Origin: Roseateles sp. DAIF2
GTDB taxonomy: Bacteria; Pseudomonadota; Gammaproteobacteria; Burkholderiales; Burkholderiaceae_C
Direction of reading: 5' to 3'
DNA length: 64,000 bases
Assembly (NCBI RefSeq): GCF_015624425.1
Contig: NZ_CP049919.1
Span: forward strand, 4,464,001 to 4,528,000
Part shown: piece by piece, positions 1-64,000 of the stretch
Position numbering within the stretch: position 1 is the first letter of the stretch
How the letters are laid out: each line of letters begins with the position of its first letter
Made by a program: the position numbers and the translations under genes
Notes under the pieces: model-generated
What the model saw: the letters and a program-made list of their open reading frames with translations, nothing else
Databases searched by the model: none
What the model was told of the DNA's origin: nothing

Positions 1-1105
1 TCAGGAGCAGCGACAGCGGATCGATGTTGGAGCTGCCGACCGTGGCCCAGCTCTCGTCGACCACGCAGACCTTGGCATGCAGATAGGCCGGCGTGTACTC
101 GAAGATCCGCACGCCATGGCCCAGCAGCTCGGCGTACAGCGCCTGCGCGGCCATGCCGGCGATGCGGTAGTCCAGCTTGCCCTGCAGCAGCAGCCGCACC
201 CGCACGCCGCGCCGCGCCGCATCGCGCAGCGCGCGCCGGAAGGCATGGCCGGGATAGAAATACGGCGAGATCAGGTCGACCCGCTCGCGCGCGGCGCGGA
301 TCGCGTCGATATAGGCGCGCTCGATCGTGCGGCGCTGGCGCAGGTTGTCACGCAGCACGAAGGCGGCGCAGACCGGGGTCAGGTCTTGCCAGTCGGACTG
401 GCCGCTGCGCCGGCTGCGCCGCCCGCGCGGCATGCGCAGGCGCCGCGCCAGCCGGCGCAGGCGCCGCACCGGCTCGGGGCTGCGCACCAGGGCCAGCAAC
501 TCCTCGCCGAAGTCGCGGCCCAGCCAGGCGCGGGTCCAGACCGCGCGCGCCGCCTGCGCGATGGGTGTCACCGCCGGGCCGCGCAGCGCCACCGCGAAAT
601 CCAGCCGCGGCTCCTCGGTCTCGCCATGGTGCAGGTCGAGCCGGTCGTCGATGATGTTGATGCCGCCCACGAAGGCATGCTCGCCGTCGACCACGCAGAG
701 CTTCTGGTGCAGGCGCCGCAGCTGCCCGGGCTGCAGCCAGCGCCACCAGCGGTCGATCGGCCGGAACACCGCCAGCGCGACGCCGCTGCCCGCCAGCGCG
801 TTGCTGAGCCAGGGTAGGCTGGCCTTGGAGCCGAAGCCGTCCACCACCACCCGCACCCGCACACCGCGCGCCGCCGCGGCGCGCAGCGCCATCACCATCG
901 CGGCGCCGGCGCTGTCGCTGTGGAAGATGTAGCAGGCCACCCACACCTCGACCAGGGCCTGGTTGATCGCCGCGACCTGGGCCGGGAACAGCTCGTCGCC
1001 GCCCTTCAGCAGGCGCAGCTCGTTGCCGCCGCTGTACTCGGGCAGCGCGATCGCGTGCCAGGAGGAGACATGCTCGGCATCGCCGGGGGCGCTCACGTCG
1101 CTCAC
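1..1105 (-). CDS. clsB: Cardiolipin synthase B-type phospholipase D family protein (3' end outside window)
   Basis: Phospholipase D superfamily enzyme predicted to make cardiolipin or related phospholipids at the inner membrane. Two HKD motifs are readable: HQKLCVVDGEHAFVGG in the first half and HAKVCVVDESWATVGSSN near the left edge, each followed by a G/S-N pair as the family requires. The first is followed by a basic Arg-rich linker. The GTG start at 1105-1103 overlaps the TGA stop of the upstream gene (GTGA), which suggests translational coupling. About 368 codons are visible and the C-terminus lies beyond base 1. An endonuclease/exonuclease/phosphatase gene directly upstream matches the ybhP-clsB pair of enterobacteria (known context). 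The ClsB assignment rests on that pairing and the two HKD motifs; another PLD-family phosphatidyltransferase is possible. Confidence 0.85.
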   Translation of the reverse strand, partial: MSDVSAPGDAEHVSSWHAIALPEYSGGNELRLLKGGDELFPAQVAAINQALVEVWVACYIFHSDSAGAAMVMALRAAAARGVRVRVVVDGFGSKASLPWLSNALAGSGVALAVFRPIDRWWRWLQPGQLRRLHQKLCVVDGEHAFVGGINIIDDRLDLHHGETEEPRLDFAVALRGPAVTPIAQAARAVWTRAWLGRDFGEELLALVRSPEPVRRLRRLARRLRMPRGRRSRRSGQSDWQDLTPVCAAFVLRDNLRQRRTIERAYIDAIRAARERVDLISPYFYPGHAFRRALRDAARRGVRVRLLLQGKLDYRIAGMAAQALYAELLGHGVRIFEYTPAYLHAKVCVVDESWATVGSSNIDPLSLLL

Positions 1106-1908
1106 GCTAATTCAAACTCGGCGACCAGCGGCAGGTGGTCGGACATGCGCGCCCACACCGGGCCGCGCGGCACCTGGGTGCTGACGCAGCGCAGGCCGCG
1201 CGTGTAGATGCGGTCCAGCGAGAAGAAGGGCAGGCGCGAGGGGAAGGTGGCCAGGCGCCGCTGGCCCGGCGCCTGGGCCCGCGCCAGGCCGAACTCGCGC
1301 ATCGGCGCGTCGAGCTTCTCGCCCCAGTCGTTGAAGTCGCCGGCCACCACCAGCAGCCCCTCGGCCGGCACCTCGGCCTGGATGTACTCGGCCAGGCGCT
1401 GCACCTGGCGCACCCGGCTGCCATGCATCAGGCCCAGATGGGCCACCACCGCATGCACGGTCAGGCCCTGCCATTGCACCGGCACATGCAAGAGGCCGCG
1501 CTGCTCGAAGCGATGGTCGGAGACATCGTGGTGGCCGATCTCGCCGATCGGCCAGCGCGACAGCAGCGCATTGCCATGCTCGCCATGCTTGGTGACCGCA
1601 TTGGTGCGGTAGGCCACGTCATAGCCCTCGGGCGCCAGGAACTCGGCCTGGCCCTGATCGGGCCAGCCGAACCAGGTGCGCTGGAAGGCCTTGGCATCGG
1701 CATGGTGGAAATGGCGCACCTCCTGCAGGAACACCATGTCAGCATCCAGCGCCTCGACGCCCAGGCCCAGGTTGTGGATCTCCAGGCGCTTCTGCGGCCC
1801 GACGCCGCGCACGCCCTTGTGGATGTTGTAGGTGGCCACGCGCAGATGCGGGCTCAGGATGCTGGTCTGCGGCGGCTGCACCGTCTGCTTGAAGGCGGGG
1901 CGGATCAT
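1102..1908 (-). CDS. Endonuclease/exonuclease/phosphatase family protein (YbhP-like)
   Basis: Metal-dependent phosphoesterase of the EEP fold (DNase I/sphingomyelinase superfamily), about 268 residues. Visible family motifs, in order, are TYNIHKG (strand and first metal ligand), FLQEV (catalytic Glu), GDFNDW (Asp/Asn pair) and SDHLPL (C-terminal catalytic Asp-His). The start at 1908 (MIRPAF...) lies 7 bases after the nudB stop. A longer frame from 1962 would overlap nudB and is less likely. The 3' end overlaps the GTG of the clsB-type gene. The substrate is unknown. The pairing with clsB suggests a membrane-lipid or envelope role, but that is inference from neighbourhood only. Confidence 0.85.
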   Translation of the reverse strand: MIRPAFKQTVQPPQTSILSPHLRVATYNIHKGVRGVGPQKRLEIHNLGLGVEALDADMVFLQEVRHFHHADAKAFQRTWFGWPDQGQAEFLAPEGYDVAYRTNAVTKHGEHGNALLSRWPIGEIGHHDVSDHRFEQRGLLHVPVQWQGLTVHAVVAHLGLMHGSRVRQVQRLAEYIQAEVPAEGLLVVAGDFNDWGEKLDAPMREFGLARAQAPGQRRLATFPSRLPFFSLDRIYTRGLRCVSTQVPRGPVWARMSDHLPLVAEFELA

Positions 1909-1915
1909 GCGGACC

Positions 1916-2395
1916 TCAGGATGCGGGGGTGAAACGCGGCAGCTGCAGCACGGCCTCCGCATTGGAGGGCGAGAAGCACAGGTCGGCCGCGGCGCGCCAG
2001 GGCAGCCAGCGGTACTGCAGATGCTCGCGCGGCGCCAGCCGCACCGCGGTGCCGGCCGGCACGGTCAGGCCGAACACATGCTCGGTGTTGTGGGTCACGC
2101 CGGGCGCGTAGCGATGGCGCCAGACCGGGTAGATCTCGTAGACATTGCTCAGGCGCCAGTCGCGCAGCACCGCGCCGCTCAGGGCGATGTCGATGCCGGT
2201 CTCCTCCAGCACCTCGCGCCGCGCGGTCTGGTCCAGCGCCTCATCCGGCGCGTCCAGCGAACCGGTCACGCTCTGCCAGAAGCCGGGGCGGTCGGCCCGC
2301 TCCAGCATCAGCACCTGCAGGTCCGGCGTGTGGATCACCACCAGGACCGACTCCGGAATCTTGTAGGGCCGGGCTTGCACTGCACTCTCGCTCAT
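1916..2395 (-). CDS. nudB: Dihydroneopterin triphosphate diphosphatase NudB
   Basis: Nudix hydrolase of 159 residues, predicted to remove pyrophosphate from 7,8-dihydroneopterin triphosphate in folate synthesis. The N-terminal YKIPESVLVVIHTPD and the FWQSVTGSLD segment are characteristic of NudB. The Nudix box reads G-S-L-D...A-RREVLEETGI, with the REVLEETG core intact (residues about 46-68). In many Burkholderiales nudB directly follows aspS. Here about 5.2 kb of unrelated genes lies between them, although both are still on the minus strand. The following endonuclease-family gene starts within 8 bases, so nudB probably leads an operon with it and clsB. Confidence 0.9.
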   Translation of the reverse strand: MSESAVQARPYKIPESVLVVIHTPDLQVLMLERADRPGFWQSVTGSLDAPDEALDQTARREVLEETGIDIALSGAVLRDWRLSNVYEIYPVWRHRYAPGVTHNTEHVFGLTVPAGTAVRLAPREHLQYRWLPWRAAADLCFSPSNAEAVLQLPRFTPAS

Positions 2396-2441
2396 GCGGC
2401 AAGCATAGCGGAGGCGTGGCGCGCCGCGGCCGACTTGATGA

Positions 2442-3365
2442 TCAACGCTGGCGCTGGCTCCACAGCACGCCGGCCGCGATCAGCAGCATGCCGGCCAGGG
2501 TCACGCCGTCCGGCCGCTCGCCGAACAGCGGCAGCGCCAGCACCGCGGCCAGCACCGGGGTCAGCGCGCCGGCGGTGGCGCTGCGCTGCGCGCCCAGGCG
2601 GGCCACCGCGACGCTGTAGCTGAGCGTCGAGATCAGGCCGACACCGAGACCCTGCAGCGCCAGCTGCAGCAGCAGCTGATCGCGGCTCAGCGTGACCAGC
2701 AGCAACGGCGCCTGCCACCATTGCCACAGCAGCCAGGGCGCGAGCAGCAGCAGCGAGACGCTGGAGATCAGCGCCGCCGCCTCCAGCGGCGTCAGCCGCG
2801 CCTGGCGCAGCGCCAGGGTGTAGGCCGACCACATCACACTGCCCAGCAGGAACAGCGCATAGCCCTGGGCCCGACCGACCTCCCCGGCCTGCAACGCCAG
2901 CATCGTCGCGACACCGGCCGCGATGCACAACAGGGCCGGCCAGCGCGCCAGCGCCTGGCGCCCATGCAGGGCCGCGGCCAGCAGCGCGGTGAAGAGCGGC
3001 AGGGTGCCGGGGATCAGGGTCGCGCCATCGGCCACCGGCGCATGGCGCATGCCCCAGCCGGCGATCAGGAAGTAAGGCAGGCCGGCGCCCGCCACGATCA
3101 GCAGCAGCAGGCGGCGCGGCAGGGCCAGCAGGCGATGGCGGGCGCGCCACAGCAGCGGCGCGAACAGCAGGCCGGCCGGCCCGAAGCGGATCAGCGCCAG
3201 CTCGGCCGGCGGCAGCGCGGCACGCGCACCGGCGCGCAGCGAGACGAAGAAGCCGGCCCAGATGCACAGGGTCAGGCCCAGCGCGGCCCAGCCCAGCCAG
3301 AGGCCGCGGCTGGCGGCGGGATCGCCCGGGGCGATGGCGATGGGAGGCTGGGCGGGATGGGACAT
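2442..3365 (-). CDS. DMT-superfamily (EamA) transporter
   Basis: Integral membrane protein of about 307 residues with two EamA repeats and roughly ten hydrophobic segments, typical of drug/metabolite exporters. The second repeat carries the usual SATAGALTPVLAAVLALPLFGE-type helix-turn near the C-terminus. ATG 3365 (MSHPAQ...) is chosen because the family begins just before its first helix (GWAALGLTLC...). An upstream ATG at 3437 would add a non-hydrophobic tail reaching into the promoter region. It is divergent from an Lrp/AsnC regulator, the classical arrangement for amino-acid exporters. Export of an amino acid or related metabolite under control of that regulator is therefore inferred; the substrate is unknown. 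Confidence 0.88.
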   Translation of the reverse strand: MSHPAQPPIAIAPGDPAASRGLWLGWAALGLTLCIWAGFFVSLRAGARAALPPAELALIRFGPAGLLFAPLLWRARHRLLALPRRLLLLIVAGAGLPYFLIAGWGMRHAPVADGATLIPGTLPLFTALLAAALHGRQALARWPALLCIAAGVATMLALQAGEVGRAQGYALFLLGSVMWSAYTLALRQARLTPLEAAALISSVSLLLLAPWLLWQWWQAPLLLVTLSRDQLLLQLALQGLGVGLISTLSYSVAVARLGAQRSATAGALTPVLAAVLALPLFGERPDGVTLAGMLLIAAGVLWSQRQR

Positions 3366-3502
3366 CGGGACAACTGCTCGGAAAACGGCTCGGCCGCGAT
3401 TGTCCGGCGCCACCCGGGGCGACAAGCACCAATCCAAGCCTCATCACCCCATCAATGCGATTGTTTTCACCAATAAAATCAAATCATTTGGCGATTTTCA
3501 CC
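3366..3502. promoter_or_regulatory. Divergent promoter region between EamA transporter and Lrp regulator
   Basis: This 137-base gap is AT-rich in its right half, unlike the surrounding genes. It contains an imperfect direct repeat: GCGATTGTTTTCACC at 3457-3471 and GCGATTTTCACC at 3491-3502, the second ending directly at the regulator's ATG, with CAATAAAATCAAATCATTT between them. AT-rich repeats of this kind are plausible Lrp-family sites, but no consensus -35/-10 pair was identified with confidence. Confidence 0.4.
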
Positions 3503-3964
3503 ATGGACCGTATCGACCTGCAATTGCTGGACCTCTTGCAACGCGAGGGCCGGCTCACGGTGGCCGAGCTGGCCGAGCGGGTGGCGCTGTCGCAAAGCCC
3601 CTGCGCGCGCCGCCTCAAGCGCCTGGAGGACGGCGGCCTGATCGCCGGCTACCGCGCGGTGCTGGACCGCCAGGCGCTGCGCCTGGCCAGCACGGTGTTC
3701 GTCAATGTGCGGCTGATGCACCACCGTGCCGATGCGGTGCAGCAGTTCGAGGCCGCGATGCAGGCGATGGACGAGGTGATCAGTTGCCATGTGGTCTCGG
3801 GCAGCCATGACTACCTGCTGGAGGTGGTGGTCGGTACCCTGGGCGACTACGAGCAGATCGTGCGCCGGCTGCAGGCCCTGCCGGTGGTGCAGGACATCAA
3901 CAGCAGCTTCGCGATCCGCTGCGTCAAGAGCGGCGCGCCGCTGCCGCTGCGCCTGCCGGACTAG
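3503..3964 (+). CDS. Lrp/AsnC family transcriptional regulator
   Basis: DNA-binding regulator of 153 residues. The N-terminus (MDRIDLQLLDLLQREGRLTV) is the standard Lrp start, followed by the winged helix-turn-helix (VAELAERVALSQSPCARRLKRL) and a C-terminal RAM/AsnC ligand-binding domain with the conserved SGSHDYLLEV strand. ATG 3503 is chosen because homologues begin with this sequence; an in-frame ATG at 3455 would add 16 residues inside the AT-rich promoter. There is no clear Shine-Dalgarno sequence, because the direct repeat GCGATTTTCACC abuts the ATG. It probably controls the divergent EamA transporter and itself. Confidence 0.92.
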   Translation: MDRIDLQLLDLLQREGRLTVAELAERVALSQSPCARRLKRLEDGGLIAGYRAVLDRQALRLASTVFVNVRLMHHRADAVQQFEAAMQAMDEVISCHVVSGSHDYLLEVVVGTLGDYEQIVRRLQALPVVQDINSSFAIRCVKSGAPLPLRLPD

Positions 3965-3994
3965 GGCCTGTTAGCACTGCGGCAGCAGGCCCTA
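3962..3994 (+). terminator. Inverted repeat overlapping the stop codon of the Lrp gene
   Basis: A perfect 9-base stem TAGGGCCTG (3962-3970) / CAGGCCCTA (3986-3994) with a 15-base loop begins exactly on the TAG stop codon of the Lrp gene. No U-run follows directly; a short T-run occurs only around 4014-4019. It is probably a stabilising or terminating 3' hairpin rather than a canonical intrinsic terminator. Confidence 0.4.
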
Positions 3995-4197
3995 ATGCGC
4001 GCCTGTCGCCCCTCTTTTTGCCGCTAGCAACATTGTTGCCGTGATCGCGACCGACAGATGTCCAACCGGACGCCCAGGTAAAGCGGTTGCCACAGTTAAG
4101 GCGCCGGCGGCCCGGTGTTTCGAAGCCTTATCGGGGATCCCGAAAAAAACCGCACTTCTAGGATGCGAGCCATCCCAGCAGACGACGGAGTTTTTCG

Positions 4198-4575
4198 ATG
4201 AATGTGAATCCCCTCAGCGCCCTGTCCAATGCCCTGCCCAGCGTGGCCACGCCGGCACGCGGCGTCAGCGGCAGCTTCGAGCTGAACGCCCGCGAGTACG
4301 GCCCGGTGGCGGCCACCGCGATCAGCGCGGTGCAGCTGGCCGGCGAGGCGGCCGAGAGCGTGTGCCACTTCAGCACCGAGAGCCTGGCCAAGCTGGGCCG
4401 CGGCGCCGAGCGCGCGGTCGACGGCGTGGTGGACACGGTGGAGGACGGGCTGGAGGCGGTCGGCGACGCGGCCGAGAGCGTCTACGACGGAGCCACCACC
4501 GCGGCGCAGAACATTGCCGGCTACGCGACCCTGGGCCTGGCCGCCGGCCGGCGCCTGGTCAACGAGCTGGTCTGA
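4198..4575 (+). CDS. Small alanine-rich helical protein of unknown function
   Basis: This 125-residue protein is rich in Ala, Val and Glu. It has no signal peptide, no cysteine cluster and only one cysteine (VCHFST). The region from about residue 35 to 115 looks amphipathic and helical, with regularly spaced small residues (AAESV occurs twice, around residues 52-56 and 91-95), suggesting an internal duplication. A GGAG sequence sits about 8 bases before ATG 4198. The TGA stop overlaps the ATG of the following lipoprotein gene (TGATG), so the two are probably translationally coupled and co-transcribed with the FlgH-like gene. No family was recognised. Confidence 0.75.
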   Translation: MNVNPLSALSNALPSVATPARGVSGSFELNAREYGPVAATAISAVQLAGEAAESVCHFSTESLAKLGRGAERAVDGVVDTVEDGLEAVGDAAESVYDGATTAAQNIAGYATLGLAAGRRLVNELV

Positions 4576-5123
4576 TGGCGCGCGCGCGCGCCCTCCTGCT
4601 CATCGCCCCGCTGCTCGCCGCGGCGCTGTCGAGCGGCTGCTCGGTGTTCAGCCCGGCCCCGGCCTGGGAACTGATCAAGGCCGGCTCCGGCGTGGCCGGC
4701 ACCGCGCTGGCCTACGGCCCCTCGCGGGCCAGCCAGACCGTGCACCATGGCGAGCCGGTGCCCGGCAGCGTCTGCATCGAGTTCAACCGAGACGTGCAGT
4801 CCGGCGAGCTGGTGCCGGCGCTGCAGGCCGAGCTGCGTGGGCAGCGTGTCGCCAGCCGCGTCTACGAGGCCGGCACCGACTGGCCGGACTGCCGCATCTG
4901 GCTGCGCTATGTGGCCAGCATCCAATGGGGCGAGCCGCCGCTGTCCAGCGGCTACAAGCCCTATCTGAGCGCCGCCGCGCTCAGCCTGCACCATGCCGAC
5001 GGCCGCCTGCTGTCCAGCAGCAGCTACCAGCTCGACGACGGGCTCGGCATGGGGCGCTGGAGCTCGACCCGCGACAAGCTGGCGCCGGTGGTGAAGGCGC
5101 TGCTGACCGGCTTCGAGAACTGA
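4575..5123 (+). CDS. Predicted outer-membrane lipoprotein, Sbal_3080-like
   Basis: Lipoprotein of 182 residues. The signal peptide ends in a lipobox (ALSSGC, Cys about residue 19). After it come a short linker, a VCIEF segment and a C-terminal half with two further Cys (VCIEF and DCRIWLRY). The pattern of one Cys strand, a helix, a second Cys-containing strand (LRYVASIQW) and a final KLAPVVKALL helix resembles small lipoproteins of the Sbal_3080 type, but this is pattern recognition and not a confirmed hit. It starts by TGATG overlap with the upstream small gene. An FlgH-like gene follows 34 bases later, so an envelope-associated complex is possible. Specific function unknown. Confidence 0.7.
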   Translation: MARARALLLIAPLLAAALSSGCSVFSPAPAWELIKAGSGVAGTALAYGPSRASQTVHHGEPVPGSVCIEFNRDVQSGELVPALQAELRGQRVASRVYEAGTDWPDCRIWLRYVASIQWGEPPLSSGYKPYLSAAALSLHHADGRLLSSSSYQLDDGLGMGRWSSTRDKLAPVVKALLTGFEN

Positions 5124-5157
5124 AAAAGAAAGAACACCAATGACAGAGGGAATCTCC

Positions 5158-5850
5158 ATGCATTCACGCCGCCGCTTCGGCGCGCTTGCGCTCGCCGCCC
5201 TGCTGGCCGGCTGCGCCGGCGGCCCGCCGCCCAGCATCGTGCACGGCCCGCTGATCGCGCCGCCGATGCAGCCCGCCACCTATGTGGAGCGAGTCAACAA
5301 GGGCGGCATCTACCAGCCGCATATGCAGACCACCAGCCTGTTCTCCAACGAGAAGAAGCCGCGCCAGATCGGCGACTCGGTGAAGGTGGACATCGCCGAG
5401 CATCTGCGCGCCAGCCAGAAGCAGGCCACCGACACCAGCCGCGACAACAAGCTGGCGGTCAAGGGCCCGGGCGGCAGCCAGGCCGGCGGCCTGCTCGGCT
5501 CGATCCTGAATGCCGATGCCCGCGCCTCCGGCAACGACGCCTTCAAGGGCTCGGGCCAGACCGAGAGCACGAGCAGCTTCGCCGCGCAGCTGGCGGCGGC
5601 GGTGATCAATGTGCTGCCCAACGGCCATCTGGTGGTCGCCGGCGAGCGCAGCATGGCCTTCAACGGCGGCGTCAGCACCCTGCGCTTTTCCGGCGTGGTC
5701 GACCCCCGCGACATCAAGCCGGGCAATGTGGTGGCCTCGGTCGATGTCGTCAACGCGCGGCTGGAGGTGGCCGGCCAGGGCGATGTCTCCGAGGCCGCGC
5801 AGCGCAACTGGCTGCAGCGCGTGCTGACGCAGAGCCTGTCGGTCTGGTAA
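5158..5850 (+). CDS. FlgH-like lipoprotein (flagellar L-ring protein family)
   Basis: Protein of 230 residues with a lipobox signal peptide (LLAGC, Cys about residue 19). Its middle and C-terminal segments resemble FlgH: IGDSVKVDIAE (FlgH GD-x-L-T-V-x-I-x-E), LPNGHLVVAGER and LRFSGVVDPRDIKPGN match the family's NG-x-L-x-I-x-G-E and SG-x-V-R-P-x-D-I motifs. ATG 5158 is chosen because AGAGGG precedes it at good spacing; an in-frame ATG at 5140 has weaker support. FlgH forms the outer-membrane L-ring and is normally encoded inside a flagellar operon. No other flagellar gene lies nearby, so this may be a diverged paralogue serving another outer-membrane assembly. The TPR gene converges on it with a 12-base gap. 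Confidence 0.8.
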   Translation: MHSRRRFGALALAALLAGCAGGPPPSIVHGPLIAPPMQPATYVERVNKGGIYQPHMQTTSLFSNEKKPRQIGDSVKVDIAEHLRASQKQATDTSRDNKLAVKGPGGSQAGGLLGSILNADARASGNDAFKGSGQTESTSSFAAQLAAAVINVLPNGHLVVAGERSMAFNGGVSTLRFSGVVDPRDIKPGNVVASVDVVNARLEVAGQGDVSEAAQRNWLQRVLTQSLSVW

Positions 5851-5862
5851 GTCTGCGACCTC

Positions 5863-7530
5863 TCAGGCCTTGCGCAGCGCGCGCTCCAGCCGCTCGGCCT
5901 GCAGGCCCAGGCGCTCGGCCAGCACCGCCAGCGCGGCCCGGTCCAGGGGCTCCAGCTGCAGCAGGCGCTGCAGCTGACGCGTCGCGGCGGCCAGCGCGGC
6001 GACCTCGTCGGCATGCGGCGTCGGGGCCGCCGCGGCCTGGCGCTGGCGCGCCTGCTGCAGCTGCGCCAGCAGCCGCTCCAGCAGCGCTGCCAGGCGGCCG
6101 GCGCGGCTGAGGTCGGCGCGCGGCCAGGCCGCGCCGGGCTCGCGCAGCAGCCACAGCAGCGCCACCAGCCGGCCGTCCAGGCGCAGGCCCAGCTCCAGCC
6201 GGGTCTGGCGCCCGCCGCCGGCCAGGGCCTCACCCAGCTCGACCCGCCAGGGATGGCTGGCCGCATCGGCGGCCAGCAGCGGCGCGCCGGGCGCCGACAG
6301 CGCATGCAGATAGCCGGGCACGCGCGCCGCCGTCAGCGGTGCCATCGCGTCGCCGGTGGCGAGCAGCGGCAGGAAGCGGCCATTGCCGCCCTCGTCCCAC
6401 CACAGCTGCAGGCCGGACAGGCCCAGGCCCTCGAGCAGGCGCGGCAGCAGACGCTGCCAGGCGACGATGAAGTCCTGCGAGCTCTCCAGGGTCCAGGCCT
6501 GGCCCGCCAGTTCCAGCAGCAGCGCATCGGCGCCGGCGGGATCGGTGTCGAAGCGCGCCAGCGCCTCCAGCCCGGCCGGCATCTGGCTCTGGTTCATCGA
6601 GGCCTCGAGCCGGTGGCTCTGCTGGGCATGGTGCCAGCTGGGGCCCAGCTCGCCGCGCTCGCGCATCAGGTCGGCCAGGCGGCCATGCGCCAGGGCCTGC
6701 AGCGAGCGCGACTGCAGGGTTTCGGCCAAGGCCAGGGCCTCGTTGGCATGCCGCAGCGCCACCTCGCCCTCCTGCAGCTCGCTCTGCAGCAGCGCGGCCT
6801 GGCCCTCCAGCCAGAGATAGCCGCAGGCGCGCGCCAGGGCCAGCGCCTCCTGCGCCAGGCGCAGCGCCAGCACCGTGTCGCCGCGGTCGCGGGCGCAGCG
6901 CGCGTGGTGCCAGATCGCCTCGGCCTGGTAGTCGCGGTGGCCGGCCTCGCGCGCGGCGGCGAAGGCCTCGTCCAACGCCGGCAGCGCGGCCTGCGGCCCC
7001 TGCGTGGCGCGCAAGGAGGCGGCACGGTTCAGCGCGATCTTGGCGCGCAGATAGGCGTCGCGCGACAGGCGCGCGTAATGCGCCTCCGCCTCCTCCAGCA
7101 CGCGGCCGCCGCGCGCCCATTCACCCAGCGCGTAGCAGAGGTGGGCCAGACCGATGCGCGCCAGGCAGGCGCTGCGCGAATCGTCACCGGCCCAATGCAG
7201 GGTCTGGCTCCAGGCATTGCAGGCCTGGTTGTAGTCGCCGCGCTGGTAATGCAGCCGGCCCAGCGCCTCGCTGAGCTCGGCCGCCTCGGCCAGGGCGCGC
7301 TGGCGCTCGGCCTGGGCCAGCGCGGCCTCCAGCTCGTCCTGCAGCTCGGCCGCACGGCCCAGGCGCTCCAGCACGAAGAAGGTGCCCTGCAGCGCGGCGC
7401 GCGTCACTGCCGGCTCGCGCTGGCTGCCCTGCATCAGGCGCTGCAGCCGCGGCAGCACCAGCCCCGGGCGGCGCATCACCAGGCGTTCCCAGCGGGCCTT
7501 CTCCGCGGCACCGAGACCGGTCTTGTTCAT
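5863..7530 (-). CDS. TPR-repeat protein with a C-terminal GAF-like region
   Basis: Predicted cytoplasmic protein of 555 residues with no signal peptide. Residues about 50-330 are helical tandem TPR-like repeats (YQRGDYNQACNAWSQ, GEWARGGRVLEEAEAHY, GDTVLALRLAQEALALA). Residues about 345-500 resemble a GAF-type sensor fold (SSQDFIVAWQRLLPRLLEGLG, then LPLLATGD and strand-rich segments). The last 70 residues are a leucine-rich helix. No kinase, GGDEF, EAL or DNA-binding domain follows, so the output is unclear. ATG 7530 (MNKTGL) is preferred over 7581, which would extend the protein into the intergenic region toward the aspS terminator. It may act as a scaffold or sensor through protein partners; no function is assigned. 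Confidence 0.75.
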   Translation of the reverse strand: MNKTGLGAAEKARWERLVMRRPGLVLPRLQRLMQGSQREPAVTRAALQGTFFVLERLGRAAELQDELEAALAQAERQRALAEAAELSEALGRLHYQRGDYNQACNAWSQTLHWAGDDSRSACLARIGLAHLCYALGEWARGGRVLEEAEAHYARLSRDAYLRAKIALNRAASLRATQGPQAALPALDEAFAAAREAGHRDYQAEAIWHHARCARDRGDTVLALRLAQEALALARACGYLWLEGQAALLQSELQEGEVALRHANEALALAETLQSRSLQALAHGRLADLMRERGELGPSWHHAQQSHRLEASMNQSQMPAGLEALARFDTDPAGADALLLELAGQAWTLESSQDFIVAWQRLLPRLLEGLGLSGLQLWWDEGGNGRFLPLLATGDAMAPLTAARVPGYLHALSAPGAPLLAADAASHPWRVELGEALAGGGRQTRLELGLRLDGRLVALLWLLREPGAAWPRADLSRAGRLAALLERLLAQLQQARQRQAAAAPTPHADEVAALAAATRQLQRLLQLEPLDRAALAVLAERLGLQAERLERALRKA

Positions 7531-7582
7531 CGCTTGTTCAATCGTTCGTGTTGCGAAGCAAGGCGCAAGCATAGCGGGCAAT

Positions 7583-7607
7583 AAAAAGGCGCCCCGCGGG
7601 GCGCCTT
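7583..7607 (-). terminator. Rho-independent terminator of aspS
   Basis: A perfect 10-base stem AAGGCGCCCC / GGGGCGCCTT with loop GC occupies 7586-7607. Read on the minus strand it is followed by TTTTTAT, so it is a canonical intrinsic terminator located about 25 bases after the aspS stop. It also insulates the downstream TPR gene from aspS transcription. Confidence 0.9.
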
Positions 7608-7632
7608 CTCATCGTTCGCCGGAGCGCGAGGC

Positions 7633-9426
<1,794 letters not shown>

Positions 9427-9544
9427 GATTGTTTTCTCCGGATGCTTGGGGCCTTCTCCTCCTCGGGAGTCGGCCGGGTATTCGTGGTCGGCTGGAGCAC
9501 TGGCAGGCGGTATGCCCTCAGGGTTGAACGCGTGCTGACGGCGC

Positions 9545-10201
9545 TCAACCCGGCAGGTTTCGCGGATTCTCGGCCGCAACGGTGACCGGTCCATTGGGCG
9601 CCACCACGCCCATCGAGATGATGTGCTTGAGCGCCTCATCCACGCTCATCGCCAGCGGCTTGACGCTGGCTCGCGGCATCATCAGGAAGAAGCCGGAGGT
9701 GGGGTTCGGCGTGGTCGGCACATAGAGGCTGACATGTTCATCCCCGAGCGCCTCGGCCACCTCGCCCGAGGGCCGGCCGGTGACGAAGGCGATGGTCCAG
9801 CTGCCCTCGCGCGGGTACTGCACCAGCACCGCCTCGCGGAAGGCATTGCCGCTGCTGGAGAACAGCGTGTCCGAGACCTGCTTGACCGAGCTGTAGATGC
9901 TCTTGACGATCGGGATGTTGGACAGCAGGCGATGCCACTGCTTCAGCCACCATTGGCCGAAGATGTTGGCGACGAAGACGCCGGTCAGCAGCAGCGCGCC
10001 GACCAGGATCACCACGCCCAGGCCCGGGATATGGCGCAGGCCCTCGAGGTTGTCGTGCAGCGAGGCCGGCGCGACCGCCTGCATCGCGCTGAGCAGCGAG
10101 GCAAACACGCCGTCGATGATGCCCAGCACCCACAGCAGCACCCAGATGGTGATCGCGAGAGGCAGCCAGACCAGCAGGCCGGTGATGATGTACTTCTTCA
10201 C
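9545..10201 (-). CDS. DUF502 family membrane protein
   Basis: Membrane protein of 218 residues belonging to DUF502. Two N-terminal transmembrane helices (about residues 4-27 and 62-85) are followed by the conserved cytosolic region with [31 protein letters not shown] and [12 protein letters not shown], the family's diagnostic segments. Function is unknown; homologues are common in proteobacteria and often sit beside aspS and a FmdB-type gene, as here. The start lies 9 bases after the fmdB-type stop, so co-transcription is likely. Confidence 0.93.
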
Positions 10202-10210
10202 ACGATCCGA

Positions 10211-10537
10211 TCAGTGGCAGGCACAGGAGCCGCCGCAGGCCGCCGGGGCGGCCGCCGCGCTGCTGGCACCGCTGTCGGAACCGCCGGAGCCGGCCGAGCC
10301 GCTGTCCGCGGCGGCAGTGCTGCCCGTCGAGGCGGCCGCGGCGCTCGCGCCGGCGCCGCCCTTGAAGTCGGTCGCGTACCAGCCCGAGCCCTTGAGCTGG
10401 AAACCGGCCGCGGTGACCTGCTTGCTGAAGGTCTCGGCACCGCAGGCGGGGCAGGTGTTCAGCGGCGCATCGGAGAGCTTCTGCAGCACGTCCTTGGCAT
10501 GCCCGCAGGAACCGCAGCGGTAGGCATAGATCGGCAT
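10211..10537 (-). CDS. FmdB-type zinc-ribbon protein
   Basis: Protein of 108 residues starting with the FmdB/CxxC regulatory domain: MPIYAYRCGSCG, then CPACG, giving two CxxC pairs that form a zinc ribbon. The ribbon occupies residues 1-55. The C-terminal half is a low-complexity Ala/Ser/Gly tail ending in CGGSCACH, where three cysteines and a histidine could bind a second metal. The tail looks lineage-specific. FmdB was named for a putative regulator of formamidase genes, but the usual role of these proteins is unknown. A TATAAT box is present upstream on the minus strand. Confidence 0.9.
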   Translation of the reverse strand: MPIYAYRCGSCGHAKDVLQKLSDAPLNTCPACGAETFSKQVTAAGFQLKGSGWYATDFKGGAGASAAAASTGSTAAADSGSAGSGGSDSGASSAAAAPAACGGSCACH

Positions 10538-10572
10538 GATGGTCTAACTAAACCGTTGATCAAAAAGGTGAA

Positions 10573-10578
10573 ATTATA
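10573..10578 (-). promoter_or_regulatory. Candidate -10 element for fmdB-DUF502-aspS
   Basis: On the minus strand the sequence TATAAT occupies 10578-10573, about 36 bases before the fmdB-type ATG, in an AT-rich pocket within GC-rich DNA. No good TTGACA-like box lies 16-18 bases upstream, so this is a candidate only. Confidence 0.35.
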
Positions 10579-10600
10579 GGAGAAGCGCCCGCGGCGGGCC

Positions 10601-12061
10601 TCAGGACGGCTGCACCATATGGGGCGCGGCCTCGTGGCGGTTGCGCAGCCATTGCGGCAGCAGGCTGCCCAGCACCATGCCGGCCAGCGCGGCCAGCAGG
10701 CCGGCCAGTTGGCCCGGGAAATGCTCGCCCCAGCCGCTGATCTGGGGCATGAACAGCACCCAGGTGCCCAGGCCGGCCGCCAGCGAGAAGATCGCGCCCT
10801 GGGTGGTGGCGCGCTTCCAGTACAGGCCCATCACCAACGGCACGAAGGCGCCAACCAGCGGCACCTGGTAGGCGGAGGAGACCAGCTCGTAGATCGAGGT
10901 GCCCTGCATCGCGATCGCGTAGGCCAGCACCAGGCCGGCGAACACGACGATGCTCCAGCGCATCGCCAGCAGCTGCTCGCGGTCGCTCATCTTCGGGCGC
11001 AGATTGCGCAGGATGTTCTCGACGAAGCTGGTCGAGGGCGCCAGCAGGGTCGCCGAGGAGGTGCTCTTGATCGCCGACAGCAGCGCGCCGAAGAACAGGA
11101 TCTGCATCAGCAGCGGCATCTTCGACAGCACGAAGGTGGGCAGCAGCTTCTGGTAGTCGTCGCGGGCAATATCCATCGCCTGCTGGCCCATCACCACCAC
11201 CGCGCTGGCCACGATGAACATCGGTACGAAGGCGAACAGGATGTAGCTGACGCCGCCGATGATGGCGCCGCGCTGCGCGGTCTTGGCATCCTTGGCCGAC
11301 ATCACGCGCTGGAACACGTCCTGCTGCGGGATGCTGCCCAGCATCATCGTCAGCGCCGCGCCGATGAACATCGCGACCTCGGTGAAGCTGGGCTCGGGCA
11401 GGAAGCGCAGCAGGTCCTGGCTCTGCACCATCGCCATCACATTGCCGGCGCCGCCGGCCAGGTCGGCCGAGAAGATCGCGATCGCCGACAGACCCAGCAC
11501 CAGCACGATCATCTGGATGAAGTCGGTCCAGGCCACGGCCAGGAAGCCGCCGACCACCACATAGATCAGCACCGCCAGGGTGCCGACGATCATGCCGGTG
11601 GTGGTGCTCATCGCGCCGCCGGTCAGCACCGAGAACACCAGGCCCAGGGCCGTGATCTGCGCCGCCACCCAACCCAGATAGCTCAGGATGATGGCGACCG
11701 AGCAGAACACCTCGACGCCCTTGCCGTAGCGCTGGCGGTAGAAGCCGCCGATGGTCAGCAGGTTGTGGCGGTAGAGCTTGGCGGCGAAGAAGGCGCCGAC
11801 CAGGATCAGGCAGGTGCCGGCGCCGAACGGGTCCTCGACGATCGCGTTCAGCCCCCCCTGCACGAACTTGGCCGGGATGCCCATCACCGTCTCGGCGCCG
11901 AACCAGGTCGCGAAGGTGGTGGTGATCACCATCACCAGCGGCAGGCTGCGGCCGGCCACGGCGAAATCACTGGTGTTCTTGATCCGGGTACCGGCCCAGA
12001 CACCCAGGGCCAGGGTGCCCAGCAGGTACAGCACGACAAAGGCGATCAGCGTGGTGTTCAT
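10601..12061 (-). CDS. Sodium:solute symporter (SSS family)
   Basis: Integral membrane protein of 486 residues with about 13 hydrophobic segments, the SSS topology. Family features visible are GRSLPLVMVITTTFATWFGAE near the N-terminus (TM1-TM2), the LGWVAAQITALG helix, and the TM8 sodium-site region FGALLSAIKSTSSATLL with its Ser/Thr cluster. The substrate cannot be told from sequence; carboxylates, amino acids or sugars are all possible. It starts 102 bases downstream of a giant sensor kinase on the same strand, so the kinase may sense or regulate uptake of the same solute (inference). Confidence 0.92.
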   Translation of the reverse strand: MNTTLIAFVVLYLLGTLALGVWAGTRIKNTSDFAVAGRSLPLVMVITTTFATWFGAETVMGIPAKFVQGGLNAIVEDPFGAGTCLILVGAFFAAKLYRHNLLTIGGFYRQRYGKGVEVFCSVAIILSYLGWVAAQITALGLVFSVLTGGAMSTTTGMIVGTLAVLIYVVVGGFLAVAWTDFIQMIVLVLGLSAIAIFSADLAGGAGNVMAMVQSQDLLRFLPEPSFTEVAMFIGAALTMMLGSIPQQDVFQRVMSAKDAKTAQRGAIIGGVSYILFAFVPMFIVASAVVVMGQQAMDIARDDYQKLLPTFVLSKMPLLMQILFFGALLSAIKSTSSATLLAPSTSFVENILRNLRPKMSDREQLLAMRWSIVVFAGLVLAYAIAMQGTSIYELVSSAYQVPLVGAFVPLVMGLYWKRATTQGAIFSLAAGLGTWVLFMPQISGWGEHFPGQLAGLLAALAGMVLGSLLPQWLRNRHEAAPHMVQPS

Positions 12062-12163
12062 GGCGGAATCGGCAGCGAAAAGAGGGGGCGAACTCTGAAA
12101 AACGGCGGATTATCTATCCAGCCGGGGCCGGACCGCCGGTACGAGCAAGAAACAGGCCCCGGC

Positions 12164-16117
<3,954 letters not shown>

Positions 16118-16185
16118 GGTCCCAGCCTACGGGAATGCCGCTGCGTGCAAAAGCAGGGAAAGCCGGGACATGCCCGGCCCCGGTT

Positions 16186-17745
16186 TCAGGTCAGCCAGCC
16201 GGCACGGACCAGGACCTGGGCCAGCACCAGACCGGCGGTGAAGCCGAAGCCGACGAACAGCGCCATGCGCAGCAGGCGGTTGGTGCCGCGCTGCTCCTGC
16301 AGCAGGGCCAGCAGCAGCGCGCGCTCGCGGCCCTCGGTCTGGCGCTTCAGCGCATCGTGCAGCAGGCGCGGCAGCTCGGGGAAGAGCTGGGCATAGCGCG
16401 GCGCCTCCTTCTTGAGCTGGTTGACGAAGGCACGCCAGCCGACCTGCTCGTTCATCCAGCGCTCGAGGAAGGGCTTGGCGGTAGCCCAGAGGTCCAGCTC
16501 CGGGTCCAGTTGGCGGCCCAGGCCCTCGATGTTCAAGAGGGTCTTCTGCAAGAGCACCAGCTGCGGCTGGATCTCGACATTGAAGCGGCGCGAGGTCTGG
16601 AACAGGCGCATCAGCACCTGGCCCAGCGAGATGTCCTTCAGCGGCCGGTCGAAATGCGGCTCGCAGACCGCGCGCACCGCGCTTTCCAGCTCGTCGACCC
16701 GGGTCTCGGGCGGCACCCAGCCGGAGGCGATGTGCAGCTCGGCGACGCGCTTGTAGTCGCGCTGGAAGAAGGCGATGAAGTTCTGCGCCAGGTATTCCTT
16801 GTCGGTCTCGGTCAGGGTGCCGATGATGCCGAAATCCAGCGCCACATAGCGGCCGAAGGTGGCCGGATCGAGGCTGACCTGGATATTGCCCGGGTGCATG
16901 TCGGCGTGGAAGAAGCCGTCGCGGAACACCTGGGTGAAGAAGATCGTGACACCGTCGCGCGCCAGCTTCTTGATGTCGATGCCGGCGTCCTTCAGGCGCT
17001 GCAGCTGCGAGATCGGCACGCCGTGCATGCGCTCCATCACGATCACTTCGCTGCTGCACAGGTCCCAGTGCATCTCGGGCACCAGCACCAGGTCCAGGCC
17101 GTCCATATTGCGGCGCAGCTGGGCCGCGTTGGCGGCCTCGCGCACCAGATCCAGCTCGTCGTGCAGATAGGTGTCGAACTCGGCCACCACCTCGCGCGGC
17201 TTCAGGCGCCGGCCATCGGCCGAAAGGCGCTCGACCCAGCCGGCCAGGGTGCGCAAGAGGGCCAGGTCGTCCTCGATGATGTCCAGCATGCCCGGGCGCA
17301 GCACCTTGACCGCGACCTCGCGGCCATCGTGCAGCACCGCGAAATGCACCTGGGCGATCGAGGCGCTGGCCACCGGCTCGGCCTCGAAGCTCTTGAACAG
17401 CTGCTCGATGGGCTTGCCGAAGGCCTTCTCGACCAGGGCGCGCGACTGCTCGGCCGGGAAGGGTGGCACCCGGTCCTGCAGGCGGGACAGCTCCTCGATC
17501 ACGTCGCGCGGCAGCAGGTCGCGCCGGGTCGACAGCACCTGGCCGAACTTGACGAAGATCGGCCCCAGCCGCTCCAGCGCCAGGCGCAGGCGCGCGCCGC
17601 GCGGCTGCTCCCAGTTCCGGCCCAGCGAGATCAGGCGGCGCAGCAGGCGAGCACGGCGCTGCCGAAAGCCCGACAGCGCCAGATCATCGAGGCCGAAACG
17701 CGCGAAGGTCCAGGCGATGACCAGCAGCCGGGCGAGATACCTCAT
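16186..17745 (-). CDS. ubiB: Ubiquinone biosynthesis kinase/ATPase UbiB
   Basis: Atypical ABC1/ADCK-family kinase-like protein of 519 residues required for ubiquinone synthesis. The KxGQ motif (KFGQ, residues 66-69), the ATP-binding VAVKVLRP, the ExD-region [13 protein letters not shown], the catalytic-loop-like HADMHPGNI (about 282) and LDFGIIG are all present. Two C-terminal hydrophobic helices (last 25-30 residues) anchor it in the inner membrane. Its ATG overlaps the ubiJ stop by 4 bases (ATGA), so the two are translationally coupled. In related genomes ubiE usually lies just upstream of this pair; here ubiE is 33 kb away, beyond the EPS locus. Confidence 0.96.
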
Positions 17746-18260
17746 GGGCGCGGCTGGCCGGGCATCAGATGCGCGGCGCCCTTGGCCAGTGCCGCCATGC
17801 CCTGGGCCACGGCCCGGCCCCAGCGCGCCAGCTGGTGCGCGACCGCCGGGCCGAGCAGCTGGGCCAGGTCATCCTCGATGTCCCAGCGCAGGTTGTCCAT
17901 CAGCCAGCTCAGCTCGCCGGCCAGCGCCGCGTCGCCCTGCACCGCCACCTGCGGCTTGTCGCCGGCCAGCGCGCCCAGCGCCAGCGCGGCCGGGTTGCTG
18001 GCATCGACCTCGATGCGCAGCGCGTCCGCCGGTGCGGCGTCGAGCCGCTCCAGCAGGCCGGCACGGCTGATGCTCAGAGCCAGATCGGGCGCCGGGGGCA
18101 GCAGCGCGGGCCAGCCGCGCAGATGCACCACGATGGCGCGGCCGGCAAAGGGCGCGAGTCGCGTCGTCGCCACGGCCTCGCGGCCGATGACATGGTTAAG
18201 CAACAGGCAGATGCGATCCTGCACCGCCGGCGCCAAGAGTTTGGACCAGTCTTGAAACAT
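17742..18260 (-). CDS. ubiJ: Ubiquinone biosynthesis accessory factor UbiJ (SCP2 domain)
   Basis: Protein of 172 residues with an SCP2/sterol-carrier-like domain (about 35-115; [12 protein letters not shown] and a beta-alpha sandwich pattern) followed by a helical C-terminal half ([23 protein letters not shown]), which is the UbiJ layout. UbiJ with UbiK organises the soluble ubiquinone-synthesis complex and binds the lipid intermediates (known role). It is directly upstream of ubiB with a 4-base overlap. The 185-base gap before it also holds the divergent start of the EPS locus, so ubiJB expression must use a promoter in that gap rather than reading through from ubiE. Confidence 0.9.
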
Positions 18261-18445
18261 GGCGCGATTGTAGGCAGCGCTTACAACTCCAGCGAATTAG
18301 GGGGTAGTAGTCACCCGGAGGGGTCACGTGAATGAGCGAGAATTCGCGGTTCGAACCCAGGTCGGGAGGGGCCAGGGCCGGGACGCGTAAGTTGGCGGGT
18401 ATTGCACTCGCAAAGCCCAGACAAAACGCCAGGAGCGTGAGGACA
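18261..18445. promoter_or_regulatory. Divergent region between ubiJ and epsB; holds EPS-associated motif
   Basis: This gap carries promoters for ubiJB (-) and epsB (+). At 18295-18306 it contains ATTAGGGGGTAG, about 143 bases before the epsB ATG. A close copy (ATTAGGGGGGAG) lies in the same orientation about 130 bases before epsD at the other end of the locus. A good ribosome-binding site (TGAGGA) precedes ATG 18446. No consensus sigma-70 or sigma-54 promoter was convincing. Confidence 0.45.
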
Positions 18446-19840
18446 ATGTTCGAGGATCGCAGTTACAAGAGAACTTTTTACAGCGCACCCCAATCGGTCG
18501 AATCCTTGATTGCCGCCTTTTTGGAGCCCGGCATCATTGTTCTGAGTTATCTGGCCGTCAATGCGTATTTCAACGAACCGGTACTGCGCTCCACGCTGAC
18601 CCTGTGTCTGCTGGTATTCGCGCTGACCTTTCCCGGCCGCAACCGTTTTTCCGAACATCCGGTCAGCGCCGCGATCGATGTTCTGAGCTCGTGGGTGATG
18701 CTGCTGATCATTCTCGCCCTGTGCGGGTATGCGACCAGCAGCATGGGGTATTTCGAGAATCATGTGCTGTTGTGGTGGGCGGGTATCACACCGCTGCTAC
18801 AGATACTCGCGATCGAATTCGGCCGGCGCCTGCGCCGCTGGCAGGCCGCCCAGCCGCAGGCGCGCCGCCTGGCGGTGATCGTCGGCGGCAGTGCGCTGGG
18901 CGTGAAGGTGGCACGGGCGCTGCGCGAGGGCGGCGACCAGGGCAGCGATTTCCGCGGCTATTTCGACGACCGCCAGGACGACCGCCTGCATCCGGAGGCC
19001 GGCCCGCAGCTGCTGGGCACCCTGGCCCAGGTCGGCGACTATGTGCGCGAGCATGGTGTGCGCGAGGTCTACATCACCCTGCCGCTGGGCTCGCAGCCGC
19101 GCATCGTGCGACTGCTGGAGCAGTTGCAGGGCACGACCGCCTCGCTGTTCTTCGTGCCCGATGTGTTCGGCATCTCGATCATCCAGGGCCGGCTGCAGGA
19201 CATGAACGGCGTGCCGGTGGTCGGCATCTGCGAAACCCCGTTCACCGGCACCAACGAGCTGGTCAAGCGCATCAGCGACATCGTGCTGGCCAGCATCATC
19301 CTGGTGCTGATCTCGCCGATCCTGGCCGCGGTGGCACTCGGCGTGAAGCTCAGCTCACCCGGGCCGATCATCTTCAAGCAGCGCCGCAACGGCCTGGATG
19401 GCGAGGAGATCATCGTCTACAAGTTCCGCTCGATGCGGACCCAGGACAATGGTTCGGTCGTCAAGCAGGCCACCAAGGGCGACGCCCGCATCACGCCCTT
19501 CGGCGCCTTCATCCGCAAGACCTCGCTGGACGAGCTGCCGCAGTTCGTCAATGTGCTGCAGGGCCGCATGAGCATCGTCGGCCCGCGCCCGCATGCGGTG
19601 GCGCACAACGAGGAATACCGCCAGCTGATCAAGGCCTATATGGTGCGCCACAAGGTCAAGCCCGGCATCACCGGCTGGGCCCAGGTCAACGGCCTGCGTG
19701 GCGAGACCGACACGATCGACAAGATGAAGGCCCGCGTCGAATACGATCTGGAATACCTGCGCAACTGGTCGCTGGGCCTGGATCTGCAGATCATCGTGCG
19801 CACCGTGCGCCTGATGGTGTTCGACCGCCACGCCTACTGA
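18446..19840 (+). CDS. epsB: Undecaprenyl-phosphate sugar phosphotransferase EpsB (EPS priming enzyme)
   Basis: Polyprenol-phosphate hexose-1-phosphate transferase of 464 residues that starts repeat-unit synthesis by linking a sugar phosphate (usually glucose or galactose) to undecaprenyl phosphate. The N-terminal half has four membrane helices and a Rossmann-like CoA_binding_3 region (LAVIVGGSALGVKVARAL). A further membrane segment (IVLASIILVLISPILAAV) leads into the catalytic bacterial sugar transferase domain, with SPGPIIFKQRRNGLDG, the KFRSM motif, RKTSLDELPQ and IVGPRPH. The start at 18446 is set by TGAGGA 5-6 bases upstream; an in-frame ATG at 18332 would add a non-homologous leader. 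It opens the left (+) arm of the locus. Confidence 0.94.
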   Translation: MFEDRSYKRTFYSAPQSVESLIAAFLEPGIIVLSYLAVNAYFNEPVLRSTLTLCLLVFALTFPGRNRFSEHPVSAAIDVLSSWVMLLIILALCGYATSSMGYFENHVLLWWAGITPLLQILAIEFGRRLRRWQAAQPQARRLAVIVGGSALGVKVARALREGGDQGSDFRGYFDDRQDDRLHPEAGPQLLGTLAQVGDYVREHGVREVYITLPLGSQPRIVRLLEQLQGTTASLFFVPDVFGISIIQGRLQDMNGVPVVGICETPFTGTNELVKRISDIVLASIILVLISPILAAVALGVKLSSPGPIIFKQRRNGLDGEEIIVYKFRSMRTQDNGSVVKQATKGDARITPFGAFIRKTSLDELPQFVNVLQGRMSIVGPRPHAVAHNEEYRQLIKAYMVRHKVKPGITGWAQVNGLRGETDTIDKMKARVEYDLEYLRNWSLGLDLQIIVRTVRLMVFDRHAY

Positions 19841-19867
19841 TTGATGACACCTCTTCCGGGCAGGTCC

Positions 19868-21079
19868 ATGACGCATATAAATATTCACGGTTTCCCCCTC
19901 GCACTGCTCGCCCTGGCCGCCGGCGCGGCCCAGGCCCAGCAGAGCCCCTACTACATCGGCGGATCGCTGGGCGTGACCCATGTGTCCAACATCTACCGCA
20001 CCGGTGGCGTCCAGCCGCGCAACAACGACAACGTCACAACCGCCACCCTGCTGGCCGGCCTGGACCAGCGCCTGGGTCGCCAGCGCCTGTTCGGCGATGT
20101 CTCGCTGCGCAGCAACAGCTACGAGAACAACCGCTCGCTGCGCAACAACGGTTATGCGCTGAACGCAGGACTGGATTGGGAGACCATCGGCCGGCTGTCG
20201 GGGCAACTGAGCGTCAACTCCAATCGCAACCTGGCGCAGTTCAATCCCGGAGGCGGCGCGCCCTCGGTCACGAAGAAGAACATCGAACAAACCGACCAGG
20301 CGCGGGCCTCGGTGCGCTACGGACTGGCCTCGCTGCTGACCCTAGAAGGCTCGCTGACTCATCGACGCCGCGACTATTCGGCCAGCGAGTACGACGCCTA
20401 CGACTACCAGCAGGACACCGTCTCCGTGGGCCTGACCTACCGGCCCAGCAGCGCCCTGACCCTGGGCGTGGCGCTGCGCTATGGCGACGGCAAGTATCCG
20501 CATGTGCCGCTGGGCGGCGGCCGCTCTGCCGTCGACGACTTCACCAGCAAAAATGTGGACCTGACCGGTACCTGGGTGCCCAGCGCGGCCAGCACCTTGA
20601 GCGCAAGACTGAGTGCCAGCCGCCGCGACCGCAGCCTGGCCAGTTCGACCGACTTTTCCGGCGCCACCGGCAGCCTGACCTGGAACTGGCAACCGACCGC
20701 ACGCCTGAAGATCAACACCACCGTGATGCGGGACTCCGGCGACGAAACCTCGTTCTTCAACCTCGGCAATATCGGGGGCTTCACCAGCGACTACAGCCTC
20801 GTCACCAACAGCCTGCAGATCAATAGCAGCTACGAGCTGACAGGCAAAGTCCAGCTCGATGCCGGCCTGAGCCACTATGACCGATCCCTCAGCAACTCCT
20901 TCCAGGGCAATGGCGATGACAAGAGCACATCGCTGAGCCTGGGCCTGCGCTGGATGGTGACGCGCAACGGTCTGATCGGCTGCCAGATCAATCACGACAA
21001 GCGTAGCGGCCAGTCCCGGTTCTCCTCGCCCTACAGCGCCAACAGCTATGGCTGCTATGGACAGATCACGCTGCGTTAG
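19868..21079 (+). CDS. epsL: Outer-membrane beta-barrel EPS protein EpsL
   Basis: Protein of 403 residues with a clear signal peptide (MTHINIHGFPLALLALAAGA, cut after AQA). The rest is made of alternating amphipathic strands (repeated S/T-x-S-x-x-aromatic patterns, ending in an aromatic/Arg C-terminus, YGQITLR) typical of a 16-18-stranded outer-membrane barrel. It matches the EpsL type first described in the Methylobacillus EPS operon by position and architecture. A role in export or surface retention of the polymer is inferred. ATG 19868 has AGG close upstream; an alternative ATG at 19844 gives a less typical signal peptide. It follows epsB by 27 bases. Confidence 0.85.
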   Translation: MTHINIHGFPLALLALAAGAAQAQQSPYYIGGSLGVTHVSNIYRTGGVQPRNNDNVTTATLLAGLDQRLGRQRLFGDVSLRSNSYENNRSLRNNGYALNAGLDWETIGRLSGQLSVNSNRNLAQFNPGGGAPSVTKKNIEQTDQARASVRYGLASLLTLEGSLTHRRRDYSASEYDAYDYQQDTVSVGLTYRPSSALTLGVALRYGDGKYPHVPLGGGRSAVDDFTSKNVDLTGTWVPSAASTLSARLSASRRDRSLASSTDFSGATGSLTWNWQPTARLKINTTVMRDSGDETSFFNLGNIGGFTSDYSLVTNSLQINSSYELTGKVQLDAGLSHYDRSLSNSFQGNGDDKSTSLSLGLRWMVTRNGLIGCQINHDKRSGQSRFSSPYSANSYGCYGQITLR

Positions 21080-21087
21080 AACCTCCG

Positions 21088-22119
21088 ATGAGAAACCAAA
21101 AAATCCTGCTGACCGGCGCCACCGGCTACATCGCCTCGCATACCTGGCTGGCCCTGCTGGAGTCCGGCTTCGACGTGGTGGGCGTCGACAACTTCGCCAA
21201 CAGCTCGCCCGAAGTCCTGAACCGACTGCAGCGGCTATCGGGCCAGGCTCCCGTCTTCGAGAAGGCGGATGTGGGCGACGCCGCCGCGCTGGACGCGGTG
21301 TTCGCCGCCCACAAGCCGGCCGCGGTGGTGCATTTCGCCGCCTTCAAGGCGGTCGGCGAATCCACCACGATGCCGCTGGCCTATTACCGCAACAATATCG
21401 GCGGCCTGATCAACACCTGCGAAACGATGCGTCGGCATGGCTGCTCGCGCATGGTGTTCAGCTCCAGCGCGACGGTCTATGGTGCGCCTGCACCCACCGA
21501 CCTGCCGCTGCGCGAGGACGCGGCGCTGTCGGCGGTCAATCCTTATGGCGCCACCAAGCTGATGGGCGAGACCATCCTGCGCGACCTGGGCGCGGCCGAG
21601 CCGGATTGGCAGACCGCCTGCCTGCGCTATTTCAATCCGGTCGGTGCGCATGAAAGCGGCCTGATCGGCGAGGATCCGCGCGGCATTCCGAACAATCTGA
21701 TGCCCTATGTGGCCCAGGTCGCGGTCGGCCGCCGCGCCGAGCTGCAGGTCTTCGGCGACGACTACGACACGCCCGATGGCACCGGCGTGCGCGACTACAT
21801 CCATGTGATGGACCTGGCCGAGGGCCATGTCGCTGCGCTGCGCTTCCTGCTGAACGGCCGCGAATCGATCACCGCCAACCTCGGCACCGGTCGAGGCTAC
21901 AGCGTGCTGGATCTGGTGCGAGCCTACTCGGCCGCCAGCGGCCGCCCGATTCCATATCGCATTGCTCCGCGTCGCACCGGCGACGCGGCCGCCTGCTGGG
22001 CCGACGCCAGCCTGGCCAATGAAAAGCTGGGCTGGTCGGCCCGACATGACCTTGTGCGCATGTGCGAGGACAGCTGGCGCTGGCAGAGCATGAACCCCCA
22101 GGGATTCGAAAAATCATGA
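21088..22119 (+). CDS. galE: UDP-glucose 4-epimerase
   Basis: Extended short-chain dehydrogenase of 343 residues. The NAD-binding GATGYIASHT motif lies at residues 10-19, the catalytic Ser/Tyr in FSSSATVYG and YGATK (YxxxK), and the GalE-type RYFNPVGAHESGLIGEDPRG loop is present. It interconverts UDP-glucose and UDP-galactose. The GY-x-x-S-H form of the glycine motif is normal for GalE. The stop overlaps the manC start (ATGA), so translation is coupled. It supplies UDP-galactose for the EPS or for priming. Confidence 0.93.
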   Translation: MRNQKILLTGATGYIASHTWLALLESGFDVVGVDNFANSSPEVLNRLQRLSGQAPVFEKADVGDAAALDAVFAAHKPAAVVHFAAFKAVGESTTMPLAYYRNNIGGLINTCETMRRHGCSRMVFSSSATVYGAPAPTDLPLREDAALSAVNPYGATKLMGETILRDLGAAEPDWQTACLRYFNPVGAHESGLIGEDPRGIPNNLMPYVAQVAVGRRAELQVFGDDYDTPDGTGVRDYIHVMDLAEGHVAALRFLLNGRESITANLGTGRGYSVLDLVRAYSAASGRPIPYRIAPRRTGDAAACWADASLANEKLGWSARHDLVRMCEDSWRWQSMNPQGFEKS

Positions 22120-23567
22120 GCAAGAACAGCCTTCCCATTCAGGTCCAGCCGGTCATCATGGCCGGCGGCAGCGGCACGCGGCTGTGGCCGCTGTCACGGG
22201 CCGGCTATCCCAAGCAATTCCTGGTGCTGGAAGGCAATAGCAGCCTGTTTCAGCAGGCCGCGCAGCGCCTGGCCGGCCTGGCCGCGCCGGATCTGGCCCT
22301 GCAAGCCCCGCTGATCGTCGGCAACGAGGAGCATCGCTTCCTGGTGCTGGACCAGTTGCGCGAAGCCCGTCTCGAACCCGGCGCCGTGCTGCTGGAACCG
22401 CTGGGCCGCAACACCGCGCCGGCCCTGACCCTGGCCGCCCTGCAGGCCCAGGCAGATGGCGGCGATCCGGTGCTGGTGGTCACGCCGGCCGACCAGACCG
22501 TCACCAACCCGGCCGCCTTCACCGAATCACTGCAGCGGGCGGTGCGCGAAGCCGCGGACGGCGCGATCGTGATCCTGGGCATCACGCCCGACCGCCCGGA
22601 AACCGGCTATGGCTATATCCGCGCCGACCAGACCGGTACCGGCCTGGCCGTCGCCCGCTTCGTCGAGAAGCCCGACCTGGGCACCGCCGAGGGCTATCTG
22701 CGCGACGGTGGCTACTACTGGAACAGCGGCATGTTCGTGCTGCGCGCCAGCACCTGGATTGCCGCGCTGGAACGCTTCCGCCCCGACATCCTGGCCGCGA
22801 CCCGCAGCGCCTTTGCGGCCCGCGGCACCGATGCCAAGTTCGTGCGGCCGGGCAAGGCCGAGTTCGCGGCCGTGCCCAGCGAGTCGGTTGACTATGCAGT
22901 GATGGAGCGCTGCCCCGGCAGCGGCATCGCGCTGGCGATGGTGCCGCTGGATGCGGGCTGGAACGACCTGGGCGCCTGGGAGGCGGTGTGGCAGGTTGCG
23001 GCCAAGGATGAGGCCGGCAATGCCAGCCGCGGCGACGCCATCGTCACCGACAGCCGCAACACCCTGGTACATGCCACCAGCCGGCTGGTCTCGGTGGTCG
23101 GGCTCGACGATGTCGTGGTGGTCGAGACCGCCGACGCGGTGCTGGTGGCCGACCGCAGCAAGAGCCAGGACGTCAAGAAGATCGTCCAGCAACTCGACAG
23201 CAGCCAGCGCGGCGAGCATGCGCTGCATCGCAAGGTGCACCGCCCCTGGGGTTCGTACGACAGCATCGACCACGGCCCGCGCCACCAGGTCAAGCGCATC
23301 ATGGTCAAGCCCGGCGCCACCCTGAGCCTGCAGATGCACCATCACCGCGCCGAGCATTGGATCGTGGTTTCCGGCACCGCCGAGGTCACCGTGGGCGACA
23401 AGGTGGTCCTGCTCAGCGAAAACCAGAGCACCTACATCCCGCTGGGTGTCACCCATCGCCTGGCCAATCCGGGCAAGCTGCCGCTGGAGATCATCGAGGT
23501 CCAGTCCGGCTCCTATCTCGGCGAGGACGACATCGTCCGCTTCGAGGACACCTACGGCCGCAAGTGA
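22116..23567 (+). CDS. manC: Mannose-1-phosphate guanylyltransferase / mannose-6-phosphate isomerase
   Basis: Bifunctional enzyme of 483 residues that makes GDP-mannose. The nucleotidyltransferase domain begins with [16 protein letters not shown] (residues 13-28) and YPKQFL, and includes VTPADQT and the FVEKPDL active-site lysine. The C-terminal type II phosphomannose isomerase cupin has RPWGSY, the metal ligands in [11 protein letters not shown], and GTAEVTVGD. Start ATG 22116 overlaps the galE stop by 4 bases. GDP-mannose feeds gmd-fcl (GDP-fucose) encoded 3.5 kb downstream and may also donate mannose directly. No phosphomannomutase gene is in the window. Confidence 0.96.
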
Positions 23568-23587
23568 AAACAAGGGAAGCAAAGGAC

Positions 23588-24649
23588 ATGACCATCCTCG
23601 TCACCGGCGGCGCCGGTTTCATCGGCAGCAACTTCGTGCTGGACTGGCTGGCCCAGTCCGACGAGAAGGTCGTCAATCTCGACGTCCTGACCTATGCCGG
23701 CAATCTGGAGAATCTGGCCGACCTGAAGGACGATGCGCGCCATCTGTTCGTGCAGGGCGACATCTGCGATCGCGCGCTGCTCGACCGCTTGCTGGCCGAG
23801 CATCGGCCGCGCGCGATCGTGCATTTCGCCGCCGAGAGCCATGTGGATCGCTCGATCAGCGGCCCGGGCGCCTTCATGCGCACCAATGTCGAAGGCACCT
23901 TCGCCCTGCTGGAGGCCGCGCGGGCCTACTGGGGCGCGCTGGAGGGGGAGGCCAAGACGGCCTTCCGCTTCCACCATGTCTCCACCGACGAGGTCTATGG
24001 CTCGCTGAAGCCCGAGGATCCGCCCTTTGCCGAGACCAACCCCTACGAGCCCAACAGCCCCTACTCGGCCAGCAAGGCCGCCAGCGACCATCTGGTGCGC
24101 GCCTGGCACCACACCTACGGCCTGCCGGTCGTCACGACCAACTGCTCGAACAACTACGGCCCCTATCACTTCCCCGAGAAGCTGATCCCGCTGATGATCG
24201 TCAACGCGCTGGCCGGCAAGCCGCTGCCGGTCTATGGCGATGGCCAGCAGATCCGCGACTGGCTCTATGTGAAGGACCATTGCAGCGGCATCCGCGCGGT
24301 GCTGGCCGGCGGCGCCCTGGGCGAGACCTACAACATCGGCGGCTGGAACGAGCAGGCCAATATCGATATCGTCAAGACGGTCTGCGCGCTGCTGGACGAG
24401 CTGCGCCCCGACCCAGCCGGCTCCTATGCCCGCCTGATCACCTATGTGAAGGACCGCCCCGGTCATGACCGCCGCTACGCGATCGACGCCCGCAAGATCG
24501 AGCGCGAGCTGGGCTGGCGCCCGGCCGAGACCTTCGAGACCGGCATCCGCAAGACGGTGCAGTGGTATCTGGACCATCCGGAATGGGTGGCCCGCGTGCA
24601 GAGCGGCGCCTACCGCGACTGGGTCTCCAAGCAATACGGTGGCGCATGA
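23588..24649 (+). CDS. rfbB: dTDP-glucose 4,6-dehydratase
   Basis: Second step of dTDP-L-rhamnose synthesis, 353 residues. NAD-binding [11 protein letters not shown] lies at residues 6-16, the catalytic Thr-Asp-Glu in STDEVYGSL, the YSASK motif (YxxxK), and [14 protein letters not shown] in the C-terminal domain. AAAGGA stands 3-4 bases before ATG 23588. The order rfbB-rfbD-rfbA-rfbC is complete and overlapping, so all four dTDP-rhamnose enzymes are co-translated. Confidence 0.97.
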
Positions 24650-25536
24650 CGGCCAAGAAGATCCTGCTGCTGGGCAAGAACGGCCAGCTTGGCTGGGAGC
24701 TGCAGCGCGCGCTGGCGCCGCTGGGCGAGCTGATCGCGCTGGACCGCCATGAGGGCGGCGATCTGGGCGATGCCGACCGGCTCTGGGCTACGCTGAAGCA
24801 GCAGCGCCCCGACGTGATCGTCAACGCCGCGGCCTATACCGCGGTCGACAAGGCCGAGAGCGAGCCCGAACTGGCGCAGCGCATCAACGCCCAAGGCCCC
24901 GGCGTGCTGGCCGAGTACGCAGCGGGCCAGAATGCGCTGCTGCTGCATTACAGCAGCGACTATGTGTTCGACGGCAGCGGCGAGGCGCCGCGCGGCGAAG
25001 ACGCGCCGACCGGCCCCTTGAGCGTCTATGGCCAAAGCAAGCTGGACGGCGAGCTGGCCATCCGGGCCAGTGGCTGCGCCCACCTGATCCTGCGCACCAG
25101 CTGGGTCTATGCCGCGCGCGGGGGCAATTTCGCCAAGACCATGCTGCGCCTGGCGAGCGAACGCGAGCAGCTGAAGGTGATCGCCGACCAGATCGGCGCG
25201 CCCACCGGTGCCGACCTGCTGGCCGACCTCAGCGCCCATCTGCTGCGCGCGACCCTGGCCCGCCCGGAGCTGTCCGGCACCTACCATGCGGTGGCCGGCG
25301 GCGAGACCAGCTGGCATGCCTATGCCCGCCATGTGATCGAGTTCGCGCGCGCCCGCGGCACGCCGATCAAGGTGGCCCCCGAACAGATCCTGGCCATCCC
25401 GACCAGCGACTACGCCACCCCGGCGCAGCGCCCCTTGAATTCGCGCCTGTCGACGGCCAAGCTGAAAAAGGCCTTCGGCCTCACCCTGCCGCATTGGCAG
25501 CAGGGCGTCGAGCGCATGTTGACGGAGATCCTTTGA
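24646..25536 (+). CDS. rfbD: dTDP-4-dehydrorhamnose reductase
   Basis: Final step of dTDP-L-rhamnose synthesis, 296 residues. The N-terminal [13 protein letters not shown] motif binds [26 protein letters not shown] and YGQSKLDGE (YxxxK) are the standard RmlD signatures. ATG 24646 overlaps the rfbB stop (ATGA). The C-terminal [12 protein letters not shown] segment is also characteristic. Confidence 0.96.
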
Positions 25537-26432
25537 TGAACACCCCCCAGAAGAACCGCAAGGGCATCATCCTCGCCGGCGGCTCCGGCACGCGCCTGCA
25601 TCCCGCCACCCTGGCGATGAGCAAGCAGCTGCTGCCGGTCTACGACAAGCCGATGGTCTACTACCCGCTGTCCACCCTGATGCTGGCCGGCATGCGCGAA
25701 ATCCTGTTGATCAGCACGCCGCAGGACACGCCGCGCTTCGAGAGCCTGTTGGGCGACGGCAGCCGCTGGGGCCTGAACATCAGCTATTGCGTGCAGCCCA
25801 GCCCGGACGGCCTGGCCCAGGCCTTCATCCTCGGCAAGGACTTCATCGGCGGCGCCCCGAGCGCCCTGGTGCTGGGCGACAACATCTTCTACGGCCACGA
25901 CTTCCAAGGCCTGCTGAACAGCGCCACACAGCGCGACAGCGGCGCCAGCGTGTTCGCCTACCATGTGCACGATCCCGAGCGCTATGGCGTGGTGGAGTTC
26001 GACCGCCAGCAGCAGGCGCTGTCGATCGAGGAAAAGCCCAAGGCGCCGAAGAGCAATTACGCGGTGACCGGCCTGTACTTCTACGACGAGCAGGTCTGCG
26101 ACATCGCCGCCGCCATCAAGCCCAGCGCGCGCGGCGAGCTGGAGATCACCGATGTCAATGCTCAGTACCTGCGCCAGGGCCAGCTCAGCGTGGAGATCAT
26201 GGGCCGCGGCTATGCCTGGCTCGACACCGGCACCCATGACAGCCTGCTGGAGGCCGGCCAGTTCATCGCCACGCTGGAAAAGCGCCAGGGCCTGAAGGTC
26301 GCCTGCCCCGAGGAGATCGCCTTCCGCGCGGGCTGGATCGACGCCGCCCAGCTGGAGCGCCTGGCCCAGCCGATGCTGAAGAACGGCTACGGCCAGTACC
26401 TGATGAAGCTGCTCGGCGAGAAGGCCTTCTGA
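25536..26432 (+). CDS. rfbA: Glucose-1-phosphate thymidylyltransferase
   Basis: First step of dTDP-L-rhamnose synthesis, 298 residues; condenses dTTP with glucose-1-phosphate. [15 protein letters not shown] is the nucleotide-binding loop, followed by [26 protein letters not shown] and the EEKPKAPKS lysine motif. It starts by TGATG overlap with rfbD and ends by TGATG overlap with rfbC. Confidence 0.97.
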
Positions 26433-26986
26433 TGGCGCTCAAGATCACCCCCACCGCCCTGCCCGAGGTCCTGATCGTCGAACCGCGCGTGTTCGGCGAC
26501 GCGCGCGGTTTCTTCACCGAGAGCTGGAACGCTCAGGCCTTCAACGAGGCCACCGGCAACCGCCTGCCCTTCGTGCAGGACAACCATTCGCGCTCCGGCC
26601 GCGGTGTGCTGCGCGGCCTGCATTTCCAGCTGCCGCCCCATGCCCAGGGCAAGCTGGTGCGCTGCGTCGCCGGCGCGGTGTTCGACGTCGCGGTGGACCT
26701 GCGCAAGGACAGCCACAACTTCGGCCGCTGGGCCGGCGTCGAGCTGAGCGCCGACAACCATCGCCAGCTCTGGATCCCGCCGGGCTTCGCCCATGGTTTC
26801 CTGGTGCTCAGCGACAGCGCAGACTTCCTCTACAAGACCACCGACTACTACGCCCCGCAGGCCGAGGGTTCGGTGCGCTGGAACGATCCGGCCATCGGCA
26901 TCGTGTGGCCCGACACCGGCGTCACGCCGCTGCTGGCGGACAAGGATGCGAACGCACCGCTGCTCGCCGAGGCCAAGCATTTCTAG
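26432..26986 (+). CDS. rfbC: dTDP-4-dehydrorhamnose 3,5-epimerase
   Basis: Third step of dTDP-L-rhamnose synthesis, 184 residues with a cupin fold. EPRVFGDARGFFTESW, the catalytic His in RGLHFQLPPHAQ, the IPPGFAHGFLVLS strand and the Tyr of YKTTDYY are all present. It closes the overlapping rfbBDAC set; a 52-base gap with a hairpin follows before gmd. Confidence 0.97.
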   Translation: MALKITPTALPEVLIVEPRVFGDARGFFTESWNAQAFNEATGNRLPFVQDNHSRSGRGVLRGLHFQLPPHAQGKLVRCVAGAVFDVAVDLRKDSHNFGRWAGVELSADNHRQLWIPPGFAHGFLVLSDSADFLYKTTDYYAPQAEGSVRWNDPAIGIVWPDTGVTPLLADKDANAPLLAEAKHF

Positions 26987-26996
26987 GGTCTAAGAT

Positions 26997-27026
26997 CGCG
27001 GCTTCACCGATCCTCAACAAGCCGCG
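26997..27026 (+). other. Hairpin between rfbC and gmd
   Basis: CGCGGCTT (26997-27004) pairs perfectly with AAGCCGCG (27019-27026) across a 14-base loop. There is no U-run after it, and the gmd ATG at 27039 follows with no obvious Shine-Dalgarno sequence. It could modulate read-through or translation between the rhamnose and fucose genes. Confidence 0.35.
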
Positions 27027-27038
27027 AGCCTTCTCCCC

Positions 27039-28154
27039 ATGAGCAAAGTAGCCCTGATCACCGGCGTCACCGGACAGGATGGCGCCTACCTGTCCGAGCT
27101 GCTGCTCAACAAGGGCTACGAGGTGCATGGCATCAAGCGCCGCTCCTCGCTGTTCAATACCGATCGCGTCGACCACCTGTACCAGGACCCGCATGTCGAC
27201 AACCAGCGCTTCAAGCTGCACTACGGCGATCTGACCGACAGCACCAACCTGATCCGCATCATCCAGCAGGTGCAGCCGGACGAGATCTACAACCTCGCTG
27301 CGATGAGCCATGTGGCGGTCAGCTTCGAGACGCCCGAGTACACCGCCAATGCCGACGGCATCGGCACCCTGCGCCTGCTGGAGGCGATCCGCATCCTGGG
27401 CCTGGAGAAGAAGACCCGCTTCTATCAGGCCTCGACCTCCGAGCTCTACGGCCTGGTGCAGGAAACGCCGCAGAAGGAGACCACGCCCTTCTACCCGCGC
27501 AGCCCCTATGCGGTGGCCAAGATGTACGCCTACTGGATCACGGTGAACTACCGCGAGGCCTATGGCATGTATGCCTGCAACGGCATCCTGTTCAACCATG
27601 AAAGTCCGATCCGCGGCGAGACCTTCGTCACCCGCAAGATCACCCGCGCCATCGCCCGCATCGCGCTGGGTCTGCAGGACTGCCTGTATCTGGGCAATAT
27701 GAGCGCGCTGCGCGACTGGGGCCACGCCAAGGACTATGTCGAGATGCAGTGGCTGATGCTGCAGCAGGACAAGCCCGAGGACTTCGTCATTGCCACCGGC
27801 GTGCAGTACAGCGTGCGCCAGTTCGTCGAGTTCGCGGCCAAGGAGCTGGGCGTCACGCTGGAATTCAGCGGCGAGGGCGCGGACGAGGTCGGCATGGTGG
27901 CTGCCGTCGAGGGCAAGCTCGCCAAGTGCAAGAAGGGCGATGTGATCGTGCGCGTCGACCCGCGCTACTACCGCCCCACCGAGGTGGAGACCCTGCTCGG
28001 CGATCCGAGCAAGGCCAAGGCCAAGCTGGGCTGGTGGCCCAAGATCACCCTGCCGGAGCTGGTGAAGGAGATGGTCGAGGCCGATTACACCGCGGCGCGG
28101 CGCGACAGCCTGGTCAAGATCGCCGGCTTCCAGGCCTACGACTACAACGAGTGA
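27039..28154 (+). CDS. gmd: GDP-mannose 4,6-dehydratase
   Basis: First committed step from GDP-mannose toward GDP-L-fucose (or GDP-rhamnose/perosamine), 371 residues. [16 protein letters not shown] binds the dinucleotide, [11 protein letters not shown] and STSELYG supply the catalytic Thr/Ser and Glu, and [10 protein letters not shown] holds the Tyr-Lys pair. [17 protein letters not shown] is diagnostic for Gmd. The downstream GDP-L-fucose synthase fixes the likely product as GDP-L-fucose. Confidence 0.97.
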
Positions 28155-28171
28155 GCACCACCGATCAGGCC

Positions 28172-29155
28172 ATGCGCAGCGATGCCCGCATCTACATCGC
28201 CGGCCATCGCGGCCTGGTGGGCTCGGCCATCCTGCGGCGTCTGCGCGCCGCGGGCTTCAGCCATCTCATCACGCGCACCCACGCCGAGCTGGACCTGACG
28301 GACGCGGCCGCCACGCACGCCTTCTTCGAGGCGGAGAAGCCCGAATACGTGTTCCTGGCGGCCGCCAAGGTGGGCGGCATCGTCGCCAACAACCGCTACC
28401 CGGCCGAGTTCATCCGCGACAACCTGGCGATCCAGACCAACGTGATCCATGCCGCCCACCTGAGCGGCGTGCGGCGCCTGCTGTTCCTGGGCTCAAGCTG
28501 CATCTACCCGAAGCTGGCACCGCAGCCGATGCGCGAGGACTGCCTGCTGACCGGCCCGCTGGAGCCGACCAACAGGCCTTATGCGCTGGCCAAGATCGCA
28601 GGCATCGAGATGTGCTGGAGCTACAACCGCCAGTACGGCACACGCTTCCTGGCGGCCATGCCCACCAACCTCTACGGCCCGGGCGACAACTACCACCCCG
28701 AGAACAGCCATGTGATTCCGGCGCTGCTGCGCAAGTTCCACGAGGCCAAGCGCGACGGGTGCGATCAGGTCGTCGTCTGGGGCAGCGGCACGCCGCGCCG
28801 CGAGTTCCTCTATAGCGATGACATGGCCGATGCCTGCGTCTTCCTGATGCGGCTCGACGAGATGCGCTATGGCGCCCTGCTGGGCAGCGACGAGAGCATC
28901 AGCGGCCGCTTCGAGCCGCCGCTGATCAACGTCGGTGTTGGCGAGGATGTGACCATTGCCGAGCTGGCCGAATATGTGCGCACGGTGACCGGCTTCCAGG
29001 GCCGCATCGACTACGACCGCAGCAAGCCCGACGGCACGCCGCGCAAGCTGATGGACGTCAGCCGCCTAGCCCAGGCCGGCTGGCGCGCCAGCACCCCGCT
29101 GGATGCGGGCCTGCGCCAGGCCTATGCCGAGTTCCTGGCCTCGGGCCAGGCCTGA
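28172..29155 (+). CDS. fcl: GDP-L-fucose synthase
   Basis: NADPH-dependent epimerase/reductase of 327 residues producing GDP-L-fucose. [16 protein letters not shown] is the family N-terminus; [15 protein letters not shown] and [13 protein letters not shown] contain the catalytic Ser and Tyr-Lys. ATG 28172 ([11 protein letters not shown]) matches typical family starts. A GTG at 28151 overlapping the gmd stop would add seven residues and cannot be excluded. It ends the left (+) sugar block and converges with ugd after only 16 bases. Confidence 0.95.
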
Positions 29156-29171
29156 CGATTACCGCGACGAC

Positions 29172-30515
<1,344 letters not shown>

Positions 30516-30567
30516 GATGACGGCTTCTTTGTTCTGTTGTCAGAGGACGGAAGCCACCATTGTGCGT

Positions 30568-31575
30568 TCACTTTTTGAAGTAATCGCGATACCAGGCCAC
30601 GAAGCGGCGGATGCCCTCCTCCACCGGCATCGCGGGGCGGAAGTCGGTCCAGGCGGCCAGTTCCTCGACATCGGCATGCGTCGCCGGCACATCGCCGTCC
30701 TGCAGCGGCATGAAGTTCTTCTGCGCCTGCTGGCCGACCGCCTTCTCGATCGCCTCGATGAAGGCCATCAGCGGCGTCGGGCTGTGGTTGCCGATGTTGA
30801 ACACGCGGTAGGGCGCGCTGGAGCGGGCCGGATCGGCCTTGATCGGGTCATAGGCCGGATCCGCGGTCGCGATCCTGTCCAGGGTGCGCACCACGCCCTC
30901 GGCGATGTCGTCGATATAGGTGAAGTCGCGGATCATCTTGCCGTGGTTGAACACGTTGATGGGCCGGCCTTCCAGGATCGCCTTGGTGAACAGGAACAGC
31001 GCCATGTCAGGCCGGCCCCAGGGGCCGTAGACCGTGAAGAAGCGCAGGCCCGTGGTCGGCAGGCCGAACAGATGGCTGTAGGTATGGGCCATCAGCTCGT
31101 TGGCCTTCTTGGTGGCGGCATACAGGCTGACCGGATGGTCCACGCTGTGATGCTCGCTGAAGGGCATCAGCGTGTTGCCGCCGTAGACGCTGGAGCTGGA
31201 CGCGTAGACCAGATGCTCGACGCCGCTGTGGCGGCAGCCCTCCAGGATGTTGGTGAAGCCCGCCACATTGCTCTCGATATAGGCATGCGGGTTCTCCAGC
31301 GAGTAACGCACGCCCGCCTGCGCGGCCAGGTGCACGACGCGGTCGAACTGGTGCGTCTTGAACAGCTCCGCCATGCCGGCGCGATCGGCCACATCCAGCT
31401 TGATGAACTCGAAGCCCGGCTTGCCGTTGAGCCGCACCAGGCGGTCATGCTTGAGCTGCGGGTCGTAGTAATCGTTCAGGTTGTCCAGGCCCAGCACCTG
31501 GTCGCCCCGGGCCAGCAGGATCTGGCTGACATGCATACCGATAAAGCCGGCGGCGCCGGTGACGAGTACCTTCAC
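30568..31575 (-). CDS. UDP-glucuronate 4-epimerase (NAD-dependent epimerase/dehydratase)
   Basis: Extended SDR of 335 residues. [16 protein letters not shown] is the NAD site, followed by NDYYDPQLK, the [13 protein letters not shown] loop typical of UDP-glucuronate 4-epimerases, SSSSVYGG and YAATKKANE (YxxxK). The start is GTG 31575, supported by GGGAG about 7 bases upstream; the family begins exactly at [12 protein letters not shown]. It is predicted to convert UDP-glucuronate from Ugd to UDP-galacturonate. A less likely alternative is another 4-epimerase specificity. It is divergent from wecB. Confidence 0.88.
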
Positions 31576-31799
31576 GAGATCTCCCAGTTCCGAAACGGGC
31601 CGCGGAGCGAACGGAGGTCGCACCCGCGCGATAGCGCCATATTCTCGCCCAGCCCGGGGCCGAGCCCCAGCCCGCCCCCCGAGTTCAGGGACAGGCGTTG
31701 CGCGGCCGCCCGAACTCGGCCTCGCGGACGCGACCCCACACCTAGAATGATCCGACGCCTGCCCATGCAGGCCGCATTCACAGCTGCCTGCCAACACTC

Positions 31800-32903
31800 A
31801 TGACCAAGCCCTGCATCCATCTCATCGCCGGCGCGCGGCCGAACTTCATGAAGATCGCGCCGATCGTGCGCGCGCTGCAGGCCGATCGCCGCTTGGCCTG
31901 GAAGATCGTGCATACCGGCCAGCATTACGACCGCGACATGAACGAGGTGTTCTTCGAGGAGCTGGGCATCCCCGCGCCGGACGTGCGCCTGGGCTGCGGC
32001 GGCGGCAGCCATGCCGAGCAGACCGGCAAGATCATGCAGGCCTACGAGCAGCTCTGCGCCGCCGAGAAGCCGGCCGCTTGCCTGGTCGTGGGCGATGTCA
32101 ACTCGACCCTGGCCTGCTCCATCGTCGCCAAGAAGGCCGGCATCCCGGTCGCGCATGTCGAGGCCGGCCTGCGCAGCGGCGATATGAGCATGCCCGAGGA
32201 GATCAACCGTCTGGTGACCGACTCGATCTCCGACTGGTTCTTCGTCACCGAGCCCAGTGGCCTGGAACACCTGCGCCGCGAGGGCAAGCCGGAGGCGGCC
32301 ATCTTCGACGTCGGCCATGTGATGGTGGACAACGTGCTCTATCAGGCCGAGAAGCTGGAGCGCATGGACACTTCGGGCCTGGAAACCGATGCCTTCAAGC
32401 GCGCGCACGCCCGCTACTGCGTCGTCACCTTGCACCGCCCCAGCAATGTGGACAGCACCGAGTCACTGCAGCGCGTGGCCGAGGTGCTGCGCGCCGTCGC
32501 GGCCGAGTTGCCCATCGTCTTCCCGGTGCATCCGCGCACCCGTGCCAACATCGAGAAGCATGGCATCGACCTCGGCCCCAACATCACGCTCCTGGGACCG
32601 CAGGCCTACATGTCCTTCCTGCATCTGTGGAAGGACGCGGTTCTGGTGCTGACCGACAGCGGCGGCCTGCAGGAGGAGACCACGGCCCTGGGCGTCCCTT
32701 GCGTGACGATGCGCGAGAACACCGAGCGCCCGATCACGGTGGACGAAGGCAGCAACGTGCTGGCCGGCACCCAGCCCGCCAACGTGATCGCTGCGGCGTA
32801 TGCCGTGCTGCGTGGGGAGGGTAAGCGCGGCCGCCGGCCTGTCCTATGGGACGGCCAAGCCGCGCAGCGCATAGTGGCGCTGCTGGCGCAGAAGCTGGCG
32901 TGA
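31800..32903 (+). CDS. wecB: UDP-N-acetylglucosamine 2-epimerase (non-hydrolysing)
   Basis: Converts UDP-GlcNAc to UDP-ManNAc, 367 residues. IAGARPNFMKIAPI is the family N-terminus; HTGQHYD, VVGDVNST, HVEAGLRS, VVTLHRPSNVD and TDSGGLQEE are the conserved active-site segments. The usual partner, UDP-ManNAc dehydrogenase (wecC), is absent, so either ManNAc itself is used, the partner lies elsewhere, or the nearby Ugd family member supplies it. It is divergent from the epimerase gene across 224 bases and followed by a hairpin. Confidence 0.95.
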   Translation: MTKPCIHLIAGARPNFMKIAPIVRALQADRRLAWKIVHTGQHYDRDMNEVFFEELGIPAPDVRLGCGGGSHAEQTGKIMQAYEQLCAAEKPAACLVVGDVNSTLACSIVAKKAGIPVAHVEAGLRSGDMSMPEEINRLVTDSISDWFFVTEPSGLEHLRREGKPEAAIFDVGHVMVDNVLYQAEKLERMDTSGLETDAFKRAHARYCVVTLHRPSNVDSTESLQRVAEVLRAVAAELPIVFPVHPRTRANIEKHGIDLGPNITLLGPQAYMSFLHLWKDAVLVLTDSGGLQEETTALGVPCVTMRENTERPITVDEGSNVLAGTQPANVIAAAYAVLRGEGKRGRRPVLWDGQAAQRIVALLAQKLA

Positions 32904-32950
32904 ACCTGAGCCTCGGCGTGCATCTGCATATCTCCACATAGCGCGCGCCG

Positions 32951-32973
32951 CCCTTCGCTTCCAATGCGAAGGG
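32951..32973 (+). terminator. Hairpin after wecB
   Basis: CCCTTCGC (32951-32958) and GCGAAGGG (32966-32973) form a perfect 8-base stem with loop TTCCAAT, 48 bases after the wecB stop. The following ATTTGG is not a proper U-run, so termination is likely only partial or Rho-assisted. Confidence 0.45.
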
Positions 32974-33054
32974 ATTTGGAGGCAATGCGGCCTACTCCCT
33001 GCCTTGCGCAGGGTTACGGCAGACGCTCGTGTCGCGCGGGACTAGTTGGCAACC

Positions 33055-33122
33055 GTTGCAAAGCCTTACCCTTCGCCCCTCTGGAGCGAGACATCTGCAC
33101 ATTCAGTTAGAAGGCTTGCAAC
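33055..33122. promoter_or_regulatory. Inverted repeat upstream of the GH99-like lipoprotein gene
   Basis: GTTGCAAAGCCTT (33055-33067) and AAGGCTTGCAAC (33111-33122) are inverted copies with one unpaired base, separated by 43 bases and ending 61 bases before ATG 33184. Spaced inverted copies suggest a looped operator or a leader structure. The rest of the 280-base gap (32904-33183) shows only the wecB hairpin. Confidence 0.35.
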
Positions 33123-33183
33123 CCGAAGATTCCGTTACCTCGCAGCCACATGTAGTCCGGCTGTAGGACTGGAGTCTTATCCC

Positions 33184-34740
33184 ATGAAGCAGTACCCTCC
33201 GCTCACGATGCTCACACTCATGACGTTTCTTGGTGCATGCGCAATGTTCAGCGCGTGTGGAGGCGGTGGTGGCGATGATGCGGAACCAACCGCTCAGACT
33301 CAGATCGCTTCGAGCGAAGCAGTCAGCCCAGCCCCGGTCTTACCTACTGATCCACCCTTGCCGGAGACGGCTTCCGAGGACTTTCTGGCTGCTCGAGCCG
33401 CCGCCGAATCCATAAATGGAGCGACGGCGCCGATTGCGACCGAGGTAACGAGTGATGCGCCGATCTATGCTGCGCTGACTGCCAAAGTAGCGGCCACTCA
33501 GGAAACCTCGACGACCACGTCGCCGCAGAGTTGCACGATTGACCAAACCCGCTACTTCGCGGGCTCTTGTTGGGCCAACGTAAAGGACACCATCCCCAGC
33601 GGTTCCAACAGGACCTATAGCAACGCCCGACTTAATCACACCGGCTCGGTGAACGCCAATTGCATCGGCGGCAAAGTGAGCTGGAGCACGGGCCTGTGCA
33701 GATCCAACGCGGCAGGAGTGCAATCGCCAGCGGAGCCCTTGCCCACGCCAGACAGCTCCAGCTACAAAATCGGGACGTTCTACTTCCCGGGCTGGCGCGA
33801 TAACCAGCCAGGCGCGCCGGCCAAGCTTCCCTGGGAGCGCATCAAGGCCTATCCGGAGCGAGAGCCGATGCTGGGCTGGTACGACGACGGGAGCGTGGCC
33901 GTTGTCGAGCAGCAGCTCAAATGGATGCGTAGCTATGGCATCGACTATGTCGTGTTCGACTGGTACTGGAATGGCAAAGGTACCGAGCTGGGCCATTCGG
34001 TGGATGCCTACCTCAAGACCGAAACCAAACGCGACGTTCCGTTTGCCTTGCTGTGGGCCAATCACTCGGCCGTGCCGCGCACGAAGCTGGAGTTCACCTC
34101 CATGGTGGATTTCTGGATCAGCCAGTACTTCAACAAGCCGGAGTATCTGAAGATCGATGGGAAGCCGGTGATCTATCTCTTCAGCCACATCTACTTCGCC
34201 AATCAAGCGAGCAAGATGGGGCAGACCTTTACCGCCCTGCTGACAGAAGCAGAGGAGCGCGCCCGCCAAGCCGGCCACAAGGGCATCTACTTCGTAGCCG
34301 GGACGCATATCGATAGCAGCATCGTCAAGAAGGCCGCCGGCTCAGGCTACTCGGCCTTCTCCTCCTACAACTATCACGGCCGTGCCGACGATGTGTCGAT
34401 CAGCTTTGAAGAGTTGGACAATGCTTATCAGTATGTTTGGAACTGGGTCGTCGCCGAGTCCAGCATTCCCTACATCATCCCGATGAGCCAAGGCTGGGAC
34501 AAACGCCCTTGGGGCGGCAGCCCCAACCCGCTGCACGATCTCTCCGGAGGCGTCCAGACCGGGTTTGAACGCCATTTGACGGAAGCCCGCCGCCTGATGG
34601 ACGCCAATCCCAGTAAGACCATGAAGATGGGCGTGATCTGCTGCTGGAACGAGTTCGGTGAGGGTTCGATCCTGGAACCAACCAAGAAAGACGGCTTCGG
34701 TTACCTGGAGAAGGTCAAGAAGGTCTTCGGTGCCCCCTGA
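33184..34740 (+). CDS. Lipoprotein with GH99/WbsX-like domain
   Basis: Predicted lipoprotein of 518 residues. The signal peptide ends in a lipobox (MFSAC, Cys25) followed by five glycines and a long Pro/Ala/Thr-rich linker. Residues about 118-178 form a small module with four Cys (QSCTID, GSCWAN, NANCIG, TGLCRS). The catalytic-type domain starts near 195 with IGTFYFPGWRDNQPG and continues with MRSYGIDYVVFDWYW, FALLWANHS, VIYLFSHIYF and CCWNEFGEGS, the pattern of the GH99-like/WbsX family. GH99 enzymes are endo-mannosidases, whereas WbsX proteins are putative glycosyltransferases of surface polysaccharide loci. Export as a lipoprotein favours a hydrolase or polymer-modifying role. Base composition is lower in G+C than the left arm. 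A terminator follows. Confidence 0.82.
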   Translation: MKQYPPLTMLTLMTFLGACAMFSACGGGGGDDAEPTAQTQIASSEAVSPAPVLPTDPPLPETASEDFLAARAAAESINGATAPIATEVTSDAPIYAALTAKVAATQETSTTTSPQSCTIDQTRYFAGSCWANVKDTIPSGSNRTYSNARLNHTGSVNANCIGGKVSWSTGLCRSNAAGVQSPAEPLPTPDSSSYKIGTFYFPGWRDNQPGAPAKLPWERIKAYPEREPMLGWYDDGSVAVVEQQLKWMRSYGIDYVVFDWYWNGKGTELGHSVDAYLKTETKRDVPFALLWANHSAVPRTKLEFTSMVDFWISQYFNKPEYLKIDGKPVIYLFSHIYFANQASKMGQTFTALLTEAEERARQAGHKGIYFVAGTHIDSSIVKKAAGSGYSAFSSYNYHGRADDVSISFEELDNAYQYVWNWVVAESSIPYIIPMSQGWDKRPWGGSPNPLHDLSGGVQTGFERHLTEARRLMDANPSKTMKMGVICCWNEFGEGSILEPTKKDGFGYLEKVKKVFGAP

Positions 34741-34754
34741 GATCAACTTCTGCA

Positions 34755-34786
34755 GCAAAAGGCCCGCCCCAGCGCGGGCTTTTTGC
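34755..34786. terminator. Bidirectional intrinsic terminator between convergent genes
   Basis: GCAAAAGGCCCGC (34755-34767) pairs with GCGGGCTTTTTGC (34774-34786), with loop CCCAGC and one G-T pair. A T-run lies on either strand's 3' side, so it can end transcription of both the GH99-like gene (+) and the long minus-strand EPS operon (-). Confidence 0.88.
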
Positions 34787-34790
34787 TTTG

Positions 34791-35900
34791 CTAGACGGGC
34801 AGCCAGCGCTCCAACAGCAACTCGTACTCTCCAAGGATCTGCTCCCAGGTCAAGCCGTTCAGGAACCTCTCCTTGCTGGCCTCTCGCATGCCCGTCAAAG
34901 CGCTGCTCGTATCCGCCTTCATCAAAGAGTCCAGCACATTGGAAAAGCTATCGGCGTCCGTGAAGTAGCGCGCGCCGCTGCCTGCTACCCAGCGGTTGAA
35001 GCGGTTGTCATGCGCAATCACGGCATTACCAGCGCCCAAGGCTTCAACGAGGGACGGATTCGTGCCGCCGACCTGATGCCCATGCACATAGGCAGCGCTG
35101 TGAAAGCGCAGCGCTTGCACGACGGGTTTGTCATAGATAGCCCCAGGGAAGATAACCTCGGAGCTGGCCGCCGCCCTGACGGCCCGGTGATAGGCATTGC
35201 TCTCGTTGTAATTGCCCAGCACCACAAGCTTCATGCCGCGTTGCCGCCTGGAAAAGCCACTGACAACTTCCAGGATCGAATTCTCCGGCTCGGCTCTGGC
35301 AATGACCGTCAGGTAGCGCCCCGGCTCAAGTCCGAGCGCTCGTACCGGCTGCTCTGACAAGGCTTCGAGTTGATCGGCGCCATAGGCAATGGTCGTGATC
35401 TTGGCCGGCCGCACCCTCGAGCTCAGATGCACCTTGATCTCCGGATGGTCTGCGACCAGATGATTACCCAACCAGCAGCCGGCCCAGTCATTCAACCAAA
35501 ACCAGGTCTTTGCGGGCCCGCTCCACTTGGCGCGGGACCATTCGATGCCGTCCATGTTGATCACATTGGGGATACCCTTGATGCGCAGCACAGCACAGAA
35601 GATGGCCGTGTTGTAGCCCAGCGTGAGACACAGATCCCTGTTCTGCGCCGCATGCAGCGTCGCCTTCCAGTCAAAAACAATGGTGCTCTTGGGCCCATCC
35701 CCTTCAACCGCAATGTTGATGCGCTCCACCCCCTGCCAACTGTCTTCCCAGACGCCACCTTGCCCCTCATGCTGGCAGTAGACGATCACGCGCCAACCAC
35801 GCCGCACCAGGAACAGCGCCAGGTGCTCGGCAAAGGTTTCAAATCCGCCATGTGCCGCGGGGACTCCACGGGTCCCGAGTATTCTGAGAACTTTCTTCAT
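34791..35900 (-). CDS. Glycosyltransferase with DUF1972 domain (rhamnosyltransferase-like)
   Basis: GT4-type transferase of 369 residues. The N-terminal DUF1972 domain is clear (RILGTRGVPAAHGGFETFAEHLA), followed by VYCQHEG and NMDGIEWSRAKW. The C-terminal GT-B half has LTVIARAEPENSI, the GNYNESNAYH segment and VGGTNPSLVEALGAGN as the donor-binding region. Characterised members such as Cps2T are beta-1,4-rhamnosyltransferases, which fits the complete rfbBDAC set here, but the linkage is inferred. ATG 35900 (MKKVLRILG) is preferred over 35921. It is the last gene of the minus-strand operon and ends 5 bases from a terminator. Confidence 0.88.
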   Translation of the reverse strand: MKKVLRILGTRGVPAAHGGFETFAEHLALFLVRRGWRVIVYCQHEGQGGVWEDSWQGVERINIAVEGDGPKSTIVFDWKATLHAAQNRDLCLTLGYNTAIFCAVLRIKGIPNVINMDGIEWSRAKWSGPAKTWFWLNDWAGCWLGNHLVADHPEIKVHLSSRVRPAKITTIAYGADQLEALSEQPVRALGLEPGRYLTVIARAEPENSILEVVSGFSRRQRGMKLVVLGNYNESNAYHRAVRAAASSEVIFPGAIYDKPVVQALRFHSAAYVHGHQVGGTNPSLVEALGAGNAVIAHDNRFNRWVAGSGARYFTDADSFSNVLDSLMKADTSSALTGMREASKERFLNGLTWEQILGEYELLLERWLPV

Positions 35901-35967
35901 CAAATCGATACGCCGAGCCAAGCATCGGCGGCCTTAAGTCAAGAGATAGAAGAGGCCAGCTGCCCGG

Positions 35968-37176
35968 CTATGCCATCGCCAGATCCAGGTGGTGGCAAGT
36001 CGCCTTCACCTGGGCATCCAGCGAGAAAACTTCGCGCTGCCGCTCACGACCCGCATCGCCGAACTGACGGCGGAGTTCCGGGTTTGCAGCAAGCGTCTCA
36101 ATAGCAGCCGCCAACGCCTGCGGATCGCTCGGAGGCACGAGGAACCCGGTCGCACCGTCCTTCACTATCTCCAGCAGGCCGCCATGAGCTGACGCCACCA
36201 CCGGCTTGCCGGCTCTCATGGCTTCGATTGCCACCATGCCGAAAGGCTCAGGCTCGGTGGAAGGAACCAAGGCAATGTCAACGGCCTCCCACAGGGCATC
36301 CACGTCATTCACGAAGGGCTGAATCAGCACCTGATCTGCAATTCCGCTTTGCTCGATTTGCTGACGCAGTTCGCGCTCAAGATCCTCCTGCCCCGGGAAG
36401 ACATTCCCCACATACACCAGCGTCACGTTCCGACGAATGTGCTCGGGTAGCGCAGCAACAGCAGCCAGCGCAACCGAGTGGCCTTTCCAGCGATTGATCC
36501 GGCCTACGAGCGCGACGACCAGCCGCTCAGCATCCGCCCCCCAGCGCTCACGAAATACGACTCTTCCGGCAGGCTGGGCTTGCGTCGGGCCGATGCCATT
36601 CCAGATCACCTCGTTACGATGCTTGAGAGATGGGCTTTGCGAGTTCAGCCACTCGGCCGTCTCCTTGGAATTGCTGATCACGGAGTTGGACCCCAGCGCG
36701 ACGAGCTTGGGAAACAGGCCGGCAACCAGCCGAGGCCGCAGGATGATCTCGTGCACATGCCATACATTGGGCTTGCGCCAGAGGAAGGCGAGCACCGCGC
36801 CACCGGCCGTGGCGATGGTATTGCTGTAGACCAGATCGACACGCCGCTGCAGCCCCAGTTGCTTGGTTCGGCGGTACAGAGCTGCCAGTTCTCCCAGCAA
36901 GCGGAGCAGCCCGCGCGGTGACAAGTTAGCCCTGGCAATCTTGCCGATCGGCGCCAGATGGCATTCAACCCCGGCGTCGCGCAAGCAGTTCAACAAGGGT
37001 CCTTCGCTGGGCAACACGACAATGGGCTGAAATCCATGCGCCCGTACACCAACAGCGAGGTTGAGCACGACCTTGTCAGAACCATAGAGTTCGGCGCCCT
37101 GATGGACAAACAGCACCGTCTTTCTCGCCCGTGCCTCAGCCGGAATCACGGCCGCCCCACCATTGTTCTTTTCCAC
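35968..37176 (-). CDS. Glycosyltransferase family 4 protein
   Basis: GT-B transferase of 402 residues. The N-terminal acceptor half has VLFVHQGAELYGSDKV; the C-terminal half has LVGRINRWKGH, the NDVDALWEAVDIALVPS loop and the E-x7-E motif in EPFGMVAIEAMRAGKPVV. The start is GTG 37176, because AAGGAG lies 4 bases upstream; an ATG at 37209 would come almost directly after the previous stop and lacks such a site. Donor and acceptor are unknown; any of the sugars made in this locus is possible. Confidence 0.88.
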   Translation of the reverse strand: MEKNNGGAAVIPAEARARKTVLFVHQGAELYGSDKVVLNLAVGVRAHGFQPIVVLPSEGPLLNCLRDAGVECHLAPIGKIARANLSPRGLLRLLGELAALYRRTKQLGLQRRVDLVYSNTIATAGGAVLAFLWRKPNVWHVHEIILRPRLVAGLFPKLVALGSNSVISNSKETAEWLNSQSPSLKHRNEVIWNGIGPTQAQPAGRVVFRERWGADAERLVVALVGRINRWKGHSVALAAVAALPEHIRRNVTLVYVGNVFPGQEDLERELRQQIEQSGIADQVLIQPFVNDVDALWEAVDIALVPSTEPEPFGMVAIEAMRAGKPVVASAHGGLLEIVKDGATGFLVPPSDPQALAAAIETLAANPELRRQFGDAGRERQREVFSLDAQVKATCHHLDLAMA

Positions 37177-37215
37177 ATTACTCCTTCGGCAGCACGCCAA
37201 TGCAATCAAGGGCCA

Positions 37216-37926
37216 TCAGGCCGCTGCGACTTGTTGCGGCCGTCTGCTGCGCACAACCTTTGCGGGAATCCCCACCGCAATCGAATAGGCCGGGATATCA
37301 CCCCTGACAACCGACCCCGCCCCGATCACGCAGCCCCGCCCTACGGTGCAGCCGTCGAGAAACGTCACATTCGCACCGATCCAGCAGTCGTCGGCAACCA
37401 CAATGCCCTTCCTTACAACGCCTTGGGCGCGAATAGGCACATCAAGATCCGAAAACACATGATCCTCGGAGTGAAAGCTGACTCGCTGCCCCATGATCAC
37501 ATTGGCCCCAACCTTGACGCCTCCCGCGGCACCAACATAGGAAAAAGCACCGATCCCGGAGTTGTCGCCGATTTCAAATCCGATACCGAGGTTCGTGATG
37601 ACCCCCGTCGCCTCGATCTGCGTGTAAGGACCGATGTTCACGCGGCGGCCAATGGTCACGCCATGGGATGACAAGCCATCGATCAGGACCCCTTTCGCCA
37701 GGGTCGACCAGCTGCCAATACGTATCAGCCCCTGGTTCCTCAATGTGACGTCAGCACCGACGAACACCACGCTACGGAACGCTGTGGCGCGAGGCAGTCG
37801 CTTCCAGACCCCTCGCAATGCCCAGACCAGTCTTCGGAACAGGACCTCCACCAACGCGGAGGATGGGAGCCTTGGATCCAACCGATATGCAGGCCCCTTC
37901 ACCTTCGCCAGAATCCAATGAATCAT
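37216..37926 (-). CDS. Left-handed beta-helix acyltransferase
   Basis: Protein of 236 residues. After an N-terminal helical part (1-50), hexapeptide repeats ([LIV]-G-x-x-x) run from about 55 to 220: LIRIGSWSTLAKGVLIDG, VTIGRRVNIGPYTQIEA, VKVGANVIMGQRVSF and CTVGRGCVIGAGSVVRG. The catalytic-type His lies in FHSEDHVF. It ends with AYSIAVGIPAKVV, typical of WcaF/MaoC-like O-acetyltransferases. It is predicted to acetylate (or otherwise acylate) a sugar of the repeat unit in the cytoplasm. The SGNH hydrolase gene lies 11 bases upstream. Confidence 0.88.
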   Translation of the reverse strand: MIHWILAKVKGPAYRLDPRLPSSALVEVLFRRLVWALRGVWKRLPRATAFRSVVFVGADVTLRNQGLIRIGSWSTLAKGVLIDGLSSHGVTIGRRVNIGPYTQIEATGVITNLGIGFEIGDNSGIGAFSYVGAAGGVKVGANVIMGQRVSFHSEDHVFSDLDVPIRAQGVVRKGIVVADDCWIGANVTFLDGCTVGRGCVIGAGSVVRGDIPAYSIAVGIPAKVVRSRRPQQVAAA

Positions 37927-37937
37927 CCTCTCCTCCC

Positions 37938-38588
37938 TTACCTTTTTCGGCCTTGTTCAAGTGCGGTATACACAGCATCTGCAATCAGCCTCATGCCCTG
38001 ATCCCCTGGATGCGATGCGACTCCCTTGTTGGCATGGCCGGGAGCACGCGCCTGTGCAGACTGGGACTCCGGTGGAAGCAGGGCAAAAGTCCCGCCGTTA
38101 GCCTCGCAGAGTCGCTTCAGATCTGCGTTGCGGGTTTCGGCTGACCACCAAAGGCTGACGCACACGACTTGCTTGCCCTTGCCCCTCGCTCTTGTGATCA
38201 GCGACTCATATGCGGAGACAAACTGCGCCCATGCCCCGGGCTCCGCTTTCACGTTGTCCCCGAGAAAGAGAACCACCCGATCGGCAGCCGAGGCATCGAT
38301 CTTTTTCCACACGCTATCCGCGTTGAGCGGAGACGGGTCTTTCTCAAAGTTGCTCGCGTTCAAGGACTCGAAGCTGATCCGCGCCTGACCGCTTCCCTCG
38401 AGCTTGCGAACCGTCATGTGCACATAGTCGCTACTCCGGCTGCTGGCCGCCATGCCCCAGTCCCCGGTCCAGCCAACGGAAGGAGAAGGCACGTGATGCG
38501 TGATGCTGTTTCCGACAAACAGGATGCCGTCCGCCTGAGCAAGCCCGACGCACAGCCACAGGCCAAGTCCAACTGCCTTCTTCCGCAT
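37938..38588 (-). CDS. Secreted SGNH-type hydrolase
   Basis: Protein of 216 residues with a signal peptide (MRKKAVGLGLWLCVGLAQA). SGNH blocks are visible: FVGNSITHH (block I nucleophile Ser in GNS), VVLFLGDNVK (block III Asn in GDN) and GVASHPGDQGM (block V, His with preceding residue in the catalytic position). ATG 38588 has AAGGAG about 6 bases upstream. It is probably a periplasmic esterase that removes acyl groups from the EPS or balances the acyltransferase encoded next to it. Alternatively it could act as a transferase at the surface. Confidence 0.83.
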   Translation of the reverse strand: MRKKAVGLGLWLCVGLAQADGILFVGNSITHHVPSPSVGWTGDWGMAASSRSSDYVHMTVRKLEGSGQARISFESLNASNFEKDPSPLNADSVWKKIDASAADRVVLFLGDNVKAEPGAWAQFVSAYESLITRARGKGKQVVCVSLWWSAETRNADLKRLCEANGGTFALLPPESQSAQARAPGHANKGVASHPGDQGMRLIADAVYTALEQGRKR

Positions 38589-38644
38589 TGCAACTCCTTG
38601 AAAGATGGATGGCTCGCAAGCAAGCTGCGATCCACGGGGCTTCA

Positions 38645-39661
38645 CTACAGCTGCCGACTTTCAATAGGGGCGGCCGGATCCGTTCTCGATCCCATCACCA
38701 GGCCCCGGATAAGACCTGCCGACCAGAACGCCAGATAGGCCAGCGCTCGAAGACCCTCGGTCACGCCACGCTTTCGAATACACATGGCCAAAGCAGCCAG
38801 AGCCCAGGCCAGCAGGCAAGCCGCAAACGGCCAGCTCGTCCAGGGCAGGATGGCGGTAGCGAGGACCGTAGCCGTCATCAAGAGCGCAAGCACGACGTAC
38901 TGCTTCAGCAGCTTCACCGCCCGCCAGAAATGCGGGGATCCAACGCAAGCCCGGATCAACTCCCCTGCGCCATTGACATACTTGGAGACCCAGCGTTTTC
39001 TGAGCAGCGCCCAAGTCGCCTCGGCATGCCCCCTATGCTGTACTGCGGATAGTGGGATCCGGACCATGCGCCACCCCTTTGAGCGGAGCCGCAAGCCTAG
39101 GTCCTTCTCCTCGTAGGCATGCAAGTTCCGGTCGGTGATGTACCCCAGTTCGTCCAGGGCAACGCGCTTGTAGATGCCTCCGCCATCGAGCCAATCTTTC
39201 TCACCGTGCCATTCGCCGCTGGTGAACTGTTCGACCAGGCGTTTGCGCAACTGGAACTCGTAGTTTCCACTTCCCAATTCCGACATGTCACCGGCAACGC
39301 CAGCGAGATGATCGTTGGCCTTCAGGCAGGTTATCGCCTCGTCAATAAAGCCCGGTATGCACTCCATGTCGCCATCAAGCAGGTAAACATAGGTACCTCG
39401 AGCGATCTGGAAACCCAACTGAGCGCCGATGCCGCACGAGCGATCCTCGCGCCGCACCAGCTGGATGACCCGCGCGCCCGCTGCTTTAGCCAAAGCCGCA
39501 GTGTCGTCGTCGGAAAGGCTGTCGGCCACGATGATCTCGTGGCTGAAATTGCGGGCTGCCTCCTTCACCGCAGCGATCGTCCGCTGAATATGCGTCGCCT
39601 CATTCAGCGTCTTGATGATGATGGACAACTCTATCGTCGGTGCGTCTGTCAATGTCGACAT
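38645..39661 (-). CDS. Glycosyltransferase family 2 protein with C-terminal membrane helices
   Basis: Protein of 338 residues. The GT-A domain shows LSIIIKTLNEATHI (N-terminal strand), IIVADSLSDDDT, the DxD-type LLDGDME near residue 95 and a W-x-D-GGGIYKR acceptor segment with EEKDLGLRL. Two or three hydrophobic helices follow (about 255-320), so it is membrane-attached. It adds a sugar to the lipid-linked repeat unit; donor unknown. It lies 6 bases upstream of the GT2-wzx junction and is tightly packed with wzx. Confidence 0.9.
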   Translation of the reverse strand: MSTLTDAPTIELSIIIKTLNEATHIQRTIAAVKEAARNFSHEIIVADSLSDDDTAALAKAAGARVIQLVRREDRSCGIGAQLGFQIARGTYVYLLDGDMECIPGFIDEAITCLKANDHLAGVAGDMSELGSGNYEFQLRKRLVEQFTSGEWHGEKDWLDGGGIYKRVALDELGYITDRNLHAYEEKDLGLRLRSKGWRMVRIPLSAVQHRGHAEATWALLRKRWVSKYVNGAGELIRACVGSPHFWRAVKLLKQYVVLALLMTATVLATAILPWTSWPFAACLLAWALAALAMCIRKRGVTEGLRALAYLAFWSAGLIRGLVMGSRTDPAAPIESRQL

Positions 39662-39667
39662 GGTCGT

Positions 39668-41185
39668 TCAGAAAATGAAAACAGGCTTGGGCAGCAGAGC
39701 ATTCAGCATCGCGCGCTCGGTCGGTCGAAATACTGACAGGAGACGCACGAGAATGAGGTAGAAAACCAATAGAAAAATTGCCACCACACCCTGCGTAAAA
39801 CCGGAAGAAGATAACGTTCTGGCTGTGACCAACGCCACAGTCAAACCCACGCCCAGCCCGAAGAACACCAGCAGCGCACGCCAATCTGGAGCATAGGCAT
39901 ATCCACTACGGCGCAGGTACCAGCTGGCAAAGAAGTTGTAAATCAGCGCACTGGTTGCCGCCGCGCCAATTGCTCCTAACCCGCCCCAAAGAGGCACGAG
40001 GAACAAGGCAATGGGAAACCCTAGGGCCGACAAAAGACCCGCGTAGAACTGCATAGCATTGCGTTCCAGCGTACTGGCTAGCATGCTAAGGATCGCTTGG
40101 TGGCTTGCGGGCACGAGAAGACAGAGCGCACCAACCAGCAACCAATGCCCATCAGCATATTTCCCCTTGGTCAATAGCCCTAGTAGGTCGCCACCATATG
40201 CGACCGATAGGGAGATTGCCGGCAAAAGCAGCAGAAGATTGAGCTTAAGGATCAGCCGCCCCATTTGATTCAAATCTTCGAAATCACCAGTCCGCACATA
40301 ACGACTGATAAAAACAGGCCTTATCAAACGCTGCAACAGCGTGGCAGGCAAATATCTTTGGACAATATCTGCCAAATTCGCAGCAAACCCATAGCTTGCA
40401 GCTGCTACGGAGCCCAAGAGTCGCGCCACCAATAGTTTCATTACATCAGCGCTAAAAAACTGGAACACCAGTTGCGCTACGTAATTAAAGGTCGCGAAAC
40501 GACCCAGGCGATATTTGTTCTGCTGAACAAGCTGCCATCCTTGAAGAAGGCCAGCACGATGGAAGAACCGGGCCAGCAGGGACAAGGCGAGCAATGCAGC
40601 AAACGCGCCAGAAAAAATCTCTGTCATCACGAGCGCGTGCAAATCCAAGCTCGACGTGAAATAGAGCGCACAAATAGCAAGAAGCTTGCTTGCGAGGTAT
40701 AAGCTCATGCAAGCCTGCGCATGCTTTTGTCGCAACATTGCTTCAAGCAGAACGCTAGCAAAGCTCAAAGCACCAAAGCAGGCAACGGCAACAACCCATA
40801 GGCGCAACACATCACCGATGGATGGCATACCAATGAGTGTACTCAGCCCATTTGCCGCGAACATGCCGACGACTATCACCCCCCCCAGCGTCACAAGCCG
40901 TGCGACCAAAGCGGAAACCACAAAGCCCAGCAGTTTCTCATCGGGGTACTTAGTCCGGAATTCAGGGAGGAAACGTTCCGCCGTGGCATCCACGCCCAAA
41001 TTCGACACGGCCAGCAGCGTCGATTGCAATGCGACCAACGCCACATAGCTGCCGTACTCGCTGATCGGCATCCATCGCGCCAAAACAATCAATGTTGAGG
41101 CGCCTACGACTGCATTGAGAGCTTTACCAAGAAAAAAATGAAGGATGGAAGCTTTAACAGTGGATTTCCCGTACCCACCACTCAT
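39668..41185 (-). CDS. wzx: Polysaccharide flippase Wzx
   Basis: Integral membrane protein of 505 residues with about 12-14 hydrophobic segments and the Polysacc_synt/MATE-like N-terminus (FFLGKALNAVVGASTLIVLARWM). It is predicted to move undecaprenyl-diphosphate-linked repeat units across the inner membrane. The start overlaps the wzy stop by 4 bases. The coding sequence is markedly lower in G+C and uses more A/T-ending codons than epsB-fcl or epsD-epsG, a sign of separate origin. As usual for Wzx, little sequence conservation is expected; the topology and position carry the call. Confidence 0.88.
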   Translation of the reverse strand: MSGGYGKSTVKASILHFFLGKALNAVVGASTLIVLARWMPISEYGSYVALVALQSTLLAVSNLGVDATAERFLPEFRTKYPDEKLLGFVVSALVARLVTLGGVIVVGMFAANGLSTLIGMPSIGDVLRLWVVAVACFGALSFASVLLEAMLRQKHAQACMSLYLASKLLAICALYFTSSLDLHALVMTEIFSGAFAALLALSLLARFFHRAGLLQGWQLVQQNKYRLGRFATFNYVAQLVFQFFSADVMKLLVARLLGSVAAASYGFAANLADIVQRYLPATLLQRLIRPVFISRYVRTGDFEDLNQMGRLILKLNLLLLLPAISLSVAYGGDLLGLLTKGKYADGHWLLVGALCLLVPASHQAILSMLASTLERNAMQFYAGLLSALGFPIALFLVPLWGGLGAIGAAATSALIYNFFASWYLRRSGYAYAPDWRALLVFFGLGVGLTVALVTARTLSSSGFTQGVVAIFLLVFYLILVRLLSVFRPTERAMLNALLPKPVFIF

Positions 41186-42696
41186 CTCTTCTCACCAGAA
41201 TTACTCTCGCGCCACCAATAGACTATATAGCCCAGGAAAAACATACATAAGAACTGCATGGGCGGACTTCCAGCGGAGGTTTGCTCATAGAAGACGGATA
41301 AAAACATAATAACCATAGCCGCTTGAGCGCTGGTCAATACTGCACGATGCCAGGGCGGAATACTCTTATGTTGAGATAATTGTTGAGCCCGCAAGAATCC
41401 GACCACGAAAACTGACTGAAACACCAAAAAACCCAGCAATCCTGTTTCCCACAGAATTTTCACCGCGCCCGTCGTGTCCAGCATATACCCATATTTCTGG
41501 ACTGCGGTTCCCATCCCGATCAAACTACTAACGCCAACAGCGCTCGCCAGCCCATGGCCTATCAAGAGGTTCAATGGATTGTCCATCATTGAGTGACTAT
41601 TCCACCAGAACACCAAGGAGCCGACGCGGCCTAGACTCGCTGTTGTCACACGAAAATTCGGATCAAAGCTGTAACCCAAACGCTTGACAATCGCATCCAC
41701 AAGCCCCTGATTATTATCGGTCTGCCAATACATATAGTGATAACCAGCCAAAAGCGCCACAACAAGGCCAATCATCACAAAGGCGCCCATGAAAAAACGT
41801 ATAGGCCGTCTAACTATATAATCTCGATAAACAATCAATGCACCGAGTGGAAGCAGGAGAACAACCACCTTCGATTCGCTTAGAGCCATTGCTGCCAAGC
41901 CAAATATGACGATCGCACCAAAGGCGAGCTTTCCCAGCATCTTCTCTTTGTGCAAGGATGCAGCGATTATCAGAACAATAGCTAGAAATACCCCTAGCGA
42001 CCCACTTTCCCCACCCCCGAATTTCTCACCACCGAATGTTCCGACAATACTATCCCAGGGCGATCCTGGATAACCACCTGCAATTCGTTGTGGGACAACC
42101 ACGAATTTTTGATAAATACAAAACACCCATTGGACGGATGTAATTGCCATCAACGATAAAAATACCGCCCTAAGGAGTCTTTCTGGAGGTCGGCAGTAAG
42201 CAACATATGCAAATACGCCAAGGAACGGCAGGAATATACGAATCCCGACAAACCAATCAAGTACAGGGACAAGGTTCGCAACTGAGGCGAACACGATTAT
42301 CACCCACCACAAAACCAGGAGTATTGCGATCCCACCGGCCTCGCCTCCCAAATCTCCCCTGCGGCTAAAGAAAACTTTAGCAAGAGAAATGAGCAATAGA
42401 GTTGCACCGAGAGCCGAAATTAGCCATTGGAGCTGACCAATCCCAAGAAAAGACTTAAGAAGCCCGGAAATCACCAACGTCAGCCCGGCAACTGCCACCA
42501 AGCAGATATCCGGGCGCATGAACAAAAACGCAGCCGGCAACGCTACGACTACCGGAATGGCGAGTACGTATATCCCGAGTCCGAGCGCCAACCCCGTGAG
42601 CACCGCGATCAACAAAATGCCGACGATCAACAGCGCTCCAATGGAATCAAACCTTTGGATTCGTCCACGAGGCAGCGCAGCACTTATCATGCCCAT
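41182..42696 (-). CDS. wzy: O-antigen/EPS polymerase Wzy-like membrane protein
   Basis: Membrane protein of 504 residues with about 12 transmembrane segments and one large periplasmic loop (about 310-385, containing YWQTDNNQG and SFDPNFRVTTASLGR) typical of O-antigen ligase/polymerase folds. A second conserved patch reads LIGHGLASAV. It is predicted to join repeat units in the periplasm. It is clearly AT-rich: 29 of 60 bases in 41221-41280 are G or C. It overlaps wzx by 4 bases. A ligase role is less likely because the locus lacks LPS-core genes. Confidence 0.85.
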   Translation of the reverse strand: MGMISAALPRGRIQRFDSIGALLIVGILLIAVLTGLALGLGIYVLAIPVVVALPAAFLFMRPDICLVAVAGLTLVISGLLKSFLGIGQLQWLISALGATLLLISLAKVFFSRRGDLGGEAGGIAILLVLWWVIIVFASVANLVPVLDWFVGIRIFLPFLGVFAYVAYCRPPERLLRAVFLSLMAITSVQWVFCIYQKFVVVPQRIAGGYPGSPWDSIVGTFGGEKFGGGESGSLGVFLAIVLIIAASLHKEKMLGKLAFGAIVIFGLAAMALSESKVVVLLLPLGALIVYRDYIVRRPIRFFMGAFVMIGLVVALLAGYHYMYWQTDNNQGLVDAIVKRLGYSFDPNFRVTTASLGRVGSLVFWWNSHSMMDNPLNLLIGHGLASAVGVSSLIGMGTAVQKYGYMLDTTGAVKILWETGLLGFLVFQSVFVVGFLRAQQLSQHKSIPPWHRAVLTSAQAAMVIMFLSVFYEQTSAGSPPMQFLCMFFLGYIVYWWRESNSGEKR

Positions 42697-42758
42697 AGAC
42701 GATCGCTGCCTTCACTCTTTCTCATATTGCACGCCTTCGGCTCCCCAGTAGGACTGGT

Positions 42759-44159
42759 CTAGGCATCCAGTCTGAATTCATTGCGGTAGTCAATTGATTT
42801 ACCTAGACGGCTCTTAATACGATAGAGCCACCGGTACATTTGCAAAGTCAGAGTCATCTGTGCATCGTATGTTTTCAGGCCCAACTCTCCACCATGAACT
42901 TGCGCCAGCATGGCCTCGCGACTCTTCCTGCGAAGCCTCTCACGCAACTTCTGCTCGAGCTTGAAGAAAACGCCGAAGTTTTTATGCGGGAGGACTCGCT
43001 TACTGGGCACAGCGGTTCCTGCAGCTAAGGCCAGCCTGTATCGAAGTCCCGCGCGTCTATGATTTAATCCACCTCGCTGAGACTCCATTACGGACTGCTC
43101 ATCAACGCGTTCTGCCCACAGTTCGGATTCGCGAGCAGTTTCCAAGATATCGTTGATCTCTGCAGATCTCGTCACGACAAGACTTGTCCCGAGTCCATCG
43201 GTAACGTACTTCGGTAGCCACGCATCCATAATAGCGATATCGGCAGTCTCGGCAAAAACGTCGTCACAGAAGTCGCAGGCCTTGGGTTTAAACAGCCCCA
43301 TCCCCCAATTGGCACCTATTTCACGATTTCCGATTCGTTTAACAAAATGCTCTCCGTCTTGCGATGTCGCGCTGGCTTCAAAGTAATATTCGTCAGCTCG
43401 TGCCAGTGGATTTTTGCGTCGGAAACATGCATCTTCGGCGACTCGCTCCATACCAGACCGTCGCGTCAAGTACTCCAGATAAAGCGCGCTCTTCATCTGC
43501 CCGCAGACTATCCCGATCTGATAGACGATGCGCTCCCGAAGCAGCGGGTGCTCACGCTTGAGTTGCCTCAATGCCTTATGAAAACAGGGCACCCCTGTAA
43601 TGGCATAGCGACCCGGGTTCTCAAGAACATACTTTAGTATTCGGTCGTAACTAACTGGATAGTAAAATGACGTTGCTGTGGTGGACAGCTCTTCAGAATT
43701 TGAAATTACTTTAAAATCAAAGAAACGATCCCCGTCAGCCGTACGCCCTACGGCGATTACCTTGTCGACCTTATTGGTATCCAGAAGCTTTCCAAGAAGC
43801 CAGGTCGCAATGCCGCCAGAAGACCCAGCGCTGCGATGCTTATGAGAATAAGCTGCATACAGTCCGCTATAGAATCCGACCTCTTCACCGCGACTGATAC
43901 CCGGCAGCTTCGCAAACTCTGCCTCAGCCAACACCGACTCAGACGGTGCGCTCGTAGAAAAGGGGCACACTTTGTCCACCGCCATCGACTGGGCGGCAGA
44001 GGCGGAATTCATCTTTACTGTCAATTCCCCATACTCGTTGAAGTCAATCTTCGCTGAGCCATTGGAGACAGTACATGCACCGCATCCGATGCAGAACCCC
44101 TTCTCAGCCACTGCTGTAGCGCTGAGAGCTATCGCCACGGACGGGCGATTGGCCGTCAT
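42759..44159 (-). CDS. FrhB-like Fe-S flavoprotein (coenzyme F420 hydrogenase/dehydrogenase beta subunit family)
   Basis: Protein of 466 residues. An N-terminal cluster motif CIGCGACTV (Cys at about 23, 26 and 29) with CPF later forms a 4Fe-4S ferredoxin-like site. The FrhB N- and C-terminal domains follow, with GSSGGIATWLL, ITGVPCFHKALRQLK and KACDFCDDVFAETADIAIMDAW. Such proteins recur beside polysaccharide pyruvyltransferases, but their reaction in EPS synthesis is not established. The 4-base overlap with the pyruvyltransferase gene indicates obligate co-translation. F420 itself is not expected in this group, so the electron carrier is probably flavin or another cofactor. AT-rich like its neighbours. 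Confidence 0.88.
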   Translation of the reverse strand: MTANRPSVAIALSATAVAEKGFCIGCGACTVSNGSAKIDFNEYGELTVKMNSASAAQSMAVDKVCPFSTSAPSESVLAEAEFAKLPGISRGEEVGFYSGLYAAYSHKHRSAGSSGGIATWLLGKLLDTNKVDKVIAVGRTADGDRFFDFKVISNSEELSTTATSFYYPVSYDRILKYVLENPGRYAITGVPCFHKALRQLKREHPLLRERIVYQIGIVCGQMKSALYLEYLTRRSGMERVAEDACFRRKNPLARADEYYFEASATSQDGEHFVKRIGNREIGANWGMGLFKPKACDFCDDVFAETADIAIMDAWLPKYVTDGLGTSLVVTRSAEINDILETARESELWAERVDEQSVMESQRGGLNHRRAGLRYRLALAAGTAVPSKRVLPHKNFGVFFKLEQKLRERLRRKSREAMLAQVHGGELGLKTYDAQMTLTLQMYRWLYRIKSRLGKSIDYRNEFRLDA

Positions 44160-45397
44160 TGCAACGCCTCTGCCAGACGGCCAGCCGAGCCATGCGCACG
44201 CTGTTTCCAGTCAGGAATGCGAGAGGCAAGGAAGCGCCGCAATTGTTCCTCCTCGGTGCACAGCTTTTCGAAGTACTCGAACAAAGTTTGCTTGCTTACT
44301 GCGGGAGTCTCAAGAACCAGCGACTCGTCACCAAAAAGGTCTCGATTAAGTCCCTTAGCCTTAATGCTATAGGCTATAGAGACGGTTGGCACTTGACTGG
44401 AAAGTGCGCCGATGGTCGCATGCGTTCGGGCACCAATAAAGAACCTGCACTGCGCCAAGACACCTTTCAGCTGTGCTGCATTCAAGGTTGCGGGGACCAA
44501 GGTCACGCGCCCGTCATGGGCGCCCAGCATATTCAGAATTTCTTGCATGTAATATGAGTCGCTATTAACTCTATTACCATCCAGCGGATCAACGTGAGGT
44601 AACAAAAGAATTCCCAGCTCACTCTTATTCAAGACCTCCTGGAGAAAACCAACTACTTCCTTCTGTAGTACGCTATAGGCCTCTCCGGCCGGCCGGAATT
44701 TCTGTATCAGCGGACTGATATTAAAACCAAGCACACCATTTTTACTATTGCGAGGCCAAAAGCTCGAAACATCAATCGACTCTGGTGCCATCACGAAAGC
44801 GCCGTCCGCCACCAGACTGACGTTGCTCGAGACTCCAATTGATTTCAGATATTCGAGAGATATGGTTTCCCGCACAGTGACGCATTCAATGCGCCGAAGA
44901 AATTGAGCAACGTGAGTTTCGGCAAACGGCTCCTTGCTAAAAGGGCCAATAGATGCCCCCCAAACCATGACTGGAATTCCCAGACGTTTCGCATGCGCCG
45001 CGAACTGGACATGCCAAGCCAACGAGGCCAGCCCATAGTCCAGCGTGATGTTGTCGCCACCAATAACCAGAAGCGCGTCACAGCCACGGAGATCATTTTC
45101 GATGTCGACCGGCAGGCGATAGCTCGGGAAGAAGCGCCTTGCAACCGACGGAATCAAGCGGAGCAGGCGGCTCCATATCTTCAACTCGGAGGGAAAGGGC
45201 AACGCCCGTACAAAGCGCACCCCCTGTTTGGCTGCATCGGGCCACTGCGGTGCATCGAGATCAGGTCGAAAGCTTGGAACCAAAACTTCGACATCATTAC
45301 CAAACTGACTCTTCAGGAGCTGAAGAGTTGATCGAACCAACGCCTCGCAACCGCGATTTCCAAAATCCGTCTGGCCAGAGAGATAGAAACGTTTCAT
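44156..45397 (-). CDS. Polysaccharide pyruvyl transferase family protein
   Basis: Protein of 413 residues of the CsaB/WcaK-type pyruvyltransferase family. TDFGNRGCEALVRSTL is the N-terminal loop; VIGGDNITLDYG, WGASIGPFS and TVRETISLEYL follow. The C-terminal half has LLPHVDP and CRFFIGARTHATIGALSSQVPTVSIAYSIKAKG, the conserved donor-binding region. It is expected to attach a ketal pyruvate from PEP to a hexose, giving the EPS a negative charge. It overlaps the FrhB-like gene by 4 bases. G+C is lower than in epsI and upstream genes. Confidence 0.9.
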   Translation of the reverse strand: MKRFYLSGQTDFGNRGCEALVRSTLQLLKSQFGNDVEVLVPSFRPDLDAPQWPDAAKQGVRFVRALPFPSELKIWSRLLRLIPSVARRFFPSYRLPVDIENDLRGCDALLVIGGDNITLDYGLASLAWHVQFAAHAKRLGIPVMVWGASIGPFSKEPFAETHVAQFLRRIECVTVRETISLEYLKSIGVSSNVSLVADGAFVMAPESIDVSSFWPRNSKNGVLGFNISPLIQKFRPAGEAYSVLQKEVVGFLQEVLNKSELGILLLPHVDPLDGNRVNSDSYYMQEILNMLGAHDGRVTLVPATLNAAQLKGVLAQCRFFIGARTHATIGALSSQVPTVSIAYSIKAKGLNRDLFGDESLVLETPAVSKQTLFEYFEKLCTEEEQLRRFLASRIPDWKQRAHGSAGRLAEALQ

Positions 45398-45444
45398 GAC
45401 TAACGCACAAATGACACGACGCTCGACGTCGAGGTATGAATTGC

Positions 45445-46155
45445 TTACGCAACAAGACCCGCCAGACGGCGGCGATATTGTGGGTCCACAGCTTTCAGCA
45501 GATTTTCTGCAAATCTCTGCTGCAACAGAAATGCTTGCTGAGCATCACGATCAATGCTCGAAATTCTGAAGAGCAGCCCGTCGGGGATCAGATCGCGAAA
45601 TCCATACTGCATCTCAACCATTTTCTTGTTGACGCCACCCCGCACTACGGTCTCGCCAATTACCGTCCAGTAGGTCACAGGCTCGTAGCGCTGATTGCCC
45701 AAGACAGTTTCCAAACGCCGAGCCGGGATCATTGAATTGGCGAATGCGAGATCAGCAGGCTGGTTCGAACGCACCTGGAACCCCTGTGCCGGATAGCAGA
45801 CCTCTGGATAGTGCATCTGCAGTCCATCCCGCTGATCGTTGCCATATGCAATGGACAACATGATGCGATGCCCGCTGCTATTCACATAGGTGCGCGATAG
45901 CGTTTGGCTGTACAGCTGCTTCAGCATGGCCTCCTGTTGGGGGTTGACCACGCCACCCACAGCTGCCTCATCCATACGCCAATCGCCAAACTGCTTGGGC
46001 ACGACCTGTTCCAGCTGGAAGTCCCCATGCAAGGTGGATAGGCTTGTTGTCGGCGTGAGCTTCCAGCCCAGGCTGGCAGCGGCCCCCATCAGGATCAACG
46101 CCAACGCTGCACGGCGCTGCTGGCGCGGCAGGGTGTTCTCGTTACGCTTGCTCAT
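45445..46155 (-). CDS. epsI: Exosortase-associated protein EpsI
   Basis: Protein of 236 residues with an N-terminal signal/anchor helix (about 16-32) and the EpsI domain. VPKQFGDWRM is the family's start motif, followed by YSQTLSRTYVNSSGHRIMLS, DGLQMHYPEVCYPAQGF (the conserved HxPEVCYPAxG motif) and VTYWTVIGE. EpsI accompanies exosortases in EPS loci and its exact role is unknown. The gene overlaps xrtB by 4 bases. As with other B-type systems the two act together. Confidence 0.93.
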   Translation of the reverse strand: MSKRNENTLPRQQRRAALALILMGAAASLGWKLTPTTSLSTLHGDFQLEQVVPKQFGDWRMDEAAVGGVVNPQQEAMLKQLYSQTLSRTYVNSSGHRIMLSIAYGNDQRDGLQMHYPEVCYPAQGFQVRSNQPADLAFANSMIPARRLETVLGNQRYEPVTYWTVIGETVVRGGVNKKMVEMQYGFRDLIPDGLLFRISSIDRDAQQAFLLQQRFAENLLKAVDPQYRRRLAGLVA

Positions 46156-47036
46156 GCCGTTTGCCCCTTGCGCAGACGGTTTGCGCCCAGGCGCAGCATG
46201 CCGTCGGTGGCGATGATCAGCATCAGTGCGCTGAGGAACAGCACCATGCCCGCGAAACCATGCAGGAAGCCCTGGCCGGCCTCATCGCCGAAGTGGTAGG
46301 TAATCAGCGTCAGCACCATCACGCGGATCACGTTGGCGGCGAAGCTGATCGGCACGATCAGGATGGCCAGCGCGATATTGCGGAACAGCGAGGCGTGACG
46401 CACGATGTTCAGGTACAGCAGGCCCAGAGCCTCCAGCGTGAACAGCGTGTGCAGGCCGGCGCAGGCATCCGCCACCAGCAGCTGATAGGGGCCGATCTGC
46501 AGGATCACGCCGGTACGGCTGATCGGATAGCCCGCCGAGTACAGGATATGTTCCGCCACATAGGACACGGCCATCTTCATCGGCTGTGTCAGCGCGTCGA
46601 CCACGGCTCCCGGCAAGGGGATCATGAAGAACATGAAGAAGATCGCGAAGCCGATCGCCTTGAGCTGGCGCGGGCCGCGCAGCAGCAGCACGATGCCGCA
46701 GACCATCGCGATCGACGATCCGACCTCGAACAGCCAGATGCCTTGCGAGCGTCCGATGGCATAAGCCAGACCGCCGAGCACCAGCAGCGGCCAGGCCAGC
46801 CAGGGCCGCGGCGCCGAGGCCTCGATGTCCATCAGCTCGCCCCAGCGGCGGTAGATCAGCCAGATGGTCACGCCCAGCACGATCGGACCGTGACCCTGCT
46901 CGTCCGAGGCCCAGAGGCCGCCGAACAGGCTGATCAAGGTCGGCACATACAGCAGCGCCAGACCCAGGCCGGCGATCAGCCAGGGCAGGAGATGGGCGCT
47001 ACGGCCCTTGTCGGCCGGAGCCAGCGCAGCACTCAT
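46152..47036 (-). CDS. xrtB: Exosortase B (XrtB)
   Basis: Membrane transpeptidase-like protein of 294 residues with about eight hydrophobic segments. The exosortase triad is visible: Cys192 in VADACAGLHTLF, Arg238 in ANVIRV and His259 in FLHGFAGM (numbers from ATG 47036). An adjacent GTG at 47039 is an alternative start. The B-type is inferred from the paired EpsI and the EpsD-E-F-G context. Exosortases process PEP-CTERM proteins, but no gene in this window ends in a PEP-CTERM tail, so its substrate is elsewhere or the protein acts directly in EPS synthesis. Confidence 0.94.
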   Translation of the reverse strand: MSAALAPADKGRSAHLLPWLIAGLGLALLYVPTLISLFGGLWASDEQGHGPIVLGVTIWLIYRRWGELMDIEASAPRPWLAWPLLVLGGLAYAIGRSQGIWLFEVGSSIAMVCGIVLLLRGPRQLKAIGFAIFFMFFMIPLPGAVVDALTQPMKMAVSYVAEHILYSAGYPISRTGVILQIGPYQLLVADACAGLHTLFTLEALGLLYLNIVRHASLFRNIALAILIVPISFAANVIRVMVLTLITYHFGDEAGQGFLHGFAGMVLFLSALMLIIATDGMLRLGANRLRKGQTA

Positions 47037-47047
47037 CACGGGCGACC

Positions 47048-47956
47048 TCAGATCTCGTTCATGATCACCCCGGCCAGCTTGGCGGGGCTGTTGCTGAGCG
47101 TGGCCACCAGGTCCTGCACCGCGTTGACGCGGGTCGTGCCCTTGCGGGCCAGGGCCAGCGCGGCACCGCAGCGAGCGGCGATCACCGCATAGTCGGCACC
47201 GTGGATGGCGGCCGGCGTGTCGACGATCACATGGTCGAACTTCGACACCAGCTCGCGCATCAGCAGGCCGAAGGCGGGCCGCTCGACCAGCTCCATCGGG
47301 TTGGGCGGCATCGTGCCCACCGGCATCACGAACAAGCTGGGCAGGTCGGCCACCGGGCGAATCACATTGGCCTCGGCGCGGCCGGACAGGATGCCCGACA
47401 AGCCGGTGCTGTTGTCGATACCGAACACCTCGTGCTGGCGCGGGTTGCGCATGTCCGCATCGACCAGCAGGGTGCGGCCACCCAGCTGGCTGAAGGCGAT
47501 CGCCATATTGGCGGCGAAGAAGGTCTTGCCGTCGCCGCTGTCATGGCTGACCACCGCAATGGCGCGGCGCGGCTCATCGGCATTGAACAGCCGCATATTG
47601 ATCTGGCTGCGCAGCACGCGGAAGGCTTCGGCCTGGGCGCTGAAGGGCTTGCTGGCCAGCACCAGCTCGTCGCTGAGCTTGGTTCCGCCGCCCGGAGCAT
47701 AGGGATAGTGGAACTGCTGGCTCAGCGCCCACAGCACGTCCTCGCCCTTGGCCAGACCCAGAGCCACCGCGGCCTCGCCGAACTTGGTGCCATGGCTCTT
47801 CTGATAGGACAGGATGCGCTCGACCTGCTCGGCGCTGAGGTTGTTGGCCTCGGCCAGGATGTGGCCGATCGAGCGGTCCTGCAAGGCGGTCCGGGCGTCC
47901 TGGGCATTGCGCTCGGCGCTGCCGAGCGTGGATTCTTTGTAGTTGGACATGGTCAT
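47048..47956 (-). CDS. epsG: EPS chain-length tyrosine kinase-like protein EpsG
   Basis: Protein of 302 residues. Residues about 25-95 form an MshEN-like N-terminal domain (IGHILAEANNLSAEQVERIL, FGEAAVALGLA, then DVLWALSQQF). A BY-kinase/MinD-like domain follows: variant Walker A SHDSGDGKTFFAANMA, Walker A' TLLVDADMRNP and Walker B HVIVDTPA. The C-terminus has no tyrosine cluster, as in other EpsG proteins. It works with EpsF to control polymer length. ATG 47956 overlaps the epsF stop (TGATG); an internal ATG at 47950 is possible. Confidence 0.92.
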   Translation of the reverse strand: MTMSNYKESTLGSAERNAQDARTALQDRSIGHILAEANNLSAEQVERILSYQKSHGTKFGEAAVALGLAKGEDVLWALSQQFHYPYAPGGGTKLSDELVLASKPFSAQAEAFRVLRSQINMRLFNADEPRRAIAVVSHDSGDGKTFFAANMAIAFSQLGGRTLLVDADMRNPRQHEVFGIDNSTGLSGILSGRAEANVIRPVADLPSLFVMPVGTMPPNPMELVERPAFGLLMRELVSKFDHVIVDTPAAIHGADYAVIAARCGAALALARKGTTRVNAVQDLVATLSNSPAKLAGVIMNEI

Positions 47957-49386
47957 CAGGAAGCCTTGGTTGACGAAGCGGCATGACCGATCAGTCGCTG
48001 ATGCAGACGTGCGTCGATCTTGCGGCCGGCTGCGCTGCGCGAGTTCGGACCGGGCAACAGGCCGATCACCGGCAGGCCTACCAGGGCTTCGATGTCGTCG
48101 TTGTCGCGCACACGGCGGTCGCGCAGCTCGGCGCCCAGCACCACGCCGGTACCGAGCAGCAGGCCCACAAACACGGCCAACACGCTGTTCAGCAGCACCT
48201 TGGGCGAGGAATGCTCCAGCGGCGGAACGGCTTGGTTCAGCAGGCTGACGTTGCTGGACGTGGCCTGGCTCTCGATGCTGGTCACCGACAGGCGCTGCAT
48301 GATGTTGTCGTAACTACGCTGGGCGTTCTCGACATCGCGCAGGATCAGCGCGCCCTCGTCGCGCACCTGCTTCATCTTCAGCACCTTGGAGCGCTGGGCA
48401 TCCAGTTCGGCCCGGGTCTGGGCCTCGCGCTGGCGGCTGATGTTGCCGCTGATGCCGACACCGGCCGACAGGCGCCGCACCTCGCTCTCGAGGCGCTGGC
48501 GCAGCTCGCCGATATTGGCCTTCAACTCCACCACCTGGGGGTTGTTGTCACCCAGACGGGCGCTGATCTCCTGCAGCTTCGCCTCCTGGCGCGACAGGTC
48601 GGCGCGCAACTGGGAAACCACCGGGTTGTTGGTCACCTCCTGCAGCTTGTCGGCGGAGCCGGCATTGGCCTGGGCCTGGCGGCTGGTGGCCTCGGCACTG
48701 AGCGACTGCAGCATCACCAGCTGAGTGGACAACTCGTTCAGACGCTGGTTCTCGATGTCCATGCGCTCGTCGGTCATCACCACGCCGTTCTCACGCTGGA
48801 AGGCCGACAGCTGGGCTTGCGCCTTCTCCAGCGCTTCGCGAGCATCCTTGGCGCGGGCGTCGAAGAAGCTGCTGTACTGCTTGGCCGGATCGACACGCAG
48901 ATCGACCGCGGTATCGATATAGGCCTGCACGAAGGCATTGGCCAGCGCTGCAGCAAAGCGCGGGTCGGCCGCACGGTAGGCGATGTTGATGACGCTGGAT
49001 TCGCGCGACGGCTTGACGTCCAGTTCCTTCTGGAACAGTGCCACCAGCCAGGTCTCGATATCGCCCTGCCCCTTGGCCTCATCCATCCATTGCTCGCGGA
49101 TCTGCGCGTTCTCGGTCAGGCGGAGCGTGCGCACCACGCGACGGGCCACCCGGTCGCTCTGGATGATGTCGATCTGGGTCGCCATCACGGCCGGGGTCAT
49201 CATCGACTGATAGGCAATCGCAGCCAGCGGGTCCGGCTTGACATCCACGACGACGCTCGCGGTCGCGGTGTACTTTTTCGGCAGCAGCAAACTGACCACG
49301 ACGGCCGGAATCACCACCGCCAGCAGCACGATCAGGAACAACACCTTGCGTGCAAACAGAATGGAGAGAAATTGGCGAAAACTCAT
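47956..49386 (-). CDS. epsF: Chain-length determinant protein EpsF (Wzz/PCP type)
   Basis: Polysaccharide co-polymerase of 476 residues. The Wzz domain starts with FARKVLFLIVLLAVVIPAVV (TM1, about 13-33) and KKYTATASVVVDVKPDP. A long periplasmic coiled coil (about 170-345) follows, and TM2 with the proline-rich PPLEHSSPKVLLNSVLAV motif lies near 390-425. A short cytoplasmic tail follows. It sits upstream of epsG, whose kinase domain it contacts. Length and order fit the EpsD-E-F-G set. Confidence 0.94.
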   Translation of the reverse strand: MSFRQFLSILFARKVLFLIVLLAVVIPAVVVSLLLPKKYTATASVVVDVKPDPLAAIAYQSMMTPAVMATQIDIIQSDRVARRVVRTLRLTENAQIREQWMDEAKGQGDIETWLVALFQKELDVKPSRESSVINIAYRAADPRFAAALANAFVQAYIDTAVDLRVDPAKQYSSFFDARAKDAREALEKAQAQLSAFQRENGVVMTDERMDIENQRLNELSTQLVMLQSLSAEATSRQAQANAGSADKLQEVTNNPVVSQLRADLSRQEAKLQEISARLGDNNPQVVELKANIGELRQRLESEVRRLSAGVGISGNISRQREAQTRAELDAQRSKVLKMKQVRDEGALILRDVENAQRSYDNIMQRLSVTSIESQATSSNVSLLNQAVPPLEHSSPKVLLNSVLAVFVGLLLGTGVVLGAELRDRRVRDNDDIEALVGLPVIGLLPGPNSRSAAGRKIDARLHQRLIGHAASSTKAS

Positions 49387-49411
49387 GATGGCTGCGATCC
49401 AGGCTTCTTAC

Positions 49412-50281
49412 TTAGAACAGGCTCTCGCGCACGTACACGACGTCGCCATCCTTCAGCGGCTCATCCATCGCCGGCTGCAGCACCTGCACCTTGCCGTCGG
49501 CGCTCTTGCGGTGCACGCGGATGCCCTTTTCGGTGCCGCGCAGGGTCAGGCCGCCGCCGGTGGCCAGGCTCTGCATCAGGGTCATGCTGCGCTCCAGGCG
49601 CATCGCGCCGGGGCGCTGCACCTCGCCGTAGATATAGACCATCGGCGCGCGGTCGACCCACAGCACGTCACCGTTCTGCACCACGATGTCCTGGCCGCGG
49701 CCGCCCGGGGCGAACACGCTGGGCAGGTCGATCTCGACGCGATAGGGCTGGCCATTGCGCGTGCCGGACAGCACCAGGATCTCGGCACCGGTGGTGGTGA
49801 CGCCGCCGGCATTGGCCAGCAGGTCGGTCAGGCGCATGTCGGCGACTTCCAGCGGATAGCGGCCCGGACGATTCACCTGGCCCAGCACGCTGGCCTGGTT
49901 GCCCTTGACCTGCATCACGACGATGGTGACCTGGGGCACTTTGACGAAGTTGCCGTTCTTCAGCCCGTCGGCGATCAGCTTCTCGGCCTGCGTGGCCGAC
50001 AGGCCGCCGATGCGCACCGTGCCCAGCAGCGGGTAGGACACCACGCCGGTTTCGCCGACACGGGTCTCCAGGGTCAGGTCGGGGTTCTGATAGACGCTGA
50101 TGCGGATCACGTCGCCCGCGCCCAGGCGGTATTCGGCGGGGGCCGTGGCGCCTTGCTGCTGCGCCAGCGCCGCCGGGCTGGCGGCCAGCAGTGCGCATCC
50201 CAGGCTGGCCGCGGTGGCCAGGGCGATCAGCGCGGCGCGGGGCCGGCTCGGCGTCTTCTGCATCATCATCGTCGTCTTCAT
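49412..50281 (-). CDS. epsE: Polysaccharide export protein EpsE (Wza/PES family)
   Basis: Export protein of 289 residues with a signal peptide (AALIALATAASLGCALLAASPA). The Poly_export domain reads YRLGAGDVIRISVYQNPDL, with VSYPLLGTVRIGGLSA; SLBB repeats follow (ASVLGQVNRPGRYPLE and VYIYGEVQRPGAMRLE) and the end has LKDGDVVYVRESLF. A Cys lies within the signal region but without a clean lipobox. It is predicted to form the outer-membrane or periplasmic export channel. ATG 50281 overlaps the TAA stop of epsD (TAATG). Confidence 0.95.
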   Translation of the reverse strand: MKTTMMMQKTPSRPRAALIALATAASLGCALLAASPAALAQQQGATAPAEYRLGAGDVIRISVYQNPDLTLETRVGETGVVSYPLLGTVRIGGLSATQAEKLIADGLKNGNFVKVPQVTIVVMQVKGNQASVLGQVNRPGRYPLEVADMRLTDLLANAGGVTTTGAEILVLSGTRNGQPYRVEIDLPSVFAPGGRGQDIVVQNGDVLWVDRAPMVYIYGEVQRPGAMRLERSMTLMQSLATGGGLTLRGTEKGIRVHRKSADGKVQVLQPAMDEPLKDGDVVYVRESLF

Positions 50282-51291
50282 TACTTCAGGCCCATTCCCT
50301 TGGAGATGGTGTTCGCGTCCAGGCCGCTGGCGGCCGGCGCGGCGGGGGCTGCGGGCGTGGCCACGGTCGGCGCGGCGGCTTCGGGTGCCGATGCGGCAGC
50401 CGCGGCAGCGCCCGGGGCGCCCTCGGCGAACTTGCCGACATATTCGACCTTGGCCGCCTCGCGCAGCGACTTCATGTCCTTCTGCGCCAGCTCGGCCTTG
50501 CGCTGGTTGGTCAGGAACTGCTCGATCGCCGGGCGCGCGCGCGCCTCGTCGACCGGCTGGCTGCGCGAGCCGACCAGGAACAGCACGGTCAGGCCGTTCG
50601 GGTTCGGGGTGACGGCGGAGTCGCCGTCCTTCATCCGGGCGATCGCGTCGACGCTGGCCAGCGGCAGCTGCTCGGCGGCGCGCACCGCCTGGTTGCCGGC
50701 AAAGCGGAAATCATGCGACTTCAGATATTCCGCAAACTCGCCCATATTCTTGGCCTCCTGGAGTTTGCTGCGAATTTCCGCAAACTGCTCCGGCTTGGCC
50801 TCGATCACGAGTTCCTGCAGGCTATATATACGGCGATCCTTGAACAGGGCCGGTTTGTCGTTGTAATACTTGGAAACTTCGTCGGTCGTGGGTTTCGAGA
50901 CGCCCTCGCCCACCCGCTCCAGATAGGCGCGCGCGATGATTTCGCGCTTGGCGGCCTCGATCTGCTGCACGACACGCGGGTCGCGGTCGAGCTTCAGGTC
51001 CTCGGCCTTCTGCACCGCCAGCTCCTGGTCGATCAGGCGCTCCAGCACCTGGCGGCCCGCGGCCTCGGCCTGCTCCGGGCGCAGGCCCGGCTGGCGCTGC
51101 AGCACATAGTTGATCTGATGGACGGTGATCTCTTCCTTGTTCACCTTGGCGGCCGTCTGCGAGGCCTTCTCGCCCTTGCTGCCGCCGCCGCAGGCGGCCA
51201 GCAGCACGGCGGTGGTGACGGCCAGGGCCAAGCCGGTCAGACGCAGGCCCGGCAGGGTGCGGGCGGCTTGAGTGGTGGTGGTCAGATTCAT
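50281..51291 (-). CDS. epsD: EpsD-family peptidyl-prolyl cis-trans isomerase
   Basis: Lipoprotein of 336 residues. The signal peptide ends in LLAAC (Cys about 34) with CGGGSKG. A SurA/parvulin-like layout follows: N-terminal helical part (VHQINYVLQRQPGLRPEQA), ERLIDQELAVQKAEDL and a rotamase-like region (RIYSLQELVIEAKPEQ, FRFAGNQAVRAAEQLPL). The C-terminal 50 residues are Ala/Pro-rich. EpsD is the first gene of the minus-strand EPS operon. The start is ATG 51291 because the preceding in-frame sequence lacks a signal peptide. Confidence 0.92.
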   Translation of the reverse strand: MNLTTTTQAARTLPGLRLTGLALAVTTAVLLAACGGGSKGEKASQTAAKVNKEEITVHQINYVLQRQPGLRPEQAEAAGRQVLERLIDQELAVQKAEDLKLDRDPRVVQQIEAAKREIIARAYLERVGEGVSKPTTDEVSKYYNDKPALFKDRRIYSLQELVIEAKPEQFAEIRSKLQEAKNMGEFAEYLKSHDFRFAGNQAVRAAEQLPLASVDAIARMKDGDSAVTPNPNGLTVLFLVGSRSQPVDEARARPAIEQFLTNQRKAELAQKDMKSLREAAKVEYVGKFAEGAPGAAAAAASAPEAAAPTVATPAAPAAPAASGLDANTISKGMGLK

Positions 51292-51688
51292 GGTTATGTC
51301 TTTCTTCCTTCGCTCATCGTCTACGGCGCGGGCCCAACTCATCCCGCCCACGCATGCTGCACCGCACAAGCCGGCCGGACGCGATCGGCGAGTGTAACTT
51401 TGCAAAATGACAATTGACTCCCCCCTAATCCGTTCGGCAATTCGGGCAAATCCCCTGGCCGGAATTTCTCGGAACCGGGTGAAACCCACGTTGTATGCGG
51501 CTGCCACCGGGTTCCGGGGGCCACCCAGGGACAGACCCGATTCGGCCTCCGGGGTTCCCGAGACCCCCGTGAACCGGGGGGAAGAAAAGCGTTACGGTGA
51601 GTATCGACACCGGCCCGTCATGCCCGGGCCCTAGGGAATCGCAGGCGTCAGCCGCGGGAGATGGCGGAGATGGCGGCCGCGCGCCGCC
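51292..51688. promoter_or_regulatory. Region between ubiE and epsD: epsD promoter region with repeats
   Basis: No gene was recognised in these 397 bases. On the minus strand ATTAGGGGGGAG lies at 51429-51418, about 130 bases before the epsD ATG, like the motif before epsB. Further from epsD, GGTTCCGGGGG (51510-51520) pairs with CCCCCGTGAACC (51564-51575) with one bulge, around a smaller hairpin CGGGGTTCCCG (51550-51560). These could form a structured end of the ubiE transcript or a regulatory site. Confidence 0.45.
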
Positions 51689-52420
51689 TCAGCACTTGAT
51701 GCCGGCGTGCAGCGCCACGACGCCGGCGCTGAGGTTGTGCACATCCACATGGCCGAAGCCGGCCGTCTTCATCATCGCCTTCAGCTCGGCCTGGGCCGGA
51801 TGCATGCGGATCGACTCGGCCAGGTAGCGGTAGCTCTCGGCATCGCCGGCGATCATCTGGCCCAGGCGCGGCAGGATCTTGAACGAATACCAGTCATAGG
51901 GTTTGCGCAGCGGCGCGGCCACCTTGGAGAACTCCAGCACCAGCAGCCGCCCGCCCGGGCGCAGCACGCGGCACATCTCGGCCAGCGCCTGGTCCTTGTG
52001 GGTCATGTTGCGCAGGCCGAAGGCCACGCTGACCAGGTCGAAGCTGCCGTCCTTGAAGGGCAGCTTCTCGGCGTCGCACAGCCCGGTCGGCAGCACCAGG
52101 CCCTCGTTGAGCAGGCGGTCGCGGCCCTGGCGCAACATCGCCTCGTTGATGTCGGTGTGCACCACCATGCCGGTCTCGCCGACCTTGCGCGCGAAGGCGC
52201 GCGACAAATCGCCGGTGCCGCCGGCGATGTCCAGCACGCGCTCGCCCGGCTTCAGGTTGGCCACGGCCACCGTGTAGGTCTTCCAGGCGCGGTGCAGACC
52301 CATCGACATCAGGTCGTTCATCACGTCATAGCGCGAGGCGACGGAATCGAACACGCCGCGCACGCGGCCGGCCTTCTCCTGCTCGTCGACGGTCTGGAAG
52401 CCGAAATGGGTGCTGCTCAT
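51689..52420 (-). CDS. ubiE: Ubiquinone/menaquinone C-methyltransferase UbiE
   Basis: SAM-dependent methyltransferase of 243 residues. [21 protein letters not shown] is the family N-terminus, [12 protein letters not shown] is the SAM site (motif I), and [17 protein letters not shown] and [17 protein letters not shown] are UbiE signatures. It methylates the ring of the ubiquinone precursor. The gene is 10 bases after DUF971. The ubiJ-ubiB genes that often follow now lie beyond 33 kb of EPS genes, and the Tim44-domain gene often found between ubiE and ubiJ is not in the window. Confidence 0.97.
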
Positions 52421-52431
52421 GATGCGATGTC

Positions 52432-52851
52432 TCAGTGATGGTGGTGCCCGCAGGCCGAGCCGGCCTTGCCCGGCATCGGGTCGTCGCGGCCCAGGCCGGC
52501 GGCGGCCAGCTTGGCCTCGTAGTCGGCCCAGAACTCGGCCGCGCGGCTGCCCAGCTGGTAGAGATAGTCCCAGGAGAAGATGCCGCTCTCGTGGCCGTCG
52601 TCGAACTGCGGCCGGATGCCGTAGTGGCCCACCGGCTCCAGCGCCGCGATGCCCACCTCGCGCTTGCCGGTCTGCAAGGTTTCCTGCCCCGGCCCATGGC
52701 CCATCACCTCGGCCGAGGGCGAGAACACGCGCATCAGCTCGAAGGGGATGGAAAAGCGCTCGCCGTCGGCAAAGGCGATCTCCAGCAGACGCGACTGCTG
52801 GTGCACGGTGATCTCGGTGGGCTGCGGGGTGGTGGGCGTCAATCCGGCCAT
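52432..52851 (-). CDS. DUF971 family protein (GBBH-like N-terminal domain)
   Basis: Small protein of 139 residues with the gamma-butyrobetaine hydroxylase-like N-terminal (DUF971) domain: [26 protein letters not shown], split by the [19 protein letters not shown] segment and ending with [14 protein letters not shown]-terminal CGHHHH tail suggests metal binding, as in many relatives. ATG 52851 is chosen because homologues start near here; a longer frame upstream is out of character. It is commonly located beside ubiE and a HIT gene (known context). Function unknown. Confidence 0.9.
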
Positions 52852-53008
52852 GGCGGCTCGCGGCAAGGGCTTGCGGGGAAGGCAGGCAGTGTAGCCGCCC
52901 CGCCCGTGCGCAGGGCGCGCGAGCGGGGGCCGACCCCGATGCCGGCGCGGCCGTGGCTCGGCTAGCCTCTCGCCCACCCTTGCTCCGTCAACGCGACCAC
53001 AAGCCGCC

Positions 53009-55060
53009 ATGAACCGTCCCCGCCGCTCCCGCCTGGCCAGCCCCCTGGCCCTTTGCCTCGCCGCCCTGGCCGCCGGCCCCGCCGCGCAGGCCCTCGACCT
53101 GAAGGGCCTGTCCGCCGCCCCGGCCGAGGCCTGCACCGACTTCTATGCCCATGTGAACGGCGCCTGGGAAGCCAGCACCCCGCTGCCGGCCGACCGGCCG
53201 CGCATCGGCAGCTTCGTCGACCTGCGCATCGCCAACGACGCGCTGCTGCGCCGCGCGCTGACCGAGCTGAGCGCCGAGCCGGCGCTGCAGACCACGCCGG
53301 GCCTGAGGCTGGTCGCCGCCTACTACGCCAGCGGCATGGATCTGGCCGCGATCGAGGCCAAGGGCCTGAGCGCCCTGGCGTCGCTGCTGGCGCGCATCGA
53401 CGGCCTGCAGCGGCGCGAACAGCTGCCGGCGCTGCTGGCCGCGCTGAACCGGGTGCAGATCGCCGCGCCGTTGGCTGCCGCGGTGCGCCAGGACGCCAAG
53501 GACACGCGCCGCCATGCCCTGCTGCTCCAGCAGGCCGGCCTGGGCCTGCCGGACCGCGACAACTATTTCCAGAACGATGCCACCACCGAGCGCATCCGCG
53601 CCGCCTACCGCCTCTACGCGCAGCGCCTGCTGGAAGAAAGCAGCGGCACCCGGCCCGAGGCGGCCGCGCTGGACGCGCTGTGGGCCTTCGAGACCCGGCT
53701 GGCCGAGGCCTCGCGCACCCGCGTCCAGCTGCGCGACCCGAAGAGCAACTACAACCCGATGAGCGCGGCCGAGCTGAACGCCGCCGCGCCCGGCCTCGAC
53801 TGGGACGCCTACCTGGCCGCCCTGACCGGCCGCTCCGATGGCGTCGCGCGCCTGGTCGTCGGCCAGCCCGACTTCGCCCGCCGCCTGGCCCAGCTGGCGG
53901 CCGAGACGCCGCTGGACATCTGGCGCAACTATCTCAAGCTGCGCCTGCTGGACGCCTACGCCGACAAGCTGCCCAAGGCCTATGCCGAGGCCCATTTCGA
54001 CTACCGCGGCCGCGCGATCGCCGGCCTGCAGGCGCCGGAGCCGCGCGCCGAGGCGGTGATCATGGAGATCGGCGGCCGCTACGGCAGCGCGCCGGTGTCG
54101 CTGGCGTTGGGCGAGCTGTTCGTCGCCAAGGCCTTCCCGGCCGAGGCGCAGGCGCGCGCCAGCGCGCTGGTGGCCGACATCAAGGCGACGATGCGCGACC
54201 ATATCCGCAAGCTCGACTGGATGAGCGCGCCGACCAAGCAGCGCGCGCTGCACAAGCTCGACGCGATGGCGCTGAAGATCGGCGCGCCGGCCGAATGGCC
54301 GCGCTACCCCGGCCTGAGCCTGGCGGCCGACGACTATGCCGGCAACACCCTGCGCGCCGCGGCCTGGAGCTTCGCCGAGCGCCTGGCCGAGCTGGACAAA
54401 CCGGTGGACCGCGCGCGCTGGTTCACCAGCCCGCATATCGTCAATGCCTTCGCCGGCGGGCTCAACGAGATCGTGTTCCCGGCCGGAATCCTGCAGCCGC
54501 CCTTCTTCGATGCGAAGGCGGACGACGCGGTCAACTACGGCGGCATCGGCATGGTGATCGGCCACGAGATCACCCACCATTTCGACGACCGCGGCCGCCA
54601 GTACGACAGCGTCGGCAATCTGCACGACTGGTGGACCGCCGAGGACGCCAGCGCCTACAAGGCGCGCGCCGAGCGCGTGGTCCAGCTCTACAACGGCTAC
54701 GAGCCGGTGCCCGGCCACCGCATCAACGGCCAGTTGACCCTGGGTGAGAACATCTCCGACGTGGCCGGCATGCCGCTGGCCTACGGCGGGCTGCAGCGCG
54801 CGCTGGCGCGCGGCGACGCGGCGGCCCGCGCCAAGCGCGACGGCTACACGCCCGAGCAGCGCTTTTTCCTCTCCAACGCGCTGATCTGGCGCGGCAAGAC
54901 GCGCAACGAATGGCTGATCAACCAGCTGCGCACCGACGGCCATTCGCCGGGCCCCTTCCGCGTGCGCGGCCCGATGTCGAACATGCCGGCCTTCGCCCAG
55001 GCCTTCGGCTGCAAGCCCGGCGACCCGATGGTGGCGCCGGAGCCGATCGCGATCTGGTAG
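53009..55060 (+). CDS. M13 family zinc metallopeptidase, secreted
   Basis: Neprilysin/PepO-type endopeptidase of 683 residues. The signal peptide is LCLAALAAGPAAQA (cut about residue 28), followed by FYAHVNGAWE. The active site is GHEITHHFDD (His519-Glu520-x-x-His523) with Glu580 and Asp584 in GENISDVAG as third ligand and support, and NAFAGGLNEIVFPAGI lies before it. The C-terminus ends in W as usual for the family. It is divergent from DUF971 and convergent with the S8 peptidase gene. Secretion to periplasm or outside is predicted; peptide substrates unknown. Confidence 0.95.
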   Translation: MNRPRRSRLASPLALCLAALAAGPAAQALDLKGLSAAPAEACTDFYAHVNGAWEASTPLPADRPRIGSFVDLRIANDALLRRALTELSAEPALQTTPGLRLVAAYYASGMDLAAIEAKGLSALASLLARIDGLQRREQLPALLAALNRVQIAAPLAAAVRQDAKDTRRHALLLQQAGLGLPDRDNYFQNDATTERIRAAYRLYAQRLLEESSGTRPEAAALDALWAFETRLAEASRTRVQLRDPKSNYNPMSAAELNAAAPGLDWDAYLAALTGRSDGVARLVVGQPDFARRLAQLAAETPLDIWRNYLKLRLLDAYADKLPKAYAEAHFDYRGRAIAGLQAPEPRAEAVIMEIGGRYGSAPVSLALGELFVAKAFPAEAQARASALVADIKATMRDHIRKLDWMSAPTKQRALHKLDAMALKIGAPAEWPRYPGLSLAADDYAGNTLRAAAWSFAERLAELDKPVDRARWFTSPHIVNAFAGGLNEIVFPAGILQPPFFDAKADDAVNYGGIGMVIGHEITHHFDDRGRQYDSVGNLHDWWTAEDASAYKARAERVVQLYNGYEPVPGHRINGQLTLGENISDVAGMPLAYGGLQRALARGDAAARAKRDGYTPEQRFFLSNALIWRGKTRNEWLINQLRTDGHSPGPFRVRGPMSNMPAFAQAFGCKPGDPMVAPEPIAIW

Positions 55061-55070
55061 GCCGACGATG

Positions 55071-55107
55071 AAAAAAGGGCGTTGCGCCCGCCTGGACGCA
55101 ACGCCCT
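55071..55107 (-). terminator. Intrinsic terminator of the S8 peptidase gene
   Basis: AGGGCGTTGCG (55076-55086) pairs perfectly with CGCAACGCCCT (55097-55107). On the minus strand the stem is followed by TTTTTT, giving a canonical terminator about 65 bases after the S8 stop. It may also stop leakage from the opposite M13 gene. Confidence 0.9.
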
Positions 55108-55169
55108 CAACAGGCCCCGCCGGAGGGCGGGACCGCGTCGCTCTTTGAGCGCCTCCCTGACTTGTCGAT

Positions 55170-56972
55170 TTACCAGTTCAGGCCCAGCGTGTAGCCGCCG
55201 GCGCCGCCGCTGTAGTACAGCACCCGCACATACACCGTGACCGCGCTGGTCCCGCTGTTGATGTAGGTGAAGCTGTCGCTCTGGCCGGCCGGGTTCTCGC
55301 TGGCGCGCAGTTGGGTGCCGCTGCCGTTGAGCAGGTAGAGGTCATAGTCCAGGGTCGCGCCCATGCCCAGGTTCACGCTGAGGGTGCGGCCCGCCGGCAG
55401 GCTGATGCGGAAGTAGTCGGTATCGGTGTTGGAGGACAGGCCGCCGTTGACCGTGCCCGGCGCATTCACCACCTGCGCGGCGGCGATGCTGTTGTTCGGC
55501 TCGGTCTCGGCGATGGTGGTCCCGCCGCCGCCCAGGATCGCGGTGATCGCCGCATCGGCATCCAGCAGACCGGTGCCGCATTGGCTGCAGGTGCCCGGGA
55601 AGGCTCGGGCGCTGCCCTTCAGCGCGGCGGTGATCTGGTCCGGCGTGGCGCTCGGCTTCGCGCTGTACAGCAGCGCCGCGACGCCGGCCACATGGGGCGC
55701 GGCCATCGAGGTGCCCTGGTAGAAGCTGTAGTTGTCGGCGCCCGGGGTGCTGGTGCCGGCATTCAGCGTCGACAGGATGCCGTTGCTGGAGCTGGAGCGC
55801 ACATCGCCGCCCGGCGCCGCCAGCGCAACCACCGTGCCGTAGTTCGAGTAGTAGGCGCGCGCGCCGTAGCGGTCGGTGGCCGCGACGGTGACGACGCCGC
55901 TGCAGCTGGCCGGGGTGAAGCCGGAAGCGTTGGCATTGGAGTTGCCCGCCGCGACGATCACGCTGGCGCCGCGCGAGCGCGCGCCATTGACCGCGTTCTG
56001 CGTGGTCGTGCCGCAGCTGCCGCTGCCGCCCAGCGACAGGTTCAGCACCTTGGCCGGCGTGGCATTGGCCGGCAGGCCGCTGACCGAGCCGCCCGAGGCC
56101 CAGGTGATGCCGTCGGCGATGTCCGAGGTGTAGCCGCCGCATTTGCCCAGCACGCGCACCGGCTGGATCTTGGCGTTGAAGGCGATGCCCGCGACGCCCA
56201 GGCTGTTGTTGGTCTTGGCGGCAATCGTGCCGGCCACATGGGTGCCGTGCCAGCTGGAGTTGCGGGCCGGCTGGCCGGTGCCGCATTCGCCGGCGGTGCT
56301 CCAGTCGCCCGGGTCGCTGGGGTCGCTGTCGCGGCCGTTGCCGTCGTTGGCGGTCGCGGTCTGTGTGATCATGTCGTAGCCGGCCACGAGTTGGCCGGTC
56401 AGGTCGGCATGCGGGCGGTGGCCCGTGTCGATCACCGCGACCACGACACCGGTGCCAGTGGCGCGGTCCCAGGCGGCCGGGGCGCGGATGCCGCCGGTGG
56501 CCTCGAACAGATCCCATTGCGAGCTGTAGCTCGAGTCATTGGGCGTCAGCAGCGCATACATCTTGCGGTCGGGCTCGGCGTACTCGATGTTGGCGTCGCT
56601 GGCCTGCAGTTGGGCCGCCAGCTGCTGCAGCTGCTCGACCGACAGGGCGCGGTCCAGCTTGAACACATGGGCGCCGGTGCCCATCTGGCGCAGCAGGCTG
56701 AGCCGCGCGCCGAGCGGCGCGGCCAGACGCTGGGCCGCCTCGGTGCGGCTCGTCAGCGCCTCGCCCGCCAGGGCGCGGGCCTGCAGGGCCGGGCCGTTCT
56801 GCAACTGCACCGCGACGCTGCCGTCACGGTACTTGACGATCAGTCGATCGGTTTGCTCGGACCGGGGTCGATTCGGCTGGTCGATGTCCACGGCCGACAC
56901 GCCGGCGTGGGCGGCGGTCAAGGTGGCCCAGCTCAGCGCGATGAGTTGGCTGAGATGCTTCAAACGCAACAT
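55170..56972 (-). CDS. S8 family subtilisin-like serine peptidase with PPC domain, secreted
   Basis: Secreted protease of 600 residues. The signal peptide is followed by an inhibitor-type prodomain (about 40-140), then the catalytic domain with Asp182 (VAVIDTG), His242 (WHGTHVAGT), the oxyanion Asn343 (AAGNSN) and Ser422 (GTSMAAPH). Several Cys pairs lie in the catalytic domain. The C-terminal 110 residues form a bacterial PPC domain (TEPNNSIAAAQ, SLPAGRTLSVNLG, YDLYLLNGSG) that is often removed on maturation. An extracellular degradative role is expected. The gene ends in a strong terminator. Two hairpins lie in its 5' region. Confidence 0.95.
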   Translation of the reverse strand: MLRLKHLSQLIALSWATLTAAHAGVSAVDIDQPNRPRSEQTDRLIVKYRDGSVAVQLQNGPALQARALAGEALTSRTEAAQRLAAPLGARLSLLRQMGTGAHVFKLDRALSVEQLQQLAAQLQASDANIEYAEPDRKMYALLTPNDSSYSSQWDLFEATGGIRAPAAWDRATGTGVVVAVIDTGHRPHADLTGQLVAGYDMITQTATANDGNGRDSDPSDPGDWSTAGECGTGQPARNSSWHGTHVAGTIAAKTNNSLGVAGIAFNAKIQPVRVLGKCGGYTSDIADGITWASGGSVSGLPANATPAKVLNLSLGGSGSCGTTTQNAVNGARSRGASVIVAAGNSNANASGFTPASCSGVVTVAATDRYGARAYYSNYGTVVALAAPGGDVRSSSSNGILSTLNAGTSTPGADNYSFYQGTSMAAPHVAGVAALLYSAKPSATPDQITAALKGSARAFPGTCSQCGTGLLDADAAITAILGGGGTTIAETEPNNSIAAAQVVNAPGTVNGGLSSNTDTDYFRISLPAGRTLSVNLGMGATLDYDLYLLNGSGTQLRASENPAGQSDSFTYINSGTSAVTVYVRVLYYSGGAGGYTLGLNW

Positions 56973-57031
56973 GCTGTGATCTCCAGGGTTTGCGGGAGGA
57001 GGTCGCCGCGGATGGCGGCACCATCGGAAAA

Positions 57032-57082
57032 GGCGGTCGGTCGACCGCCGGCCAAACGAGCCGGGATCGTTGAGATCCCGGC
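57032..57082. other. Two adjacent hairpins in the S8 peptidase 5' region
   Basis: GGCGGTC/GACCGCC (57032-57049, loop GGTC) and GCCGGGATC/GATCCCGGC (57060-57082, loop GTTGA) stand 60-110 bases upstream of the S8 peptidase start. They could shape the leader or act as operator sites. The rest of the gap 56973-57243 shows nothing recognisable. Confidence 0.35.
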
Positions 57083-57243
57083 CTCGCCGCCGAACCGATC
57101 CTGTGGAGAGACGGGCGTTGGGCTGGCCTCAAACGCTGGACCGGCGGGCGTCGGCGCAGTGTAGGAAGTCATGGCGGGCGCTAATCGCCCACCCTGTAAG
57201 GCTTAACATCAAGGAATACCCGTGGCGAATTTGTAGCTAAAAG

Positions 57244-57678
57244 TTATTGACTGAGGACATTTGCCAGAGCCTCATCCAGCGCCAGCAGCGCCTCGGCTGC
57301 CGGCAAAACGCCCACCGGGCGGCGTGCCTCGCCCCAGATCGGGTTCGGGAAATGGCTGTCGTCCGCGAAGCGCGCGATCACATGCCAGTGCAGATGCGGC
57401 ACCACATTGCCCAGGCTGGCCAGGTTGATCTTGGCGGGCCGCAACCGCTCGCGCAGCAGGCGCTCGATGCCCGTCACCGCCTCCATGCAGGCCAGGCGCT
57501 GGGCCGCATCGAGATCGCTGAACTCGGCCACATGGTGGTTCCAGATCAGGCGGTAGAAGGCAGGGAAGGCGGGCGTGTCGGTCACGCGCACGACGCGCCA
57601 CAGCGGCGTGCGCAGGACCAGCAGGCCGCCGTCGTCGCGGCACAGGGGGCAGTCTGTCTGGGCGGTCTGGGGATTCAT
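57244..57678 (-). CDS. HIT family protein
   Basis: Histidine-triad nucleotide hydrolase/transferase of 144 residues. The HIT motif HLHWHVIAR is intact near residue 103-111 and CPLCR near the N-terminus may bind zinc. AFPAFYRLIWNHHVAEFSDL is the conserved helix-strand region. ATG 57678 (MNPQTAQTDCPLC) is chosen because the cysteine pair lies directly after it in relatives. HIT and DUF971 genes are often adjacent in this order; here the M13 and S8 genes separate them. Substrate unknown. Confidence 0.9.
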   Translation of the reverse strand: MNPQTAQTDCPLCRDDGGLLVLRTPLWRVVRVTDTPAFPAFYRLIWNHHVAEFSDLDAAQRLACMEAVTGIERLLRERLRPAKINLASLGNVVPHLHWHVIARFADDSHFPNPIWGEARRPVGVLPAAEALLALDEALANVLSQ

Positions 57679-58008
57679 CGGTGTGGGCGGCACCAGGGCC
57701 GGCTGCTGAGATCGCGGCACTGTAGCGCCCGCCGCGGACGGGCCGGGGATTGACATCGCGCGCAGTAGTTCACAAATGACAGCGCTACCCATGCGCCAGG
57801 CACGCGACCTCGCTCGACAATGCGACCGACCTTCGCACAGAAGGCAGGATCTTTTGATCCAGGCGCTTGACATCACCGTCTCGACGCCGGGCCAGCCACC
57901 GCTCGCCCTCACCCAATCCATAACAGGCCGGAGACAGCCGCCCTCTTGCGAACGCTAGCGCAAGAGGGCCGGCTCGCGCCTGTCCGCCCGAAAACCGTTG
58001 CCGCTTCG
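57679..58008. promoter_or_regulatory. Divergent region between HIT gene and chemoreceptor, with strong inverted repeat
   Basis: GCCCTCTTGCG (57940-57950) and CGCAAGAGGGC (57959-57969) form a perfect 11-base stem with loop AACGCTAG, 40 bases before the chemoreceptor ATG. Its position suggests an operator or a leader hairpin that may control chemoreceptor translation. There is no U-run. The remaining sequence shows no gene. Confidence 0.4.
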
Positions 58009-59955
58009 ATGATGAATGTGAAGAACTCCCCAGCCAGACCCGTGCCCCAGCGCAGCGTCGCGCACCGCGTGTCCCTGAGTGCCAGCCTGGCGATCGCCAC
58101 CCTGCTGGTGGCGATCTGCGCCGCCCTGTCCTGGACCCTGACCGAGCAGGCCAGCCGCCGCAACACCGACCTGATGGCCAGCGAGGCCGCCTCGGTGGCC
58201 CGCGTGGCCGATGCGCTGGACCGCACCGCGCGCGACTCGGCCAAGCAGCTCTACGAGGTGCTGGGCGCAGAGTATCCCGGCGCCTTCAACCTGGCCGGCG
58301 ACGGCGAGCTGCAGCATGAGGGCCAGGCACTGGCCGGCCGCTTCGAGCTGGTCGACCGCTTCCGCCAGAAGACCGGCGGCGTCGCCACCCTGTTCGCCCG
58401 CCAGGGTGAGGACTTCCTGCGCATCGCCACCTCGCTGACCAAGCAGGACGGCTCGCGCGCGGTCGGCACCCGGCTGGGCGCCCAGCATCCGGCCTATGCC
58501 AAGGTGGCGGCCGGCGAGAGCTATGTCGGCCCGGCCACGCTGTTCGGCGTGCCCTATATGACGCGCTACCAGCCGCTGAAGGATGCGCAGGGCCGGGTGG
58601 TCGGCATCCTCTTCATCGGCTTCGACATGCGCGGCCTGCAGCAGGAGCTGGTCAAGCTGGCCGACGCCGAAAAGCTGTTCGGCAGCGGCGGCCTCTACAT
58701 CATCGAGCCCGGCAAGACGCCGGCCGAGGCCCTGCTGCGTGCCCATCCCAGCGCGCAGGGCAAGCAACTTGCCGAGCTGCTGGGCCCGGAGCGGGCGGCC
58801 GGACTGCTGCAGGCCCTGGATAAGGCACCGGACGGCGTGCTGGCCGAGGCGCCGGCGGTCTATGACCCGCGCCATGGCGACGCCTTCGCGGTGGCGCGGC
58901 GCAGCGCGGCGACCGGCTGGTGGGTGGTGGCCGAGGCCTCGCGCGCGACCTCGCTGGCCGCGCACATGAACACCCTGTGGGCGTTGTGGGGTCTGATGCT
59001 GCTGGCCGTGCTGCTGCTGGGCCTGGGCATCACCGCGCTGCTGCAGCGCTGGGTGGGCCGACCGCTGGCCGCGCTGAACCGCGCGGTGCAGGCGGTGGCC
59101 GAGGGCGACCTGAGCCGGCCGGTGGCCGTGACGCAGCGGGACGACCTGGGCGCGCTGGCCGAGGGCGTCGAGACGATGCGGCGTCAGCTGGCCTCGACGA
59201 TCGCCGAGGTGCACCAGGCCAGCGACGGCATCGGCACCGCCAGCGCCGAGGTGGCGGCCGGCAGCCGCGACCTGTCACAGCGCACCGAGAGCTCGGCCAG
59301 CCATCTGGAGGAAACCGCCAGCGCGCTGGAGGAGCTGGCCGGCTCGATGGGCCAGACCGCGGCCTCGGCGGCGCAGGCGCATCAGCTGGTCGACGCCTCC
59401 GACCATGCGGCCCAGCATGGCGGCGCCGTGGTGCAGCAGGTGGTCGACACGATGACGCAGATCAGCGGCGCCAGCCGCCAGATCGCCGAGATCATCGGCA
59501 CCGTCGACGCGATCGCCTTCCAGACCAATATCCTGGCGCTGAACGCCGCGGTCGAGGCCGCCCGCGCCGGCGAGCAGGGTCGGGGCTTCGCGGTGGTCGC
59601 CACCGAGGTGCGCCAGCTGGCCCAGCGCAGCGCCGAGGCGGCCCGACAGATCAAGGGCCTGATCACCGCCAGCGGCGAGAAGGTGGACGCCGGCGCGCGC
59701 CTGGTCGGCGACGCCGGCGCGGCGATGCAGGACATCCTGGCCAAGGTCAAGCATGTCAGCGGCATCATCGGCGAGATCTCCACCGCGGCGCGCGAGCAGG
59801 CCCAGGGCGTGAGCCGCATCAACGAGGCCGTGGCCCAGCTGGACCAGGGCACGCAGCAGAACGCCGCGCTGGTCGAGCAGAGCACCGCGGCGGCCGAAAG
59901 CCTGCGCGAACAGGCGCAGCGCCTGGTGCAGCAGGTCGGCCGCTTCAAGGTCTGA
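58009..59955 (+). CDS. Methyl-accepting chemotaxis protein with Cache-type sensor
   Basis: Chemoreceptor of 648 residues. TM1 (about 20-43), a periplasmic Cache_3/Cache_2-like sensor (GGVATLFARQGEDFLRIATSL, then VGPATLFGVPYMTRYQPLKD and VVGILFIGFDM), TM2 (about 320-342), HAMP (about 343-395), and the MCP signalling domain with the hairpin tip IAFQTNILALNAAVEAARAG. The C-terminus (RFKV) lacks a CheR-binding pentapeptide. ATG 58009 is followed directly by a second ATG; either may be used, and no strong Shine-Dalgarno is visible. Ligand unknown. Confidence 0.94.
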   Translation: MMNVKNSPARPVPQRSVAHRVSLSASLAIATLLVAICAALSWTLTEQASRRNTDLMASEAASVARVADALDRTARDSAKQLYEVLGAEYPGAFNLAGDGELQHEGQALAGRFELVDRFRQKTGGVATLFARQGEDFLRIATSLTKQDGSRAVGTRLGAQHPAYAKVAAGESYVGPATLFGVPYMTRYQPLKDAQGRVVGILFIGFDMRGLQQELVKLADAEKLFGSGGLYIIEPGKTPAEALLRAHPSAQGKQLAELLGPERAAGLLQALDKAPDGVLAEAPAVYDPRHGDAFAVARRSAATGWWVVAEASRATSLAAHMNTLWALWGLMLLAVLLLGLGITALLQRWVGRPLAALNRAVQAVAEGDLSRPVAVTQRDDLGALAEGVETMRRQLASTIAEVHQASDGIGTASAEVAAGSRDLSQRTESSASHLEETASALEELAGSMGQTAASAAQAHQLVDASDHAAQHGGAVVQQVVDTMTQISGASRQIAEIIGTVDAIAFQTNILALNAAVEAARAGEQGRGFAVVATEVRQLAQRSAEAARQIKGLITASGEKVDAGARLVGDAGAAMQDILAKVKHVSGIIGEISTAAREQAQGVSRINEAVAQLDQGTQQNAALVEQSTAAAESLREQAQRLVQQVGRFKV

Positions 59956-60024
59956 GGTGCGGGATTTCGATGGGACTTTCGGCACCCTGCCGAAGGTCAC
60001 ATCACTAGCAAGACCTGACCCCAG

Positions 60025-60047
60025 AGGCCCGCATCGGGCCTTCATTT
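60025..60047 (+). terminator. Possible terminator after the chemoreceptor gene
   Basis: AGGCCCG (60025-60031) and CGGGCCT (60035-60041) form a tight 7-base stem with loop CAT followed by TCATTT. A second, weaker hairpin TTCGGCA/TGCCGAA is at 59978-59994. Together they probably end the chemoreceptor transcript. Confidence 0.5.
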
Positions 60048-60211
60048 CGTCGCACGCAGCCGCAACTCGTCGCGCCGCTTCGCGGGCTGGTCGCGTGCGC
60101 CTTGGTACGCGGGAACGCCTTGCCTACGCTGATGACAAGCCGACCGATCCAGCCATCCCCGCTGGCCGCGGCCGGAGTCCTTGCCTTCAACGTCAGCCGG
60201 AGTTTTCCACC

Positions 60212-60685
60212 ATGAAGTCGTCGTCTTTCCCTTCCCTTCCCCATCTGCTCGCCGCCCTGCTGCTTGTGGCCGGTGCCGGTCAGTCCGCGCTGGCGGCCGA
60301 TGCCGCGCAGGACCAGCTCGGCCGCGTCGAGGTCCATGGCCAGCAGCGCGCCGACCTGACGCCGCCGCGCACCGATGTGCGCGCCGTCTGCCCCGGCGCA
60401 GACCAGGATCTGCAGGATTCGCTGGCCAAGGCCTGGTATCAGCATCAGCAGCCCGGCGTGGTGCGCGTCGACTTCAAGCTCGACGGCCGCCAGGTCAGCG
60501 AGGTCAGCACCAGCGGCAGCGCACGCCTGCACTACGGCCAGGCGGTCCGCCGCGCGATGTACGGCCTGAGCTGCAACACCGGCAGCGCCGGCGCGCAGCG
60601 CTTCAGCGCCCTGATCAGCTTTGCCGAGGACGACGCCAGCCACCCGCGCAAGGACGGGCAGGTGGTGGCGCTAAGTCAACCCTGA
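60212..60685 (+). CDS. Small secreted protein, possible TonB C-terminal-like domain
   Basis: Protein of 157 residues with a signal peptide (LPHLLAALLLVAGAGQSALA). After a short linker, residues about 70-145 (VVRVDFKLDGRQVSEVSTSG, then GQAVRRAMYGLSC) resemble the strand-helix pattern of TonB C-terminal-like domains in periplasmic proteins. Two Cys (AVCPGAD, LSCNT) may form a disulfide. The start follows CCGGAG at suitable distance. It converges with the large oxidoreductase gene, which ends 17 bases downstream. No function is assigned. Confidence 0.72.
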   Translation: MKSSSFPSLPHLLAALLLVAGAGQSALAADAAQDQLGRVEVHGQQRADLTPPRTDVRAVCPGADQDLQDSLAKAWYQHQQPGVVRVDFKLDGRQVSEVSTSGSARLHYGQAVRRAMYGLSCNTGSAGAQRFSALISFAEDDASHPRKDGQVVALSQP

Positions 60686-60702
60686 ACCAGCCCTGAGCCG
60701 GC

Positions 60703-63700
60703 TCAGACCAGCACCCGCTCGATCCCGCCCGCGTTGGCCTTGGCCACGTAGGCGGGCATCCAGTCCTCGCCGAGGATCTGCTTGGCCATCTCGACGACGA
60801 TGTAGTCGGCCTCCAGCAGGCCGTTCTGCAGGTCGTTGCCATAGCGGCTCAGACCCTGCAGGCAGCTGGGGCAGCTGGTCAGGATCTTCAGGTCGTCCTG
60901 CGCGCCGACCTTGCCGGCCTCGCGCAGCTGGGTCTCGGCCTTGCGCAGCTCCTCCTCCTTGCGGAAGCGGATCTGGGTCGAGACATCGGGTCGGGTCACG
61001 CCCAGGGTGCCGCTCTCGCCGCAGCAGCGCTCGCTCTTCATCACCTCGGGCCCGACCAGGGCCTTGACCGTCTTCATCGGCTCCTGCAGCTTCATCGGGC
61101 TGTGGCAGGGGTCGTGATAGAGGTAGGCCTGCTTGGACTGCAGGGTAATGCCCTTCTCCAGCAGGTACTCGTGGATGTCGATGATGCGGCAGCCGGGGAA
61201 GATCTTGTCGAACTCGTAGCCCTGCAGCTGGTCGTAGCAGGTACCGCATGACACCACCACGGTCTTGATGTCCAGGTAGTTCAGCGTGTTGGCGACGCGG
61301 TGGAACAGCACCCGGTTGTCGGTGATGATCTTCTCGGCCTTGTCGAACTGGCCCGAGCCGCGCTGCGGATAGCCGCAGCACAGATAGCCGGGCGGCAGCA
61401 CGGTCTGCACGCCGGCATGCCAGAGCATGGCCTGCGTCGCCAGGCCGACCTGGCTGAACAGGCGCTCGGAGCCGCAGCCCGGGAAGTAGAACACCGCCTC
61501 GGTCTCGGCCGTCGTGTCCTGCGGGTTGCGGATGATCGGGACATAGTTCTTGTCCTCGATGTCCAGCAACGCGCGCGCAGTCTTCTTCGGCAGGCCGCCC
61601 GGTAGCTTCTTGTTGATGAAGTGGATCACCTGCTCCTTGATCGGCGCCGGGCCCAGGGTCGCGCGCGGCGCGGCGGTCTGCTTCTTCGCGAAGCCCTTCA
61701 GCAGGTCATGCGCGAAGCGCTGCGCCTTGAAGCCCACGCCCACCATCGCGCTGCGCGCCAGCTTGATGGTTTCTGGGTTGGTCGCGTTGAGCATCAGCAT
61801 CGCCGCGGCATTGCCGGGGCGGAAGCTCTTCTGGCCCATCTTGCGCAAGAGGTTGCGCATATTCATCGTGACGTCGCCGAAGTCGATCTTGACCGGGCAG
61901 GGGTTCACGCATTTGTGGCAGACCGTGCAATGGTCGGCCACATCCTCGAACTCCTGCCAATGCTTGACCGAGACGCCGCGGCGCGTCTGCTCCTCGTAGA
62001 GGAAGGCCTCGACCAGCAGCGAGGTGGCCAGGATCTTGTTGCGTGGGCTGTACAGCAGGTTGGCGCGCGGCACATGGGTGGCGCAGACCGGCTTGCACTT
62101 GCCGCAGCGCAGGCAGTCCTTGACGCTGTCGGCGATCGCGCCGATGTCGCTCTGCTGCATGATCAGCGACTCATGGCCCATCAGCCCGAAGCTCGGGGTG
62201 TAGGCATTGGTCAGGTCGGCGAAGGTGCCGTGGGTGGAGGCCTCGGGCCGCAGCAGCTTGCCCTTGTTGAAGCGGCCCTCGGGATCGATGCGCGCCTTGT
62301 AGTCGGCAAAGGGCGCGAGCTCGGCCTCCGAGAGGAACTCCAGCTTGGTGATGCCGATGCCATGCTCGCCCGAGATCACGCCGTTCAATGAGCGCGCCAG
62401 CTTCATGATGCGGGCCACCGCCTCATGGGCCGTCTGCAGCATCTCGTAGTTGTCGGAGTTGACCGGGATGTTGGTGTGCACATTGCCGTCGCCGGCATGC
62501 ATGTGCAGCGCCACCCAGACGCGGCCGCGCAGCACCTCCTTGTGGATGCGCTTGCACTCGGCAATGATGGGCGCGAAGGCCGCACCGGCAAAGATGTCCT
62601 GCAGCGGCTTCAGGATCTGCGTCTTCCAGGACGCGCGCAGGCTGTGGTCCTGCAGCTGGTCAAAGAAGCTGCGCTCCGCGCCGCGCGGCAGGTCCAGCTC
62701 CTGCATCCATTGCCGCCACAGCGCCCGCACCTCGGCCAGCAGCGCCAGCGCCTGCTGCACCCGGTCCTCCAGCAGCTCGGCGCTCGGGATCTCGCCGGCA
62801 TCGTCGCTCCTGCCCAGCGGCAGGTTGCCGCGCTCGAACAGCGCCGTCAGCGCCTCCACCAGGGCCAGCTTGTTGCGCAGCGACAGCTCGACGTTGATGC
62901 GCTCGATGCCCAGGGTGTACTCGCCCATGCGCTCCAGCGGGATCACCACGTCCTCGTTCACCTTGAAGGCGTTGGTGTGCTTGGAGATCGCCGCGGTGCG
63001 CTTGCGGTCCAGCCAGAACTTCTTGCGCGCATCGGGGTTGATCGCGACGAAGCCCTCGCCGCTGCGGCCGTTGGCCAGGCGCACCACCTCCGAGGTCGCG
63101 CGCGCCACCGCGTCGGCATCGTCGCCGACGATGTCGCCGATCAGCACCATCTTCGGCAGGCCGCCGCGCTTGCTCTTGGTCGCATAGCCCACCGCCTTCA
63201 GGTAGCGGTCGTCCAGATGCTCCAGGCCCGCCAGGATCGCGCCGTTCTCGCGCTTGGCTTCGGCGAACATGAAGTCCTTGATGTCGACGATCGAGGGCAC
63301 GCAGTCCTTCGGGTTGCCGAAGAACTCCAGGCAGACGGTGCGGGTATGCGCCGGCATCTTGTGCACCACCCAGCGTGCGCTGGTGATCAGGCCGTCGCAA
63401 CCCTCCTTCTGGATGCCGGGCAGGCCGGCCAGGAACTTGTCGGTGACGTCCTTGCCCAGGCCTTCCTTGCGGAACAGGCGGCCGGGGATGTCCAGGCGCT
63501 CGGTGCGCTCCAGCTTCCGCCCCGAGGCGTCGAAATAGCGCAGCTCGAAACTGGCCACCTCGACATCGTGGATCTTGCCCAGGTTGTGGTTCAGGCGGAT
63601 CACCTCGAGCCACTTGGCATCGGGCGTCACCATCTTCCAGCTCGCCAGATTGTCCAGCGCCGTGCCCCACAAGACGGCCTTCTTGCCGCCAGCATTCATC

Positions 63701-64000
63701 GCGATATTGCCGCCGATGCAGCTGGCCTCGGCCGAGGTCGGGTCGACCGCGAACACGAAGCCATGCTGCTCGGCCAGGTCGGCCACGCGCTGCGTGACCA
63801 CGCCGGCCTGGCTGAAGATCGTCGCGACCGGCCGGTCCAGGCCCGGCAGCACCTGCATCTCGACGCCGCGCAGGGTCTCCAGCTTCTCGGTGTTGATCAC
63901 CGCGCTGTTCCACACCAGCGGCACCGCGCCGCCGGTGTAGCCGGTGCCGCCGCCGCGCGGGATGATGGTCAGGCCCAGCTCGATGCAGCCCTTGACCAGC
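60703..64000 (-). CDS. FAD-binding oxidoreductase with Fe-S and CCG domains (5' end outside window)
   Basis: Large flavoprotein; about 1099 codons are visible and the start lies beyond base 64000 (the frame is open from [11 protein letters not shown] upstream). The FAD-binding domain (PCMH type) carries GGTGYTGGA and [13 protein letters not shown]. An FAD-oxidase C domain follows ([15 protein letters not shown], with the metal-binding His, and GEHGIG). Two ferredoxin motifs [11 protein letters not shown] and [12 protein letters not shown] follow, then two Cys-rich CCG domains (CCGYPQ and CCGESGT). This is the layout of D-lactate/glycolate-type dehydrogenases with a fused Fe-S subunit; its exact substrate is unknown. 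It stands at the head of the HIT-DUF971-ubiE backbone. Confidence 0.93.

Follow-up and report, generated by a model that had tools for sequence, protein, structure and literature searches.

An exopolysaccharide (EPS) locus of about 33 kb separates the DUF971 gene and ubiE from ubiJ and ubiB in the window, i.e., the whole stretch of 64,000 nucleotides that was analyzed. We found that it is a polysaccharide locus of an already known type, with a fixed address and an exchangeable content. Its history as a whole is best explained by an old single insertion, after which the site kept its address while its interior was exchanged, a reading to which we give a probability of about 0.77. In this reading, the ancestor of the clade to which the window genome belongs (probably the Sphaerotilaceae) would have acquired an XrtB-type (methanolan-like) EPS locus, which came between ubiJ and the Tim44 gene linked to the ubi genes. 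The split would have been tolerated because ubiJ-ubiB already had a putative promoter element of its own, adjoining the start codon of ubiJ. That Tim44 gene would then have decayed and been lost, and the site would since have been the usual EPS address of the clade. Its edges (epsB to wecB on the ubiJ side and epsE to epsD on the ubiE side) would have been inherited with the genus and its middle (glycosyltransferases, Wzx, and here the xrtB module too) exchanged, for which homologous recombination within the conserved edges is the simplest route. Most of the locus would later have been lost in several lineages, which kept manC, an epimerase, or epsD. In a large environmental clade that includes floc and biofilm formers, such a site would offer EPS loci a genomic address with clean anchors. 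It would also be a natural experiment in how a central-pathway cluster survives being cut, apparently through the prior start-codon promoter of ubiJ.

The features of the region are listed in Table 1. The earlier note had placed both ubi gene pairs at these positions and on the same strand (minus), and Pfam matches (PF03109, PF01209, and PF06155) confirmed this.

Table 1. Features of the EPS locus and of its ubi flanks, in window positions
Feature	Position	Strand	Evidence
ubiB, ABC1 atypical kinase family	16186..17745	-	PF03109, 264.8 bits; 88-90% identical in G078, G001, and G002
ubiJ	17742..18260	-	No Pfam match; named by position and conservation, upstream of ubiB wherever both were found in the fetched relatives
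Divergent ubiJ/epsB region, 185 bases	18261..18445		Sequence
epsB, WcaJ-type priming glycosyltransferase	18446..19840	+	TIGR03023, 498 bits, above cut-off
epsL-like, outer-membrane protein	19841..21079	+	TIGR03014, 207.3 bits (cut-off 275); equivalent position in 25 loci
Sugar-nucleotide block: epimerase, manC, rmlB, rmlD, rmlA, rmlC	21088..26986	+	Pfam; 80-87% identical in G002
gmd and wcaG-like genes	27039..29155	+	Pfam; patchy among relatives, no counterpart in G002
UDP-glucose/GDP-mannose dehydrogenase	29172..30515	-	Pfam
NAD-dependent epimerase	30568..31797	-	Pfam
wecB-like, UDP-GlcNAc 2-epimerase	31800..32903	+	PF02350; 90% identical in G002; final DNA-matching gene before the variable interior
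Variable interior of lower G+C	33046..45397		Pfam; lacks a DNA match to G002
epsI and xrtB (exosortase B)	45445..47039	-	NF045609, 291.6 bits, and TIGR03113, 401.4 bits (curated cut-off 275), both above cut-off
epsG and epsF	47048..49386	-	TIGR03029, 285.5 bits (below cut-off 313.8), and TIGR03017, 544.7 bits (above); 57% and 59% identical to G002
epsE and epsD (epsD start uncertain)	49412..51507	-	TIGR03028 and TIGR02925, above cut-off; 83% and 74% identical in G002
ubiE	51689..52420	-	PF01209; 94% identical in G002
DUF971 gene	52432..52851	-	PF06155; 86% identical in G002

The claim that all genes in between are EPS genes stood for most of them, which belong to polysaccharide-related families, but not for ORF 41182-42696, which has no family match. 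The interior encodes WbsX, a DUF1972 glycosyltransferase, GT1, a hexapeptide transferase, a GDSL-like protein, GT2, and Wzx, together with an ORF in the Wzy position, an FrhB-like protein, and a pyruvyl transferase (families by Pfam). Two plus-strand ORFs (29103-30578 and 30187-31803) were rejected as genes; they are antisense to minus-strand genes and have no Pfam match. As stated earlier, no integrase, insertion sequence, or tRNA marks the ends: the window is tRNA-free, and no integrase or transposase domain was found among the proteins scanned. The locus thus lacks the edge marks of a recent mobile-element insertion, and relatives carry it too.

The exosortase, a B-type EpsI, EpsD, EpsE, and EpsF all scored above the cut-offs of their families, which places the locus in the XrtB type. 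EpsG and EpsL each had the expected family as their best match, yet scored below its curated cut-off. In common with the methanolan-type XrtB loci of Methylobacillus sp. 12S and other Betaproteobacteria, the window has epsB, epsD-E-F-G, exosortase B, epsI, and an EpsL-like gene, and many of 80 named XrtB loci contain the same gene set. Unlike methanolan-type loci, it is edged by ubi genes; among the 80 named loci, some truncated at the end of a contig, a ubi gene within the flank covered was seen in L083 (Pelomonas sp. Root405) alone. Aquincola tertiaricarbonis RN12 and Rubrivivax gelatinosus, of the same bacterial family as the window genome, have EPS clusters with PEP-CTERM genes, and epsB2 of Aquincola is of the TIGR03013 type and adjoins prsK/prsR (excerpts of PMC9850573 and PMC3684757). 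These excerpts do not mention ubi genes for either cluster, and the word "ubiquinone" is absent from the main text of PMC9850573. Among the matches listed from the open-licence literature, as represented by excerpts, we found no description of an EPS locus inside a ubi cluster.

In E. coli, ubiE, ubiJ, and ubiB form a cluster in this order. The earlier note had stated that in many Burkholderiales ubiE, a Tim44-domain gene, ubiJ, and ubiB are neighbors, and this proved correct: Tim44 follows ubiE with ubiB nearby in 23 of 80 family genomes, and the order of the proteobacterial cluster, with Tim44 added and ubiJ in its place, was found in all 14 that were fetched. One of these 14 (G107) carries a 5.9-kb insert of other genes. 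The window departs from this cluster by the split of about 33 kb and by the loss of the ubi-linked Tim44 gene. The genome search proposed earlier returned a single Tim44 copy, at 3.77 Mb. We rejected this copy of the window genome (G000) as the displaced ubi neighbor, since it falls in the other paralogue clade (100/100) of a Tim44 tree flagged for long branches at G048, G130, and G055. The ubi-linked gene is lost in the window genome, and the remaining Tim44 is a paralogue. In G130, G048, G092, and G055, Tim44 still comes after ubiE, with the EPS or sugar genes beyond it; its loss beside ubiE is an event separate from the split and later than it.

Among 80 family genomes (from a list of 90), chosen chiefly for how closely their UbiB resembles that of the window and thus a non-random sample in which the unsplit arrangement is under-represented, 32 had an XrtB locus beside ubiE, 9 had a remnant, 23 were unsplit (ubiE, Tim44, and ubiB together, as judged by position), and 16 had no assigned arrangement. 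In 25 of the 32, ubiJ-ubiB lay at the far end on the same contig, so that the locus has the same chromosomal neighbors in related species. The remnant genomes have only sugar-nucleotide genes beside the ubi genes, with manC and/or an epimerase in all nine; epsD was retained beside ubiE in three (G112, G023, and G061) and the rml block in G112 and G023. The XrtB locus lies elsewhere in the genome in some relatives (G077, G140, and G092), and in L110, a Roseateles metagenome-assembled genome, a related EPS locus has unrelated genes as its neighbors. In G062 and G160, ubiE and ubiB are more than 1 Mb apart on the same contig.

In a phylogeny of RpoB from 62 genomes (rows extracted by tblastn), in which many deep forks were open and the bootstrap had not settled, 14 unsplit genomes fell on one side of a branch supported at 100/100, and 30 full, 9 remnant, and 9 genomes without an assigned arrangement fell on the other. 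The unsplit arrangement versus the rest requires one change, and the full or remnant state requires seven further changes. One insertion therefore suffices; close relatives share the position of the EPS locus, so on this tree the split reaches back to the root of a large clade. The earlier note had held that its reading would fall if this were so; the split is old. The claim that the locus divides otherwise joined ubi genes stands, given that these genes are together in other family members, but not as a recent, genome-specific event.

We then compared the window with G002, a genome of the same genus. The edges are 72-95% identical, while no DNA match was found from 32,897 to 46,216; G+C is 57% over 31,804-45,397 versus 70-71% in the flanks. 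EpsE of the window grouped with G001 and G002 (99/94), whereas for XrtB a genus grouping was rejected (AU p = 1.5e-58; eight long-branch site rows, G119, G082, G058, G175, G128, G104, G109, and G144, were excluded from the AU tests). These sequence comparisons indicate that the edges descend with the genus, that the interior does not follow the species, and that the xrtB allele was not inherited with the genus. In the free XrtB tree, the window and its relatives grouped with non-site copies (100/99). In a test of whether the window XrtB may have come from outside the site, constraining it to group with the site rows and L083 gave an AU p of 0.011, and adding L084 to that group gave 0.115; a value of 5.0e-5 was set aside because L083, the nearest relative of the window and itself beside ubiE, had been left out. 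In another XrtB tree, G104, G109, G144, and G128 were placed within or next to non-site XrtB. The EpsE sequences of the site loci, with L083 counted among them, do not form one clade (monophyly rejected by AU, p = 0.018; 24 rows versus 18), suggesting that the edges were also replaced in some lineages or that the locus entered more than once.

Capsule and O-antigen loci, such as pneumococcal cps, the Klebsiella K locus, and the surface polysaccharide loci of Enterobacteriales, have conserved flanks and edges and an exchangeable center. The window locus resembles them in its conserved flanks and edges and its exchangeable center, and the EPS types of the clade could be extracted and compared like capsule loci. 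It differs in that the anchors are ubiE and ubiJ-ubiB, the exosortase module also varies, and the variation was seen between species. We tentatively propose, although we find it rather doubtful, that the module epsF-epsG-xrtB-epsI travels with the glycosyltransferase/Wzx set at a clade-wide ubiE/ubiJ-ubiB exchange site. If so, each exchange would replace the kind of exosortase together with the kind of glycan, and this would be a sign that XrtB is matched to its polysaccharide. That xrtB and the sugar-transfer genes changed jointly is relevant to the debated role of the exosortase in EPS; in Methylobacillus, EpsH disruption did not abolish methanolan production (excerpts of PMC1569441).

The recent insertion of the entire locus into this genome alone, as the earlier note implied, would fit an interior low in G+C and an XrtB that differs from the one of the genus. 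It is, however, refuted by the shared position in relatives (the locus adjoins ubiE in both other members of the genus and in 29 further genomes of the 80) and by the RpoB tree, and the similarity of the edges to G002 also speaks against it; we give it virtually no credence. A stepwise or repeated build-up, in which sugar-nucleotide genes settled beside ubiJ first and the genes for EPS export and the exosortase joined them later, perhaps on several occasions, appears unlikely. The nine genomes with sugar-nucleotide genes but no XrtB there, the pairing of sugar genes with a surviving Tim44 in G092 and G055, and the EpsE result all agree with it. Against it, epsD remains next to ubiE in three of the nine, and the rml block remains in G112 and G023, a pattern that deletions would leave; on the RpoB tree, the remnant genome G023 pairs with G150, which has the full locus (100/100), and G112 with G117 (94/84). 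The points that weigh against our preferred reading, an old insertion followed by exchange of the interior, are the non-monophyly of EpsE, remnants that may be stages of build-up, the 16 unassigned genomes, G062 and G160, L110, and the negative consensus scans described below.

EPS and ubiquinone genes might instead be functionally linked, under shared control through the divergent ubiJ-epsB region, and ubiJ and epsB are indeed divergent in all 25 same-contig cases. We regard this as very improbable, since the XrtB locus is missing from the site in nine split genomes and lies elsewhere in the three relatives mentioned above while the ubi genes stay, and since other genomes have ubiE and ubiB at distant positions. 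As the earlier note had argued, the 185-base gap shared with epsB is the only promoter space left to ubiJ-ubiB. It contains a -10-like hexamer, TACAAT (18267..18272, minus strand), that ends 6 nt before the ubiJ ATG, predicting a leaderless start; no other TACAAT in the window is so placed before an ATG. In each of 25 split genomes, TACAAT or TAGAAT stands 6-8 nt ahead of the ATG of ubiJ, and 12 of 14 unsplit ones have looser forms. Of 5,827 ATGs in those 25 loci, 26 bear the hexamer, all of them ubiJ starts (one locus has two such ATGs). The presence of the hexamer in split genomes and of looser forms in unsplit ones suggests that ubiJ-ubiB probably retained a promoter predating the insertion. 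A consensus scan returned neither a ubiJ promoter nor a -35 element, and no terminator after ubiE. Exact hairpins lie within 160 bases after ubiE in 21 of 26 split genomes, for which the 13 unsplit genomes, searched over 60 bases only, are no fair control.

A candidate shared motif, YTAGGGGG, precedes both EPS operons (18297 and 51428), and these are its sole two copies in the window. The extended form DYTAGGGGG has 32 sites genome-wide, from which no regulon emerged. In 50 sources (the epsB region of 25 genomes and the epsD region of 14), 10 of 11 copies of YTAGGGGG precede epsB or epsD.

In Roseateles sp. DAIF2, whose genome is a single contig of 6.01 Mb with the window at 4,464,001-4,528,000, the genes between ubiJ and ubiE form what is, from the predicted proteins, an exosortase-B (XrtB) EPS locus. 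XrtB scored 401 bits against a profile cut-off of 275, and EpsG and EpsL scored below their curated cut-offs in the profile search of the window proteins. The arrangement described in the earlier note is real: ubiJ-ubiB (16186-18260) and DUF971-ubiE (51689-52851), all on the minus strand, flank 33 kb. The ends are also as unmarked as the note had stated, with no integrase or transposase domains among the window proteins scanned and no tRNA in the window. The history of the locus is old, and its kind is already known; among the open-licence papers listed, no title or abstract opening described EPS genes lying between ubiE and ubiJB.

Layout of the EPS locus and the flanking ubi genes in the window
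Feature	Position	Strand	Remark
ubiB	16186-17745	-	
ubiJ	17742-18260	-	
epsB (WcaJ-type) and epsL-like gene	adjoining ubiJ	+	
Sugar-nucleotide block: epimerase, manC, rmlB-D-A-C, gmd, wcaG-like, UDP-glucose/GDP-mannose dehydrogenase, second epimerase, wecB-like	up to 32.9 kb		
Glycosyltransferases, Wzx, family-less ORF in Wzy position, pyruvyl transferase, others	up to 45.4 kb		
epsI, xrtB, epsG, epsF, epsE, epsD	from 45.4 kb up to ubiE	-	
ubiE	51689-52420	-	33 kb beyond ubiJ
DUF971 gene	52432-52851	-	adjoins ubiE

Outside the locus, ubiB is adjoined by a gene for a large sensor protein with Reg_prop propeller, Y_Y_Y, GAF and HATPase domains (12164-16117). Next to the DUF971 gene lie M13 and S8 peptidase genes (53009-56972), apparently without a counterpart at that place in G002, a genome of the same genus, where only about 60 bases separate the DNA matches to window positions 52,918 and 57,314. 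The motif YTAGGGGG occurs in the window only upstream of the two EPS operons (18297, plus strand; 51428, minus strand), and is also found at both locus ends in G002, G078 and G009. Its extended form DYTAGGGGG has 32 sites across the whole genome, among which no regulon was seen.

The UbiB search covered the genus (three genomes) and 180 family genomes, 174 of the latter matching at 1e-120. Eighty family genomes, chosen mostly by UbiB similarity, were then searched for UbiE (78 matches at 1e-70), XrtB (48 over the cut-off) and Tim44 (65), and the site was retrieved from 53 relatives for mapping. By position, XrtB lies no more than 10 kb downstream of ubiE in 32/80 genomes, counting that of the window and including G117, for which only positions were read; ubiE and epsD are set apart by a few kb of other sequence in G169 and G054. 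UbiB follows on the same contig past XrtB in 25 of these 32, and ubiJ is divergent from epsB in all 25. That EPS loci across the clade usually sit at this one address is a useful new fact. The unsplit order, which the earlier note had expected in relatives, was found by position in 23/80 genomes (ubiE, then Tim44, with ubiB near), with ubiJ present in all 14 loci fetched; one of these, G107, carries a 5.9-kb insert. Nine genomes (G112, G023, G092, G007, G061, G055, G077, G140 and G039) have no XrtB at the site and hold only remnants: manC and/or the post-epsL epimerase (window order) sits between ubiE and ubiJ in 9/9, and epsD is kept beside ubiE in three. The leftover epimerase of G077 and G140 shares the strand of the ubi genes, whereas it has the reverse orientation in the other remnant genomes having it. 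The remaining 16/80 fall into none of these classes, because the genes are rearranged or spread over separate contigs, or because UbiE gave no match.

Counting against this picture, related EPS loci also occur away from the ubi site: G077, G140 and G092 carry XrtB elsewhere in the genome, and a Roseateles MAG (L110, 1-3500) has a locus related to that of the window with no ubiE match, in which epsD follows what read as unrelated phosphatase-like and methyltransferase-like genes. The window's own genome encodes another member of the exosortase family, which matches XrtB weakly (G000:C1:2762954-2763694).

The split is not recent. In a tree of 62 genomes built on RpoB, whose gene lies outside the EPS locus, the 14 fetched unsplit genomes fall on one side of a 100/100 branch, with 30 full loci, nine remnants and nine genomes of neither class on the other. 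One change therefore explains unsplit versus split, while full versus remnant requires seven further changes, on a tree whose bootstrap is not settled and in which many forks within the split clade are open. The G002 RpoB (L178) has a branch of 0.42 beside 0.003 for its congener G001, and scores above the others against TIGR02013. The split clade is probably Sphaerotilaceae, since the only named XrtB locus with ubiE adjoining, that of Pelomonas sp. Root405, is filed there in the tree output.

In Escherichia coli, the ubi genes are adjacent. Together with Tim44 directly after ubiE in four genomes inside the split clade (G130, G048, G092 and G055), this suggests that unsplit is the older state. 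The surviving Tim44 genes place the insertion between Tim44 and ubiJ, with Tim44 lost later. A Tim44 gene does exist elsewhere in the window's genome, at 3.77 Mb, but it groups with a second paralogue clade (100/100); both paralogues occur in G053, G168, G135, G130, G092, G115 and G055. A single insertion is challenged by EpsE, for which one clade of the 24 site rows against 18 others was rejected (p = 0.018), so that either some lineages had their edges replaced or there was more than one entry of the locus. The nine remnant genomes could also reflect build-up of the locus rather than loss.

How the ubi cluster tolerated an old insertion may be explained by the ubiJ start. TACAAT (24 genomes) or TAGAAT (G150) ends 6 to 8 bases upstream of the ubiJ ATG in 25/25 split genomes. 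Counting both strands of these loci, 26 of 5,827 ATGs are preceded by such a hexamer at 6 to 9 bases, all 26 being ubiJ starts (G104 has two ATGs). Remnant genomes have a hexamer of this type in 6/9 cases, with GAGAAT in G055, CAGAAT in G039 and none before ubiJ in G077. Among the 14 fetched unsplit genomes, [ACT]A[ACT]AAT lies 7 to 10 bases before a ubiJ ATG in 12, a reading for which the best fit was chosen from several starts and spacings; the two exceptions, G005 and G100, have an uncertain ubiJ start. The background there is 18 of 2,503 ATGs, the ubiJ ones included. All these counts come from related genomes and are not independent, and a consensus promoter scan gave no promoter at the ubiJ hexamer. 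We read the hexamer as a predicted -10 element that would give a leaderless ubiJ mRNA and would predate the insertion, and this older element is the likely reason why the cluster tolerated the locus.

The interior of the locus is a mosaic. Protein identity to G002 is high at the edges (ubiB 90%, ubiJ 86%, epsB 83 to 95% in two pieces, epsL 72%; epsE 83%, epsD 74%, ubiE 94%, DUF971 86%) and in the first epimerase, manC, rml and wecB genes (80 to 90%). For gmd and wcaG, G002 offers no good counterpart, the genes at 33 to 45 kb have none or 29 to 45% identity, and epsI, xrtB, epsG and epsF reach 46 to 59%. DNA matches to G002 end at 32,897 and return at 46,216 (69%) and 48,048 (77%), and G+C is 50 to 53% across 40 to 46 kb versus about 70% in the flanks. 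The exosortase departs from the genus together with the sugar-transfer genes, a useful new fact. Module trees cover XrtB and EpsE: the three genomes of the genus group together in EpsE (99/94), whereas with largely the same rows XrtB rejects this grouping (log-likelihood 116 lower, AU p = 1.5e-58). This conflict and the identity of the window XrtB, 77% to Pelomonas sp. Root405 and 56% to G002, indicate that xrtB was exchanged. The free XrtB tree groups the copies from the window, from Pelomonas and from a Rubrivivax MAG with non-site copies (100/99). Constraining the window copy to the site copies was rejected with Pelomonas alone (p = 0.011) but not with Pelomonas plus the Rubrivivax MAG (p = 0.115), and these three could represent another class of alleles at the site.
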